Positions 1 to 51,942 of a stretch of 51,942 bases of DNA are shown here, one piece after another. The position numbers and the translations under genes were made by a program. The stretch comes from Oscillospiraceae bacterium (GTDB lineage: Bacteria; Bacillota; Clostridia; Oscillospirales; CAG-272), in assembly GCA_015064355.1 (NCBI GenBank), contig SVSJ01000017.1, forward strand, positions 1 through 51,942. Direction: 5' to 3'. The notes beneath the pieces are model-generated. The model searched no databases and had not been told where the DNA came from. It saw nothing but the letters and a program-made list of their open reading frames with translations. Position 1 is the first letter of the stretch, and each line of letters begins with the position of its first letter.

Positions 1-266
1 TGGTTTCGGCAAATGCACGAGGTGCAAGCACCTCGGCTTTATACTTAAACTAAATATTATTTTCGGGGATAGGCGCATTTGCCCTGAATTCACCCGAATC
101 GTAGATTGGTTTCGGCAAATGCATGAGGTGCAAGCACCTCGGCTCTAAACTTAAACTAAATATTATTTTCGGGGATAGGCGCATTTGCCCTGAATTCACC
201 CGAATCGTCGATTGGTTTCGGCAAATGCATGAGGTGCAAGCACCTCGGCTCTAAACTTAAACTGAA
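1..266. repeat. 106-bp tandem repeat, 2 full copies plus a partial third
   Basis: Copies run 1-106, 107-212 and 213 to about 266, where the third diverges into the FMN riboswitch. The two full copies differ at only a few bases. Each contains a tight hairpin (GAGGTG-CAAG-CACCTC) and a longer inverted repeat, GGCAAATGC (8-16 in copy 1) with GCATTTGCC (75-83). No open frame of interest crosses them. The array may extend left of the window, so the copy number is a minimum. Confidence 0.9.
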
Positions 267-273
267 TACTAAA

Positions 274-440
274 CTTCAGGGATAGGTGTGATTCCTTACC
301 GGTGGTATAGTCCACGAGCACCAAAGGGTGTTGAGCTGGTGTGATTCCAGCACCGACAGTTATATGTCAGACTTCCGGTTGTAATGCATAGTTTGTGCAT
401 TACGTTTGGATGTGACATTACAGTCTGGATGAGAGAAGAT
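274..440 (+). ncRNA. FMN riboswitch (RFN element)
   Basis: The conserved RFN blocks are present in order: AGGGATAGGTG-GATTCC, TTACCGGTGGTATAGTCCACGAGC, a GCTGGTG-GATTCCAGCACCGACAG block, and the closing GTCTGGATGAGAGAAGATA. An extra variable hairpin (GTAATGCA...TGCATTAC) sits between the last two blocks. It lies directly upstream of ribU, so FMN should switch off expression of riboflavin uptake through the terminator that follows. Assigned from the known RFN consensus. Confidence 0.95.
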
Positions 441-465
441 ACAAAAGCGCTTTTATGCGTTATCT

Positions 466-489
466 CCGTGGTTTATGCCGCGGTTTTTT
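466..489 (+). terminator. Riboswitch-controlled intrinsic terminator before ribU
   Basis: CCGTGG (466-471) pairs with CCGCGG (478-483) and is followed by six T. Its position between the FMN aptamer and the ribU ribosome-binding site is that of a transcription-attenuating expression platform. Confidence 0.8.
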
Positions 490-526
490 GTTTCTCCCGA
501 TTACTGATTATTTATCGGAGGGTATT

Positions 527-1246
527 ATGAAGAAAACTACAACCTACAAATCAAGCAATATTCGCAACGTTGCCGCTATCGGCCTGTTTTCGGCGATCGC
601 ATTTGTTTTATGCATGCTTTTCCACTTTAAAGCTGCGTTTCTGACTTTTGACTTGAAAGATTCGGTGATGACTGTTGGTGCGATGCTACTTGGTCCAATA
701 CCGGGGCTGGTGATGTCCGTACTGGTTGCTTTCTTGGATTTTCTCCTCATTCCCAGCGGTACCGGAGTATACGGCCTTCTTATGGATATAATCTCCAGCG
801 CCAGTTTCGTTTGCATCGGCAGCTTGATCTACACATACAGACGCACTATGAAGGGGGCTGTGTTGGGTATGCTTTCTTCCGTTTTCGGAATGACCGCGAT
901 AATGCTCCTTGCCAATATCCACATTACACCTTATTATATGGGTGCTACTACTTCCGAGGTGATTGCTCTCATTCCCACTCTTCTTCTCCCGTTTAATTTG
1001 ACAAAAGCTGTTTTCAATGCGGCCCTTGTTTTCATTTTATATAATCCCATTTCAAACGCGATGCGTCTGGCAGGATTCAAAACTGCCGGTATAGCTCGCG
1101 GGGAGGACGGACCTACCTCTGCTGTATCCGCGCCCAAAAAGAACGGTAGGATCACAGCGGCGGTTACTGTTGTGGGAGTTATCGTTGGAGTCGCGGCTCT
1201 CCTTTACTTCTTCCTCGTTCTGAACGGAAGCTTCTCTATTGATTAA
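527..1246 (+). CDS. ribU: Riboflavin ECF transporter substrate-binding component RibU
   Basis: A 239-residue very hydrophobic protein with about six membrane segments. It resembles the S-component of an energy-coupling-factor transporter: the N-terminal region has the AAIGLFSAIAFVL-type helix, followed by MTVGAMLLGPIPGLVMSVL, the pattern of the riboflavin-specific S-component. The start at 527 is chosen because GGAGG lies just upstream (518-522); the longer frame from 455 would run through the riboswitch terminator. A Lys/Gly-rich linker and one extra C-terminal helix (about residues 208-236) lengthen it beyond the usual 190-200 residues. It would need the shared EcfA/A'/T module, which is not in this window. 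Its FMN riboswitch strongly supports riboflavin as substrate. Confidence 0.9.
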   Translation: MKKTTTYKSSNIRNVAAIGLFSAIAFVLCMLFHFKAAFLTFDLKDSVMTVGAMLLGPIPGLVMSVLVAFLDFLLIPSGTGVYGLLMDIISSASFVCIGSLIYTYRRTMKGAVLGMLSSVFGMTAIMLLANIHITPYYMGATTSEVIALIPTLLLPFNLTKAVFNAALVFILYNPISNAMRLAGFKTAGIARGEDGPTSAVSAPKKNGRITAAVTVVGVIVGVAALLYFFLVLNGSFSID

Positions 1247-1307
1247 TTTCACAGAGCAGGGCTTAATTCAGAGTGAAAAAATTGTATACAAATGAAGAAA
1301 TATGCTA

Positions 1308-1336
1308 TTGCATATGGGCGCATTGTGTGATATAAT
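1308..1336 (+). promoter_or_regulatory. Promoter of the SAM riboswitch-metK transcript
   Basis: TTGCAT (1308-1313), a 17-bp spacer, and TATAAT (1331-1336). This would start transcription about 20 nt upstream of the SAM-I aptamer. Confidence 0.75.
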
Positions 1337-1359
1337 ATATTCGTTAAAAATAAATACTA

Positions 1360-1441
1360 CTTATCAAGAGTGGCTGAGAGACTGGCTCGACGACGCCCGG
1401 CAACCTATCGCGTGACAAGGTGCTAATTCCTGACAGATGAG
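1360..1441 (+). ncRNA. SAM-I riboswitch (S-box)
   Basis: It carries the S-box core: CTTATCAAGAG, then GACTGGCTCGACGACGCCCG, GCAACC, and AAGGTGCTAATTCC. CTTATC (1360-1365) pairs with GATGAG (1436-1441) as the P1 stem. It stands upstream of metK, so S-adenosylmethionine should repress its own synthetase. The P3 side deviates from consensus at a few places (TGGCTC for TGGCCC) but stays pairable. Confidence 0.95.
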
Positions 1442-1447
1442 TTAACA

Positions 1448-1482
1448 GTGTTCTCGTTCTGTCGGAGCGGGAACACTTTTTT
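1448..1482 (+). terminator. SAM riboswitch expression-platform terminator
   Basis: A long hairpin (GTGTTC with GAACAC, extended inward with wobble pairs) ends at 1476 and runs into T-rich sequence at 1477-1482, just before the metK ribosome-binding site. Confidence 0.85.
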
Positions 1483-1506
1483 AGTCCCAGCCAAAAAGGA
1501 GAAAAA

Positions 1507-2685
1507 ATGAAAAGACTTTTCACATCGGAGTCCGTAACCGAAGGACATCCCGACAAAATCTGCGACCAGATTTCCGACAGAATCCTTGACGAAATGCTCC
1601 GCCAGGATCCCATGTCCCGTGTTGCTTGCGAGACTTGCTGCACAACCGGTCTCGTTATGGTAATGGGCGAGATCACCACCAACGCTTACGTTGACATTCA
1701 GGACGTTGTGCGTAAGACTGTTGTGAACATCGGTTATGACCGCGCGAAGTACGGCTTTGACGGTACAACCTGCGCTGTTATCAACTCCATTCACGAGCAG
1801 TCCCCTGACATCGCTATGGGTGTTAACAAGTCCGCAGAAGCAAAATCCGGCGAGGCCGACGAATTTGACATCGGTGCAGGCGACCAGGGTCTTATGTTCG
1901 GTTACGCCTGCAACGAAACCCCCGAGCTTATGCCTCTGCCTATTTCTCTGGCACAGAAGATGGCAATGAAGCTCACTGAAGTAAGAAAGAACGGAACTCT
2001 CCCCTACCTCCGTCCCGACGGAAAGACACAGGTTACTGTTGAATACGAAGGCGACCGTCCTGTTCGCATTGACACTATCGTTGTATCCTCTCAGCACGAT
2101 CCCGAGGTTACTCTCGAGCAGATCAGAGAAGACGTTATCAAGCACGTTATTCTCCCCACAGTTCCTGCTGATATGTATGATGTTGATACAATAATCCACG
2201 TTAATCCCACAGGCAGATTCGTTATCGGTGGTCCTATGGGCGACAGCGGTCTTACAGGTCGTAAGATCATCGTTGACACATACGGTGGATACTCTCGTCA
2301 CGGCGGCGGTGCTTTCTCCGGTAAGGACCCCACAAAGGTTGACCGTTCCGCTTGCTATATGGCTCGTTACATCGCGAAGAACATCGTTGCTTCCGGTGTA
2401 GCTGAGCGTTGTGAGGTACAGCTTGCTTACGCTATCGGTGTAGCTCGTCCTGTCTCTGTAATGCTCGATACATTCGGCACAGGCAAGATCGACGACTTGA
2501 AGCTTGCTGATTACATAATGGACAAGGTTGACATGAGACCTGCTGCGATCATCAGCCGTTTCGACCTCCGCAGACCTATTTACGGTGACCTTGCTGCATA
2601 CGGTCACATGGGCAGAGAAGACCTGAACGTGCCGTGGGAAAAGACAGACCTTGCTGACGAGATCAAGGCAGAGCTGGAGTTTTAA
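1507..2685 (+). CDS. metK: S-adenosylmethionine synthetase
   Basis: A 392-residue protein that makes S-adenosylmethionine from methionine and ATP in the cytoplasm. It is full length for the family. Visible signatures are the N-terminal [20 protein letters not shown] (substrate-binding His and Asp), [12 protein letters not shown] (the ATP-binding loop), and the phosphate-binding [25 protein letters not shown] precedes the ATG. It is monocistronic as far as can be seen, controlled by the SAM-I riboswitch and terminator upstream. The gene is followed at once by a structured repeat whose first hairpin may also end transcription. Confidence 0.98.
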
Positions 2686-2686
2686 T

Positions 2687-2830
2687 GTTCTTTTTCTCCT
2701 TTAGCGAGGAGAAAAAGAACCAAAAAGAGGAACTTTTTTCTAACGCCTGGGTTTTCGATGTCAGCGGACATCGACGAGGGCGTTGCCCTTCGAACCCACA
2801 AACTTTTGAAAAAGTTTGATCAAAACTTTT
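2687..2830. repeat. Structured dispersed element, copy A
   Basis: The order is: a 13-bp perfect hairpin (2687-2720), a CAAAAAGAGGAACTTTTTT block, a CATCG hairpin near 2757-2773, a GGGCGTTGCCC hairpin, then AAACTTTTGAAAAAGTTT and ATCAAAACTTTT. The early AACTTTTT block can pair with the late AAAAAGTT to close a multi-hairpin structure. A second copy with matching layout lies at 32423-32568. No transposase or coding frame is inside. Confidence 0.8.
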
Positions 2831-2844
2831 GCTTGTAGTATTAT
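2816..2844 (+). promoter_or_regulatory. Likely recD2 promoter, overlapping repeat copy A
   Basis: TTGATC (2816-2821), a 17-bp spacer, TATTAT (2839-2844). The -35 hexamer lies inside the conserved end of the dispersed element and the -10 lies just outside it. Confidence 0.55.
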
Positions 2845-2865
2845 ACCCACAGAAAGGAGACGGAA

Positions 2866-5115
2866 ATGAACAATATTCCCATGCAGGAAAACCCACAGCA
2901 GAATATGGATTCCGTCTCCGGTATCGTGGATTCTATAATTTACCAAAACGAAGAAAACGGATACACCGTTTGTGAGATTGAGGACGGAGAGGGATTCCCC
3001 GTTACTCTCACAGGTGTGATACCATACCTCACCGAGGGAGACAAGATCACAGCCTACGGAAGCTGGGTGAATCACCCCATCTACGGTCGCCAGTTCAAGG
3101 TTGAGACTTACGACAAGACCTTGCCGGCGGAGCAGGGAGATATGCTTCGCTATCTTGCTTCCGGTGCAGTAAAGGGAATTGGCCCCAAGACTGCACAAAA
3201 GATCGTGGAGATGTTCGGTACGGATTCCTTCAATGTAATTGAAAATCACCCGGACTGGCTTGCAGACATTCCCGGCATCACCCAGAAGAAAGCGGCGGCT
3301 ATATCCGAGAATTTCAAGGCTATCTCCGGTGCAAGATACGTAATGATGTTCTGCCGCGACTTTTTCACACCCCAGACCGCTATGAAGATATACAAGAGAT
3401 GGGGCGGGGCGGCAGTTGACCGTATTCGCGCAAATCCCTACAGACTGTGTGATGATTTCCGTGGAATCAGCTTTAACAGAGCAGACCAGATTGCGGTAAG
3501 TATGGGTATGGCGGCAGATTCCGACGAGCGAATCCTTCACGGTGCAAGATATATTCTCAACGCAGAAGCGGGGCACAGCGGACATACCTGTTTGCCTTAC
3601 GGTGAGCTTCTGAGATGCACTGAGGAACTTCTTTTCGGCGGAGAGAGCGAATACTCTGATAGAGTAAAAGACGTCATTGACGGGGCTGTGACGCGCCTGG
3701 AGCTTGTTCCTGTGCGGCGTGGCGGCAATACTTACGTATTCACCCAAGCTATGTATCGGGCGGAAACTTATGTCGCGAAAAAGCTCAAGTCAATAAACCG
3801 ACTTTGCCCGAAGATCGACAGCCGCGACTCCGTTTTGCTTATTGACAAATGCGAAGCCCAGTCGGGCATCAAGTACGCGCTGACTCAAAAGCAGGCTCTG
3901 CACTCCGCTTTGTCCGAAGGGGTAATGATCCTCACCGGTGGTCCGGGTACAGGTAAAACCACAATAATCAAAGGGCTTATATCCATATTCACCTCGTTGG
4001 ATTACGATATATCCCTGTGCGCTCCTACGGGACGTGCGGCGAAACGAATGAGTGAGGCGACCTCTTATGAGGCAAAGACTATTCACCGCCTCCTTGAAAT
4101 GGACTACGCGGATGATGACGGGTCGAAATTTCTCAGATGCGAGAACAACACCCTTGATGCTGACGTGATCATCGTGGATGAGGCGTCAATGATCGACATT
4201 AATCTGATGGAATCTCTCCTGAGGGCTATAAAAAACGGTGGTCGAGTTATTCTCATTGGTGACTCTGATCAGCTTCCTTCTGTGGGGGCGGGCAACGTGC
4301 TTGGAGATATAATCTCCTCGGGAGTGTTTACGGTTGTGAGGCTCACCGAGATATTCCGCCAGTCAGAAGAAAGCCTAATAATAACCAATGCTCACAAGAT
4401 CAACAACGGCGAGAAGCCAACTCTTACCCGAAAGGATGCGGATTTCTTCTTCCTGCCCAGAGAGAGTGAGGAAGGGATCGCCGCAACGGTGGTGGACTTG
4501 GTGAAAAACCGTTTGCCCAGATCCTATGGGGCGGACATTTCCCAAAAGATACAGGTCATCACCCCGTCGAGAAAGGGAATGTCGGGCACGGAGAACCTGA
4601 ATATGCAGCTGCAGTTTGCTCTGAATCCGCCTGCTGCGGGCAAAACCGAGCACAAATGTCGTGACCTGATCTTCCGCGAGGGAGACCGGGTAATGCAGAC
4701 CAAGAATAACTATACCATCGAGTGGGAAACTGACGACGGCCGAGAGGGGCTTGGGGTGTTTAACGGAGACATCGGTACGGTTGTAGATATTGACACCGCT
4801 GACAGCACAGTTACGGTCAGATTTGACGAGCGGGTGTGCAAGCTTGACTTTACCATGCTTGACGAGATCGACCACTCATACGCTGTGACGGTCCACAAAA
4901 GTCAGGGAAGCGAGTATCCGGTGGTTATTATCCCCCTTTACTCTTGTGCCCCCATGCTTCTGTCCCGTAATCTTCTTTACACAGCGGTAACCAGAGCGGC
5001 GAAAATGGTGATCCTTGTTGGCAAGGAAGAAATACTCGAGCAAATGATAAACAATGACAGCCACGCAGTGCGCTCAACTATGCTTGCGGGATTTCTCAAA
5101 AGTGAATTAATATAA
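2866..5115 (+). CDS. recD2: RecD2/YrrC-type DNA helicase
   Basis: A 749-residue superfamily 1 helicase of the RecD-like group found outside RecBCD, a 5'-3' DNA helicase involved in repair. Visible order: N-terminal OB-like region (about 15-90); helix-hairpin-helix repeats (about 95-180; SGAVKGIGPKTAQKIVEMFG and DIPGITQKKA); Walker A GGPGTGKTT near residue 358; Walker B IIVDEASMID near 438; motif III GDSDQLPSVGAGNVL; and the C-terminal motif VTVHKSQGSEYPVV near 675. Length is normal (about 720-850). AAAGGAGACGG precedes the ATG. There is no recB or recC partner, as expected for RecD2. Confidence 0.95.
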   Translation: MNNIPMQENPQQNMDSVSGIVDSIIYQNEENGYTVCEIEDGEGFPVTLTGVIPYLTEGDKITAYGSWVNHPIYGRQFKVETYDKTLPAEQGDMLRYLASGAVKGIGPKTAQKIVEMFGTDSFNVIENHPDWLADIPGITQKKAAAISENFKAISGARYVMMFCRDFFTPQTAMKIYKRWGGAAVDRIRANPYRLCDDFRGISFNRADQIAVSMGMAADSDERILHGARYILNAEAGHSGHTCLPYGELLRCTEELLFGGESEYSDRVKDVIDGAVTRLELVPVRRGGNTYVFTQAMYRAETYVAKKLKSINRLCPKIDSRDSVLLIDKCEAQSGIKYALTQKQALHSALSEGVMILTGGPGTGKTTIIKGLISIFTSLDYDISLCAPTGRAAKRMSEATSYEAKTIHRLLEMDYADDDGSKFLRCENNTLDADVIIVDEASMIDINLMESLLRAIKNGGRVILIGDSDQLPSVGAGNVLGDIISSGVFTVVRLTEIFRQSEESLIITNAHKINNGEKPTLTRKDADFFFLPRESEEGIAATVVDLVKNRLPRSYGADISQKIQVITPSRKGMSGTENLNMQLQFALNPPAAGKTEHKCRDLIFREGDRVMQTKNNYTIEWETDDGREGLGVFNGDIGTVVDIDTADSTVTVRFDERVCKLDFTMLDEIDHSYAVTVHKSQGSEYPVVIIPLYSCAPMLLSRNLLYTAVTRAAKMVILVGKEEILEQMINNDSHAVRSTMLAGFLKSELI

Positions 5116-5149
5116 AAAACCTCCGAACTTTGTTTGTTCAGAGGTTTTT
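5115..5149. terminator. Bidirectional terminator between recD2 and the 2TM gene
   Basis: AAAAACCTC-GAAC pairs with GTTC-GAGGTTTTT, with T-runs readable on both strands. It serves the convergent genes ending at 5115 (+) and 5153 (-). Confidence 0.9.
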
Positions 5150-5152
5150 GTT

Positions 5153-5743
5153 TTATTCATTGAATATCCAGCCGATGACAGTCTGCAGGAGGGTGCCGCA
5201 GATGAAGATGATCCAGGTGATACCCCACCTTCCCGTTGCGAAGCTGATGAGAAAGTAAAGGATTACTGTCAGTAGCCACATAATTCCGGAAATGCCGCTT
5301 TTTAAGACCTTGCGCAGAGACTTTCCTTTGTTATACTTGACCACCATATCGAGAATGATCTCGCCCATGGAACCCCACAGGAATATGAGCCATGTAATGT
5401 GCCAGTGGCCATAGGTGAAGCTGACAAGGAAGAAGAGGATCACTGTCAGAAGCCACATGCAAGAGGAGATCTTGTCCGTGATCTTTTTGAGATCCTTGAT
5501 CCGGCTCTTTTTTTCGGCTGCGGCTTTTTCGGCGGGAGTTTTTTCGAGAGATGCGAGAGTTTCCTTTATCTTATCCAGATCTTTAAGTACATTCCTGTAT
5601 GCGTCAAGCTCTGCCATACCATTTTCCACAAGCTTGTCGTACTCGGCCTCAAGATCGCTGGTAACCTTTTCGCAAGCGGCAGCGGCAGACGTGCCTATCT
5701 CATTGCACAGGGATTTGATTTTTCTTTCAATCTCTCTTTTCAT
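5153..5743 (-). CDS. Membrane protein with duplicated two-helix module
   Basis: A 196-residue protein. Residues 1-70 are charged and helical, with the look of the permease-prefix/DUF1700-like domains found before membrane modules (glutamate-rich, with ENGMAELDAY). A charged Lys/Glu-Ala helix follows. The rest is an internal duplication: MWLLTVILFFLVSFTYGHW (about 95-114) is repeated as MWLLTVILYFLISFATGRW (about 153-172), each followed by a second hydrophobic segment, giving four membrane helices. It is the distal gene of a pair with the SLH/ricin/M23 gene (15-bp gap). No PadR regulator, the usual partner of such prefix domains, is adjacent. Function unknown. Confidence 0.8.
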   Translation of the reverse strand: MKREIERKIKSLCNEIGTSAAAACEKVTSDLEAEYDKLVENGMAELDAYRNVLKDLDKIKETLASLEKTPAEKAAAEKKSRIKDLKKITDKISSCMWLLTVILFFLVSFTYGHWHITWLIFLWGSMGEIILDMVVKYNKGKSLRKVLKSGISGIMWLLTVILYFLISFATGRWGITWIIFICGTLLQTVIGWIFNE

Positions 5744-5758
5744 AAGCTGTCACCAAAA

Positions 5759-7489
5759 TTAGTCAACCAAACTGATTCTGTTCCAGTCAAGACCGTAGGT
5801 GTTGTAAATGTATGTATTGTCGGGAATGAACAATGCGTCTTCAAGTCTGATGGTGCCGTCGCCAATGCGCATTGAGCTGTTGTACTGGCCGCGGTATGCC
5901 GCAACGTGTACGTGAATACCGCTTGATACGCCGTAATTACCGCAATCGTAGAAGTATTCGCCCTGTGCTATTCCCATTCCAACGTAAATATTGGAGATAT
6001 TATTATCGTGGAGGAAGCAGAGGGTCATATAGTCATAGGAGCCGTCGGCGTAACGAACTTTGTCAACGCTCTGGATCCAAACTGCGTTACATGAATAATA
6101 ACTTGGGTCAACTCTTACAACCTTTGCGTTGAAGGGAGCTTTTACTCTTCCTTCGGTAGGTGCCATATCAATAGCGTTCTGGTGTCTGTGAGAGTAGGTG
6201 TCGTAAGCGCCCTGGGTGATTACCATAGAATCGGCAACGAAGATTGCAAGCTCTTCGCCGTTTGCATTCAAAACGCCCTGGCGGACAAATTCCCAAGTTT
6301 GCATTGTGGATTCGCCGTAGTTTGCCATAACGACTGCAGAACCGTTGGTATAAGGATCGGCAACAGACAGGCATCTGTTGTCACCCTTCTTTGCGGATGT
6401 GATGATCCATTTGCCGTCCGCTGTGCCCTGGATGTTGAATTCCATAGCATTCTGTCCGGTGGATCCATATAGACCGGTCTTGTCAGAAGAGGTGGATGCG
6501 CCGATTACTCTGCCATAACCGTGTCTTGATGCTGCGGAGTAAATGTAATATGTACCGCGCTCTGTTCTCTGGAGACGGAAGGTCTGTGTGATGTCCTGAG
6601 TGTCGGCCCAAAGGGTGATTCCAACGCCCTCGTAGTCATTATTGTATCCAACTGCGGCTACGTTGAGGAGCTTGTTGCCCTCGGTGGCCTTGATGGTGTA
6701 GTAACCGTCGGGAACGACCCAACCGCTGTTATATCCTGCAAGGGACATATACTGTTCTGTCTCATCTGCGTTGTCGCTCCAGAGGAGGAACACAGCATCC
6801 TGATAGGAAATGCGTCCGCTTTGAACCAGAAGGTCGGAATAAACTTTGTTTGAATCCTTGATTGTTGCGCGGAGGGTGTTGTACATAGCCATTACCGCAC
6901 CGCCGCGGGTGAGAGGCTCATCCTTTTCGGTTGTGCAAATGCCGATGTCACGGCAATAATCAGCAGCCAAGAATGTTGTGTAGTCTCCGAGCTCTGCGCG
7001 GTATCCGAGAGCGTAGAGGCAATAGCTCATAAAGATCTCGGTGGTTTCTGCCATGATTGGATTGAAGTTTTCGCCTTCAATGTGGTTAAGCAGACCGCAG
7101 TTGTAAAGATATCCAACGTAGTCGGTTGCCCATTCGGGAACGTCAACGAAGGGGTGCTCGTATCGTTTGTCCAGTGCTGTTTCTTCAGCTCCGAGGAGGC
7201 GCACTGCGAAAACTACGGCTTCGGTTCTGTTAAGACCTCTGTCAAGGTTGAACTCAATTCCGCCGTTGAGATCAGTGCCGCTACCTGTGATGAATCCGAG
7301 ATAGTACAGACGCATAGCTGCGTCATTTGTGTCAAGATCAAGTCCTGCAGCTATCTCTGAATCAACTCCGAGCTTCGAATAAATATTTCTTGAGCCAACG
7401 AGCTTCATGGCGCTTGCGGATGTTGTGAGCATCACAAAAGCGAGAAGGGCAGCTGCCGGCCTCAAGAGCTTATTTAATCTCATATGCAA
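5759..7489 (-). CDS. Secreted SLH-ricin-M23 multidomain cell-wall protein
   Basis: A 576-residue exported protein. A signal peptide (about 1-27, ending TTSASA) is followed by S-layer-homology-like repeats (about 65-215; LNRTEAVVFAVRLLG, FVDVPEWATDYVGYLYNCG), a ricin-type beta-trefoil (about 255-405; GYYTIKATEGNKLLNVA and two QTF/QTWEF blocks), and an M23-type endopeptidase-like domain (about 420-560). In the last, H436 and D441 lie in RHQNAIDMAP and H526/H528 in GIHVHV, the expected metal ligands. The first motif has one residue more than the usual H-x3-D, so activity is not certain. Probably a wall-bound, sugar-binding hydrolase. A TTG/ATG choice is not needed: ATG 7489 or the ATG two codons in. 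Confidence 0.85.
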   Translation of the reverse strand: MHMRLNKLLRPAAALLAFVMLTTSASAMKLVGSRNIYSKLGVDSEIAAGLDLDTNDAAMRLYYLGFITGSGTDLNGGIEFNLDRGLNRTEAVVFAVRLLGAEETALDKRYEHPFVDVPEWATDYVGYLYNCGLLNHIEGENFNPIMAETTEIFMSYCLYALGYRAELGDYTTFLAADYCRDIGICTTEKDEPLTRGGAVMAMYNTLRATIKDSNKVYSDLLVQSGRISYQDAVFLLWSDNADETEQYMSLAGYNSGWVVPDGYYTIKATEGNKLLNVAAVGYNNDYEGVGITLWADTQDITQTFRLQRTERGTYYIYSAASRHGYGRVIGASTSSDKTGLYGSTGQNAMEFNIQGTADGKWIITSAKKGDNRCLSVADPYTNGSAVVMANYGESTMQTWEFVRQGVLNANGEELAIFVADSMVITQGAYDTYSHRHQNAIDMAPTEGRVKAPFNAKVVRVDPSYYSCNAVWIQSVDKVRYADGSYDYMTLCFLHDNNISNIYVGMGIAQGEYFYDCGNYGVSSGIHVHVAAYRGQYNSSMRIGDGTIRLEDALFIPDNTYIYNTYGLDWNRISLVD

Positions 7490-7542
7490 ACAGTTCCTTT
7501 TTATAATGAAAATTGTATATAGTCAAAGATATACCAAATACT

Positions 7543-7571
7543 ATTATACACAAAGCAGATGGAAAAGTCAA
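7543..7571 (-). promoter_or_regulatory. Promoter of the SLH-ricin-M23 gene
   Basis: Read on the minus strand: TTGACT (7571-7566), a 17-bp spacer, TATAAT (7548-7543). The match is strong and correctly placed about 55 bp before the start codon. Confidence 0.85.
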
Positions 7572-7621
7572 GCAAATATGAACTTTTTGAGTACAAACGG
7601 GGCTTTTTGAGTGGCATTTGG

Positions 7622-7666
7622 CAAAAAATAATGCACATACGGCTTAAAATCGTCGGCATGTGCATT
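7622..7666 (-). terminator. Terminator of the glyA-dac operon
   Basis: On the minus strand AATGCACAT (7666-7658) pairs with ATGTGCATT (7638-7630) and is followed by ATTTTTT. It lies just after the stop codon of the carboxypeptidase-like gene. Confidence 0.8.
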
Positions 7667-7682
7667 GGTTATTCGGTTGTTT

Positions 7683-9011
7683 TTAGCGTCTGCCGCTCAT
7701 TCTGCGAAGCTTCTGCTCACGTCTGCGCGCCTGAATTAGAACGTAGGCAACGGACAAAACCACGATCGCAATAATGGTTGAGATGAAGAAGCGGCTCTTT
7801 GTGAACTGCTTTATTCCCTCAAGGAAGTGAAGAAACTCACTTCGCGTAATGCTTGAGGTGGTGATAAGGGGACAGCTTCCCAAAATCTCATCTCCATAGA
7901 GCACGGTGATAGATCCTGCTATAGCTCCCGCTTCAACCGGTGCCTCAAGGGAGTCGGAGTAGGTATTATAGCTGTAGCGGATATCCTTCTGCAGATCTAT
8001 AGACTTTGGCAGGTAAACGGTAATATCGTTCTGAGGAACAAGGGTAACATAGTCGAGGGTTGACGAGAGGGTCACGGGAAGCTCGCAGATTATTTTCGAC
8101 GAGGACAAAACCTGTGCGTAATCGTAAGCCTCAAATGCCCATTTAAGCATATTTGTTCCGTTTATGTAGCTGTAGAGCTTGCCGTCTTCGTCCTTTTCCG
8201 CGCCCAGCACAACTGCCAGGTAGGTAAGGCCACGCTCCTCATCCTCGGCAACGGCACATAGGGTGTATCCGCCCTGGGTGGTTGCGCCTGCGTTCATTCC
8301 GATAGCGTCGCTGTAGTAGTAATCCACGCTGTAGAATTTGGAAATGAGGCAGTTGCGGTTGTAGATACTGCGGTAGTCACTTTTGTTTGTGGCGTCCATT
8401 ACGTACTTTGATGTTGCGGTAATGTCTATAAACTCGGGTATATTGTATGCGTATTTTGCGATCAGTGCGGTGTCTGCGGCGGTTGTCACCATCAGATCAT
8501 CGTGGAGACCTGTAGGGTTCATATAATAGGTGTTGTACGCGCCGATCCACGCTGCTTTTTCATTCATCATTCTGACAAACGAGGCTGTGTCACCTGCTGT
8601 TGCGTGAGCAAGGATAATCGCTGCATCGTTTGCGGAGTTGACCAGCATACAGTTGAGCATCTGGCGTACTGTAACTATCTCTCCGTCGTAAAAGCCGATC
8701 TTGTTGCCTGCGACCTCGCCGAGCATTTCCCGTGTGACTGTGATCTCTGTGTCAAGGGCTCCCTCGAAATAGTCGAAAGCCACAATGGCTGTCATAAGCT
8801 TTACGGTTGATGCAGGATACACGATCTCTGTAGGGTTATACTCAAACAGTGCGGTATCATTCTCGAAATTATAAAGGTACGCTGCCTTGCACTTTTCCAG
8901 CGGCGGGACGGGTGGCAGGGAGTCGGTATCGTCCGCTGACACGGTAACCGCAGACAAAAGGATCTGCAATACAACAATAATTAGCGCTGTAATTCGAATT
9001 TTGAATTTCAT
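7683..9011 (-). CDS. D-alanyl-D-alanine carboxypeptidase-like protein with altered KTG motif
   Basis: A 442-residue peptidase S11 (DacA/DacF) family protein, exported by a signal peptide (about 1-26) and anchored by a C-terminal membrane helix (about 408-427) with a basic tail. The acylation motif is intact, S68-T-V-K71, and so is the SxN motif, S126-A-N128. The third motif, normally KTG in the context G-x-KTG-x-T, reads G-M-N-A-G-A-T at residues 238-244, so Lys and Thr are replaced by Asn and Ala. Family knowledge says this Lys helps bind substrate carboxylate, so activity may be lost or changed. The start at 9011 matches the signal peptide; an upstream in-frame extension would overlap ribF. 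It is the last gene of the operon. Confidence 0.85.
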   Translation of the reverse strand: MKFKIRITALIIVVLQILLSAVTVSADDTDSLPPVPPLEKCKAAYLYNFENDTALFEYNPTEIVYPASTVKLMTAIVAFDYFEGALDTEITVTREMLGEVAGNKIGFYDGEIVTVRQMLNCMLVNSANDAAIILAHATAGDTASFVRMMNEKAAWIGAYNTYYMNPTGLHDDLMVTTAADTALIAKYAYNIPEFIDITATSKYVMDATNKSDYRSIYNRNCLISKFYSVDYYYSDAIGMNAGATTQGGYTLCAVAEDEERGLTYLAVVLGAEKDEDGKLYSYINGTNMLKWAFEAYDYAQVLSSSKIICELPVTLSSTLDYVTLVPQNDITVYLPKSIDLQKDIRYSYNTYSDSLEAPVEAGAIAGSITVLYGDEILGSCPLITTSSITRSEFLHFLEGIKQFTKSRFFISTIIAIVVLSVAYVLIQARRREQKLRRMSGRR

Positions 9012-9027
9012 TGTGAATATTCCAATA

Positions 9028-9969
9028 TTATAAGATATTTTTGAGCAGTTCTTTTGCTCTTGTGGCGTCCTGTTCAATGGCGGATCTGAGAGAGTCGATG
9101 TCGTCAAATTTTATCTCCTCGCGAAGCATTGCGTAAAGCTTCACGGTGGCGCATTTGCCGTAGATCTCACCGTCGAAATCGAAAATGTGGGTTTCTATGG
9201 TTACATCACTTTGATTGTCGTTGACGGTGGGACGATGGCCAATGTTGCACACGCCTCCGTAGATGTTTTCTCCACCGTTTTTATATAGAGTTACGCTGCA
9301 GCAGTACACACCGTTTTTTGGTTGCACTTTTCCCCGGGGAAGTCGCTGGTTAATGGTGCGGATTCCCATTTTTCTGCCGATCTGCACGCCGTGCTCGATA
9401 ATTGATGTTATGGAGTAGGGGGAGGCGAGGAGCAGATTTGCTTCTTCCACGCATCCGTCCTTGATGAGCCTGCGGATACGTGAGGAGGACACCCTCTCAC
9501 CCTCAATCCTTTGTTCCGGAACGATGCGGTAGGCGATGCCGTGGCTTTCTGCCATTTTGCCGAGATCGTCGGCTGTGCAAGCTGCACCCTTGCCGAAGGT
9601 AAAATTGAAGCCGCACACTACGGCTGAGGGGGCGTGTTTTCTTGCTATAGAGTCCTCGAAAAACGTTGCCCCGTCGATGTCCTTGAGATCTTCGAAGCTT
9701 TCAATGATCTCGTAATCTATATTGCATTCCGCAAAGAGGGTGCTTTTTTCGAAATTTGCAGTAAGCTCGTTTGCCGTATTCTCATCTTTCCACGACTTTT
9801 CAAAGGTCCACACGCAAACGGGAACACCACGCTCTGCTGCCAGCTTTTTTGCCTCGTCGAACAATGCGCGGTGGCCAAGATGTACCCCGTCAAAATATCC
9901 GAGGACGATTACCGAGCCCTTGGGTAAGGCGGCTACGTCGCTGTGGGTGTGAAGATCAATAATTGGCAT
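9028..9969 (-). CDS. ribF: Bifunctional riboflavin kinase/FAD synthetase
   Basis: A 313-residue cytoplasmic enzyme making FMN from riboflavin and then FAD. The N-terminal adenylyltransferase half shows LGYFDGVHLGHRALFDEAK (nucleotide-binding HxGH) and VSSSRIRRLIKDG near 160-172. The C-terminal kinase half shows PRGKVQPKNGVYCCSV and the THIFDFDGEIYG block. Length is typical. The start at 9969 gives MPIIDLHTHSDV; a longer in-frame start would run into the upstream oxidoreductase gene. It lies 22 bp after the aldo/keto reductase gene and 16 bp before the carboxypeptidase-like gene, so it is operonic. With RibU it gives the window both uptake and activation of riboflavin, although only ribU carries the riboswitch. 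Confidence 0.95.
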   Translation of the reverse strand: MPIIDLHTHSDVAALPKGSVIVLGYFDGVHLGHRALFDEAKKLAAERGVPVCVWTFEKSWKDENTANELTANFEKSTLFAECNIDYEIIESFEDLKDIDGATFFEDSIARKHAPSAVVCGFNFTFGKGAACTADDLGKMAESHGIAYRIVPEQRIEGERVSSSRIRRLIKDGCVEEANLLLASPYSITSIIEHGVQIGRKMGIRTINQRLPRGKVQPKNGVYCCSVTLYKNGGENIYGGVCNIGHRPTVNDNQSDVTIETHIFDFDGEIYGKCATVKLYAMLREEIKFDDIDSLRSAIEQDATRAKELLKNIL

Positions 9970-9991
9970 AGTTAATCCTATCAGTTGTTGT

Positions 9992-11050
9992 TTAATATAC
10001 TTTAAGAGCAAACACCGGGCAGACCTTGGTGCAATATCCGCAGCGGACGCATTTTTTGTCGTCGGGAACAGCACGGTACTTGGGAGCGGCCTGTTCGATG
10101 CCTGCGCTACGAGCAAATTCTCCGGCAAAATCAAGGGAGGGGTCCGCCTCTTCGTCAGCTACCTCCACCAGCCGGAGAGCACCCTCACCGCAACGGCGCA
10201 CACAAGCTCCGCAGCCCTCGCAGTATTCTTCCACATGGAGTGTGCGGTGCTTTGACTGAAGTCTGGCGCGATCGGTGTCGGAGAACTTTCCCTCGGAGAG
10301 GAAGCGGAGGTTTGCGTCAACCTCGTCGATAGATTGCATTCCGACTGCTACGGCATCTATGTAGGGCTTGTCCAGCACAAATCGGAGAGCTTCTTCCGCG
10401 GATGTGCAGAGATGACCGCCGCCCAGAGCCTTCATTCCGAAAATACCGATCCCGCGGGAGTGGGCAATTTTCAAAGCCTCGCCCATTTCTTCCGCTGTGC
10501 CGTCGGCGATTCCAATTCCCGCTTTGTTGTAAAGTGGGTGGCAAACGTCAACTGGTACACCCTCGTCAAGCAGCTTGATAAGTCCGCGGATAAGAGCCAC
10601 GTGATGCGTTGATGCACCAACCGCGCGGATGATGCCACGCTCGCGACATTCCAGCAGGTATTCGTAGGCCTCTCTGTGGCCGCGCATTGTGTCGTAGCTT
10701 TCCTGCTCGTGAAGCATGAATATGTCGATAACGTCACGGTCAAGCTCTCGCCTTGCTTCTTCCACAGCGGCGATTGCCAGCTCTCTGGAATAAGCGTAGG
10801 TTTTGGTTGAGATTACTACGTCCTCGGGGGATTTGCAGATCCGAAGTGCCTCGCGTATGATATCATAGTTTGCATAATACTGTGCGGTATCAATAAAGTT
10901 GATACCGCAGTCGAAAGCATACGCAAGAACACGGGCAGCCTCTCCCAGTGGAAGTGCCGCCTGCATACCCGAGACGGTAAGCGACCCCATTGCAATTCGC
11001 GACACGCGAGGAAGGCGCGGAGACAAAACCGTTCTCTGAATATTGTTCAT
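9992..11050 (-). CDS. Aldo/keto reductase with two C-terminal 4Fe-4S clusters
   Basis: A 352-residue NADPH-type aldo/keto reductase fused to a ferredoxin domain. The catalytic tetrad is visible: D54 (FIDTAQYY), Y59, K83 (VISTKTYAY) and H114 (DIFMLHE). Two C-x2-C-x2-C-x3-C clusters follow, at C277/280/283/287 (followed by GEGAL) and C334/337/340/344 (followed by PVF). Such ferredoxin-fused reductases are common in anaerobes, and their substrates are mostly unknown. It lies 6 bp after ireB and 22 bp before ribF. Confidence 0.9.
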   Translation of the reverse strand: MNNIQRTVLSPRLPRVSRIAMGSLTVSGMQAALPLGEAARVLAYAFDCGINFIDTAQYYANYDIIREALRICKSPEDVVISTKTYAYSRELAIAAVEEARRELDRDVIDIFMLHEQESYDTMRGHREAYEYLLECRERGIIRAVGASTHHVALIRGLIKLLDEGVPVDVCHPLYNKAGIGIADGTAEEMGEALKIAHSRGIGIFGMKALGGGHLCTSAEEALRFVLDKPYIDAVAVGMQSIDEVDANLRFLSEGKFSDTDRARLQSKHRTLHVEEYCEGCGACVRRCGEGALRLVEVADEEADPSLDFAGEFARSAGIEQAAPKYRAVPDDKKCVRCGYCTKVCPVFALKVY

Positions 11051-11056
11051 ATTAAA

Positions 11057-11314
11057 TTACAGATTCAAGTATTCCTTGAGAAGAGCTGCCATAAGCTCAT
11101 CTCTGTCAATGCGGCGAATCATACCGCGGGCATTTTTGTAGTTTGTGATGTAGGTGGGGTCTTCTGTGAGAACGTATCCGACAAGCTGATTGATAGGGTT
11201 GTATCCCTTTTCGCTCAGTGCATCGTAAACCGCGCGCAGAAGCATTTTGCGTTCACGGTCACGCTCTTCCTCACGTATGGAAAAGGTTATGGTTCTGTCC
11301 ATATCGTTTTTCAT
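11057..11314 (-). CDS. ireB: IreB family regulatory phosphoprotein (UPF0297)
   Basis: An 85-residue small cytoplasmic protein. The hallmark EKGYNPINQLVGYVLTEDPT-YIT block is present, as is the C-terminal NARGMIRRIDRDELM. In enterococci IreB is a target of the PASTA kinase IreK and affects cell-wall stress resistance; the N-terminal threonine region is represented here by DRTITFS. The usual neighbours alaS and ruvX are absent; instead it sits between glyA (29 bp) and the aldo/keto reductase gene (6 bp). AGGTATTACAA precedes the ATG. Confidence 0.93.
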   Translation of the reverse strand: MKNDMDRTITFSIREEERDRERKMLLRAVYDALSEKGYNPINQLVGYVLTEDPTYITNYKNARGMIRRIDRDELMAALLKEYLNL

Positions 11315-11343
11315 TTGTAATACCTCCGTGACAGTTTATTTTA

Positions 11344-12597
11344 TCAGTCCTTGTAAATAGGATGCTTTTTGCAGATTTTTGTAACCTCAGTTCTGATATA
11401 ATCGCGGCTGCCTTCAAAATCCTTTGCGGCAAGTCCGATGAGGTGGGAGAGGGTCTTCATATCGTTTGTGTCGAGTCCGCGGCTTGTTACTGCGGGAGTA
11501 CCGATTCTGATACCGCTTGTAACAAAGGGAGACTGGGGATCGTTGGGAATTGCGTTCTTGTTTACTGTGATAAGCACTTCGTCAAGTCTGTGCTCGAATT
11601 CTTTACCTGTAAGGTCGAAGGGACGAAGGTCGCAGAGCATCAGGTGGTTGTCAGTGCCGCCGGATACCAGATTGAATCCTTCTTCAAGGAGTCCTGCTGC
11701 CAGCGCCTGTGCATTGTCGATGATCTTCTGCTGATATTCCTTGAACTCGGGTGTGAGAGCTTCGCCGAATGCAACAGCCTTAGCTGCGATAACGTGCATA
11801 AGAGGACCGCCCTGAGTGCCTGGGAAGATAGCCTTGTCGATTGCCTTTGCAAACTCTTCCTTACACATGATCATACCGCCACGGGGACCGCGAAGGGTTT
11901 TGTGAGTGGTTGTGGTAACAACGTCAGCGTAGGGTACGGGAGAGGGATGGAGACCAGCGGCAACAAGGCCTGCGATGTGTGCCATATCTACCATAAGAAG
12001 AGCGCCGCCTGCGTGAGCAATATTTGCGATTCTCTCGAAATCAATGATTCTGGGGTAAGCGGATGCGCCTGCAACAACCAGCTTGGGCTTGTGCTCATTA
12101 ACCAGCTTTTCAAGCTCATCGTAGTCTAAGTAACCGTCGTCGTTTACACCGTAGGGAACAAAGTTGTAGTTCTTGCCGGACATATTAACGGGGCTGCCGT
12201 GGGTAAGGTGACCGCCGTGAGCAAGATTCATACCGAGGATAGTATCTCCTACATTAACGAGAGCGAAGTATACTGCCATATTAGCCTGTGCGCCGCTGTG
12301 GGGCTGAACGTTAACGTGCTCGGCACCGAAGAGCTTTTTCGCACGCTCGATTGCGATGTTTTCTGCAATGTCAACAACCTCGCATCCGCCGTAGTAGCGC
12401 TTTGCAGGATAGCCTTCTGCGTATTTATTTGTCAGTGCGCTGCCCATGGCAAGAAGAACTGCCTTTGATACAACGTTTTCGGAAGCGATAAGCTCGAGGC
12501 CGCCTCTCTGTCTCTGGAGCTCTTTTGCGACCACGTCACCTATTTCGGGGTCAAGTGTCTGAAGATTTTGTACGAGTTCATTTACGCTAATATTCAT
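11344..12597 (-). CDS. glyA: Serine hydroxymethyltransferase
   Basis: A 417-residue cytoplasmic PLP enzyme that converts serine and tetrahydrofolate to glycine and methylenetetrahydrofolate. Full-length family match: [29 protein letters not shown], the PLP lysine K233 in [16 protein letters not shown], and the C-terminal [23 protein letters not shown] precedes the ATG. It is the first gene of the five-gene operon and has a good promoter upstream. No glycine riboswitch is seen. Confidence 0.98.
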
Positions 12598-12671
12598 TAT
12601 TTATACCTCCGTCTCTGCCTGGTGCAGAGTATGATTTCTTTACTTCGAGAAAAATATCTCCTCAATATAAT

Positions 12672-12700
12672 ATTATAGCAATAGTGCTCTCAAAAATCAA
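12672..12700 (-). promoter_or_regulatory. Promoter of the glyA operon
   Basis: On the minus strand: TTGATT (12700-12695), a 17-bp spacer, TATAAT (12677-12672). The leader to glyA is about 65 nt and contains a CTCTGC...GCAGAG hairpin near 12612-12629. Confidence 0.8.
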
Positions 12701-12755
12701 TAGAAAACGCAAAAATAGGATTTGGCATAAGTGATAAAAAAGCAAAGTGTCGGGT

Positions 12756-12782
12756 GAACTATTTTGGAGAGAACTATTTTGG
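12756..12782. repeat. 12-bp direct repeat in the glyA-minD gap
   Basis: GAACTATTTTGG occurs at 12756-12767 and again at 12771-12782, separated by AGA. It lies between the divergent glyA and minD promoters. The rest of 12598-12934 holds those two promoters and AT-rich sequence; I see no gene in it. Confidence 0.7.
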
Positions 12783-12846
12783 TAGTTATGTGCATGTTTT
12801 TTGGCTCTTATTTAACGATAATTAATAAAAAAATTATTCCACACTA

Positions 12847-12876
12847 TTGACAATATATGCAGTTTGGTGATATAAT
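12847..12876 (+). promoter_or_regulatory. Promoter of the minD-like gene
   Basis: Perfect TTGACA (12847-12852) and TATAAT (12871-12876) with an 18-bp spacer containing GCAGTTTGG, the same word as in the uxaA promoter at 17124. Confidence 0.85.
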
Positions 12877-12934
12877 TTCAGTAGGTAGTTGTCATTTTTT
12901 TGACGACTCAACTTTGATCCTGCGGAGGAGCTGT

Positions 12935-13738
12935 ATGCCTACATACAACAAATTGCTTGTGGCCTCATCAAAGGGCGGCGTTGGTAAAAGTACCACGGCT
13001 CTGGGCCTCGCTGTTGCATTTGCTGAAGCAGGAAAAAACGTACTCCTTGTGGATCTCGATACTGCCAGTCGAAGCCTTGATATGCTTCTTGGTGCAGAGG
13101 ATCATGCGATTGCTGATTTCGGTGATATAATTGACGGCGGGGATGTTTCCAATGTGGCCATCTCGCCTGTTTCAAATCTTGAAAACTTGCGGCTCATTTC
13201 CGCTTGCAATATTGACAGACTTGCCTCTCTTGCAAAAAGCAAGGAGAAGAGTCCGGCGGAGCTGATCAGAGAAGGGGTCGAGCGGATCATTGACGAGGGT
13301 GGATTTGACATTCTCGTGTGTGACACCGGCGGCGGAATTGATTTCGCTTGCGCGGTGGTTAACCTTTTCGATATGACGCTTATTACCTCTGAGCAGGGTA
13401 AGACCTCCATCCGCGGAGCAGAATATGCGGCATCCCAGCTTGAGGCAAATGGGGCAGGGGCTATGCGCCTTGTGATCTGCGCATTTGATCTTGAAGCGGT
13501 AAAGAAAGAAAAACGAGCGGGTATGATCGAGATGATCGATTCCAGCGCTCTCAGCTGTGTTGGGGTTGTTCCCTTTGACCCGAAGCTGCAGGGTATGCAG
13601 GATAAAGGAAAACTCCCCGACAAAAAATCTACCACGGCAATTGCCTACGGTAATATTTCAAAAAGAATATCTGGTTATGATGTAATGCTGTTTGATGGCA
13701 TGAAAAAGCTTCACAAGCAGCGAACAAAGGCCTTATAG
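12935..13738 (+). CDS. minD: MinD-like ParA-family ATPase
   Basis: A 267-residue cytoplasmic/peripheral membrane ATPase. It has the deviant Walker A SSKGGVGKSTT (residues 12-20), NVLLVDLDTASRSLDMLLG (the MinD-type A' motif) and a Walker B-like DILVCDTGGGID. Strong similarity to MinD rests on this central part. The C-terminus, MLFDGMKKLHKQR, could be a short amphipathic membrane-targeting helix. The start at 12935 is chosen for GCGGAGGAG just upstream. MinD normally works with MinC and MinE to place the division site, and neither gene is nearby. The following gene is a methylglyoxal-synthase-like gene, a neighbour also seen in clostridial min operons, so this looks like a reduced min cluster. 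Confidence 0.8.
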   Translation: MPTYNKLLVASSKGGVGKSTTALGLAVAFAEAGKNVLLVDLDTASRSLDMLLGAEDHAIADFGDIIDGGDVSNVAISPVSNLENLRLISACNIDRLASLAKSKEKSPAELIREGVERIIDEGGFDILVCDTGGGIDFACAVVNLFDMTLITSEQGKTSIRGAEYAASQLEANGAGAMRLVICAFDLEAVKKEKRAGMIEMIDSSALSCVGVVPFDPKLQGMQDKGKLPDKKSTTAIAYGNISKRISGYDVMLFDGMKKLHKQRTKAL

Positions 13739-13788
13739 AATACATAATTTAGGACACTACCACAGCACTATTGAAAGGAACTGATGAA

Positions 13789-14226
13789 ATGGATATTGCT
13801 CTCATTGCTGACGACACCAAAAAAGAACTTATGACACAGTTTTGCATTGCATACTGCGGCATTCTGTCTAAACACAATATCTGCGCCACCAGTATCACAG
13901 GTAAGTACGTTCAGGAAGCAACCGGACTTGAAATAGAAAAGCTCCTTCCCGGTAGTCACGGCGGAGCACAGCAGATCACTTCCAGAATTTCCTATAACGA
14001 GATCGACGTGCTTCTGTATTTCCGCAGTACTACACCAAACCACGTTTACGATGAAAATGAATACAATCTTCTCCGTATGTGCGACGTTCACAACGTACCT
14101 ATGGCAACGAATATTGCAACGGCGGAGGTCCTTATCTGCGCTCTTGATCATGGTGATCTTGACTGGAGAGAAATTGTTAACCCCCGTTCTGATTATAACA
14201 AACGCAGACGCGGTATGAGTTATTGA
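13789..14226 (+). CDS. Methylglyoxal synthase-like protein lacking catalytic residues
   Basis: A 145-residue protein colinear with methylglyoxal synthase (MgsA). Kept blocks include MDIALIA, the ATG-like ATSITG motif, the EATGLEIEKLLPG core, GGxQQI and LLRMCDVHNVPMATN. Placed on the E. coli enzyme numbering, the active-site residues are changed: H19 is D8, D71 is A60, D91 is S80, H98 is Y87 and D101 is N90. It therefore probably does not make methylglyoxal from dihydroxyacetone phosphate, although a phosphate-binding role could remain. AAAGGA lies 9 bp before the ATG. It lies 50 bp after the minD-like gene and is probably co-transcribed with it. Confidence 0.85.
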   Translation: MDIALIADDTKKELMTQFCIAYCGILSKHNICATSITGKYVQEATGLEIEKLLPGSHGGAQQITSRISYNEIDVLLYFRSTTPNHVYDENEYNLLRMCDVHNVPMATNIATAEVLICALDHGDLDWREIVNPRSDYNKRRRGMSY

Positions 14227-14292
14227 TCAAAGGAATATTGACTTTTGTAAGACTGTCGGGCAGTGAATGCTGCTCGCCATTGTCTTGCCCTA

Positions 14293-14326
14293 TAGCGTCT
14301 GCCGTTTTCGCGGACGTTATTTTTTT
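14293..14326 (+). terminator. Intrinsic terminator after the mgs-like gene
   Basis: TAGCGTCTGC (14293-14302) pairs with GCGGACGTTA (14310-14319), with two wobble pairs, and is followed by a T-run. It stands only about 18 bp before the next start codon, so it could also act as an attenuator. A second possible hairpin (GGGCAG with CTGCTC) precedes it. Confidence 0.7.
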
Positions 14327-14343
14327 GTAGAAAGAGGAATTTT

Positions 14344-15126
14344 ATGATAAAGCTTTTGTGCCTTGGTGATGTTGTGGGTGAGGAGGGCGTCTCCTTTCTT
14401 GAATCAGGCGGCAGGCTCCGCAAGCTTAAACAAAAGTACTGTGCAGATCTTGTTATTGTAAACGGTGAAAACTCCGCCAAGGGTAACGGTATGACCCCTT
14501 TGTCGGCAGAGCGACTGTACGATGCGGGAGCTGATATAATCACCGGCGGAAACCACACCTTCAGGCGTCGCGAGGTATACAATCTGCTTGACGATGCCGA
14601 CTATCTTGTGCGCCCGGCAAACTATCCGCCGGAGGTGCCCGGTGTGGGGTACGTGATTACTGAGGTTGGCATGAGCCGAGTGCTTGTTATCAACGTTCTC
14701 GGTGTTGTGTATATGGAGCCTATGACTGCGCCGGTGGAGACAGTTGCGAAGATCCTCGAGAGGGAAAAGGGCAACTATGATGTGGCAGTTTGCGATATTC
14801 ACGCGGAGGCTACCTCGGAGAAAATGTTTTTGGCGCGGTATTTCGACGGCAGGCTGGCTGTGGTATTCGGTACTCACACTCACGTTGCCACCGCTGACGC
14901 GCAGGTGCTTCCCGGCGGAACAGGGTATATAACCGACCTTGGAATGTGCGGCTCAATGAACGGGATACTTGGCGTGAAAACAGAGTCCATCATTCACAAG
15001 TTTACGGTAAAGACTCCTAACGTTTTTGAGGCGGCTGAGGGAAACTGCAAGATAAACGGCGCATATTTTGAGATAGACGAGAAGACTGGAAAATGCCTTA
15101 CTGCCCGGAGAGTTGAGGGCGACTAA
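14344..15126 (+). CDS. ymdB: YmdB family metallophosphoesterase
   Basis: A 260-residue cytoplasmic enzyme of the TIGR00282 family. Metal-binding motifs are seen in order: LCLGDVVGEEG, VNGENSAKGNGM, GADIITGGNHTF, LVRPANYPPEVPG, DIHAEATSEK and VFGTHTHVATADAQVLPGGT, ending in ITDLGMCGSMNGILG. In Bacillus YmdB hydrolyses 2',3'-cyclic nucleotides and affects biofilm and motility choice. The usual partner rny is not adjacent. AAAGAGGAA precedes the ATG, and the next gene begins 33 bp downstream. Confidence 0.95.
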   Translation: MIKLLCLGDVVGEEGVSFLESGGRLRKLKQKYCADLVIVNGENSAKGNGMTPLSAERLYDAGADIITGGNHTFRRREVYNLLDDADYLVRPANYPPEVPGVGYVITEVGMSRVLVINVLGVVYMEPMTAPVETVAKILEREKGNYDVAVCDIHAEATSEKMFLARYFDGRLAVVFGTHTHVATADAQVLPGGTGYITDLGMCGSMNGILGVKTESIIHKFTVKTPNVFEAAEGNCKINGAYFEIDEKTGKCLTARRVEGD

Positions 15127-15159
15127 ACTGATATTTTACCGAAAAATCGGAGAGATAAA

Positions 15160-16416
15160 TTGAAAAACAAAAGAAAAATCTTTAGGCTTTTCGCCGTGAT
15201 TTTGCTGGTGCTGTTGACTGTTGCGCTGACGGGCTGCGAAAAATGGGAAGCCTTTAGGGGAGAATACGAGCTTTTTAAGCAGGAATTCCCCGAAATAGCG
15301 GAGTTCTTCTCCCTGAAGCAATGGAGCGAGGAACCGTCTCCCCACGTTGTTCTGGCATTGCCAGACGAAACATCGGCGCCTATGCTTGATATGTTGACTC
15401 ACACGGAAGTGATCGAGTCTCCTTTCAACAGCGCTGACAAGATTTCCACCGCTCAGTCTTTGGGAGATCTTGCCATTGGTGAGCAGTATTACCGTGCTCT
15501 TACGGAGACTGAAAAGGATCTCTACATACAGGTTCCTGCCTTTGAAGGGCGTGACTGTGATGAGATCAAGGCTCATTTTGAATCCTGCGGCGTGGAGGTT
15601 TGTGTGATCCTTCGCAGGAATACTGCGCCTGCGGGAGAGGTTATTGCCATAAATTACGCAGGTGCTGTGTCCGGTGGGGTTTACTATGTGAATCCTTACG
15701 TTCCCGTTACCCTTTACGTGAGTGATGAGAAGAAGGCAAAAACTGCAGACAGCGGACACAATCTGGTGTACTTGACCTTTGACGACGGCCCGTCAGAGGA
15801 TACGGAAAAGCTTCTCGACATACTCGACACATACGGAGTGAAGGCAGCGTTCTTTACTCTTGGAACAGCCATAGAGAAGAATCCTATACAAGGGGCTAAT
15901 GTGGTACTGCGCGGGCACAGCCTGGGTTGCCACTCATTCAGCCACGATTATGAGAAGATATACTCATCCGTCGCTGCTCTTGAAGCTGAAGTGGGCAAAT
16001 GGGAAAAGACAGTTTCTGACGCAGGGATTAATGTATCTCGCAAGATATTCCGATTCCCCGGCGGCTCTGTTGGGGGATACTTGGAAAAGGACGATGTACC
16101 CCCTATGCAGGGTATGCTTGAGGAGGCGGGATACGTGATTTTTGACTGGGGCGTGTCTATCAATGACGCGGTGTTGTATCTTGCCCCGGAGGAGCAGAGC
16201 TCTTATGACTACATAAAAGAAAGCTTTGTTTCTTCACTTGAGCAGAGGGTGCGGATCAACCAAAAGAATGATGGCGCACCGATAATTATCCTTATGCACG
16301 AGCAGGTTGATGAAACGGTTCATCTTTTGCCGTGGATAATCGAGTACTTGGTTGACAGGGGATTCGTTTTTGGAGACCTTGCGAATTTCGACGGCTCGTA
16401 TATGTTTGAAAGATGA
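15160..16416 (+). CDS. PASTA-polysaccharide deacetylase (NodB) lipoprotein
   Basis: A 418-residue lipoprotein with start TTG at 15160 (CGGAGAG just upstream). The signal peptide ends in a lipobox with Cys near residue 26 (VALTGC). A spacer is followed by a PASTA-like domain (about 125-190; VPAFEGRDCDEIKAHFESCGVEV) and a NodB deacetylase domain (about 202-405). The latter shows YLTFDDGPSEDT (catalytic Asp), AAFFTLGTAI, HSLGCHSFSHDY (metal His pair), FRFPGGS and ILMHEQ. Probable job: removing acetyl groups from peptidoglycan or another surface polymer, with the PASTA unit targeting it to the wall. The gene is convergent with the next one and shares a terminator with it. Confidence 0.85.
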   Translation: MKNKRKIFRLFAVILLVLLTVALTGCEKWEAFRGEYELFKQEFPEIAEFFSLKQWSEEPSPHVVLALPDETSAPMLDMLTHTEVIESPFNSADKISTAQSLGDLAIGEQYYRALTETEKDLYIQVPAFEGRDCDEIKAHFESCGVEVCVILRRNTAPAGEVIAINYAGAVSGGVYYVNPYVPVTLYVSDEKKAKTADSGHNLVYLTFDDGPSEDTEKLLDILDTYGVKAAFFTLGTAIEKNPIQGANVVLRGHSLGCHSFSHDYEKIYSSVAALEAEVGKWEKTVSDAGINVSRKIFRFPGGSVGGYLEKDDVPPMQGMLEEAGYVIFDWGVSINDAVLYLAPEEQSSYDYIKESFVSSLEQRVRINQKNDGAPIIILMHEQVDETVHLLPWIIEYLVDRGFVFGDLANFDGSYMFER

Positions 16417-16423
16417 AATAAAA

Positions 16424-16460
16424 CTCCCGTAGAATTAGTCTACGGGAGATATTTTTATTT
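16424..16460. terminator. Bidirectional terminator, deacetylase/unknown gene
   Basis: CTCCCGTAGA (16424-16433) pairs perfectly with TCTACGGGAG (16439-16448), followed by a T-run on the + strand; the AAATAAAA before it gives a T-rich tail on the - strand. Confidence 0.88.
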
Positions 16461-17015
16461 TGTTAATTCCTCGGACAGTTTTTTTGGTAGCTTGTATGTG
16501 GTAAATGGCTGTTCTGCGTGCTTTATTACCTGTGAGCTTTCGTATCCGTCGCGAAGCACCATTACGATAGTGAGCTTTTCGTCTGCTTCGAGCTTTACAC
16601 CATCCGCGCAAAGTCTGCGGTAGTTATACATACTTGCCTCGTCAGATTCAAGAACAGTTGTGGGATACTTTTCTTCTGTTGTTTCGTTGAGCAGGTAGAA
16701 GGAATACTCGTGCCCCTCTTCCATATCGGTGTAGTTATACACGCTGTCGTTCCAACGGACTGCCACCTGAACTTCTCCGGATTCCGGGTTATAATAAAAA
16801 CCGTATGCGCAGAAATATCCGTCGTCCGCAAGCTCTGCGGCAACCTTAACTGTATAGATCTGGCTTTCGCCGTCAGAATAAGCGGAGAGGAGAGATTCTG
16901 TTGCGACAGGCTCCGAAAACTTGGATTTATCTGACACCATACAGCAACGCCAGATTATCATACCGCAAAGAACAAGTATTATTACTGTGGCTATTCGCCC
17001 GATTATTTTTCCCAT
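16455..17015 (-). CDS. Membrane-anchored protein of unknown function
   Basis: A 186-residue protein with one N-terminal hydrophobic segment (about 7-26, with no clear cleavage site) and an extracytoplasmic remainder. It has beta-rich, acidic sequence such as AYGFYYNPESGEVQVAVRWND and YTDMEEGHEYSFYLLNETTE. No catalytic motif is recognised. It has its own promoter and is transcribed alone. Confidence 0.75.
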   Translation of the reverse strand: MGKIIGRIATVIILVLCGMIIWRCCMVSDKSKFSEPVATESLLSAYSDGESQIYTVKVAAELADDGYFCAYGFYYNPESGEVQVAVRWNDSVYNYTDMEEGHEYSFYLLNETTEEKYPTTVLESDEASMYNYRRLCADGVKLEADEKLTIVMVLRDGYESSQVIKHAEQPFTTYKLPKKLSEELTK

Positions 17016-17044
17016 ATTAACTCCCGAGGTTGTGTATTTACTTA

Positions 17045-17073
17045 ATTATATCAGCTTTATTTGAACAATTCAA
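17045..17073 (-). promoter_or_regulatory. Promoter of the unknown membrane-anchored gene
   Basis: On the minus strand: TTGAAT (17073-17068), a 17-bp spacer, TATAAT (17050-17045). Confidence 0.7.
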
Positions 17074-17123
17074 GACGGGCATGGAAAAATTGTGTGTCAC
17101 GCCCGGGGATAGGGTAAACTGCC

Positions 17124-17152
17124 TTGACAATTCTGCAGTTTGGCTATATAAT
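17124..17152 (+). promoter_or_regulatory. Promoter of the uxaA-like gene
   Basis: Perfect TTGACA (17124-17129) and TATAAT (17147-17152) with a 17-bp spacer containing TGCAGTTTGG, as in the minD-like promoter. Confidence 0.85.
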
Positions 17153-17183
17153 ATTGATGAAAAAAGAAATATTCGGAGGAAAT

Positions 17184-18665
17184 ATGAAAGCTATTAAGAT
17201 ATATGACACCGACAACGTTGCGGTTGCCACAGAGGCTCTCCCTGTCGGCCTGACCGTTGACATTTTCGGTGAGACAATAACACTTTGCGAGGACATTCCC
17301 GCAGGTCACAAATTTGCTCTGCGCCTTATCAAAGAGGGTGAAAATATCATCAAGTACGGCAGCCCCATCGGTCACGCAAAGGCGGATATCGAGGTGGGCC
17401 ATCACGTTCACACACAGAACGTTAAGACAAACCTCGGCAGCCTTCTTGAATATGAATACACACCTGATTTTTCTGATGTGAAGGCACTCACCCCCAGAAC
17501 CTTTATGGGCTTCAAGAGAGAAAACGGAACTGTTGGTATCAGAAACGAGGTGTGGATCGTTCCTACAGTTGGTTGCGTTAACTCTATCGTTCGCGAGATC
17601 GAGAGAGAAGCGCAGGAGTTTGTGGGCGGCACTCTTGACGGAGTTTACGCTTACAATCATCCCTACGGATGCTCCCAGCTTGGTCCCGACTTTGAGATGA
17701 CCCTCAAGTATCTCTCCGGCCTTATCCACCATCCCAACGCTGCGGCGATTCTGGTGGTTGGTCTTGGATGCGAAAACAGCAACATTGACGAGTTGAAGAA
17801 GAGACTCGGCGAATATGATCCCAAGAGAGTTCGCTTCATTGTTGCACAGGAGCACGAGGACGAGATCGCTGATTCCGTAGAAATTCTTCGTGAGCTTTGT
17901 GACTTGGCAAAGTCTTACAAGAGAGAAAAGTGCCCCGTTTCCGAGCTGGTTATCGGTCTCAAGTGCGGTGGCTCTGACGGCTTCTCCGGTATTACCGCAA
18001 ATCCCCTCCTTGGCAGACTTTCCGACAGACTTATCGGTATGGGCGGCTCCTCTATTCTCACCGAGGTTCCCGAAATGTTCGGTGCGGAAACTCTCCTTAT
18101 GAACCGCTGCCGCACTGAAAAGCAGTTTAACGAGACAGTTTCTCTTATTAATGATTTCAAGTCTTACTTTATGCGCTACGGTGAGGGCGTTGACGAAAAT
18201 CCCTCTCCCGGAAACAAGGCGGGCGGTATTACAACCCTTGAGGACAAATCCCTGGGTTGCACACAGAAGGGCGGTACAGCTCCCGTTGAGGACGTGCTTT
18301 CCTACGGTGAGCCTATTCGTGTAAAGGGTCTCTCCCTCCTCCAGTCCCCCGGTAACGACCTGGTTGCGTCAAACGCACTTGCAGTTTCCGGTGCGCACAT
18401 GGTACTCTTTACCACAGGTCGCGGTACTCCTTTCGGTTGCCCCGTTCCCACAGTGAAGATCTCTTCCAACACCCCTCTTTCCGAGAAGAAGCATTCCTGG
18501 ATCGATTTTAACGCAGGCCGTCTCCTTGACGGTATGACAATGGATGCGCTGGCTGACGAGCTGATGGATTACATAATTGCTTTGGCATCCGGTGAGATCC
18601 GCGCAAAGTCCGAGGCTCTTGACAAGCACGAGCTTGCGATCTTCAAGGACGGTGTAACTCTGTAA
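17184..18665 (+). CDS. UxaA family altronate dehydratase/hydrolase
   Basis: A 493-residue cytoplasmic hydro-lyase, about the length of E. coli UxaA. The N-terminal SAF-like domain (about 1-90) is followed by the catalytic part, with the cysteine motifs NHPYGCSQLG, GLGCENSN and LKCGGSDGFSG. These match the metal/Fe-S site of altronate and galactarate dehydratases. The start at 17184 follows GGAGGA by 3 bp; a longer in-frame start would overlap the -35 region. UxaB, UxaC and KdgA are not next to it, so the natural substrate (altronate or another sugar acid) is not fixed. It is monocistronic, with a clean terminator. Confidence 0.88.
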   Translation: MKAIKIYDTDNVAVATEALPVGLTVDIFGETITLCEDIPAGHKFALRLIKEGENIIKYGSPIGHAKADIEVGHHVHTQNVKTNLGSLLEYEYTPDFSDVKALTPRTFMGFKRENGTVGIRNEVWIVPTVGCVNSIVREIEREAQEFVGGTLDGVYAYNHPYGCSQLGPDFEMTLKYLSGLIHHPNAAAILVVGLGCENSNIDELKKRLGEYDPKRVRFIVAQEHEDEIADSVEILRELCDLAKSYKREKCPVSELVIGLKCGGSDGFSGITANPLLGRLSDRLIGMGGSSILTEVPEMFGAETLLMNRCRTEKQFNETVSLINDFKSYFMRYGEGVDENPSPGNKAGGITTLEDKSLGCTQKGGTAPVEDVLSYGEPIRVKGLSLLQSPGNDLVASNALAVSGAHMVLFTTGRGTPFGCPVPTVKISSNTPLSEKKHSWIDFNAGRLLDGMTMDALADELMDYIIALASGEIRAKSEALDKHELAIFKDGVTL

Positions 18666-18690
18666 TTGATATTTCAACTGAATTAAACCA

Positions 18691-18716
18691 AAAAGAGACT
18701 CGCGAGAGTCTCTTTT
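18691..18716 (+). terminator. uxaA terminator (GAGACTCGCGAGAGTCTC type)
   Basis: An 11-bp perfect stem, AAAAGAGACTC/GAGTCTCTTTT, with a GCGA loop. First member of a terminator family seen six times in the window. Confidence 0.9.
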
Positions 18717-18736
18717 CTACTTTTACTCAAATATAC

Positions 18737-18789
18737 TTGACAAATCTAGACTACTGTGGTAGTATATAGTTACAGACTACTGCAGTAGT
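18737..18789 (+). promoter_or_regulatory. blaI-type promoter with two dyad operators
   Basis: TTGACA (18737-18742), a 17-bp spacer and TAGTAT (18760-18765). Operator-like dyads are ACTACTGTGGTAGT (18750-18763, over the spacer and -10) and the perfect palindrome ACTACTGCAGTAGT (18776-18789, just before the start). They resemble the TACTACA/TGTAGTA operators of BlaI/MecI regulators. Autoregulation is therefore likely. Confidence 0.85.
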
Positions 18790-18802
18790 GCGAGAGGTAA
18801 TT

Positions 18803-19171
18803 ATGAATAACGAAAATACAAAGCTATTTGATTCGGAAATAAAAATTATGGAAGTTCTATGGCGAGAGGGGGATGTGACTGCTAAGTACATCGCTGAAGT
18901 ACTCGCCCGGGAGGTTGGTTGGAACAAGAACACCACCTATACCCTCATTAAAAGATGCATTGGCAAGGGCGCAATAGAGCGAATCGAGCCTAACTTTATT
19001 TGTCATCCGCTGATTCCAAGAGAGGCAGTGCAGAATGCGGAGACTGATGAGCTTATCAACCGATTGTACGGCGGATCTGCTGATATGCTGTTTGCGGCAC
19101 TTCTTGGAAGAAGGGGGCTTTCCGAAGAACAGATAGAGAAGCTCCGCCGGATGGTTGACGACTTAAAATGA
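18803..19171 (+). CDS. BlaI/MecI/CopY family transcriptional repressor
   Basis: A 122-residue winged-helix repressor. The pattern LFDSEIKIMEVLWREGDVTAKYI, then NKNTTYTLIKRCIGKGAIER, is characteristic of the DNA-binding half. The C-terminal dimer part is RRGLSEEQIEKLRRMVDDL. The start at 18803 follows GAGAGG; an upstream GTG lies inside the operator and is less likely. The gene is 10 bp before the M56 protease gene, its expected sensor partner. Confidence 0.93.
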   Translation: MNNENTKLFDSEIKIMEVLWREGDVTAKYIAEVLAREVGWNKNTTYTLIKRCIGKGAIERIEPNFICHPLIPREAVQNAETDELINRLYGGSADMLFAALLGRRGLSEEQIEKLRRMVDDLK

Positions 19172-19181
19172 GGTACTGATA

Positions 19182-22100
19182 ATGACACTTACTGAAATGA
19201 GCATAACAGGCGGAATATTGATCGGGGCAACCTTGATATTGCGCTTGTTTACAAAAAACCGTTTGCCGAAAATCACCTTTGTGGTTTTGTGGTGTATTGC
19301 AATTCTGCGACTCCTTGTGCCGTACTCTCTTGAGTCCGCGTTAAGTGTGTATACCGTTGCAGAGAAGTACCAGGTGATACAGCAGGAGCAGGTTGAGAAT
19401 TACGATGAAATAGAAGAGGGCAACGACTATTCAGGCGACTACATAGACAACTCTGCAGGGGAAGATGCGGATGCTTGGGCGGACCAGCCTGTAGATATAC
19501 CGGCGGTGCGGCCTTCCATGCCCGATAACAATACTCCGGTTGCGCCCGAGGGTAATGCACCGGTTATACCCGAGGGTAATGCACCGGTTATGCCAGGGGA
19601 TAATACGCCGGTTATGCCTGAAGGGAATGAAAACCCTGTAATTATCCCAGATGAGCCCACAACCGTGCCTGCGGAGCCGGATACAAAGCTGTCGGCAGAG
19701 GATATATGGGGCATTGCCAAGGTTGTTTGGCTGGCAGGATGCATTATCTGCGCCATATACTTCATAGTTGCTTATGTGAATCTGCGTGTAGAGCTGGCGG
19801 CATCCCTTCCCGAAACCAATGAAGTGATCCTTCGTTTTGCAAAAAAGCATAAGCTTATCAGACGAGTTGAGATCCGCAGATCTGACAGAATAACTACTCC
19901 GATTACTTATGGCTTATTCAAGCCGGTAATTGTTATGCCAAAGATCTCTTACGGTTGCAGTGAACATCAGCTTGAATATATTATTGAGCATGAGCACGTT
20001 CATATAAAGAGAATGGACATTTTAGTGAAAGGTGCTTTGATTGCCGCTGTTTGTGTACATTGGTTCAATCCCCTTGTGTGGGTCATGCTGGTTTTGTGCA
20101 ATCGAGATCTGGAATTGTCCTGCGACGAGGCGGTGATCCGGAAGTTCGGAAAAGACTCGTGCAAGGAGTATGCCTATACTCTTTTGGGATTTGAGGAACG
20201 TAGGCGGGGATTAAACTCTCTTACCAGTGGATTCAGCAAAAACGCCATTGAAGAACGCATCAAATCAATAATGAAGCTGAAAAAGCTGTCTGTTTTTGCG
20301 ATAATTGCAGCGGTGTTGCTGATAGCTGTTGTGTTCGTTGTTTTTGCCACCTCGAGCAAAAAGGATGACGATGTGCCCGGTGGATTCGAGACTGGGGATG
20401 TTGAAACAGAAGCCCCGGAAACTGAGCCACCTGTGACCGAGGCTACCGGCTCTGTTGAAGAAATGTTTGGGTTCTCGCTGATTTGCCCTGATCCTGAAAC
20501 ATTGGATGAACGTTTCGTATTGGACTACACCAGCGACGGAGAGGGTAATTACTGCGCAATATCTTCCAAGATTTTGGCGATTTTCCAGGTTACCGAGCTT
20601 GTTTGGGAAGATAATAAGCTCAGGGACAGCAAAACCTTATTTGATGCTTCAAATTATGAAACAATGAGACGATGGTTCAAAGTGGAAGACAACGTAGGTA
20701 TTACCTTTGTTGAACAAGATGGTGATATAAAACGCTTTGAAATCATCTGGGGGGATGAGCCCACTCTTCGATTAATTGACGAGGATAGATACGCCACTGA
20801 TTTTATCGGTTCCGACGATATTGTGCCGTCATTTCTCACAGCAGAACAGAAGAAAATATACCGCAGAGCAGCTGAAGTATATTATTCCTTGTTCTTCAAT
20901 GAGCCTCAATGGCTCGATCAATATGAATCTGAGCCGTCAAGTGGAGCCGTGGATGTAATAGAGATTAATGGTCATCAATATTATCCGTCAAGAGGCAAGT
21001 ATCAGAACTGGAGTGATTTTAAAGCTCTTACAAATTCTGTGTTTACCGAAAGACTGTTTAATTCCCGTAATTACTACGATTTGTACGTAGAACACGAAGG
21101 AAGGCTTTGCTACAGGCCTAGTATTAAATCGGAACCTTATTGTTATAACTATAACTTCCCGGAAAAATTCGAACTGATTTCTGAAACCGATAATGAAATA
21201 GTATTCAAAATGACAGGATTCTACTCCGAGATGCTCCTGCGAGAGGGAGAAACGTCCGAGGAACGCGATGAGAGAGTTGCTTCCGGTTATGAGTTTACCA
21301 AGGACTATATATTGCGAATGGTTAAAACAGAGAGCGGATGGAGATTTGACGATTTTTACTCGCCAATCTATGATGTTTATGCCAATTATGAGGATGAAGA
21401 GTCGCCTGTGACTGAGCCGAATGACAAAACCCCAATACCGCTCAAACGCTATAATCTCGATTCCGGCAAATCTTGGCTGGGGTTTTACGCAGTGGAGAAT
21501 TGGGAATACGCGGATTATACATTCACGGAAAACTCCAAGTTCAGAATGACTTTATGCGACCCCCTTTATGCTGTCGATGAATTTCAAGATATACTTGAAT
21601 CGGATATTGCCGTACAATATGATTTTTCCTCAAAGATCACAGGTGCGACGATAAACGGTGATTCCTACGTTGGATATGCCGGCGTGGCTGAGGATGGAAA
21701 TATAGTATATGCTTTCTATTTCTGCGATAATTACGGTTCAACGCTGGAAGTGAAGCTCTGGCAGTATTCTCATATTGATGAAAGCGATTACCTCAGCACA
21801 ACGGTTATGAGCATCATTGACTCATTCAGCATAAGTGAAAATTACTCCATAAAAATACGTGATACTGTTGTAAATCTTGAGGGCAGAGAGCTTCGCCTTG
21901 AATTGAATGACAACTCTTTGGCAGAGTTTTCCGCGCTCATTTCAGAAATGGTGGACAATTACGACGAATATGCCGACGTTTCTGCCATTTTGGTTGGAGA
22001 CATGAAATTTACCATCGTGTTAAGCAAACAGAGCTCGGGAACTTATTGCTATGCAGTATCTGTATCTGCAAACGGAAGCGAAAAGCTGTTCCCGGAATTG

Positions 22101-24101
22101 TTGCAGCTTGGTGAAGGGTACTCCATCGAATTCGCAGAAACAGATCTGGGTATCGCCTTGGGTCAAACTAAAAACGGAATCGGTAATTGGTGGGTATACA
22201 CGGACAGTGGTGTTCGTGAAGCCACTGACTGTAGCAGAGATTCTGTGATAAGAGGCACAGCAAAGTATGTTGAGTCAGAACTCTATATTAAAGACGGTGT
22301 GCTGTATTCCGGATACAAGTTCTCAACGGAAGAGCTCTATAGATTCTCCGATACAATCGGCTATTTGGAAAAGCACTACGATTGGTACAAAGATATAAAT
22401 GCGATAAGCTTGGGGGACTTCTGGTTAGATGTACGGTATAATGAGCATGAAGTTATGCCCGGCGAAACCGTAATGTACTGCGCTCTGGAATCTATAACCG
22501 CCAATGGACAGAAGCTAACGGTTAATGACGGATGGCAATATGGCGGTTCCGTATACCTCTACGGATTATTCTTCAGTGCAGGTGCGCCGGATAAAGTATA
22601 CGTGTACACAGGCAGCTCTTATTTAGTAACAACAACATACATCTTTACTGACACCGGAATTATTGAATTGAATCCCGGCAATTACTGGGATGAATCTCAA
22701 CCGGAATTCTATAACAATTCAATATATAATTTCAAAATGAGGGATGACGGAAAGCTTGGATATATCCGCCGTCCGTATAAGGCACTCCAATCGGTGGATA
22801 TTTCTGGTCAGCTTCAATATGTTGTTTCCAGAGATGAGTTCGGCAAAGAGGAAGGCTATGTGACAATCGAAAAGGGCGAGGTTATCTATCACCCTGAAAA
22901 GACGTACACTATATCAGAAATCTATGATTTTGACGGTATGTTTGAGCAGTGGCTGGAATATTCATCCACTCAGGGCGATGTATCACTTGAAGGCTACGGA
23001 CTTCTTGGTAAAGTAAAAACCCTTGACGAATATTTCGAACAGAATTCTCTGCGTTACAAGCCGGCAACAATCCAACCCGCGACAGAGCCGCCTGTGACTG
23101 AGCCGCCTGTGACTGAGCCACCTGTGACCGAGCCGCCTGTGACTGAGCCGCCTGTGACGGAACCTCCGGCAACGAAACCGGTTGAGACATCTGCACCTAC
23201 TCCTGTGCCAACGGGTGATTACAGATTCTACAGTTATTGGAAAGCACCCCAGAGCTACTACTCCAAGACAGGAAACGATTATGTAAGCGCGGTTGTTTCC
23301 AATAATCGCAACTCCGTATTCATCACTGCGGAAAAAACCGGAACCTTGTGCTGGTACTATGCTGTGTCTGAAAATGAGATACCGCCGGCAAGAGATTTTG
23401 TGTTCATTAGCTCAAATATTGTAACACCTCTGGTGAATTACAAGGACTTCAAGACTGCATTTGAAAAGATCAATAATAAAAAATACGAGCAGGAAATGGA
23501 AGCGAAGAATACGATAAAGATTGATCTTGACGGATATTCAGCTGTTGTTATTGCGCTTAAGGATGATCGCGGTAACTATTCAGAGATGCTGATTGTAGAA
23601 AATCCAGGTCTTGATATTGATATGGGAGCAAACATGGATACCGAGGGGCTTGAGTACAGAGATGATATTGTAGAAAGTATATCGAGATACCGAAGTTTTA
23701 GATTTAAGTCAGAAGCTAACGGAGTGGTATATGCGAGAGTTTATTACACTGGTGAGGTTGGCAGTTTACCAAAGCTTCATTTTGATATTCAGAACTATGC
23801 GCGTAGTGTGTACTTTATACACAAAGGAAATGAAGCCGGAGCACTTCAGTATATTAATGTTCGAAGAGGCGGAGATTACATATTTGACTTAGAGTATACT
23901 ATTGCATACTATACTGAAGGAGGAGAATATTTTCCCGCGATCGTTATTGATAATAGGTGGTTTACTGCAAGAGATCTGATAAACAGTGATAAAGGGAAAG
24001 AATATTTGGAATCCCTCTACCTTTGCATTCAGCTTGTTGACGGTGACAACTTCTACAAGCCTATCGTAATCAGATTCGACGAACTCATAAAAGCAGAATA
24101 A
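19182..24101 (+). CDS. Giant BlaR1-type M56 metallopeptidase sensor
   Basis: A 1639-residue membrane protein. Helices near 5-22, 30-48, 180-200 and 285-303 surround the zinc motif H-E-H-V-H (about 269-273; IIEHEHVHIKRMD), with LELSCDEAV downstream; this is the M56 BlaR1 core. A Pro/Glu/Gly-Asn repeat stretch (about 105-160) sits in the first loop. A further helix (about 372-391) leads to about 1245 extracellular residues. These hold Trp/Tyr-rich beta-like regions and a TEPPV repeat linker (about 1303-1325). The segment after that linker is different in composition. Usual BlaR1 proteins are near 600 residues and end in a penicillin-binding domain; no SxxK-SxN-KTG set is evident here. Likely an extracellular-signal receptor that triggers cleavage of the repressor. 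Confidence 0.85.
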   Translation: MTLTEMSITGGILIGATLILRLFTKNRLPKITFVVLWCIAILRLLVPYSLESALSVYTVAEKYQVIQQEQVENYDEIEEGNDYSGDYIDNSAGEDADAWADQPVDIPAVRPSMPDNNTPVAPEGNAPVIPEGNAPVMPGDNTPVMPEGNENPVIIPDEPTTVPAEPDTKLSAEDIWGIAKVVWLAGCIICAIYFIVAYVNLRVELAASLPETNEVILRFAKKHKLIRRVEIRRSDRITTPITYGLFKPVIVMPKISYGCSEHQLEYIIEHEHVHIKRMDILVKGALIAAVCVHWFNPLVWVMLVLCNRDLELSCDEAVIRKFGKDSCKEYAYTLLGFEERRRGLNSLTSGFSKNAIEERIKSIMKLKKLSVFAIIAAVLLIAVVFVVFATSSKKDDDVPGGFETGDVETEAPETEPPVTEATGSVEEMFGFSLICPDPETLDERFVLDYTSDGEGNYCAISSKILAIFQVTELVWEDNKLRDSKTLFDASNYETMRRWFKVEDNVGITFVEQDGDIKRFEIIWGDEPTLRLIDEDRYATDFIGSDDIVPSFLTAEQKKIYRRAAEVYYSLFFNEPQWLDQYESEPSSGAVDVIEINGHQYYPSRGKYQNWSDFKALTNSVFTERLFNSRNYYDLYVEHEGRLCYRPSIKSEPYCYNYNFPEKFELISETDNEIVFKMTGFYSEMLLREGETSEERDERVASGYEFTKDYILRMVKTESGWRFDDFYSPIYDVYANYEDEESPVTEPNDKTPIPLKRYNLDSGKSWLGFYAVENWEYADYTFTENSKFRMTLCDPLYAVDEFQDILESDIAVQYDFSSKITGATINGDSYVGYAGVAEDGNIVYAFYFCDNYGSTLEVKLWQYSHIDESDYLSTTVMSIIDSFSISENYSIKIRDTVVNLEGRELRLELNDNSLAEFSALISEMVDNYDEYADVSAILVGDMKFTIVLSKQSSGTYCYAVSVSANGSEKLFPELLQLGEGYSIEFAETDLGIALGQTKNGIGNWWVYTDSGVREATDCSRDSVIRGTAKYVESELYIKDGVLYSGYKFSTEELYRFSDTIGYLEKHYDWYKDINAISLGDFWLDVRYNEHEVMPGETVMYCALESITANGQKLTVNDGWQYGGSVYLYGLFFSAGAPDKVYVYTGSSYLVTTTYIFTDTGIIELNPGNYWDESQPEFYNNSIYNFKMRDDGKLGYIRRPYKALQSVDISGQLQYVVSRDEFGKEEGYVTIEKGEVIYHPEKTYTISEIYDFDGMFEQWLEYSSTQGDVSLEGYGLLGKVKTLDEYFEQNSLRYKPATIQPATEPPVTEPPVTEPPVTEPPVTEPPVTEPPATKPVETSAPTPVPTGDYRFYSYWKAPQSYYSKTGNDYVSAVVSNNRNSVFITAEKTGTLCWYYAVSENEIPPARDFVFISSNIVTPLVNYKDFKTAFEKINNKKYEQEMEAKNTIKIDLDGYSAVVIALKDDRGNYSEMLIVENPGLDIDMGANMDTEGLEYRDDIVESISRYRSFRFKSEANGVVYARVYYTGEVGSLPKLHFDIQNYARSVYFIHKGNEAGALQYINVRRGGDYIFDLEYTIAYYTEGGEYFPAIVIDNRWFTARDLINSDKGKEYLESLYLCIQLVDGDNFYKPIVIRFDELIKAE

Positions 24102-24129
24102 AAAAAGAGACTCGCGAGAGTCTCTTTTT
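24102..24129. terminator. Bidirectional terminator after the M56 gene
   Basis: AAAAAGAGACTC/GAGTCTCTTTTT perfect stem with GCGA loop. It serves both the M56 gene (+) and the beta-helix gene ending at 24144 (-). Confidence 0.9.
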
Positions 24130-24143
24130 GCTTTTGGTTTGGA

Positions 24144-26396
24144 TTATTCTTCAGCAGGTGCCTGGATGAGAGCGGGGAGCTCAACATCAAGCTTCCATTC
24201 GGATTCGATGATACCGATCTGGTTGAACTGTTCCCATGTGATCTCAAGAACTTCAGCGCCCTTGTTTACGATAAGATCTTCAAGGTCAACCTTGTTGCGT
24301 CTGCTGTTATAGTCAGATGTGTTGTCGGGGTCCTTACCGTCTTCGGGAATCGTTACAGTATCGGAGCAGAATGTATATACGTGGTCTTCAACGTAGTAAG
24401 GTCTGATACCCCAGTTGGAGAATGCGCGGCCGTACTTGTTGTAGTGGATCCAGTTGGAGTGGAGCTCGTCGCCGTAGGTTGTGCACCAGCCCCAAGGATC
24501 GTCGGGTGTGGTCTGGCTAAGGTCTTCAACGATCTTGGAAAGCTCGGGGTTAGCTTCAACCCAAACGGGGCTGTATACCCAGTCGGGATAACGGTCTCTT
24601 GCACCGGTGTAGCCTTCGTCAAGAGCGCGTGCATAGAACATTGCTACGCACTGAACGTACCACATTGTACAGTCGATGATAAGGTTGCCGTGAACCTTGA
24701 GAGAACGTCCGCCGTTCATAATAACGCCGTGACCCTTTACGGTTTCGATTACGTTACCGTATGCTTCAGCATAGCTGGAACCGCCGTCCCAGTAGATAGC
24801 AGCGGAACCCATATTATTGAGGCTTTCGATTTCGCCTGCCTGACCAACAGAACCAACGTGGTGGATGTAGTTGTATCTTGTTACGTTATCAACATAACCG
24901 GAGTTGCCGGTTGCGCCGATATCGTCGGATGTGCGGAGCACGTCGAAGATGTGGTTATACTCAAGCATTACGTATGCGCCTTCACCGCTGACTGCAGCTG
25001 CGTTGGATGAGTGCATGATGTTGTGAGCAACGTCAATGCGTACGCCTTCTACTGCGATACCGTCAGCGTAAGGATAGTGAGTGATACCCCAATCGTGGAT
25101 GTAGTTGTTTGTAACCTTACTGTTACCGGGGGTGAGGGTTTCGAGATCGCCGCTGTACAGGGTGATACCTGCCTGACTGAGGTTGTGGATGTGGTTTCCG
25201 TTGATAACAATGTTGTAACCGGTGAGAACGATTGCGTCTTCACCAACAACTGCGCTGATGTCACAGTTCTGGATGGTGAGATAATCAGCAGTACCTGTGA
25301 TACCGTTGCCGAGAGAAGATTCAAAGGTCAGGCCGTCGAGGGTGAGGTAATCAGCGTCCTCGAGAGTCATAAATCCGTTTGCCAGAGGCATGGAAATATG
25401 TGCGCCCTCAAAGTTTTCTGTGGGGTAGTAGTAGAGGACAGCGTTTTCATCAATGTAGTATTCGCCGGGAACATCAAGCTCTTCGGGGACGTTGTAGAAG
25501 AAGAATACGCCGCCTTCAACGGGAGCATAACCGCCATGGTAGGGAACGGACATGATCGCTTCGTCGGGGTCGAGGGAGAGGATCTTCATTCTGTCGGGTA
25601 CCCACAGAACAGCAAAGTGTGCCATAACGCGAGCTGTGGTATAGTCGTGCCAGGACATTACTCTGTCGAAGTTTTCTTCGCCGTATTCGATGTTCATGGT
25701 TTCTGCCTGGAACTCGCCGCCTTCGTTATCGGTGAGCATTGTGGGGTTGCCGTACTGGTCGATCATTGTGCTGCCGCCGCCGATATTATACCAGTCCTCG
25801 TTGGGGAAACGGCAGAGGGTCTGTCTTTCGCCTGCAACGGTGAGAACGGGAGCTTCGGTGATATAGTTGCGGCTGTCGATCAGGGCTCTGATCTGGTCCA
25901 CTGTGTAGCCGTACTTGGTCAGGTCGATCTGAACGATCTTGTCCTGAACGTCAGCGGGCATATACTGGAGAGCGTCTCCGGTAGCCTTGGCGAAATCAGC
26001 AGATGTAAGAGCAACACCGCCAACGATGGTCGCGCCCTTTTCACCGATAATGGTTACGGGGCAGGTTTCGGTGCCTGCGTTTGCAGCTGCTATTGCGATA
26101 GGTTCAGTAATGGTGTATGTACCGCTCTTTACGACAACATCGATGCCGATGTACTTTGTCTTATCAATACCGGCGATTGCATTTACTGCATCCTGAATTG
26201 TTGCGTATGTGTCAGCTTCGCCGCCTGCGGATACTGTGAGAGTAAGCTTTTCGGTGGGAGGTGTAACAGAACCCTGTGTGTCGGGTGTAACGGTGGTGTC
26301 CTGTGTTCCGTCGGGTGTGTCGGGAGTGTTGTCACACGCAACGATTGCGGGAATGATCATACACAGAACAAGTACGAGAGCAATGATTCTTTTCAT
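24144..26396 (-). CDS. Beta-helix lipoprotein 1 (GH141/GH120-like fold, tentative)
   Basis: A 750-residue lipoprotein: signal peptide with lipobox ending at Cys21 (AIVAC) and a Thr/Pro/Asp-rich linker to about 50. An N-terminal cap follows (YATIQDAVNAIAGIDKTKYI, VVVKSGTYTITEPI). Next is the ETCPVTIIGEKGATIVGGVAL block that in glycoside hydrolases of beta-helix fold builds the active-site cap, then RFPNEDWYNIG, a VPGEYYIDENAVLYYYPTE strand pair and parallel beta-helix coils (about 375-600; GNHIHNLSQAGI, YNHIFDVL, GNVIETVKG). The conserved tail has NSRRNKVDLEDLI and WEQFNQIG. No catalytic residues can be named with confidence. GGAGACAAAAGA precedes the ATG. Start 26396 is used because the longer frame has no signal. 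Confidence 0.85.
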   Translation of the reverse strand: MKRIIALVLVLCMIIPAIVACDNTPDTPDGTQDTTVTPDTQGSVTPPTEKLTLTVSAGGEADTYATIQDAVNAIAGIDKTKYIGIDVVVKSGTYTITEPIAIAAANAGTETCPVTIIGEKGATIVGGVALTSADFAKATGDALQYMPADVQDKIVQIDLTKYGYTVDQIRALIDSRNYITEAPVLTVAGERQTLCRFPNEDWYNIGGGSTMIDQYGNPTMLTDNEGGEFQAETMNIEYGEENFDRVMSWHDYTTARVMAHFAVLWVPDRMKILSLDPDEAIMSVPYHGGYAPVEGGVFFFYNVPEELDVPGEYYIDENAVLYYYPTENFEGAHISMPLANGFMTLEDADYLTLDGLTFESSLGNGITGTADYLTIQNCDISAVVGEDAIVLTGYNIVINGNHIHNLSQAGITLYSGDLETLTPGNSKVTNNYIHDWGITHYPYADGIAVEGVRIDVAHNIMHSSNAAAVSGEGAYVMLEYNHIFDVLRTSDDIGATGNSGYVDNVTRYNYIHHVGSVGQAGEIESLNNMGSAAIYWDGGSSYAEAYGNVIETVKGHGVIMNGGRSLKVHGNLIIDCTMWYVQCVAMFYARALDEGYTGARDRYPDWVYSPVWVEANPELSKIVEDLSQTTPDDPWGWCTTYGDELHSNWIHYNKYGRAFSNWGIRPYYVEDHVYTFCSDTVTIPEDGKDPDNTSDYNSRRNKVDLEDLIVNKGAEVLEITWEQFNQIGIIESEWKLDVELPALIQAPAEE

Positions 26397-26439
26397 TCTT
26401 TTGTCTCCTTTAGTTTTTGGCTTTTCTGCGTTACTAATT

Positions 26440-26468
26440 ATTATACAAGAAAAATCAAGGGATTTCAA
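26440..26468 (-). promoter_or_regulatory. Internal promoter of beta-helix lipoprotein gene 1
   Basis: On the minus strand: TTGAAA (26468-26463), a 17-bp spacer, TATAAT (26445-26440). This lets the third gene of the set be made independently of the two upstream ones. Confidence 0.75.
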
Positions 26469-26484
26469 TACCAATTTAGATATA

Positions 26485-28728
26485 TCAGTCAAGATTCCAT
26501 TCGTCCATTACGCGGCCGATCTTTGCGAATCTCTCAAGATCCATGTCAACAACGCCCTCTGCCTTAACGATAAGCTCTTCTATGGTGTATTTATCGCGGC
26601 GGCTGTTGTAGGTGGTCATGTTTTCTTCGGGTATGCCGTCAAGCCCGAAGTCGAAGTTCTCTTCACCGGAGAAGTGGAGAACCCAGTCCTCGATCCAATA
26701 AGGACGAGCACCCCAGTTGGAGAAGTCACGGACTGCCTTATTGAAGTAGATCCAGTTGGAGTGAACAGAGTTGCCGGCGGGAGCAGCCCAGCCGTATGGG
26801 TCGTCGGGTGTGGTTTTGGAGTAGTCGCCGATCACTTTGTCAAGATCGGGGTTAAACTCCTTCCAAAGATCGGTGTGAACGTAGTCGGGGTTGTTTCTCG
26901 GGTTGCCGGGATAGAACACGCCGTCCTTCCACATTTGCGCGTAAAGGATGGCGGTGGTCTGAACATACCATCTGTCGCAGTCAATGATGAGGTTGTTGCG
27001 AACAGTACATCCACGGCCGCCGTTGATGATGACGCCGTTACCGTTTACTGTTTCGATGACGTTACCGTAAGCTGTTGCGTAGCTTCCGCCTGCGTCCCAG
27101 TAGATTGCGGCAGATCCCATTGAGTTGAGTGCAGGTACTTCTGCTGCTGCACCAACTGCGCCAACGTCGTGGATATAGTTGTATCTGGTGATGTTTTCAC
27201 CGGAGCCGCTGTTGTCTACCGCGCCAATATCGTCAGATGTGCGGAGCAAGTCGTAAACATGGTTGTATTCGATGATAACCTTTGCTCCGCCGCAACTTGT
27301 AGCGGAAGCGTTGGAGGAGTGGATCTCGTTGTGGGAAATGGTCAGTCCGCATCCGCCGCCGGAGATCGCATCGGCGTAAGGATAGTGGAAGATACCCCAA
27401 TCGTGAATATGGTTGTTGTAGATGATTGAGTTACCTTCGCGGAGGGTTGCGCGGTCGCCTGTGCTTAATGAAATAACGCCAACGGAGCAATCGTGAAGAT
27501 GGTTGCCCATGATCTTGATATTGTCTCCGTTTACGGTGATCGCCTTGTCTCCGACTATTGAGCTGACCTCGCAATCCTTGATAGTGAGATAGTCGCATCC
27601 GCCGCCGGAAATACCATTAGCAAGAGATGAGGTAAAATGGATACGCTCGAGTGTAAGGTGATCCGTATCGTTCATATTAACAAGTCCTGCGGACAGGGGC
27701 ATTGAAATAACTGCGTCGCCGAAGCTTTCGTCGGGATAGTAGTAGAGGATTCCGTCTTCGTCTATGTAGTATTCACCGGGGACATCAAGCTCTTCGGGGA
27801 TGTTATACCAATAAAGGAGACCACCTTCGATGGGGGCATAGCCACCCTGGTAAGGGACGGTCATAATATCATCGTCAACCTCAAAGGACATAATGATGGT
27901 ATTGTCAGGCACCCACAGAACGTTGTAGTGACCTGCGGCGCGGGCGTACTCAAGGGAGTGCCAGGAGAGGGTGCGAGCCATATTCTCCTTACCGTACTCG
28001 ATGTTCATTGTAACTGCCTGGAATTCGCCGCCCTCGTTGTCGGTTACCATTGTGGGGTTGCCGTACTGGTCGATCATTGTGCTGCGGGCACCAATATTGA
28101 TCCAGTCCTCGTTGGGATAGCGAGCCAGGGTTTGGTATTCGCCGTTGACGATGAACGTAGGAGCAACTCTCTGGTAGTTTCTGTCGTTAAGGCGGTTGCG
28201 GATCTCATCAATGGAGAAGCCATATTTGGTAAGGTTGATCTGTACGATCTTGTCGGGGTTAGGCATATACTGTGCCGCAGAGCCTGTTGCGGGCTCAAAA
28301 TCAGCCGCTGTCAGCGCGATGCCGCCGACGATTACGGTTCCTTCTTCACCGATCAAACGAACGGGGCAGGATTCGGTGCCACCGTCCATTTTTTCAAGTT
28401 GGATGGGAGAGGTGATAGTATAAGTCCCTGCTTTGATCACGATATCGATGCCTGCGTAATCGGTTCTTTTGTACTTGCGAGAGGCGTAAACTGCTTGTTG
28501 GACTGTGCCGTAGGGCTTCTCTTCAGATCCGTCTGCATCGTTGTCATCTCCGGCGGGGGAGACGTATAATTTCAGAGTTTGGGGCTCGGTTATTGAAGGG
28601 ATTTCATTTGCAGGTGATTCTGTTTCTGGTGTGGTGTCCGTTTGGGGAGTGGAATGGTTATCCGGACAAGCCGTAAGTAGAGGAAGGAGCATCAGGAGTG
28701 CTAAGATAATTGAAAGTGATTTTTTCAT
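26485..28728 (-). CDS. Beta-helix lipoprotein 2
   Basis: A 747-residue paralogue of the preceding gene. Lipobox ends at Cys21 (LLTAC). Same order: YVSPAGDDNDADGSEEKPYGT-VQQAVYA cap, IDIVIKAGTYTITSPIQL, VGGIALTAADF, RYPNEDWINIG, EYYIDEDGILYYYPDE, then coils GNHLHDCSVGV, YNHVYDLLRTSDDIGAV and GNVIETVNGNGVIINGG. The tail has NSRRDKYTIEELI and VMDEWNLD. The ribosome-binding site GGAGG overlaps the stop codon region of the upstream gene, so translation is probably coupled. Exported glycan-active or glycan-binding protein by inference. Confidence 0.85.
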   Translation of the reverse strand: MKKSLSIILALLMLLPLLTACPDNHSTPQTDTTPETESPANEIPSITEPQTLKLYVSPAGDDNDADGSEEKPYGTVQQAVYASRKYKRTDYAGIDIVIKAGTYTITSPIQLEKMDGGTESCPVRLIGEEGTVIVGGIALTAADFEPATGSAAQYMPNPDKIVQINLTKYGFSIDEIRNRLNDRNYQRVAPTFIVNGEYQTLARYPNEDWINIGARSTMIDQYGNPTMVTDNEGGEFQAVTMNIEYGKENMARTLSWHSLEYARAAGHYNVLWVPDNTIIMSFEVDDDIMTVPYQGGYAPIEGGLLYWYNIPEELDVPGEYYIDEDGILYYYPDESFGDAVISMPLSAGLVNMNDTDHLTLERIHFTSSLANGISGGGCDYLTIKDCEVSSIVGDKAITVNGDNIKIMGNHLHDCSVGVISLSTGDRATLREGNSIIYNNHIHDWGIFHYPYADAISGGGCGLTISHNEIHSSNASATSCGGAKVIIEYNHVYDLLRTSDDIGAVDNSGSGENITRYNYIHDVGAVGAAAEVPALNSMGSAAIYWDAGGSYATAYGNVIETVNGNGVIINGGRGCTVRNNLIIDCDRWYVQTTAILYAQMWKDGVFYPGNPRNNPDYVHTDLWKEFNPDLDKVIGDYSKTTPDDPYGWAAPAGNSVHSNWIYFNKAVRDFSNWGARPYWIEDWVLHFSGEENFDFGLDGIPEENMTTYNSRRDKYTIEELIVKAEGVVDMDLERFAKIGRVMDEWNLD

Positions 28729-28730
28729 CG

Positions 28731-30299
28731 TTATTCCTCCATATTAGCGGTGATTTTGTCGAGATTCCATTCGGTCATTACGCGACCGATCTTGTTAAAG
28801 CGCTCTATGTCCAGATCAACCAGACCGGCTGATTCGGCCAGCAAGTCTTCGATTACGATCTTATTTCGCTTGCTGTTGTATTCGGTTATATTTTTGCTTC
28901 CGTGGTCGAATGGCCCTTCAAGCTCAACGGTTTCACCGGAGAAGCGGAAAACTGCCTCGTCAACGGAATAGGGGGCTGTTCCCCAGTTGGAGAATGCGCG
29001 GCCGTATCTGTTGAAATACACCAGGTTGTTCTCAAGTGTGATTCCCACGGGTGCTGACCAGGCGCGAGGGTCGGTGAATGTGGTTTGTGAAAGGTCGGTA
29101 ATAAGGCTTGCCAGATCCGGATTCGCTTCCTTCCACACGGGACTGTATATGTAATCGGGAACTTTAAGCTTGCCGTTGTTTCCCCACTTGAAGTGATCAA
29201 AATAATTGGAGGTGACGTGCCAGACGTACCAGTTGGAGCAGTCTATCAGGAGATTGTTGCGGATCGTTGCGTGGCGGCTGTCCAGTTTGATTCCGTTTCC
29301 GGATACCGCTTCGATGATGTTGCCGTAGATCTCATAGTAGCTTGCGGCGTCCTCGCATTTTATGGCGACGCTCTTGCTGTTATTTGTGGCGGGATTTGCC
29401 CGGTCGCCGATGTTTTGGATGTGGTTATAGCGGATGACATTGCCCACCTGCACGATACCTCTTGTGGATATTGCGCCGATTTCTGCGCCGTTTTGGGCTA
29501 TGTCGCTGATCTTGTTGTACTCGATTACGTTATACGCACCGTTGAATACGATAGCTGCGGAGGGAGAGCTTTGGATCTCGTTGTGGGAAACGGTGATGCC
29601 GACTCCGTATGCACCGATGCCGACGTCGGTTGTCTCGTCCCGGGTTCCGTAATCGTGGATCAGGTTGTTGTATATTTTTGAGTTTGACTTTGTCAGGGTT
29701 TTCATATCCCCGGAGCTTACAAAAACTGCGCTGCCGCTGCAATCGTGAATGTGGTTGCCGGTGATCGTTATGTTGCTGCCCACTGCTTTAAGCGCATATT
29801 CGCCTGAAATATTGGCGATTTCACAGTCTAATAATGCGAAATTATCTGCCGAAACAACAATACCGTTGCCGAGGGAGCCGTTCAGCTTCAGGTTTTTAAG
29901 GGTAATGCCGTCGCAGTAGATTTCAAACAAGCCGGTTGATGCCTGACCGTTTATGGTTACGCTGCCTTCGCCCAAAAATCTGATGGGAGGGTAATCTTCG
30001 ATCTTTTTAATTACGATGGAAGTGTCAAGGGTGTACGTTCCTTCTCCAATCAGAATATCAATAGTTGAGTATTTGTCTCCACCAAGAAGAAATGCAGATT
30101 TTACAGCTTCGCTAATGGTGGCAAAGGGCTTTTCTGCCGTTCCGTCTGCTGTGCTGTCGTCTCCTGCTTGGGATACCGCGAGGGTAATATGAGCTTTTTG
30201 CGGCTCCTCATTTACAGGCTCGTCGGGTATATTATTGCAGGATGCAAAAAGCTGGATAAGCATAATCACTAAAAGAACTATCGCGAGAGCTTTTTTCAT
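28731..30299 (-). CDS. Beta-helix lipoprotein 3 (short form)
   Basis: A 522-residue paralogue. Lipobox ends at Cys21 (LFASC). It has the same cap (AVSQAGDDSTADGTAEKPFAT) and coils (GNHIHDCSGSAVF, YNKISDIAQNGAEIGAI, GNIIEAVSGNGI) and the tail YNSKRNKIVIEDLL and VMTEWNLD. It lacks the central stretch of more than 200 residues holding RYPNEDW and the YYIDE/YYYPE strands, passing straight from GEGSVTINGQ to the coil region. That missing part contains the usual cap insert, so this copy may bind rather than cleave. The start at 30299 has GAGGAG 8 bp away; a GTG three codons earlier overlaps that site. First gene of the three-gene set, with a 2-bp gap to the next. Confidence 0.85.
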   Translation of the reverse strand: MKKALAIVLLVIMLIQLFASCNNIPDEPVNEEPQKAHITLAVSQAGDDSTADGTAEKPFATISEAVKSAFLLGGDKYSTIDILIGEGTYTLDTSIVIKKIEDYPPIRFLGEGSVTINGQASTGLFEIYCDGITLKNLKLNGSLGNGIVVSADNFALLDCEIANISGEYALKAVGSNITITGNHIHDCSGSAVFVSSGDMKTLTKSNSKIYNNLIHDYGTRDETTDVGIGAYGVGITVSHNEIQSSPSAAIVFNGAYNVIEYNKISDIAQNGAEIGAISTRGIVQVGNVIRYNHIQNIGDRANPATNNSKSVAIKCEDAASYYEIYGNIIEAVSGNGIKLDSRHATIRNNLLIDCSNWYVWHVTSNYFDHFKWGNNGKLKVPDYIYSPVWKEANPDLASLITDLSQTTFTDPRAWSAPVGITLENNLVYFNRYGRAFSNWGTAPYSVDEAVFRFSGETVELEGPFDHGSKNITEYNSKRNKIVIEDLLAESAGLVDLDIERFNKIGRVMTEWNLDKITANMEE

Positions 30300-30333
30300 A
30301 ACGGTCACTCCTCGATTAAATATGTCTGAATAT

Positions 30334-30339
30334 ATTATA
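30334..30339 (-). promoter_or_regulatory. -10 element before beta-helix lipoprotein gene 3
   Basis: TATAAT on the minus strand (30339-30334), about 35 bp before the start codon. No convincing -35 hexamer at 16-18 bp; only TTACTT is near. Confidence 0.5.
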
Positions 30340-30386
30340 CATTTCCGCCAGGAAAAAGTAAAGTACTTTTGTAGTTACTTTTTTAC

Positions 30387-30422
30387 AAAAAAATAAAGGA
30401 GACTCCGATTGGAATCTCCTTT
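30387..30422 (-). terminator. Terminator of the GH5-like gene
   Basis: On the minus strand AAAGGAGATTCC pairs with GGAGTCTCCTTT (plus-strand 30395-30422, one mismatch) and runs into a T-rich stretch. Confidence 0.85.
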
Positions 30423-30427
30423 TTATA

Positions 30428-32389
30428 TTATTTTTTTACGATGATAACAGCACCGGTGTTTGAGGGGAGGGTAACGGTAAATCCACCCTCGTCTGCTTTT
30501 GCTGTGCTTTCCCGGCTGACGGAAATGATATCCGCAAACTTGAAGTCCTCGCCAAGAGTGATGGTTGCTGTCTGTTCCTTAGGACAGTGATTGAGCACGT
30601 TGATAACACGCTCGTTCTCGGAGATAATATGCTCGGTTACGCCGATTGAGGGGTTCTTACATTCAGCGATCTTTGCGGGATTCTTGATGCCAAGCATTTC
30701 GTACAGCTTGTAGAGAGAGTGACAGAGGACGTAGGGAACCTGCTTGCCGTCTACCATTGCACCGGGGGTCTTTGACGCGATGGTTTCGATAGGTGCGTTT
30801 AAGAAGTAAACCTTACCCTTACCGTAATTGTTTACGGTGAAGAAGGGGTTGCCGTTCTGGTCTTTGATAAGCACTTCTGCGCCGACGCTTTCAAGAACGT
30901 GGCTGTACGGAGGTCTCAGAGTGATGTTTTCTCCGTCAAGCTGGATTTTAACCTCGCCGCCCTCACTTGCGCTTTGGTTGCGAGTGATGAGGTACAGGCC
31001 TGTAATATCCTTGAAGTGTGTCAGCACACCGTTTGAGATGGAGATATACAGGGTTGCGCCGTTATATACTCTCTCAAGGATGGTATCCATAGCTCTCTTT
31101 GTAATAGCGTGGTTGCTGGATACGCAGGGCATAAGATACACGTCGGATTCAGGAATCTCCTCGTTATACCAGGTGAATTCCACGTCAAGACCTGCTTCCT
31201 TTGCCAGAACGAAGGTGCCGTATGCGACGGGCCACTGTTCCTGGCCGGAGGTGAGTACGCAAACTGCGTCTTTCAGTCTTTCGGGGAGCTTTTCATATGG
31301 GAAGCTGTCAACAAACTTGCGGAAAGCTGAGAATTCTGTTACCACAGGTTTCTTTGCACCGCCGAATGTGAATATACCAAGCTCGCGCTCAACAGGGTCC
31401 CAGTCGTAGGGAGTATTTGTAAGCTCGTCCTGATCGAATGCACACCACCAGCAGAAGCCGCGGAGGTCGTGAGCCCAAGTGGAGAACATGGATGCGCGGA
31501 GATAGTCTCCTGCAACCTCGTCGCTTGAGATCATCGGACCGAGAGTGCCGCCTTCTTCAATGAAGCAAGGTTTTTTGCCCATTGTACCGAAGTAAACGGA
31601 CTCTGCTGTTGCGTGAAGAATGGGCTTCATTGTATTGAGGGGGTCTGTGTTGCAATACGGAGTGAACATGGGGTAGGGGTGGGTGCAGAGGATGTCGAGG
31701 ATCTCGCTCTGATCAGCCATGGACCAAGGGTGTCTGCCCTCGGGCTGGAGACCGTGCATACCGGATACTACGGGGTGAGTTCTGTCCTCGGCGCGAACTG
31801 TATTTGTGATAACAGATGCCCAAACGAATGCGTCGTCTTTATCGGCGTCTCCAAGGCAGTTGCACTCGTTACCAAGGTCCCATGCTCCGATGGCGGGGTG
31901 ATCCTTGAAACGGCGAACCATGTAACGCACGAAGCGGATCTCCCACTTCATTACGCCGTGATCCTTGAGAGGCTGACGGCCGATTAGAGATTCGGGCACG
32001 AAGGTGCGGCCGCTCATCCAACCGGTGATAAGGCCGACGATCAGCTTGAGACCGTACTTTTCCGCGATGTCGCAGAATGTAGCAAAGCGGTCTGCCATAA
32101 CCTGGTCAACGCCGCACTTGCCGGCTTCGGTAAAGGGGAAGGGTTCTTCGCCGTTACGGTATTCGTTTGCAATGGAGCCGCCGCTCTGGTGGAGACGGAG
32201 GGGCTGGAAATCAGGCCAAAGGGGGAACACGCGGAGAACCTCGATTCCGGCTTCGCTGAGCTTTTTAAGGTCGCTGTCAACTGTTGCTTCGTCCCAGTTG
32301 CGCCACATGAACATACCTGCGTGGGATGCCCAGTAGTTTACGCCCACGAAGAATTTGCCGCTTTCAAATAAAACTTGATCTTTTTTCAT
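30428..32389 (-). CDS. GH5-like cytoplasmic glycoside hydrolase
   Basis: A 653-residue protein with no signal peptide. The N-terminal (beta/alpha)8 barrel begins VGVNYWASHAGMFMWRNWD. The acid/base glutamate is E175 in WDLGNECN, and the probable nucleophile is E278 or E279 in CFIEEGGTLG, the clan A arrangement of cellulase/mannanase-like enzymes. A C-terminal part (from about 350) has a Rossmann-like glutamine-amidotransferase/trimerisation-type region (VCVLTSGQEQWPVAY, MPCVSSNHAI) and a small beta domain. Substrate unknown; being intracellular it should act on imported oligosaccharides. Weak AAGGAA precedes the ATG. It lies 196 bp downstream of the TIG/beta-helix gene, with element copy B between. 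Confidence 0.85.
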   Translation of the reverse strand: MKKDQVLFESGKFFVGVNYWASHAGMFMWRNWDEATVDSDLKKLSEAGIEVLRVFPLWPDFQPLRLHQSGGSIANEYRNGEEPFPFTEAGKCGVDQVMADRFATFCDIAEKYGLKLIVGLITGWMSGRTFVPESLIGRQPLKDHGVMKWEIRFVRYMVRRFKDHPAIGAWDLGNECNCLGDADKDDAFVWASVITNTVRAEDRTHPVVSGMHGLQPEGRHPWSMADQSEILDILCTHPYPMFTPYCNTDPLNTMKPILHATAESVYFGTMGKKPCFIEEGGTLGPMISSDEVAGDYLRASMFSTWAHDLRGFCWWCAFDQDELTNTPYDWDPVERELGIFTFGGAKKPVVTEFSAFRKFVDSFPYEKLPERLKDAVCVLTSGQEQWPVAYGTFVLAKEAGLDVEFTWYNEEIPESDVYLMPCVSSNHAITKRAMDTILERVYNGATLYISISNGVLTHFKDITGLYLITRNQSASEGGEVKIQLDGENITLRPPYSHVLESVGAEVLIKDQNGNPFFTVNNYGKGKVYFLNAPIETIASKTPGAMVDGKQVPYVLCHSLYKLYEMLGIKNPAKIAECKNPSIGVTEHIISENERVINVLNHCPKEQTATITLGEDFKFADIISVSRESTAKADEGGFTVTLPSNTGAVIIVKK

Positions 32390-32422
32390 TGTTATATTCC
32401 TTATGCAGTAAGGTTGTTTATT

Positions 32423-32568
32423 GTTACTTTTTCTCTTTTAGGGAAGAGAAAAAGTAACAAAAAGAGAAACTTTTTTGAACGCTTGGGTGTTTCAATGACT
32501 TCGGTCATCGAGGAGGGTTGCGCACCCTCCATTGCGGAAACTTTTGAAAAAGTTTCATCAAAACTTTC
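32423..32568. repeat. Structured dispersed element, copy B
   Basis: Same order as copy A at 2687-2830: a 15-bp hairpin (32423-32458; GTTACTTTTTCTC stem), CAAAAAGAGAAACTTTTTT, AACGCTTGGG, a GACTTCGGTC hairpin, a GGAGGGTTGCGCACCCTCC hairpin, then AAACTTTTGAAAAAGTTT and ATCAAAACTTT. The paired arms differ from copy A in matched positions. It lies in opposite orientation to its neighbouring genes. Confidence 0.8.
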
Positions 32569-32585
32569 TTGAGACGGCGTGCAGT

Positions 32586-34736
32586 TTATACTCTGACTTC
32601 GCTTGTCGCCGCGGTTGCGGGATCTGTGAACTGAACCTTGTCACCGCAGTTTTCAAACTTGTTGCCGGTGATGAGGATTCCCTCGCCCTTGTTCTCAAGA
32701 TACATAGCGCACTTGCAGTCGGTGAATGTGTTGGAGTCGATAACAAGGTCGGTAACGCCGTGCTCACATTCGCCGCCGCGCATATTGATGCATGAGTTGA
32801 AGGTCAGCTCATTGCCGCGCATTGTCATTGCAAGGTTGGTAGTATCTCCACCCTCGCCGAAGCAGCACAGGAATGAACTGCCGGGGAGCTTCGGATCCAT
32901 ATACCAGCCTGCGTAGTGATAATAATTGCAGTCGGTGAGCTTGTTATTGATAAAGCTGATGTACCAGTGGTTGGATATTGTGCCGTACACTTCCTGACCC
33001 CAGGACTTGATGCTTGCCGCGTGGATGAAGTTGGTGCCGTCAACTACGGTGTTGCACTGTGCTGTGTAAAGCTGAAGTGAACCGCCGTTTTTGATGGTGT
33101 TGTTAACGAAATACCAGTTTGTGAACATATCGTTTGCTACGATGTGAGAGGTCTCGTCCGGCTGAACCTCAAATGGCTCGGCTACGGTGATAGTGTTTGC
33201 CTCAAAATCCATTGCGGCGATTCGTCTATACTGGCCGGCACCTTTACCGGAGAGTACGCACAGCACGCCACCTACCTTGGGATGCCAATAGTGGATCTCG
33301 TGGTGGTGAAGCTTTGTGGTCTTCGGGAAAGTGAAGGTGTTGCCCTCGATCTTTTCCATAGGACCGAAGTACTCGGTGCCGTAGGAAATATCGGTTGTGA
33401 ACGCCTCGCGGTCGTTGTCAACGATATCCTGGAGAGTGTTTCTTGCGTAGTAAATATTTGTACCGCTGCAGCCGCTGATCCATTCGTGGATCTCGCAATC
33501 TTCAACGATGGAATTTGTTAGCTTGCCAAGGGGCATCCAGTCGTCGATAGCTGCCTGACCGCCGAACTTGTTGTTCTGCATAAGCAGGTATGTGAGACCG
33601 CCGCGGAATGCGAAAGGACGTGCAGACCACTGGAAGTCGCAGTTTCTGATCTTCACATTTTCACCGCAAATGGAGATCATATCCGTGCGGCAGAGCATTG
33701 TTTCCATCAGAACGTCACTTCTCGCGCGGTGGAACTTGCCACCGTAACGGGAGTGGAGATACCAACCGGAGAATGCGTTTGCGGAGATTCTCACGTTGTC
33801 GATCCTGATGTTCTTTACGGGCTTGTCCTCTTCGCCTGCCATAATAAAGCTGCCGATTCGGCTTGCAGCAAAGTCAATATCCTCAATTACGAAGTCGCCC
33901 TCGCCTTTGAGCATACCGTCGGGGGTGCGGGTGGGGGACCAGTGTGTACCTCCCTCGGGAACTTCCTTCTGCTCATTCCAAACGTCGGTCCAGAAGAGCT
34001 GGGATCGTGTGTAACCGTCGCCGCGAATTACCGTACCGCGAGGAATATCAAAGGTGCCTGTAACGTGGTATCTGCCTTTCGGGAAGTAGACGATACCGCC
34101 GCCTTCCTCTCCGACTTTCTTGAGTATAGCCTGAAGCTGCTCTGTTACGTCGGTGATCATATCGGTGGGAACACCAAGCTCAACTACGTTGTAAACTGCC
34201 TTACGCCAAGTGGATTCTGGGGAGGGTGCAACGGTGAGCTTGAGGGCGGTAGCTTCTGCGTATCCGTTTGAGTAGGTTATGTCATACTCGCCGTCCTGCA
34301 ACTGTGGAAGCTCAAAGAGCACGGAATAGTCGTCGTACACACGCTTGGGGGAGAGGGTAGTTTCCCCGATCTTGACCGATGGGGTCTTGTCTCCGTTTAC
34401 GCGCATACACTCGCCGTTCACTCTGATCCAACCACCGCTTGTGGCAGTATTTCCCTCGTCTCCCTGGATCCAGCGGACGACGGGAGCGTTGAGAGTGCGG
34501 GTTACTGGTTCCGCCTCTCCTTCAAAGGTTACTGTGTAAATACCTTCTGCGAGAGTGGTGGGAATGGGAAATTTCACAGACTGGCGACCGGGCTGGATCA
34601 TTTCGGCTTCAGCGGAACTTTTGCCGTCAGATACTGTGATCTTTTTTACTGAATCAAGGTATTCACCACGGATCGTTACGATATTACCGGGGCGAATAAC
34701 TGTGTTGCCTGAATAGAAAATTACGGGTTTATTCAT
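32586..34736 (-). CDS. TIG-domain plus pectate-lyase-3-like beta-helix protein
   Basis: A 716-residue protein without signal peptide, of a different beta-helix type from the six paralogues. Residues 1-90 form an IPT/TIG-like immunoglobulin domain (VIRPGNIVTIRGEYLDSVKKI) and about 90-180 another beta domain. From about 195 the pattern DVTEQLQAILKKVGEEGGG-IVYFPKGRYHV-VIRGDGYTRSQLFW is the GH28-related/pectate-lyase-3 start, followed by coils to the end. The C-terminus lists short strands such as IDSNTFTDCKCAMYLENKGEG. The absence of export signal, if real, implies an intracellular role next to the GH5-like enzyme and oxidoreductase. GGAGG precedes the ATG. Confidence 0.8.
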   Translation of the reverse strand: MNKPVIFYSGNTVIRPGNIVTIRGEYLDSVKKITVSDGKSSAEAEMIQPGRQSVKFPIPTTLAEGIYTVTFEGEAEPVTRTLNAPVVRWIQGDEGNTATSGGWIRVNGECMRVNGDKTPSVKIGETTLSPKRVYDDYSVLFELPQLQDGEYDITYSNGYAEATALKLTVAPSPESTWRKAVYNVVELGVPTDMITDVTEQLQAILKKVGEEGGGIVYFPKGRYHVTGTFDIPRGTVIRGDGYTRSQLFWTDVWNEQKEVPEGGTHWSPTRTPDGMLKGEGDFVIEDIDFAASRIGSFIMAGEEDKPVKNIRIDNVRISANAFSGWYLHSRYGGKFHRARSDVLMETMLCRTDMISICGENVKIRNCDFQWSARPFAFRGGLTYLLMQNNKFGGQAAIDDWMPLGKLTNSIVEDCEIHEWISGCSGTNIYYARNTLQDIVDNDREAFTTDISYGTEYFGPMEKIEGNTFTFPKTTKLHHHEIHYWHPKVGGVLCVLSGKGAGQYRRIAAMDFEANTITVAEPFEVQPDETSHIVANDMFTNWYFVNNTIKNGGSLQLYTAQCNTVVDGTNFIHAASIKSWGQEVYGTISNHWYISFINNKLTDCNYYHYAGWYMDPKLPGSSFLCCFGEGGDTTNLAMTMRGNELTFNSCINMRGGECEHGVTDLVIDSNTFTDCKCAMYLENKGEGILITGNKFENCGDKVQFTDPATAATSEVRV

Positions 34737-34787
34737 CAGAACGTCCTCCGTTCATTTGGGGGGGATTTATATTTTTCTAGTATTCTC

Positions 34788-36011
34788 TTATTCGCCGTAG
34801 TACTTGCCGAGCCACTCGGAGAGATATACAGCACGGTCTTCAGCCATGGACTTGTTAGCTGCAATACCGATACCGATGGACATTGCGCCTGCTCTGGTGT
34901 CAGCCATCTGGTGGAGGGGATCGCTGTCAAAGCCGCGGAAGAGGTTGTTGCGCAGCGCCGTGTCGGAGCCGCCGTGACCACCGGGAAGAGGCTTCTTGTT
35001 GTAGTGGTTGTAGTTGAATTCTTCGCCCTGACGGTTGTAGATCTTCATGTTGTCCTTGCCGAATGCTGTGTCAGCTTCGAGACGACCCTTTGTACCGTTG
35101 AACACGATTTTCATGCATTCGTAGGGAGAGTGAGCGGTAAGGGAGTAGCTCATTACAGTTCCCTTGTCATATGTAACGTTAACGCTCATTGTATCTTCGA
35201 TGTCGATCTCTTCGGAGAATACGCACTTGTCGCGGAAGTATCCGTCAACGTCCTCGCATTCAAGGTACAACTTCTTCTGATTGCCGTTTTCCACGGTGTT
35301 GATATCAACGAAGAATTCGCACTTATTCTTGTATGGGCAGGTGAGGCATCTTTCGCTTCTTTCTTCACGGGTAGGACCGTAGAACTTTCTTGTACCGAAG
35401 GCGTTTACCTTAACGGGTTCCTGTTCGAGGAACCAGTTTACAAGGTCGAAGTGGTGAGTAGACTTGTGGATAATGAGAGAACCGGAGTTCTTTCTTTCTC
35501 TGTGCCAGCGTCTGAAGTAGTCAGCGCCGTGAGAGCAGTCGAGAAGCCACTCGAAATGAACGGAAAGCACGTCTCCGATAACACCGGACTTGAGCATTTC
35601 TTTGATACGAACATAGAAGGGGAAGAAGCGGCAGTTGAAGGTTACTGTAACCTTGTGACCGGTGCGGCGCTCTGCTTCGATAATGTCAGAGCACATTTTA
35701 TCATCAGTTGTCATAGGCTTTTCGGAGATAACATCGCAGCCGAACTCAAGCGCCTTGATGATGTATTCAGCATGGTCGCAGTCGCGAGTTGTAACAACAA
35801 CTACGTCGGGCTTCTGTTCGTTCATCATTTTATCGAAATCGTCGTATGCGGGGATCTCGCGTCCTGCAAATTCACTTGCGAGACGAGCGCGCTTGATGTT
35901 CTTGTCGCAAACTGCAACCAGATCCACGCAATCTGCGTATTCCTTAACCATAGGTACTATGTAGGACAGTGTACCGCGGTTACCTGTTCCTACTACAACG
36001 TATTTTTTCAT
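34788..36011 (-). CDS. Gfo/Idh/MocA family NAD(P)-dependent oxidoreductase
   Basis: A 407-residue cytoplasmic dehydrogenase. The N-terminal Rossmann motif is VVGTGNRGTLS (residues 4-14), then the EKPMTTD lysine motif characteristic of the family near 97-103. The C-terminal half contains the HKSTHHFDLVNWFL histidine motif, then a four-cysteine CLTCPYKNKCEFF segment. It should oxidise or reduce a sugar or sugar-derived alcohol. Start 36011 is chosen for AAAGGAG. It opens the group oxidoreductase - TIG/beta-helix (51-bp gap) - GH5-like. Confidence 0.9.
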   Translation of the reverse strand: MKKYVVVGTGNRGTLSYIVPMVKEYADCVDLVAVCDKNIKRARLASEFAGREIPAYDDFDKMMNEQKPDVVVVTTRDCDHAEYIIKALEFGCDVISEKPMTTDDKMCSDIIEAERRTGHKVTVTFNCRFFPFYVRIKEMLKSGVIGDVLSVHFEWLLDCSHGADYFRRWHRERKNSGSLIIHKSTHHFDLVNWFLEQEPVKVNAFGTRKFYGPTREERSERCLTCPYKNKCEFFVDINTVENGNQKKLYLECEDVDGYFRDKCVFSEEIDIEDTMSVNVTYDKGTVMSYSLTAHSPYECMKIVFNGTKGRLEADTAFGKDNMKIYNRQGEEFNYNHYNKKPLPGGHGGSDTALRNNLFRGFDSDPLHQMADTRAGAMSIGIGIAANKSMAEDRAVYLSEWLGKYYGE

Positions 36012-36051
36012 AATTGTTTCTCCTTTGAGGAAAATATTTTTATACACAGTA

Positions 36052-36080
36052 ATAATACCACAAAAGGCAGGATTTGTAAA
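36052..36080 (-). promoter_or_regulatory. Promoter of the oxidoreductase gene
   Basis: On the minus strand: TTTACA (36080-36075), a 17-bp spacer, TATTAT (36057-36052). Confidence 0.65.
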
Positions 36081-36106
36081 GCGTTTCGCGAGATTTGTCG
36101 AAATAA

Positions 36107-36134
36107 AAAAAGAGACTCGGTCGAGCCTCTTTTT
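36107..36134 (-). terminator. Terminator of beta-helix gene 4
   Basis: GAGACTCGGTCGAGCCTC-type hairpin with A/T flanks, one mismatch in the stem. T-run on the minus strand right after the stop codon at 36140. Confidence 0.88.
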
Positions 36135-36139
36135 CGGGT

Positions 36140-38500
36140 TTATTTGTTTGTGTGGTTCTTTTCGAAGGATGTAACCTTTTCGGGAATCTCAATATCGTGG
36201 TTCCATTCGGACTCAACAATGCCGATTGTCTCAAACTGTTCCCAGGTGATCTCGATAACTCCTGCTGCGGTTTCTGTGATGAGCTCCTTCAGATCGTAGC
36301 CCTTGCGCTTGCCGGAATAGGAGGACATATTGGAGTTTGAAGTGTGGATCTTTTCAAAGGGAACGTCAATGGCACCCTCTTCGGCATATCTCCAAACGTA
36401 AGTTTCAACCTTATAGGGTGCTACGCCCCAGTTGGTGAATGCGCGGAAGCCGGAGTTATAGTGTACCCAGTTGTTCTTTGCTTCAACAAATGCCGGTGTT
36501 GCAAATACCATAGGGTCGTAGGGGTCGTTCTCGGGGGATACGTCGATGATCAGCTCTGCGACCTCAGGGTTTACAGCCTTGAACGCGTCGGAATAGTAGA
36601 AGCTGTGTCTCGGGTACGGGCCATGATCAAGATACTTGCCGTTTTCGTCGAAGCTGTTGTCGAATCCAAAGTGGTTCAGCGCTACGTAGTTACCGGAGCA
36701 GTTAACGATAAGATTGCCTGTGAACACGTTTCTGCGTCCGCCGTTTGATACGTAACCGTCGCCGTCGATATTGGCAATAACATTACCGTAGGTGGTGAAG
36801 TAAGATGCCATATTATCGTAGTAGATACCGGGGGCACCCATTACGAGAATATCGGGATTCTTTGTCTTGGAAAGTTCCATAAGCTCAGGTGAGCCAACGT
36901 CGTGGATGTAGTTGTATCTTACGATGATGTTTGCATTTTCCTTAAGACCGTCGCCGGAGATAGCACCGCAGTCCTCGATCTCGCGGAGAATATCAAACAC
37001 GTGGTTGTATTCGATTGTTACATTGATACCCTGTCCAACGTGGATACCCTTGGAGCCGGAGTTGTGGCAGGTGTTGTGGGAAATGGTGATGCCGATACCG
37101 GTTACTGTAACAGCGTATGCTACTGTGTCGGTGCGGTCCCATTCGTGCATATAGTTGTTGGAAATGAGGGTCTGGTTCTTGTAATCTTCAGCCTTGTACT
37201 TGTCGCCGCTGTCTATGTTGATGGCACTTGAGCCGATGTCGTAGATGTGGTTGCCGCTTATGGTCAAGTAGAGACCGTTGCCGGAGATACCGTTGTTTCG
37301 TATCGCGGAGATGGTACAGTCGATCACGCCGATATGGTCAGCACCTGCGAAATTTACGCCGCTTCCCATAGAGGAGGTGATGTCAAGATTTTTAATAGTG
37401 ATGTAAGAGGAGCCTTCAAAGCGGAAGATATCCTTGGAAACAGGCAGGGTGAATACGGCGGAATCAAATTCCTCTGTGGGATAGTAGTAGAGGATAGCGT
37501 TGGTGTCGATATAGTATTCACCGGGGATAGTCAGCTCTTCGGGAATATTATAGAAATACACAAGGCCGCCGGGAATAGGATCGTATCCTACGGTGTTAGC
37601 GGTAAAGGTGGGGGTAGCGGTGTCAAATTTTGCAACAGGTCCGAGGGTGTCTGCCCACAGGAAACGAAGATGTCCATGGAAGAATCTTATAGAATCAGAT
37701 GTCCAGGACTGTACTCTGTCGAAATGCTCTTTGCCGTAGTTAACGAGAGTTGCTGCTGCACGGTATTCTTCGTCGACGCTGGAATCCCAATCCTCGTGTG
37801 CGGTTTCGTTGCCGTTTGAGTCAAGCCAATGGCCGTCATCAATAACGATCCATGTATTGTCGGGGTACTGGCAGATGGTCTGTCTAACTCCGTTTGCTGT
37901 GAGGAAGGGGTGAGAGGAGTAATAGCGTCCGTTTTCCATGTACTTTGCTATATCTTCGGGGGTAAAACCGAATTTGCCAAGGTCGATCTGAACGATCTTG
38001 TCAGGTTCAGGGAAATACTTGGTCGCTGTGCCTGTTGCGGGAGCAAAATCTGCGGCAGAGAATGCAACGCCGCCAACGATTGTAACCCCTTCTTCACCGA
38101 GATAAGTGATAGGGCAGTCCTTTGTACCGTTGTCCTCGGCTGTGAATACGATGGGTTCTGTGATAGAATAAGTGCCTGCTTTGATGATCACGTTGATCCC
38201 GTCGAATTCAGACTTATCAAGAGTGCGGATAGCGTCGCGAGCGGTTGTGATCGTTCCAAAGGGGTTCTTCTCAGTACCGTTGGCGTCGGATTTACCCTTC
38301 TCGGAAACGTAAACTGTGAGGATGCCGTCCTCAAGTTTGCCGATAGAGGGTCCTTCGTCCTCGTCTGCTTTGAACATCATTCTGATAAGACGAACAAGGT
38401 TGAGGGTTTTTGTGAATGATGCAGAGGGAGCTGCGGATACGGATACTACCGTGCCGAGCATCATACAAATAGTGAGTATAAGTGCGACTGTTCTTTTCAT
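36140..38500 (-). CDS. Secreted beta-helix protein 4
   Basis: A 786-residue paralogue with an ordinary signal peptide (VVSVSAAPSAS) rather than a lipobox. After a basic/acidic linker (about 30-60) come VYVSEKGKSDANGTEKNPFGT, VIIKAGTYSITEPIVF, VGGVAFSAADF, QYPDNTWIVID and YYIDTNAILYYYPTE. Coils include GNHIYDIGSSAIN, YNHVFDILREIEDCGAI and GNVIANIDGDGYVSNGG, with the tail SGKRKGYDLKELI and WEQFETIG. The last roughly 160 bp, including the terminator, are nearly identical to those of gene 6, pointing to recent duplication or gene conversion. Exported; substrate unknown. Confidence 0.85.
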   Translation of the reverse strand: MKRTVALILTICMMLGTVVSVSAAPSASFTKTLNLVRLIRMMFKADEDEGPSIGKLEDGILTVYVSEKGKSDANGTEKNPFGTITTARDAIRTLDKSEFDGINVIIKAGTYSITEPIVFTAEDNGTKDCPITYLGEEGVTIVGGVAFSAADFAPATGTATKYFPEPDKIVQIDLGKFGFTPEDIAKYMENGRYYSSHPFLTANGVRQTICQYPDNTWIVIDDGHWLDSNGNETAHEDWDSSVDEEYRAAATLVNYGKEHFDRVQSWTSDSIRFFHGHLRFLWADTLGPVAKFDTATPTFTANTVGYDPIPGGLVYFYNIPEELTIPGEYYIDTNAILYYYPTEEFDSAVFTLPVSKDIFRFEGSSYITIKNLDITSSMGSGVNFAGADHIGVIDCTISAIRNNGISGNGLYLTISGNHIYDIGSSAINIDSGDKYKAEDYKNQTLISNNYMHEWDRTDTVAYAVTVTGIGITISHNTCHNSGSKGIHVGQGINVTIEYNHVFDILREIEDCGAISGDGLKENANIIVRYNYIHDVGSPELMELSKTKNPDILVMGAPGIYYDNMASYFTTYGNVIANIDGDGYVSNGGRRNVFTGNLIVNCSGNYVALNHFGFDNSFDENGKYLDHGPYPRHSFYYSDAFKAVNPEVAELIIDVSPENDPYDPMVFATPAFVEAKNNWVHYNSGFRAFTNWGVAPYKVETYVWRYAEEGAIDVPFEKIHTSNSNMSSYSGKRKGYDLKELITETAAGVIEITWEQFETIGIVESEWNHDIEIPEKVTSFEKNHTNK

Positions 38501-38519
38501 GAGCTTTCTCCTTAAAAAG

Positions 38520-38549
38520 ATTTCTATGCTTTCATTATATCATAGAAAT
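38520..38549 (-). promoter_or_regulatory. Promoter -10 inside a 9-bp inverted repeat, beta-helix gene 4
   Basis: ATTTCTATG (38520-38528) and CATAGAAAT (38541-38549) are perfect inverted arms. TATAAT on the minus strand (38539-38534) lies in the 12-bp loop. The -35 is weak (TTATCA/TTTATC). The symmetry fits a repressor site covering the -10. Confidence 0.6.
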
Positions 38550-38616
38550 TATGTGTGATAAATGGAAGATTTCTACTTTTATATGAATAATTTTGAATAT
38601 TTCGTGATTTGACAAA

Positions 38617-38640
38617 AAAGAGACTCGGTCGAGTCTCTTT
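38617..38640 (-). terminator. Terminator of beta-helix gene 5
   Basis: Perfect stem AAAGAGACTCG/CGAGTCTCTTT (GT loop) with A-rich upstream giving the T-run on the minus strand. Confidence 0.9.
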
Positions 38641-38657
38641 TATTTTGTTTGGTTGAG

Positions 38658-41006
38658 TTATTTTACTTCGTAGCCCTTTTCAAAGATTATGGTCTTCTCG
38701 GGGATCTCTACATCGTGCGGCCAATCTTCAAGAACTACGCCGATCGTCTCGAACTGTTCCCAAGTGATTGCGATAACGCCGGATGCAGTTTCGGTGATAA
38801 GCTTTTTAATATCAACTGCTTCACGTCTGCTGTTGTACTGAGAAACGTTTTCGTTTGCACCGCGGATCTGATCCTTGGGGAAGTCGATCTCATCAGCATT
38901 GGAATATCTCCAAACAGCAGGGTCGATGTAGTAAGGAGTCATACCCCAGTTGGAGTAGAGACGGATACCCTTGTTAAAGTGACACCAGTTATCCTGGATC
39001 TTAACGAATGCGGGAGCAAGCCATACCATAGGGTCATAGGGGTCAGCGCCTGCCATTGTAAGAACGAGAGTAGCGGGTTCGGGGTTGATTGCCTTGAACG
39101 CATCGGTATATACATAATCTGCGAAAGTGGTCTTTTTCTTGGACTTGTAGTTGCCGTTTTCGTCAAAGTATGTGTCGAGATAGCCGTAACCTGCAGCATC
39201 GATATAAGTCTGTGCACAGTCTACGAACAGGTTGCCGTAGAGTGCATTCTGACGACCTGCATTAAGGAGAACGCCGTTGCCGTAGATACCTGCAACCACG
39301 TTACCGGTTGAGGTGTAGTAAGATGCCATACCGTCGTAGTAGATAGCTGCGGAGGGGAAGCACTTGAAGTCGGGGTTAACTGCCTTGATAGCCTTTGTGA
39401 TCTCAACAGCGCCGATGTCGTGGATGTAGTTATACTGAACGTTGATGTTAGCGTTGTCCTTGCCGTCGCCGGAAACAGCACCAACGTCGTCGGTGAAGTT
39501 AAGGATATCGAATACGTGGTTGTATTCCATGGTGATGTTAACGCCACCCTTAATATGGGGACCCTTGAAGTTAGCATCTGTAAATGTATTATGGTCAACA
39601 AGAATGCCAACGCCGCCAACAGTAGCACCGTAACCGTATGCGCTGGTTACTGACCACTGACGAACGTAGTTGTTGTAGATGCGGCAGTTACCGTCTGTAA
39701 CAGTAGCCTTGTCACCTGCCATTACGTCAATAGCGGATGCGCCGATGTCGTGGATGTAGTTGTTCTGGATCGTCAAATCAAAGTTAATATCCTTGAAAAT
39801 GATCGCGTTGTTCTTAATAGAAGAGATTTCACAGTTCTGAATGCTGATGCCGGTTGTGTTTTTACCGGAAATAGCATTACCTGCAGAAGATGTCAGCTTA
39901 AGACCGTCGAAGGTGATATAGGATACACCGTCAAGAGTAACAAGTTCCTTGGAAACGGGCAGAGAAAGGGTTGCAGTATTGAATACATCGGTGGGGTAGT
40001 AGTAAAGGATACCGTCATTGTCGAAATAGTATTCGCCGGGCATATCAAGTTCTTCGGGAATGTTATAGAAGTAGAAGATACCGCCCTTGTCGGCACCATA
40101 ACCGCCGTTGAACTTTACGTTCATCTTGTCACTTGTCTTGTCAAATTCAAGAACGTGAGAGTCATCAGGGCACCACAAAACGTTCCAACGAGCAATTACG
40201 AAGATTGTATCGTCCTTTGACCAGGATGAAACTCTTTCGAAATACTCATCCCCGTATTCGATAACGTAGTGTGAAAGGTTGGTGGCATTAGTGAACTCGG
40301 TAATATGGTTACCGTTTTCGTCAATATTCAGACCGCCTTCAATATGGATGAATCCTTCGTTGGGGAAACGTACGAGAGTCTGACGCTCACCGTTTACAGA
40401 GAGGAATGATGAATCTGCAAGGAGGTGAGAGTGAGCTTTCCACTTAGCGATATCGTCGGTTGTGATACCAAGCTTTGTTACGTCGATCTGAACGATCTTG
40501 TCTTTTGCTTCGGCAGGGAAGTATTTTGTTGCGCTGCCTGTTGCGGGAGCGAAGTCCTTAGCGGAGAGAGCAACACCGCCGACAACTACAGCACCCTTTT
40601 CACCGAGGTAGGTGATAGGGCAGTCTTCCGTACCGCTGTCTTCATCTGTGAATACGATGGGTTCAGTAATGGAATATGTGCCTGCTTTAACGAGAACTGT
40701 GATACCGTCAAAGTCGGACTTGTCAAGATCACGGATTGCATCGCGAGCGGCTGTGATGGTTCCGAAGGGGTTCTTCTCAGTACCGTCAGCACCGGACTTG
40801 CCCTTTGCGGAAACGTAAACTGTGAGGATGCCGTCCTCAAGTTCTCCTACTGTGGGAGCTTCTTCTTCGTCCTTCTGGAACAGAGTTCTGATAAGACGAA
40901 CCAGATTAAGGGTTCTTGTGAATGATGCAGAGGGAGCTGCGGATACGGATACTACCATACCAAGCGCCATGCAAAGCACAAGAACGAGTGCGATTATTCT
41001 TTTCAT
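38658..41006 (-). CDS. Secreted beta-helix protein 5
   Basis: A 782-residue paralogue with signal peptide (MVVSVSAAPSAS). Block order as in gene 4: VYVSAKGKSGADGTEKNPFGT, VLVKAGTYSITEPIVF, VGGVALSAKDF, RFPNEGFIHIEG, YYFDNDGILYYYPTD. Coils include NNYIHDIGASAID, YNHVFDILNFTDDVGAV and GNVVAGIYGNGVLLNAG, and the tail is NSRREAVDIKKLI and WEQFETIG. It differs most from genes 4 and 6 in the middle. AAGGAG-type site (CAGGAGAAAGCTC) precedes the ATG. Its own promoter and terminator make it a single-gene transcript. Confidence 0.85.
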   Translation of the reverse strand: MKRIIALVLVLCMALGMVVSVSAAPSASFTRTLNLVRLIRTLFQKDEEEAPTVGELEDGILTVYVSAKGKSGADGTEKNPFGTITAARDAIRDLDKSDFDGITVLVKAGTYSITEPIVFTDEDSGTEDCPITYLGEKGAVVVGGVALSAKDFAPATGSATKYFPAEAKDKIVQIDVTKLGITTDDIAKWKAHSHLLADSSFLSVNGERQTLVRFPNEGFIHIEGGLNIDENGNHITEFTNATNLSHYVIEYGDEYFERVSSWSKDDTIFVIARWNVLWCPDDSHVLEFDKTSDKMNVKFNGGYGADKGGIFYFYNIPEELDMPGEYYFDNDGILYYYPTDVFNTATLSLPVSKELVTLDGVSYITFDGLKLTSSAGNAISGKNTTGISIQNCEISSIKNNAIIFKDINFDLTIQNNYIHDIGASAIDVMAGDKATVTDGNCRIYNNYVRQWSVTSAYGYGATVGGVGILVDHNTFTDANFKGPHIKGGVNITMEYNHVFDILNFTDDVGAVSGDGKDNANINVQYNYIHDIGAVEITKAIKAVNPDFKCFPSAAIYYDGMASYYTSTGNVVAGIYGNGVLLNAGRQNALYGNLFVDCAQTYIDAAGYGYLDTYFDENGNYKSKKKTTFADYVYTDAFKAINPEPATLVLTMAGADPYDPMVWLAPAFVKIQDNWCHFNKGIRLYSNWGMTPYYIDPAVWRYSNADEIDFPKDQIRGANENVSQYNSRREAVDIKKLITETASGVIAITWEQFETIGVVLEDWPHDVEIPEKTIIFEKGYEVK

Positions 41007-41043
41007 GAGCTTTCTCCTGTATTAAATAAAAATGGGATAAAAT

Positions 41044-41073
41044 ATTATACCACATTACAGGGGAGAGGCGCAA
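41044..41073 (-). promoter_or_regulatory. Promoter of beta-helix gene 5
   Basis: On the minus strand: TTGCGC (41073-41068), an 18-bp spacer, TATAAT (41049-41044) preceded by TGG (extended -10). Confidence 0.6.
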
Positions 41074-41176
41074 TATGTTTTTTGGACGCAGTTTTTACTA
41101 TTTTGTTAATTGTTACGGTGTATATGTGTAATATGCTGTGAAAATTGCGGCGGATTTGTGACTGTTGACTAAGCAA

Positions 41177-41204
41177 AAAAAGAGACTCGGTCGAGCCTCT
41201 TTTT
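41177..41204 (-). terminator. Terminator of beta-helix gene 6
   Basis: GAGACTCGGTCGAGCCTC hairpin, identical to the one after gene 4, just past the stop codon at 41210. Confidence 0.88.
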
Positions 41205-41209
41205 CGGGT

Positions 41210-43570
41210 TTATTTGTTTGTGTGGTTCTTTTCGAAGGATGTAACCTTTTCGGGAATCTCAATATCGTGGTTCCATTCGGACTCAACTATACCGATTGTC
41301 TCAAACTGATCCCAAGTGATCTCGATAACTCCTGCGGCTGTTTCGGTTATGAGCTCCTTCAGATCGTAGCCCTTGCGCTTGCCGGAATAGGTGGACATAT
41401 TTGCATTTGAGGTGTGAGTGCCGTCATATGCGTCGATGGCACCCGCTTCTGCGAACTTCCAAACGTATTTTTCAATAAAATACGGGGAAATGCCCCAGTT
41501 GGAGTATGCGCGGTAGCCGGAGTTGTAGTGTACCCAGTTGTTCTTGGAAACAATGAATGCGGGCGCGGAGAATACCAGAGGGTCATTTGTGTCTGTATCA
41601 GCGTTAACCTCAATTATGAGCTTGGCAACTTCAGGGTTTTCTGCTTTGAATGCATCGGAGTAGTAGAAACCGTGTCTGGGGAAGGTGTTTGGTATATACT
41701 TTCCGTTATCGTCAAATCCCTCTCCATACAGAGCCTGTCCAAGCATTACGTAATCTCGGGAGCAGTTGACAAAGAGGTTACCGGTGCACTTGTTATGGCG
41801 GCCGCCGTTAGAAACGAAACCGTTACCGTCGATATTTGCGACAACATTTCCGTATGTATTAACGTAGCTTGCCATCATATCATAATAGATACCGGAGCCA
41901 CCCATTTCAAGAATATCGGGATTTTTAGTTTTGGAAAGCTCCATAAGCTCGGGAGAACCGATATCATGAACGTAGTTGTATCTTACGATAATGTTTGCGT
42001 TTTCTTTGAGACCATCGCAGGAGATTGCGCCGCAGTCTTCAACTTCGCGTAGAATATCGAATATGTGGTTGTATTCAACTACAACGTTAATACCCTGAGC
42101 AACGTGAATACCCTTTGTTCCGGAGTCATGGCATGTGTTGTGGGAAATTGAGATCCCGATACCCTCGGCGGTAATGGCGTATGATATTGCTGTAGTAAGG
42201 TCCCAGCTTCTGATATAGTTATTATATATAGTTGCCTTGTTCTGATAGTCGGAGGCAACGTACTTATCACCACTCTTTACCTTGATTGCGTTGTCGCCAA
42301 TATCGTGGATGTAGTTGCCGCTGATATTCATATAAAGCCCGTTGCCGGCGATACCGTTTTCACCTGCTGCGGAAATAGTGCAGTCGACAATGTTGAGGTG
42401 ATCCGCACCGTTTAAGTCAACCGCGTTGTGCATGCTGGAGGTAAGGTCGAGATTTTTGAGTGTGATGTAGTCTGCGTTGTCAAGCTTGATAATGCTGTCG
42501 GCTGCAGTAACTGTCAGTTGTGATGTGGCAAAATCTTCTGAGGGATAGTAATAGAGAATTGCGTTTTCATCAATAAAGTACTCTCCGGGAGCGTCGAGGG
42601 CTTCTGGAAAATTGTAGAGACGCACAAGACCGCCGCATACGGGGTAGTACCCGATAGCGGAAGTGGTGAACGTGTCACTTTCGGTACTGATCTTATCTAC
42701 AAAGCCGTATGTGCCTGCCCAAAGGAAGCGGAGATGACTGCGCAAATACTTGGTATAAGGAGAAGTGAAGGTGCTGATATCCTCGAAGTATTCTTCACCG
42801 TAATCCACAAGTGTGGAAACCGCAAGGTGTTCTTCGCTTTTGCTGTCAGTCCATAATTCATATACGAGTTCATTGCCGTTTTCATCCAACCAGCAACCGC
42901 CGTCAATAACTGCCCATGTGTCGTTGGGGTACTGACAAAGAGTTTGTCGTTCCTTATTTGACGCAAGGAACGGATGGAAGGCAAAGTAGTAATTGCTCTT
43001 CATGTATTCAGAAATATCGTCTGATGAGATGCCGAACTTTTTAAGGTCGGATTCTACGATCTTTCCTTTAGCATCCGCCGGGAAATATTCAGATGCACTG
43101 CTTGTGGCAGGAGAAAAATCCTTTGCAGAAAGGGAAATGCCGCCAACAACGGTGGTTCCGTCTTCGCCGAGGTAGGTGATGGGGCAATCTTCTGTGCCGC
43201 TGTCTTCAGCTGTCAGAACGATAGGTTCTGTGATCGTATAGGTTCCTGATTTGACAAGAACAGTGATTCCATCAAATTCAGATTTGTCAAGTGTGCGAAT
43301 GGCATCGCGAGCAGCTGTGATCGTTCCAAAGGGGTTCTTCTCAGTACCGTTGGCGTCGGATTTACCCTTCTCGGAAACGTAAACTGTGAGGATGCCGTCC
43401 TCAAGCTTTCCGATAGAGGGTCCTTCGTCCTCGTCTTTCTGGAACAGAGTTCTGATAAGACGAACCAGATTAAGGGTTCTTGTGAATGATGCAGAGGGAG
43501 CTGCGGAAACGGAAACTACCGTGCCGAGCATCATACAAATAGTGAGTATAAGTGCGACTGTTCTTTTCAT
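41210..43570 (-). CDS. Secreted beta-helix protein 6
   Basis: A 786-residue protein, closest to gene 4: the signal peptide region and the C-terminal WNHDIEIPEKVTSFEKNHTNK segment are the same in both. Blocks: VYVSEKGKSDANGTEKNPFGT, VLVKSGTYTITEPIVL, VGGISLSAKDF, QYPNDTWAVIDGG, EYFIDENAILYYYPSE. Coils: GNYIHDIGDNAIK, YNHIFDILREVEDCGAI, GNVVANIDGNGFVSNGG; tail SGKRKGYDLKELI. The middle diverges from gene 4, so similarity is patchy along the gene. Exported; function unknown beyond the fold. Confidence 0.85.
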   Translation of the reverse strand: MKRTVALILTICMMLGTVVSVSAAPSASFTRTLNLVRLIRTLFQKDEDEGPSIGKLEDGILTVYVSEKGKSDANGTEKNPFGTITAARDAIRTLDKSEFDGITVLVKSGTYTITEPIVLTAEDSGTEDCPITYLGEDGTTVVGGISLSAKDFSPATSSASEYFPADAKGKIVESDLKKFGISSDDISEYMKSNYYFAFHPFLASNKERQTLCQYPNDTWAVIDGGCWLDENGNELVYELWTDSKSEEHLAVSTLVDYGEEYFEDISTFTSPYTKYLRSHLRFLWAGTYGFVDKISTESDTFTTSAIGYYPVCGGLVRLYNFPEALDAPGEYFIDENAILYYYPSEDFATSQLTVTAADSIIKLDNADYITLKNLDLTSSMHNAVDLNGADHLNIVDCTISAAGENGIAGNGLYMNISGNYIHDIGDNAIKVKSGDKYVASDYQNKATIYNNYIRSWDLTTAISYAITAEGIGISISHNTCHDSGTKGIHVAQGINVVVEYNHIFDILREVEDCGAISCDGLKENANIIVRYNYVHDIGSPELMELSKTKNPDILEMGGSGIYYDMMASYVNTYGNVVANIDGNGFVSNGGRHNKCTGNLFVNCSRDYVMLGQALYGEGFDDNGKYIPNTFPRHGFYYSDAFKAENPEVAKLIIEVNADTDTNDPLVFSAPAFIVSKNNWVHYNSGYRAYSNWGISPYFIEKYVWKFAEAGAIDAYDGTHTSNANMSTYSGKRKGYDLKELITETAAGVIEITWDQFETIGIVESEWNHDIEIPEKVTSFEKNHTNK

Positions 43571-43603
43571 AAGCTTTCTCCTTTATGAGAGAGTTGTATA
43601 TAG

Positions 43604-43632
43604 ATTATATCACATTAACATCCTAAAATCAA
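43604..43632 (-). promoter_or_regulatory. Promoter of beta-helix gene 6
   Basis: On the minus strand: TTGATT (43632-43627), a 17-bp spacer, TATAAT (43609-43604). Confidence 0.8.
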
Positions 43633-43692
43633 CCAAACGATGATAGTCATATTGCCTGAAATATGAAAGTAAAAATGTGAAATATAGCAAAA

Positions 43693-43718
43693 AAAAGAGA
43701 CTCGGTCGAGTCTCTTTT
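43693..43718 (-). terminator. Terminator of the esterase-nagB-nagA group
   Basis: AAAAGAGACTCG/CGAGTCTCTTTT perfect stem right after the nagA stop codon on the minus strand. Confidence 0.9.
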
Positions 43719-43721
43719 GAG

Positions 43722-44903
43722 TTATACAGTTTTCTTACCGCCGATATAAACGGATTTTACGGTAATGTCGTCGTCAAACAGAACAAGGTCTGCATCCATG
43801 CCGATTTCCAGCTTACCCTTGCAGTCGCCGATTCCGATCTCTCGAGCCGGGTTGACTGTTATCATTGTAACTGCCTCTGGGAGGGGAATTCCCGCCTGCT
43901 TATACATAACGCGAACCAGTCTGTCAGTTGTTGCGACGCTGCCTGCGAAAGAAATTCCGTCGGGCATGTGTGCGATTCCGTCAAAGACGCTGACAAGCTG
44001 ACCTTTTCTCAGGCTGCCGAGGAGGTATTCTCCGTCCGGCATTCCCGCGCCGCGCATTGCATCTGTTACGAGCACGATCCGGTCAAGACCTTTGGTTTTG
44101 CGGATGAGCTGCAGGAGAGAAATGGGAAGATGCTTCCCGTCAGCAATTACTTCTACGGCATATTCATCGTGAAGAAGTGCCGCTTCAAGAAGCCCGGGTA
44201 CACGGTATCCGTTTTCGCGGATTATGGTGGACATACTGCTGTAGAGATGTGTGGCCATAGTGTATCCCGCTTCAATTGCCGCAACTGCGTCACTGTATTT
44301 CGCTTCGCTGTGGCCTGCTGAGAAGAGGATACCCTCGGGACGGAGCTCCTTTGCCATTTCACAAGCGCCTTCAAGCTCGGGGGCAACGGTCCAGATAAGG
44401 ATCTCGCCGTCGGCCATTTTCACTATTTTGCGCCAGTCGTCCGGTGTGGGAGACTTTATGTACTTGGGGTCCTGTGCGCCTGCCATTGCCGCGGCAACGT
44501 AGGGGCCTTCAAGATGTACGCCGGGAACGCAGGGGAGAGACTCATATTCCGCAGATTTCTTCACAGTGCGGATGGAGTCAAACAGAGCCTCAAGCTCGTA
44601 ATCCTCGGATGTGAGGGAGGTGGGCACCATTGTGGTAGTGCCGTGCTGCATATGAGCCCGCATTGCACCGACTGTTGCTTCGACTGTGGCGTCCATAAAA
44701 TCGTGACCGCCGCCGCCGTGGACATGGATGTCGATAAATCCGGGAGCAAGGTAGTTGCCCTGACCGTCAACTACTGTGTCACCTGTGAGGGTTCCTGCTT
44801 TTCCGATTTCTGCGATCTTGCCGCCCTCCGTTTTCAGTGCCATACCGGCCTTGAGTGAATCGGGCAAAACCAGCGTTACGTTATCTATAACGATAGAGTT
44901 CAT
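43722..44903 (-). CDS. nagA: N-acetylglucosamine-6-phosphate deacetylase
   Basis: A 393-residue cytoplasmic amidohydrolase that removes acetate from GlcNAc-6-phosphate. Visible family blocks: LAPGFIDIHVHGGGGHDFMD, PTSLTSEDYE, the metal Glu in GVHLEGPYV, His in FSAGHSEAKY, His in MATHLYSSMS, and catalytic Asp in VLVTDAMRGAGMPDGEY. Length is normal. Start 44903 fits NagA N-termini; the longer frame overlaps nagB. It lies one base from the end of nagB, so it is co-transcribed and probably translationally coupled. Confidence 0.95.
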   Translation of the reverse strand: MNSIVIDNVTLVLPDSLKAGMALKTEGGKIAEIGKAGTLTGDTVVDGQGNYLAPGFIDIHVHGGGGHDFMDATVEATVGAMRAHMQHGTTTMVPTSLTSEDYELEALFDSIRTVKKSAEYESLPCVPGVHLEGPYVAAAMAGAQDPKYIKSPTPDDWRKIVKMADGEILIWTVAPELEGACEMAKELRPEGILFSAGHSEAKYSDAVAAIEAGYTMATHLYSSMSTIIRENGYRVPGLLEAALLHDEYAVEVIADGKHLPISLLQLIRKTKGLDRIVLVTDAMRGAGMPDGEYLLGSLRKGQLVSVFDGIAHMPDGISFAGSVATTDRLVRVMYKQAGIPLPEAVTMITVNPAREIGIGDCKGKLEIGMDADLVLFDDDITVKSVYIGGKKTV

Positions 44904-44904
44904 T

Positions 44905-45675
44905 TTACTTTCTTTCGATTGTGTAATCCTTGCCGCCAACCTTAACGATCTTGGATTCGTCAACCTTTGCGTAGGAATCTTCGTCAACGAAGAGGTTGAA
45001 GTCATCGTGACCCTTCATGATTGTAGCGGGGATGAGGTTTGTTACTTCGTTATGGAGGCAACCTGCAACAGCGTCAGCCTTTACGCCGTAAGGAACGATG
45101 GAAACGATCTGCTTGCACTGGAGGATCTGGTAAACTGTCATGGAAACAGCCTGCTTCGGAACGTCGTCGATGGTAGCAAACCAGCCTTCGCCAACCTGCT
45201 GGTTCTTGCAGGTGTCGTTAAGGTTAACAACGATGTAAGCTTCCTTTGTGTCGAAGTCTGCCGGCGGGTCGTTGAATGCGATGTGTGCGTTTTCGCCGAT
45301 ACCGATGAGACCAATGTCGATAGGTGCGGAACGGAGCTCAGCTGTGAGAGCAGCGATGCCTTCGGGTGTGCCGTCAACGAGGTGAGCAGCCTTAAGGTTG
45401 ATCTTGTTGATGAATCTTTCCTTCAGGTACTTTCTGAAGCTTGCGATGTGTGTTTCGGGAAGATCAACGTACTCGTCGAGGTGGAACATTTCAACCTTGG
45501 ACCAGTCAACGTCGCGGGTGATCAGCTCTTCGATTGTTGTGAGCTGAGATGCGCCTGTGGAGAGAACGATTCTTGCTACGCCGTTTGCTGCGATAGCCTT
45601 GTTGATTTCCGCTGCAACGAAATCTGCTGCGTTTGCGCCGAGAGCTTTTGCGTCTTTGCTGATGATGATTTTCAT
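44905..45675 (-). CDS. nagB: Glucosamine-6-phosphate deaminase family protein (variant active site)
   Basis: A 256-residue sugar-phosphate isomerase-fold protein of the NagB/6-phosphogluconolactonase superfamily. LSTGASQLTTIEEL is the phosphate loop, and LDEYVDLPETHIASFRKYL carries the Asp of classical NagB (E. coli D72). The loop GIGENAHIAFNDPPADF corresponds to classical GxGxDGHIAFNEP, with D141 to Asn and E148 to Asp by E. coli numbering. This GENxHxAFND form is typical of a NagB-like subfamily rather than canonical NagB. Adjacent nagA supports deamination of an amino-sugar phosphate to fructose-6-phosphate, but the exact substrate may differ. Confidence 0.85.
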   Translation of the reverse strand: MKIIISKDAKALGANAADFVAAEINKAIAANGVARIVLSTGASQLTTIEELITRDVDWSKVEMFHLDEYVDLPETHIASFRKYLKERFINKINLKAAHLVDGTPEGIAALTAELRSAPIDIGLIGIGENAHIAFNDPPADFDTKEAYIVVNLNDTCKNQQVGEGWFATIDDVPKQAVSMTVYQILQCKQIVSIVPYGVKADAVAGCLHNEVTNLIPATIMKGHDDFNLFVDEDSYAKVDESKIVKVGGKDYTIERK

Positions 45676-45702
45676 TTTTTTACTCCTTTACGCCTTATAT
45701 AA

Positions 45703-45717
45703 TAAGGTACATTTTGT
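45703..45717. promoter_or_regulatory. Palindrome CCTTATATAATAAGG upstream of nagB
   Basis: Perfect inverted repeat CCTTAT-ATA-ATAAGG in the 69-bp gap between the esterase gene and nagB, about 27 bp before the nagB start. It may be an operator or a -10 region for an internal promoter; no good -35 is seen on the minus strand. Confidence 0.5.
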
Positions 45718-45744
45718 TTAAGATTTATTTAATGGATATTGCGA

Positions 45745-46782
45745 TCAAAGATATTTCTTGAAGAAGTCGGGTGCGACCTTGCCGGAGAACTGGTGACCGC
45801 CAGGATGAACATCTGTGTGAAGCAGATCGGTAAGTCCTGCCGCGTCGTAGATCTCCTTTGTACCGAGGTATCCCTGGTGGAGGTCCTTGTAGTAGAAGCA
45901 GTGGTCAAACAGTCCCATTTCAAGAAGGAGGGGACGGGGTGCGATGAGGCCTGCGATATCATAGGTGTCGAAGTACTTATACAGATTCGGAACTATCTGT
46001 GAACCGCAGAAATTTGCTCTTTTGATAGCAAACTCAGAGAAGGGGTTAACGTAACCGATAATATCAGCCGCCTTGATTCTCGGCTCAACCGCAGTTGCAA
46101 ATGTTGTGATAGTGCCTCCATAGGAAAGTCCCATCATACCGATTCTGTCAGGGTCAACTTCGTCCATTGTTTCGAGATAGTCGATGCAACGGCGGATATC
46201 CCAGATATTGAGGGTCATGGGATAAATTCCAAGGAGAGCTCCTTTGATAAAGTTTATATTGCAGAGGTCGCGGCCTGTAGATACGGAGGCTTCGATATAT
46301 TCATGTCTTTCGCCGAATCCGCGCAGGTCGGGTGCTATGGTAACAAATCCTTCCTTCGCCATCTGCTCAGCGTAGTTGTAATTCATCTTTGCGATCTCAG
46401 CAGCGTGTGCTCCATCCCCCAAGACTCCTGCGACAGGATCCTTGCCGTAAGGACCGTGACCGTGGCTGCAGACGATTGCGGGTAGCCGTTCTCCCGGCTT
46501 TCTGTTTGCCGGAATGAGAACATAGCAGGGGATCTTCATATACTTATCGGCGTTTATGATAACGCGCTGTCTGATATAGTCGCCCTGGAACTCACTGTAT
46601 TCAACGATTGGCTCGAGGTCAACCTTTTCGGGGAAGTCACCCAAAAGATCGAGGAGCTTTTCGTGAGCCGCTTTATGCCACTCATCAAAGCTCATGCCAG
46701 CGTGACGGAAGCTTAACTTCGGCTTATGCTCACGCGCGATTTCATTCCACATATCGTAGAGGAAAAATGATCTGTCTTCCAT
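45745..46782 (-). CDS. Alpha/beta-hydrolase, acetyl-xylan-esterase/dienelactone-hydrolase-like
   Basis: A 345-residue hydrolase without signal peptide. VCSHGHGPYGKDP is the oxyanion-hole region, GMMGLSYGGT has the nucleophile Ser, and HPGGHQF near the C-terminus gives the His; the Asp is probably in the LLLEMGLFDHCF segment. The long insertion between strand 4 and the nucleophile (INFIKGALLGIYPMTLNIWDIRR) matches large bacterial carbohydrate-esterase-like hydrolases. Likely job: de-esterification of a substituted sugar, consistent with nagB/nagA just downstream. Start 46782 has GGAGG at 6 bp. Confidence 0.8.
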   Translation of the reverse strand: MEDRSFFLYDMWNEIAREHKPKLSFRHAGMSFDEWHKAAHEKLLDLLGDFPEKVDLEPIVEYSEFQGDYIRQRVIINADKYMKIPCYVLIPANRKPGERLPAIVCSHGHGPYGKDPVAGVLGDGAHAAEIAKMNYNYAEQMAKEGFVTIAPDLRGFGERHEYIEASVSTGRDLCNINFIKGALLGIYPMTLNIWDIRRCIDYLETMDEVDPDRIGMMGLSYGGTITTFATAVEPRIKAADIIGYVNPFSEFAIKRANFCGSQIVPNLYKYFDTYDIAGLIAPRPLLLEMGLFDHCFYYKDLHQGYLGTKEIYDAAGLTDLLHTDVHPGGHQFSGKVAPDFFKKYL

Positions 46783-46818
46783 GCTTATCCTCCAATGGAT
46801 TTCATAATTCATCAGCAT

Positions 46819-46824
46819 ATTATA
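46819..46824 (-). promoter_or_regulatory. -10 element of the esterase-nagB-nagA group
   Basis: TATAAT on the minus strand (46824-46819) about 37 bp before the esterase start; the -35 region is weak. Confidence 0.5.
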
Positions 46825-46968
46825 TCATATTATTTCCGACAAATCGACGGGGGGATAATATTATTTACCATTTGTTCATAATTTGTCGTTCCTCTGTTGG
46901 CCGTTGCGATGTGATTCGAGTATGCGATAGTGACATATATTATTATGGATGATTTTTTGAAAAAAACC

Positions 46969-46997
46969 TTGTTTTTCCATTGCTGACAAGTTATAAT
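46969..46997 (+). promoter_or_regulatory. Promoter of CBM9-TEAPA gene 1
   Basis: TTGTTT (46969-46974), a 17-bp spacer, TATAAT (46992-46997). A second weaker candidate is TTGACG near 47022 with TAATAC 17 bp on. TTGTTCATAATTTGT upstream (46872-46886) also occurs before gene 3. Confidence 0.65.
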
Positions 46998-47066
46998 AGA
47001 ATTGACCCGTTTCTTGTCGCTTGACGTGAAACGAATATACAAATAATACGAGGAGTAACTTATTTT

Positions 47067-48575
47067 ATGAAGAAACTTATTACACTCATCCTTGTAGCTG
47101 TACTGATGATCGGTTTTGCAGTTGTTGCAAATGCGGCGGTCGGTACAGTTGTTAAGGCAAACAAAACCGACAAGGCCCCCAATCTTGAGTATATCGACGA
47201 ATCTTGGGGTGAGCCTGTTATCAGAGTAACACCTGATAGCCCTAACGCAGAGCTTTTCAAGTACTGGAACGAATTTAATGACACAGCTATGTATTCTCAC
47301 GAAGGTACAGGTCCCAACGGTCGTACAACAATTGAACCTGAAGATTCCTCATTTGATCTCTTCATTCGCTGGGACAACAAGTACCTCTATATAGGTGTTC
47401 TTTCTGCCGATTACGAGATCTGCGGATCTGTGGAAGCTTGGAGGGGTGACGGCGTTCAGATGTGGATCCAGCCCCTTGAAACACTTGTTGCCAACAATAT
47501 GACAACTTGCGGCTTCTATAATTACACAGACGCTCTTACCAATCCTACCAGCCTTGAATATAAGAATCAGTATCAGGCTGTATGCCAGTACTACTGGACA
47601 CTTGACTTCGACGATTATTCTGTTTCCAATGCCGGCGCGGCAGCTGAATGTGAAAAGTACATTCTTATGGAAGACGATATGATGCACTGCACAATTGCCA
47701 TTCCGCTTTCCAACTTCGGTCTTAATGCAAAGAAGATGGATCTCCATGGATTTGAACTTGGTGCTGCGATTTTGCGTATGAGCTCCAAGAGCAGCTTTGA
47801 CGAAGGATATGCCGGCTGCCTTGTTTGGGGTAAGTTCTTTGAGCATATTGATTCCGAAACCATCAATACAATCGTTCTCGTTGACCCCGCACAGGGCGAC
47901 GTAACACCTTCCACTGAAGCACCTGCTACTGAGGCGCCTGCAACAGAGGCTCCTGCAACAGAAGCACCCGCAACAGAAGCACCTGCAACAGAGGCTCCTG
48001 CTACAGAGGCACCCGCTACTGAGGCTCCTGCTACAGAAGCACCTGCTACTGAGGCGCCTGCAACAGAGGCTCCTGCAACAGAAGCACCTGCAACAGAAGC
48101 ACCCGCAACAGAAGCACCTGCAACAGAGGCTCCTGCTACAGAGGCACCCGCTACTGAGGCTCCTGCTACAGAAGCTCCCGCTACAGAGGCACCTGCAACA
48201 GAGGCTCCTGCTACAGAGGCTCCTGCTACTGAAGCTCCCGCAACTGAAGCTCCCGCAACTGAAGCTCCCGCAACAGAAGCACCTGCTACAGAAGCACCTG
48301 CTACAGAAGCACCTGTAACAGAAGCACCTGCAACTGAAGCTCCTGCTACTGAAGCTCCCGCTACAGAAGCACCTGCTACTGAGGCTCCCGCTACAGAGGC
48401 ACCTGCAACAGAAGCTCCCGCTACTGAAGCTCCCGCTACTGAAGCTCCTGCTACTGAACCCAAGACTGAAGAACCCGTAGAAAAGAGCAACACAGGTCTT
48501 ATCATCGCAATCGTTGCTGTTGTTGTGGTTGTTGGCGCAGGTCTCGGCATCGTACTTGGCAAGAAAAAGAAATAA
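47067..48575 (+). CDS. Surface CBM9-like protein with long TEAPA stalk, copy 1
   Basis: A 502-residue exported protein. Signal peptide about 1-23 (FAVVANA). A CBM9/DOMON-like beta-sandwich (about 24-275) shows YIDESWGEP, a SSFDLFIRWDNKYLYIGV strand pair, EAWRGDGVQMWIQP and FDEGYAGCLVWG, the usual CBM9 layout of substrate-facing Trp residues. Then comes a TEAPA repeat (about 283-465; near 37 units), then EEPVEKSNTG and one membrane helix (about 477-498) ending in KKKK. No LPxTG is seen, so it is membrane- rather than sortase-anchored. Probably it displays a glycan-binding domain on a stiff stalk. GAGGAG precedes the ATG. Confidence 0.88.
   Translation: MKKLITLILVAVLMIGFAVVANAAVGTVVKANKTDKAPNLEYIDESWGEPVIRVTPDSPNAELFKYWNEFNDTAMYSHEGTGPNGRTTIEPEDSSFDLFIRWDNKYLYIGVLSADYEICGSVEAWRGDGVQMWIQPLETLVANNMTTCGFYNYTDALTNPTSLEYKNQYQAVCQYYWTLDFDDYSVSNAGAAAECEKYILMEDDMMHCTIAIPLSNFGLNAKKMDLHGFELGAAILRMSSKSSFDEGYAGCLVWGKFFEHIDSETINTIVLVDPAQGDVTPSTEAPATEAPATEAPATEAPATEAPATEAPATEAPATEAPATEAPATEAPATEAPATEAPATEAPATEAPATEAPATEAPATEAPATEAPATEAPATEAPATEAPATEAPATEAPATEAPATEAPATEAPATEAPVTEAPATEAPATEAPATEAPATEAPATEAPATEAPATEAPATEAPATEPKTEEPVEKSNTGLIIAIVAVVVVVGAGLGIVLGKKKK
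47913..48459 (+). repeat. 15-bp repeat array encoding TEAPA, gene 1
   Basis: About 36-37 in-frame units. Synonymous changes (ACA/ACT, GAA/GAG, GCA/GCT/GCC) are scattered; the protein is nearly invariant, with only one Ala-to-Val. Confidence 0.95.
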
Positions 48576-48610
48576 TTAACATTTTCAGCTATAGTTTTTA
48601 TACAAAAACG

Positions 48611-48638
48611 GGGATTTGCCACGCGCAGATCCCTTTTG
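48611..48638 (+). terminator. Terminator after CBM9-TEAPA gene 1
   Basis: GGGATTTGC (48611-48619) pairs with GCAGATCCC (48625-48633), one wobble, then TTTTG. Confidence 0.75.
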
Positions 48639-48710
48639 TTATGCGGAACTTACAAATTTGAGGCCGAATTTTCGGGGGAAAATACTATAGAAAGAATTAC
48701 AAAAATGTGG

Positions 48711-48716
48711 TATAAT
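48711..48716 (+). promoter_or_regulatory. Extended -10 promoter of CBM9-TEAPA gene 2
   Basis: TGGTATAAT (48708-48716): TG-N-TATAAT extended -10, with a weak -35 (TAGAAA). About 54 bp before the start codon. Confidence 0.6.
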
Positions 48717-48769
48717 TTTTCCATTGAAAGATTATATCTTTTAACAAATATCTACCAAGGAGTAATACT

Positions 48770-50143
48770 ATGAAGAAACTCATTACACTTATTCTCGTTG
48801 CTGTTCTTATGATCGGCTTTGCAGTTGTTGCTGATGCTGCAGTTGGTACTGTTGTTTACGGTTACAAGACAAACGAAGCTCCCAATATGGAAGAAATCGA
48901 CGAATCTTGGGGTGAGCCCGTAGCTTATATTACAAAGGATTCTCCCAATGCCGAGCTTGCGAAGTATTGGACTGTTGCAAACGATACATGTAACGGTGAA
49001 CACGGCGGTACAGGTCCCAACGGTCGTACAACTATCGAGCCCGAAGACAGTGATTTCTGGCTGTATGTTCGTTACGACAACAAGTACATTTACGTTGGTT
49101 TCAAGTCTCCTGACTACGAGATCTGCGGCTCTGAAACAAAGCACCGCGGTGACGGTATCCACCTGTGGCTCCAGCCCCTTGACGCTATGTCTGACCCTAC
49201 CGGCAGCTCCTGCGGCAGAGCAGTAACATCCGAGTATGACTCCGACGGTCTTTCCGCAATGTACTACTTCTTCTGGAATCTGGCGTTTGACGACTATTCC
49301 GTTGACTTCGGTAATGCATCCGTTAACCTCGACGAATCTCCCTGCATCAACTTCTACGATGATATGATGCACGCAACAATCGCTATTCCCCTTACAACAT
49401 ACGGTCTCCGTAACAAGAACCTCCACGGCTTCGAATTCGGTACTTGCGTTCTTCGTTGCAGCTCAAAGAGCACATTTGACGAAGGCTACGCAGGCTGGCT
49501 CAACTGGGGTCAGTGGATGAGCTCCTATACAACAAAGACCAAGGGCGTTAACACAATTATTCTCGTTGACCCTGAACAGGGTGAAATCACACCTTCTACA
49601 GAAGCACCTGCAACAGAGGCTCCTGCAACAGAAGCTCCCGCAACAGAAGCTCCCGCAACAGAGGCACCTGCAACAGAGGCACCTGCAACAGAAGCACCTG
49701 CAACAGAAGCACCTGCAACAGAAGCTCCCGCAACAGAAGCTCCCGCAACAGAAGCACCTGCAACAGAAGCACCCGCAACAGAAGCTCCTGCAACAGAAGC
49801 ACCTGTAACAGAGGCTCCCGCAACTGAAGCTCCCGCAACAGAGGCACCTGTAACTGAAGCACCTGCAACAGAAGCACCTGTAACAGAAGCCTCTGTAACA
49901 GAAGCACCTGCTACAGAAGCACCTGTAACAGAGGCTCCCGCAACAGAAGCTCCCGCAACAGAAGCACCTGCAACAGAGGCACCTGCAACAGAAGCTCCTG
50001 CTACAGAAGCACCTGCAACAGAAGCACCCAAGGTTGAAGAACCTGCAGAAAAGAACAACACAGGTCTCATCATCGCTATCGTTGCTGTTGTTGTAGTTGT
50101 TGGCGCAGGCCTTGGCATCGTTCTCGGCAAGAAAAAGAAGTAA
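48770..50143 (+). CDS. Surface CBM9-like protein with TEAPA stalk, copy 2
   Basis: A 457-residue paralogue of copy 1. Signal peptide (FAVVADA), CBM9-like domain (about 24-270; EIDESWGEP, DNKYIYVGFKSPDYEICGS, RGDGIHLWLQP, FDEGYAGWLNWG), then about 29 TEAP(A/V) units (about 277-420), EEPAEKNNTG and the same membrane helix and KKKK tail. It has more Val variants in the repeat (PVTEA) than copy 1. Separate promoter and terminator suggest independent expression. AAGGAG lies 8 bp before the ATG. Confidence 0.88.
   Translation: MKKLITLILVAVLMIGFAVVADAAVGTVVYGYKTNEAPNMEEIDESWGEPVAYITKDSPNAELAKYWTVANDTCNGEHGGTGPNGRTTIEPEDSDFWLYVRYDNKYIYVGFKSPDYEICGSETKHRGDGIHLWLQPLDAMSDPTGSSCGRAVTSEYDSDGLSAMYYFFWNLAFDDYSVDFGNASVNLDESPCINFYDDMMHATIAIPLTTYGLRNKNLHGFEFGTCVLRCSSKSTFDEGYAGWLNWGQWMSSYTTKTKGVNTIILVDPEQGEITPSTEAPATEAPATEAPATEAPATEAPATEAPATEAPATEAPATEAPATEAPATEAPATEAPATEAPATEAPVTEAPATEAPATEAPVTEAPATEAPVTEASVTEAPATEAPVTEAPATEAPATEAPATEAPATEAPATEAPATEAPKVEEPAEKNNTGLIIAIVAVVVVVGAGLGIVLGKKKK
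49598..50029 (+). repeat. 15-bp repeat array encoding TEAPA/TEAPV, gene 2
   Basis: About 29 units, ending in TEAPKVEEP. Several PVTEA units cluster in the centre, one with Ser (EASVTEA). Confidence 0.95.
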
Positions 50144-50161
50144 TACATTAATGTAATGAAT

Positions 50162-50194
50162 AAAACGGACGTGTAAAATATACGTCCGTTTTTT
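50162..50194 (+). terminator. Terminator after CBM9-TEAPA gene 2
   Basis: ACGGACGT (50165-50172) pairs with ACGTCCGT (50182-50189) and is followed by a T-run. Confidence 0.85.
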
Positions 50195-50246
50195 GTTCGC
50201 AGATCAAGTTGACAATTTCGACAAAAGTTTTGTTCACAATTTGTAC

Positions 50247-50310
50247 AATCAACCGATAATTTAGCTACTTTAAACTTTCGGTTGATTTTTTTGGAAAACC
50301 GTGATATAAT
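50247..50310 (+). promoter_or_regulatory. Promoter of CBM9-TEAPA gene 3 with overlapping inverted repeat
   Basis: TTGATT (50282-50287), a 17-bp spacer and TATAAT (50305-50310). The -35 lies within the right arm of a perfect inverted repeat, AATCAACCGA (50247-50256) and TCGGTTGATT (50278-50287), which itself runs into a T-tract and so could also be a terminator for upstream transcription. Confidence 0.75.
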
Positions 50311-50371
50311 GTCTCGTAACTCCGAAAAGGAGAAAATACAAAAATTACATAAGAATATGGAGGAATTTTAC

Positions 50372-51703
50372 ATGAAAAAGCTTCTCACACTTGTTCTTGT
50401 TGCTGTTCTTATGATCAGCTTCGCTGTTGTTGCGAATGCAGCATTCGGCACTGTTGTTGAAGCACAGAAGGTTGACAAACAGCCTAACCTTGAAGAAATT
50501 GACGAATCTTGGGGCGACCCCGTTGTTACAGGCATCACTTCCGCTACACCTAACACATGGCTCTGGAAGTATTGGAACGAATGGGCTGACACAGCTCAGT
50601 ATGAACATGAAGGTACAGGTCCTGATGGCCGTACATCCACAAATCCCGAAGACCTTCCCATCGACCTTTACCTCTGCTGGGACGATAAGTATTTCTACTT
50701 CGGTGTTGTTGTAATGGACGATATGGTTTGCGGTTCCGAAAACAAGCACCGCGGTGACGGCGTTCAGCTTTGGCTCCAGCCTGCTAATGCTGTTGTTGAC
50801 CCCACACAGGGCGTTGAAACAAACGGTGACGACGGCTCTTCCGAAGGTCATGTATACAGCCCCTATGAATATATCTGGACTCTCGCATTTGACGACTGGT
50901 CAACTGATACTGAGGACATCGCTTCCGAACTTATGGACGCTCCCATGATCAACGCTGACTTCGAAGACAGATGGCACGGTATCATTGCTATTCCGTGGTC
51001 CAACTTCGGTATCAAGAGAGGCACTCTCATTGACGGCGATGAATTCGCTATCGCATTCATGCGTGTAAGCTCCACCGGTACTCTTGACGAAGGTTACGCC
51101 GGCGGTCTTAACTGGGGTAAGTTCCTTGCAGATACAAACGTTTGGGGCAAGAGCGCAGCTACATCTCTTAACACTGTAGTTCTCCGCGACCCTGCAACTG
51201 CTGGTATGAGACCCGAAACAGAAGCACCTGCAACAGAAGCTCCTGCAACAGAAGCTCCTGCAACAGAAGCTCCTGCAACTGAAGCTCCCGCAACAGAAGC
51301 TCCCGCAACAGAAGCTCCCGCAACAGAAGCTCCCGCAACAGAAGCTCCCGCAACAGAAGCACCTGCAACTGAAGCTCCCGCAACTGAGGCTCCTGCAACA
51401 GAAGCACCTGCAACTGAAGCTCCCGCTACTGAAGCTCCCGCAACAGAAGCACCTGCAACAGAAGCTCCTGCAACTGAGGCACCTGCAACTGAAGCTCCCG
51501 CTACAGAGGCACCTGCAACTGAAGCTCCCGCTACAGAGGCACCCGAAACAGAAGCACCTGCAACAGAAGCTCCTGCAACAGAAGCTCCCAAGGTTGAAGA
51601 ACCCGTAGAAAAGAACAACACAGGTCTCATCATCGCTATCGTTGCTGTTGTTGTAGTAGTTGGCGCAGGTCTCGGCATCGTACTCGGCAAGAAAAAGAAA
51701 TAA
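50372..51703 (+). CDS. Surface CBM9-like protein with TEAPA stalk, copy 3
   Basis: A 443-residue paralogue. Start 50372 gives the signal peptide MKKLLTLVLVAVLMISFAVV and has GGAGG at 9 bp; earlier in-frame starts would add a charged, non-signal segment. CBM9-like domain (about 24-278; EIDESWGDPV, FGVVVMDDMVCGS, RGDGVQLWLQP, LDEGYAGGLNWG), about 25 TEAPA units (about 283-405), EEPVEKNNTG, then membrane helix and KKKK. The stalk is shortest of the three. The stop codon lies inside a 20-bp tandem repeat. Confidence 0.88.
   Translation: MKKLLTLVLVAVLMISFAVVANAAFGTVVEAQKVDKQPNLEEIDESWGDPVVTGITSATPNTWLWKYWNEWADTAQYEHEGTGPDGRTSTNPEDLPIDLYLCWDDKYFYFGVVVMDDMVCGSENKHRGDGVQLWLQPANAVVDPTQGVETNGDDGSSEGHVYSPYEYIWTLAFDDWSTDTEDIASELMDAPMINADFEDRWHGIIAIPWSNFGIKRGTLIDGDEFAIAFMRVSSTGTLDEGYAGGLNWGKFLADTNVWGKSAATSLNTVVLRDPATAGMRPETEAPATEAPATEAPATEAPATEAPATEAPATEAPATEAPATEAPATEAPATEAPATEAPATEAPATEAPATEAPATEAPATEAPATEAPATEAPATEAPATEAPATEAPETEAPATEAPATEAPKVEEPVEKNNTGLIIAIVAVVVVVGAGLGIVLGKKKK
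51218..51589 (+). repeat. 15-bp repeat array encoding TEAPA, gene 3
   Basis: About 25 units; one PETEA variant near the 3' end. Confidence 0.95.
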
Positions 51704-51753
51704 GCTTACAATTAAAGAAATAAGCTTACAATTAAAGAAATAAGCTAACAATT
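51694..51753. repeat. Three tandem 20-bp repeats over a stop codon
   Basis: AAAGAAATAAGCTTACAATT at 51694-51713 and 51714-51733 are identical; the third (51734-51753) differs by one base. The first contains the TAA stop of CBM9-TEAPA gene 3. Confidence 0.95.
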
Positions 51754-51755
51754 AA

Positions 51756-51787
51756 GAAGATGTGTCATTGACGCATCTTCTTTTTTG
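51756..51787 (+). terminator. Terminator of CBM9-TEAPA gene 3
   Basis: GAAGATGTGTC (51756-51766) pairs with GACGCATCTTC (51770-51780), one wobble, followed by TTTTTT. Confidence 0.9.
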
Positions 51788-51870
51788 TCTCCCGAAAACC
51801 ACGCGATAGTCGCGAGGTTCATTAGAGGCTATAGCCGGTGAGGAGAAAATTGACGAGCAAATTTGGACAG

Positions 51871-51919
51871 AAAAAGGCTCCTTCCGGGAGGGAGCTGTCA
51901 CCGTAGGTGACTGAGGGAG
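51871..51919. repeat. Twin-hairpin dispersed repeat at the window end
   Basis: Hairpin 1 (51877-51895) folds GCTCCTTCC with GGAGGGAGC; hairpin 2 (51897-51911) folds GTCACC with GGTGAC; then TGAGGGAGAGTG. This GGAGCTGTCA-n-TGACTGAGGGAG form resembles a short palindromic element I know as widespread in gut Clostridia genomes. Between 51788 and 51870 I see no gene. Confidence 0.65.
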
Positions 51920-51942
51920 AGTGCGGAACAATAAAAATAATC

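Follow-up and report, generated by a model that had tools for sequence, protein, structure and literature searches.

On balance, and judging from sequence, we favor a reading in which several exported glycosidases resembling family GH141 would act on complex glycans, a cytoplasmic gene set would process the N-glycan core, and one member of the exported family would be an altered copy. The window analyzed (51,942 nucleotides) is the entire contig C11 of a 2.17-Mb genome in 57 contigs, estimated to be 79.9% complete. Under the favored reading, P0001, P0002, P0004, P0005, and P0006 would be exported, surface-held GH141-like glycosidases whose most likely role is extracellular cleavage of complex glycans, probably fucose-bearing, by means of a pair of aspartates. 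Oligosaccharides would then enter through an ABC importer, an orthologue of which lies on another contig. A cytoplasmic finishing set, comprising a candidate GH5_18-like β-mannosidase, NagA, a NagB-like protein, an esterase, a MocA-type oxidoreductase, and a TIG/beta-helix protein, would fit the Man-β1,4-GlcNAc of the N-glycan core, as suggested by the gene content of sister genomes.

The exported paralogues and their family

Six homologous exported proteins, P0001–P0006, are encoded on the minus strand in window positions 24144–43570.

24144..26396, minus strand: P0001, GH141-like exported lipoprotein, 750 aa, catalytic Asp pair present
26485..28728, minus strand: P0002, GH141-like exported lipoprotein, 747 aa, D500/D545 present
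28731..30299, minus strand: P0003, GH141-like lipoprotein, inserted beta-sandwich region missing, both catalytic positions occupied by Glu (frame open from a GTG at 30308; Met at 30299)
36140..38500, minus strand: P0004, GH141-like, signal peptide and conserved leader, D510/D562
38658..41006, minus strand: P0005, GH141-like, signal peptide and leader, catalytic Asp pair present
41210..43570, minus strand: P0006, GH141-like, signal peptide and leader, catalytic Asp pair present

The initial annotation had described these genes as six exported beta-helix paralogues, three of them lipoproteins and three with plain signal peptides, and both descriptions held. Identity to P0001 was 38–56% for P0002–P0006, five of the six proteins were full length (P0003 being the exception), and the beta-helix Pfam search that the annotation had recommended placed all six above the cut-off of Beta_helix (PF13229). 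Leaders, judged by eye, were of the Cys-containing lipoprotein type in P0001–P0003 and plain signal peptides in P0004–P0006. The central blocks VGGxxL, YPNxxW, and YYxDE...YYYP, which had been ascribed to all six, were found in five but not in P0003, from which the residues equivalent to 136–343 of P0002 are missing.

For assignment to a family, profiles and single sequences were compared with the PDB. A profile of the 16 copies in this genome matched 9rx2 (E = 2.3e-29; cap, final portion of the insert, and helix) and the GH141 enzyme BT_1002 (5mqp, 4.9e-19; cap and end of the insert), with no other chain at E ≤ 0.01. A profile of 10 distant homologues, drawn from Bacteroidota, Verrucomicrobiota, Actinomycetota, Armatimonadota, and Paenibacillus, gave 4e-52 for 9rx2 and 3.2e-30 for 5mqp, and the two profiles aligned with each other at a probability of 100% (E = 2.3e-89). 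Single-protein searches, run for P0002 and P0006, also reached 5mqp (2.5e-9 and 3.6e-9, respectively), mainly through the N-terminal cap. The best profile match, 9rx2, is entered as "Parallel beta-helix repeat protein," a name that states no function. In five of the six paralogues, an insert between cap and helix corresponded in place and size to BT_1002 109–295, as judged by sequence alignment only. With GH141, as known from BT_1002 of Bacteroides thetaiotaomicron, Xyn141E, and the Wf141 endo-fucanases, the window family has in common the order of N-terminal cap, an insert so placed, and beta-helix, and the catalytic Asp pair. The resemblance to GH141 that had been proposed thus stands in sequence, domain order, and the Asp pair, and by these alignments the five full-length window proteins are GH141-like, with a predicted right-handed parallel beta-helix. 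Ndeh 2017 is said to be the founding paper of this family. A resemblance to GH120, proposed alongside, survived as a remote one: the distant-homologue profile matched the β-xylosidase 3vst, which we take to be a GH120 member, in the N-terminal cap region (E = 3.6e-6; an alginate lyase also matched, at 0.0035), but the profile of the genome's own 16 copies gave no match to 3vst at E ≤ 0.01.

Copy number sets this genome apart from known GH141 systems. A search with P0002 returned 17 rows, P0003 being split over two, and so 16 family members on seven contigs: six on C11, three on C44, two each on C24 and C37, and one each on C29, C50, and C27. C37 ends in a leader fragment that overlaps, by 70 identical bases, the truncated gene with which C44 begins, so that the two are probably one gene. 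By comparison with these 16 copies in a genome about 80% complete, excerpts of the published accounts give a maximum of two GH141 genes per genome in a review and at least four in W. fucanilytica (PMC10154630 / PMC12786026). Further differences from known GH141 proteins are the SLH or leader N termini described below and the absence of both insert and Asp pair from P0003. Among the literature matches listed, no title dealt with many-copy GH141 in ruminal Clostridia, and none linked GH141 with an N-glycan locus. The ten members outside the window lie on six other contigs, where the neighbors recognizable by eye are mostly housekeeping-like. On C24, a GHL6-family glycoside-hydrolase-like protein (L018:3440-5506) adjoins a GH141-like gene, and a weak GH29-family match on contig C8 of sister genome G005 suggests a neighbor similar to it. 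A phage origin was considered and rejected, as none of the 37 viral-contig stretches that fitted a pattern was confirmed to be related.

Within the genus, P0004 found matches in 21 of 25 genomes, this one included. Many close copies were present in five of them, with 18 rows in this genome (G000), 21 in G005, 13 in G019, 10 in G024, and 9 in G012, counts that include fragments and some distant rows; G001 gave ten distant matches. The close copies of the five expanded genomes formed one branch of 47 in an 89-row tree, made by a quick method and with some long branches. G005, G012, G019, and G024 appear to be SIG667, RGIG3705, RUG11111, and RUG12901, respectively. The record title of RGIG3705 gives goat rumen as its source, and RUG presumably stands for rumen. 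The source bacterium is related to ruminant-gut Clostridia.

The catalytic aspartates and the altered copy P0003

Excerpts of published work report that D523 and D564 of BT_1002 are essential (PMC10154630, PMC12786026) and that Xyn141E keeps the catalytic Asp pair (PMC5593877). In profile alignments these residues aligned with two aspartates of the family, D500/D545 of P0002 and D510/D562 of P0004; PDB chain numbers and the papers' numbers differ by five, which was taken as a tag offset. Because the alignment stretch over D523/D564 is weak by itself (7.9 bits), the assignment draws on domain order, spacing, and agreement with 9rx2. An alignment of 61 proteins was then available for counting, made up of the six window proteins and 55 of 76 loci (the 21 excluded were in many cases cut or frame-broken). 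Asp occupied the first site in 58 of the 61 and the second in 60, and the pair was present in five of the six window proteins and 15 of the 16 in the genome. The initial annotation had seen no recognized catalytic signature in the family, which is true of P0003 alone. Exceptions among the 61 were P0003, with Glu at both sites, and L034 and L044, whose first site is Asn and Glu, respectively; in L035, outside this alignment, the first site is likewise Asn, and with L034, L035, and L044 all changed there, loss at the first site happened more than once.

These residues bear on whether the proteins work as enzymes at all. Structural surface proteins or adhesins, in which the fold is kept and catalysis is unimportant, would accord with the SLH cell-wall anchors found in nine of ten relatives tested and with the changed first catalytic residue of P0003 and three relatives. 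The catalytic pair is nevertheless among the most conserved positions of the family, from Clostridia to Bacteroidota, Actinomycetota, and Armatimonadota, and we consider an adhesin role very improbable. We judge with high confidence that the paralogues are enzymes rather than scaffold.

P0003 departs from its siblings in two respects, the inserted domain and the catalytic residues. By way of the own-genome profile alignment, its gap corresponds approximately to BT_1002 109–292; the ancillary domain of BT_1002 is given as 109–295 in excerpts of the published work (PMC10154630 / PMC12786026), so that the borders of the gap and of the inserted beta-sandwich agree to within a few residues. In the part that P0003 retains, 31 positions are conserved in 90% or more of the remaining 60 proteins, and P0003 keeps 28 of them; the three changed positions include both catalytic Asp, for which the probability by chance is 0.0065. 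Its closest relative, the SIG667 orthologue L031:4920-7157, is a full-length protein that has both Asp, and the two were joined with 99% support in the 89-row tree.

The end branch of P0003 in that tree measured 0.84 as compared with 0.25 for the orthologue, and this, together with the missing region and the replacement of the two catalytic Asp, is what would be expected if P0003 were simply a pseudogene in decay and not a copy retained for binding or regulation. The reading frame, however, runs uninterrupted for 525 codons, in which an approximate neutral calculation predicts about 25 stops, and the 28 retained positions likewise speak against decay, which we regard as unlikely for P0003. From its sequence P0003 is better described as a retained, probably non-hydrolytic copy, with changed chemistry using Glu as a possibility. 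Its frame would be held open by selection, and the protein most likely binds glycan or carries out an altered chemistry, rather than acting as an ordinary GH141 enzyme.

Sugar-processing genes in the window and in sister genomes

Between and around the paralogues lie the following features.

17124-18665, plus strand: galactarate/altronate dehydratase-family gene, near P0001 with one large gene between
30428..32389, minus strand: candidate GH5_18-like cytoplasmic β-mannosidase (PDB matches; no signal peptide seen)
32586..34736, minus strand: TIG/beta-helix protein, Pect-lyase_RHGA_epim and Beta_helix by Pfam, no signal peptide seen
34788..36047, minus strand: Gfo/Idh/MocA oxidoreductase, 93% identical in SIG667, no visible signal peptide
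38614..38641, no strand assigned: terminator-like hairpin between P0005 and P0004
43691..43718, no strand assigned: the same terminator-like hairpin, between nagA and P0006
43722..44903, minus strand: nagA, N-acetylglucosamine-6-phosphate deacetylase, TIGR00221 above cut-off (listed frame extends to 45005; internal Met start assumed)
44905..45675, minus strand: nagB-like, glucosamine-6-phosphate deaminase family, under the NCBIfam equivalog cut-off
45745..46818, minus strand: esterase, alpha/beta hydrolase (Abhydrolase_7), adjoining the GH5_18-like gene in three sister genomes
47067-48575, 48770-50143, and 50282-51703, plus strand: three homologous exported proteins with proline-rich tails, homologues of which flank GH5_18-like genes in G012 and G024

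The MocA, TIG/beta-helix, GH5-like, nagA, nagB-like, and esterase genes all lie where the initial annotation had placed them, and its statement that a transporter is missing was confirmed for the window proteins scanned (24144–51703). GH38 is also absent from the window. The GH5_18-like protein matched 7bob (1.2e-15; named "endo-beta-mannanase"), BlGH5_18 (7lr1, 2.8e-14), and the exo-β-1,4-mannosidase 6gvb (4.3e-7); the 7lr1 match spans residues 14–356, with both catalytic Glu aligned. For the TIG/beta-helix protein, no PDB sequence match was obtained at E ≤ 0.01, and the TIG-type N terminus called earlier had no Pfam match. Signal peptides were not visible in NagA, the NagB-like protein, or the esterase. 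A 28-mer common to upstream regions was rejected as an operator, as it is the terminator-like hairpin, a one-base variant of which lies upstream of P0005. Of the two exported proteins at 47067–51703 that were read among the three, both carry PATEA repeats and a C-terminal membrane anchor, and one of the three gave a weak CBM9 match. Adjoining the array on the plus strand (19182-24101) is a gene whose product, 1639 aa in length, combines a BlaR1/M56 membrane peptidase domain with very long additional sequence.

Much of this arrangement recurs in SIG667, where P0001 has the orthologue L023b (L023:7172-9778), P0002 the orthologue L023 (69%), and the MocA, TIG/beta-helix, and GH5_18-like proteins are 93, 77, and 83% identical, respectively. 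There, the segment spanning MocA through the P0003 orthologue is inverted, and the two lipoprotein genes are exchanged. Beside the P0003 orthologue, at a border of the inverted block, the stretch G005 C46:21388-21513 gives a short match to the C-terminal 42 residues of the GH5_18-like protein. One contig of G012 carries, in two facing groups, genes for a GH141-like SLH protein, MocA (83%), the TIG/beta-helix protein, NagB (82%), NagA (69%), an ABC importer, a GH38 mannosidase, the GH5_18-like protein, and the esterase, with two further genes among the set. In G024, the esterase, GH5_18-like, GH38, and importer genes follow in succession on one strand.

The grouping of GH38, GH5_18, and an ABC importer is published, in the excerpt available, as the N-glycan core locus of C. 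acnes (PMC6160142). G012 and G024 resemble the C. acnes / Bifidobacterium locus in having all three, so that an N-glycan core locus proper, with the three together, exists in these two genomes but not in the window. The window differs from it in lacking GH38 and the importer, in its several added GH141-like exported enzymes, and in a GH5_18-like protein of 653 aa that is only distantly similar to GH5_18 enzymes. The earlier designation as a polysaccharide utilization locus is plausible but too broad, as the cytoplasmic genes match an N-glycan-core set that in two sister genomes is accompanied by GH38 and the importer.

The GH5_18-like gene was found in all five genomes with close expansion and in none of three others tested; the five are related, so this co-occurrence does not amount to five independent events. 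Close relatives (57%) of the operon's GH38 occur in G007 and G022, both without the GH5_18-like gene, and this genome and SIG667 gave only distant matches, the best at 26–28% over a long stretch. Importer orthologues occur in the three tested genomes without the GH5_18-like gene as well as on C13 of this genome, outside the window. GH38 and importer therefore do not track the GH5_18-like gene. From these gene contents, N-glycan or a related glycoprotein glycan as the food is given a little less than an even chance.

With respect to fucose, Fucose_iso_C matches were strong in this genome, G005, G012, and G019 and weak in G024; the G005 protein lies above the cut-off of the L-fucose isomerase model, and the match in this genome is equally strong. 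GH29 matches exceeded the cut-off in four of the five expanded genomes. That at least one copy cleaves a fucose linkage is proposed tentatively, at roughly one chance in three. Known GH141 activities comprise fucosidase, xylanase, and endo-fucanase in the excerpted reports (PMC10154630, PMC12786026, PMC5593877), and with activities so different the substrate of the window proteins is not predictable.

The same reports describe GH141 enzymes acting on plant or algal polysaccharide, and the window proteins could accordingly be depolymerases of RG-II, xylan, or fucan, in which case nagA/nagB and the mannosidase-like gene would be unrelated genes nearby. The galactarate/altronate dehydratase-family gene, which in SIG667 is directly beside an orthologous lipoprotein gene, would suit such a diet, as would sulfatase-family matches in all five expanded genomes (a count that does not separate true sulfatases from other family members). 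Against it, the cytoplasmic genes are found together in sister genomes as well, and neither GH10 nor GH28 was matched in any of the five expanded genomes (66–80% complete); a xylan or pectin specialist was rejected on the latter count, in genomes that are incomplete. We judge plant or algal food to be rather unlikely, a possibility of about one in four, and retain the N-glycan-core reading of the cytoplasmic set.

N-terminal modules

The N-terminal module, either SLH or a conserved short leader, goes by species, as read from the sequences of 45 proteins of the close-copy branch. In the window species and SIG667, 31 proteins comprised 26 with the leader, five with a lipoprotein leader, and none with SLH, as compared with 12 SLH, two of another kind, and no leader among the 14 proteins of the other three species. 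SLH labels came from the Pfam test of the ten relatives mentioned above, with three more assigned by length and resemblance. P0001–P0006 gave no SLH match at E ≤ 0.1, and elsewhere in this genome there were 26. The body tree, made by a quick method, required a minimum of five switches between SLH and leader, one join behind that number (L044 with the C27 copy) being flagged as a long-branch join.

Over the first 45 codons, 75% of residues were identical among 12 leader-bearing paralogues, as compared with 39% in the bodies, whereas fourfold sites of the 12 genes (truncated C44 copy excluded) matched about equally, at 596 of 1302 in the leader and 3321 of 7753 in the body. Conserved residues with fourfold sites alike indicate selection on the protein, and gene conversion was rejected as the source of the leader similarity on the same comparison. 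The leader was not found convincingly on other proteins of this genome. A role as an amphipathic-helix anchor was also rejected, as the hydrophobic moment reached the top 5% of 2000 shuffles in none of nine leader stretches.

A bolder proposal, which we think improbable, is a surface enzyme consortium built from exchangeable N-terminal modules. The leader, a signal peptide plus about 20 residues under protein-level selection, would be a new sorting or docking tag, swapped with SLH in either direction in at least five paralogue lineages, and P0003 would be a GH141 pseudoenzyme trimmed to a bare beta-helix that binds glycan or presents it to active siblings.

In the excerpted literature, GH141 has few characterized members, with three activities among them (PMC10154630, PMC12786026, PMC5593877). 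The 16 diverged copies described here, some beside genes of the glycoprotein-glycan type, offer a panel for how this fold changes specificity, and P0003, with the inserted domain gone at its borders and both catalytic Asp replaced by Glu, is a natural experiment within it. The species-wide split between SLH and leader, in turn, makes a testable question of how secreted enzymes are retained on the surface of Gram-positive gut bacteria.
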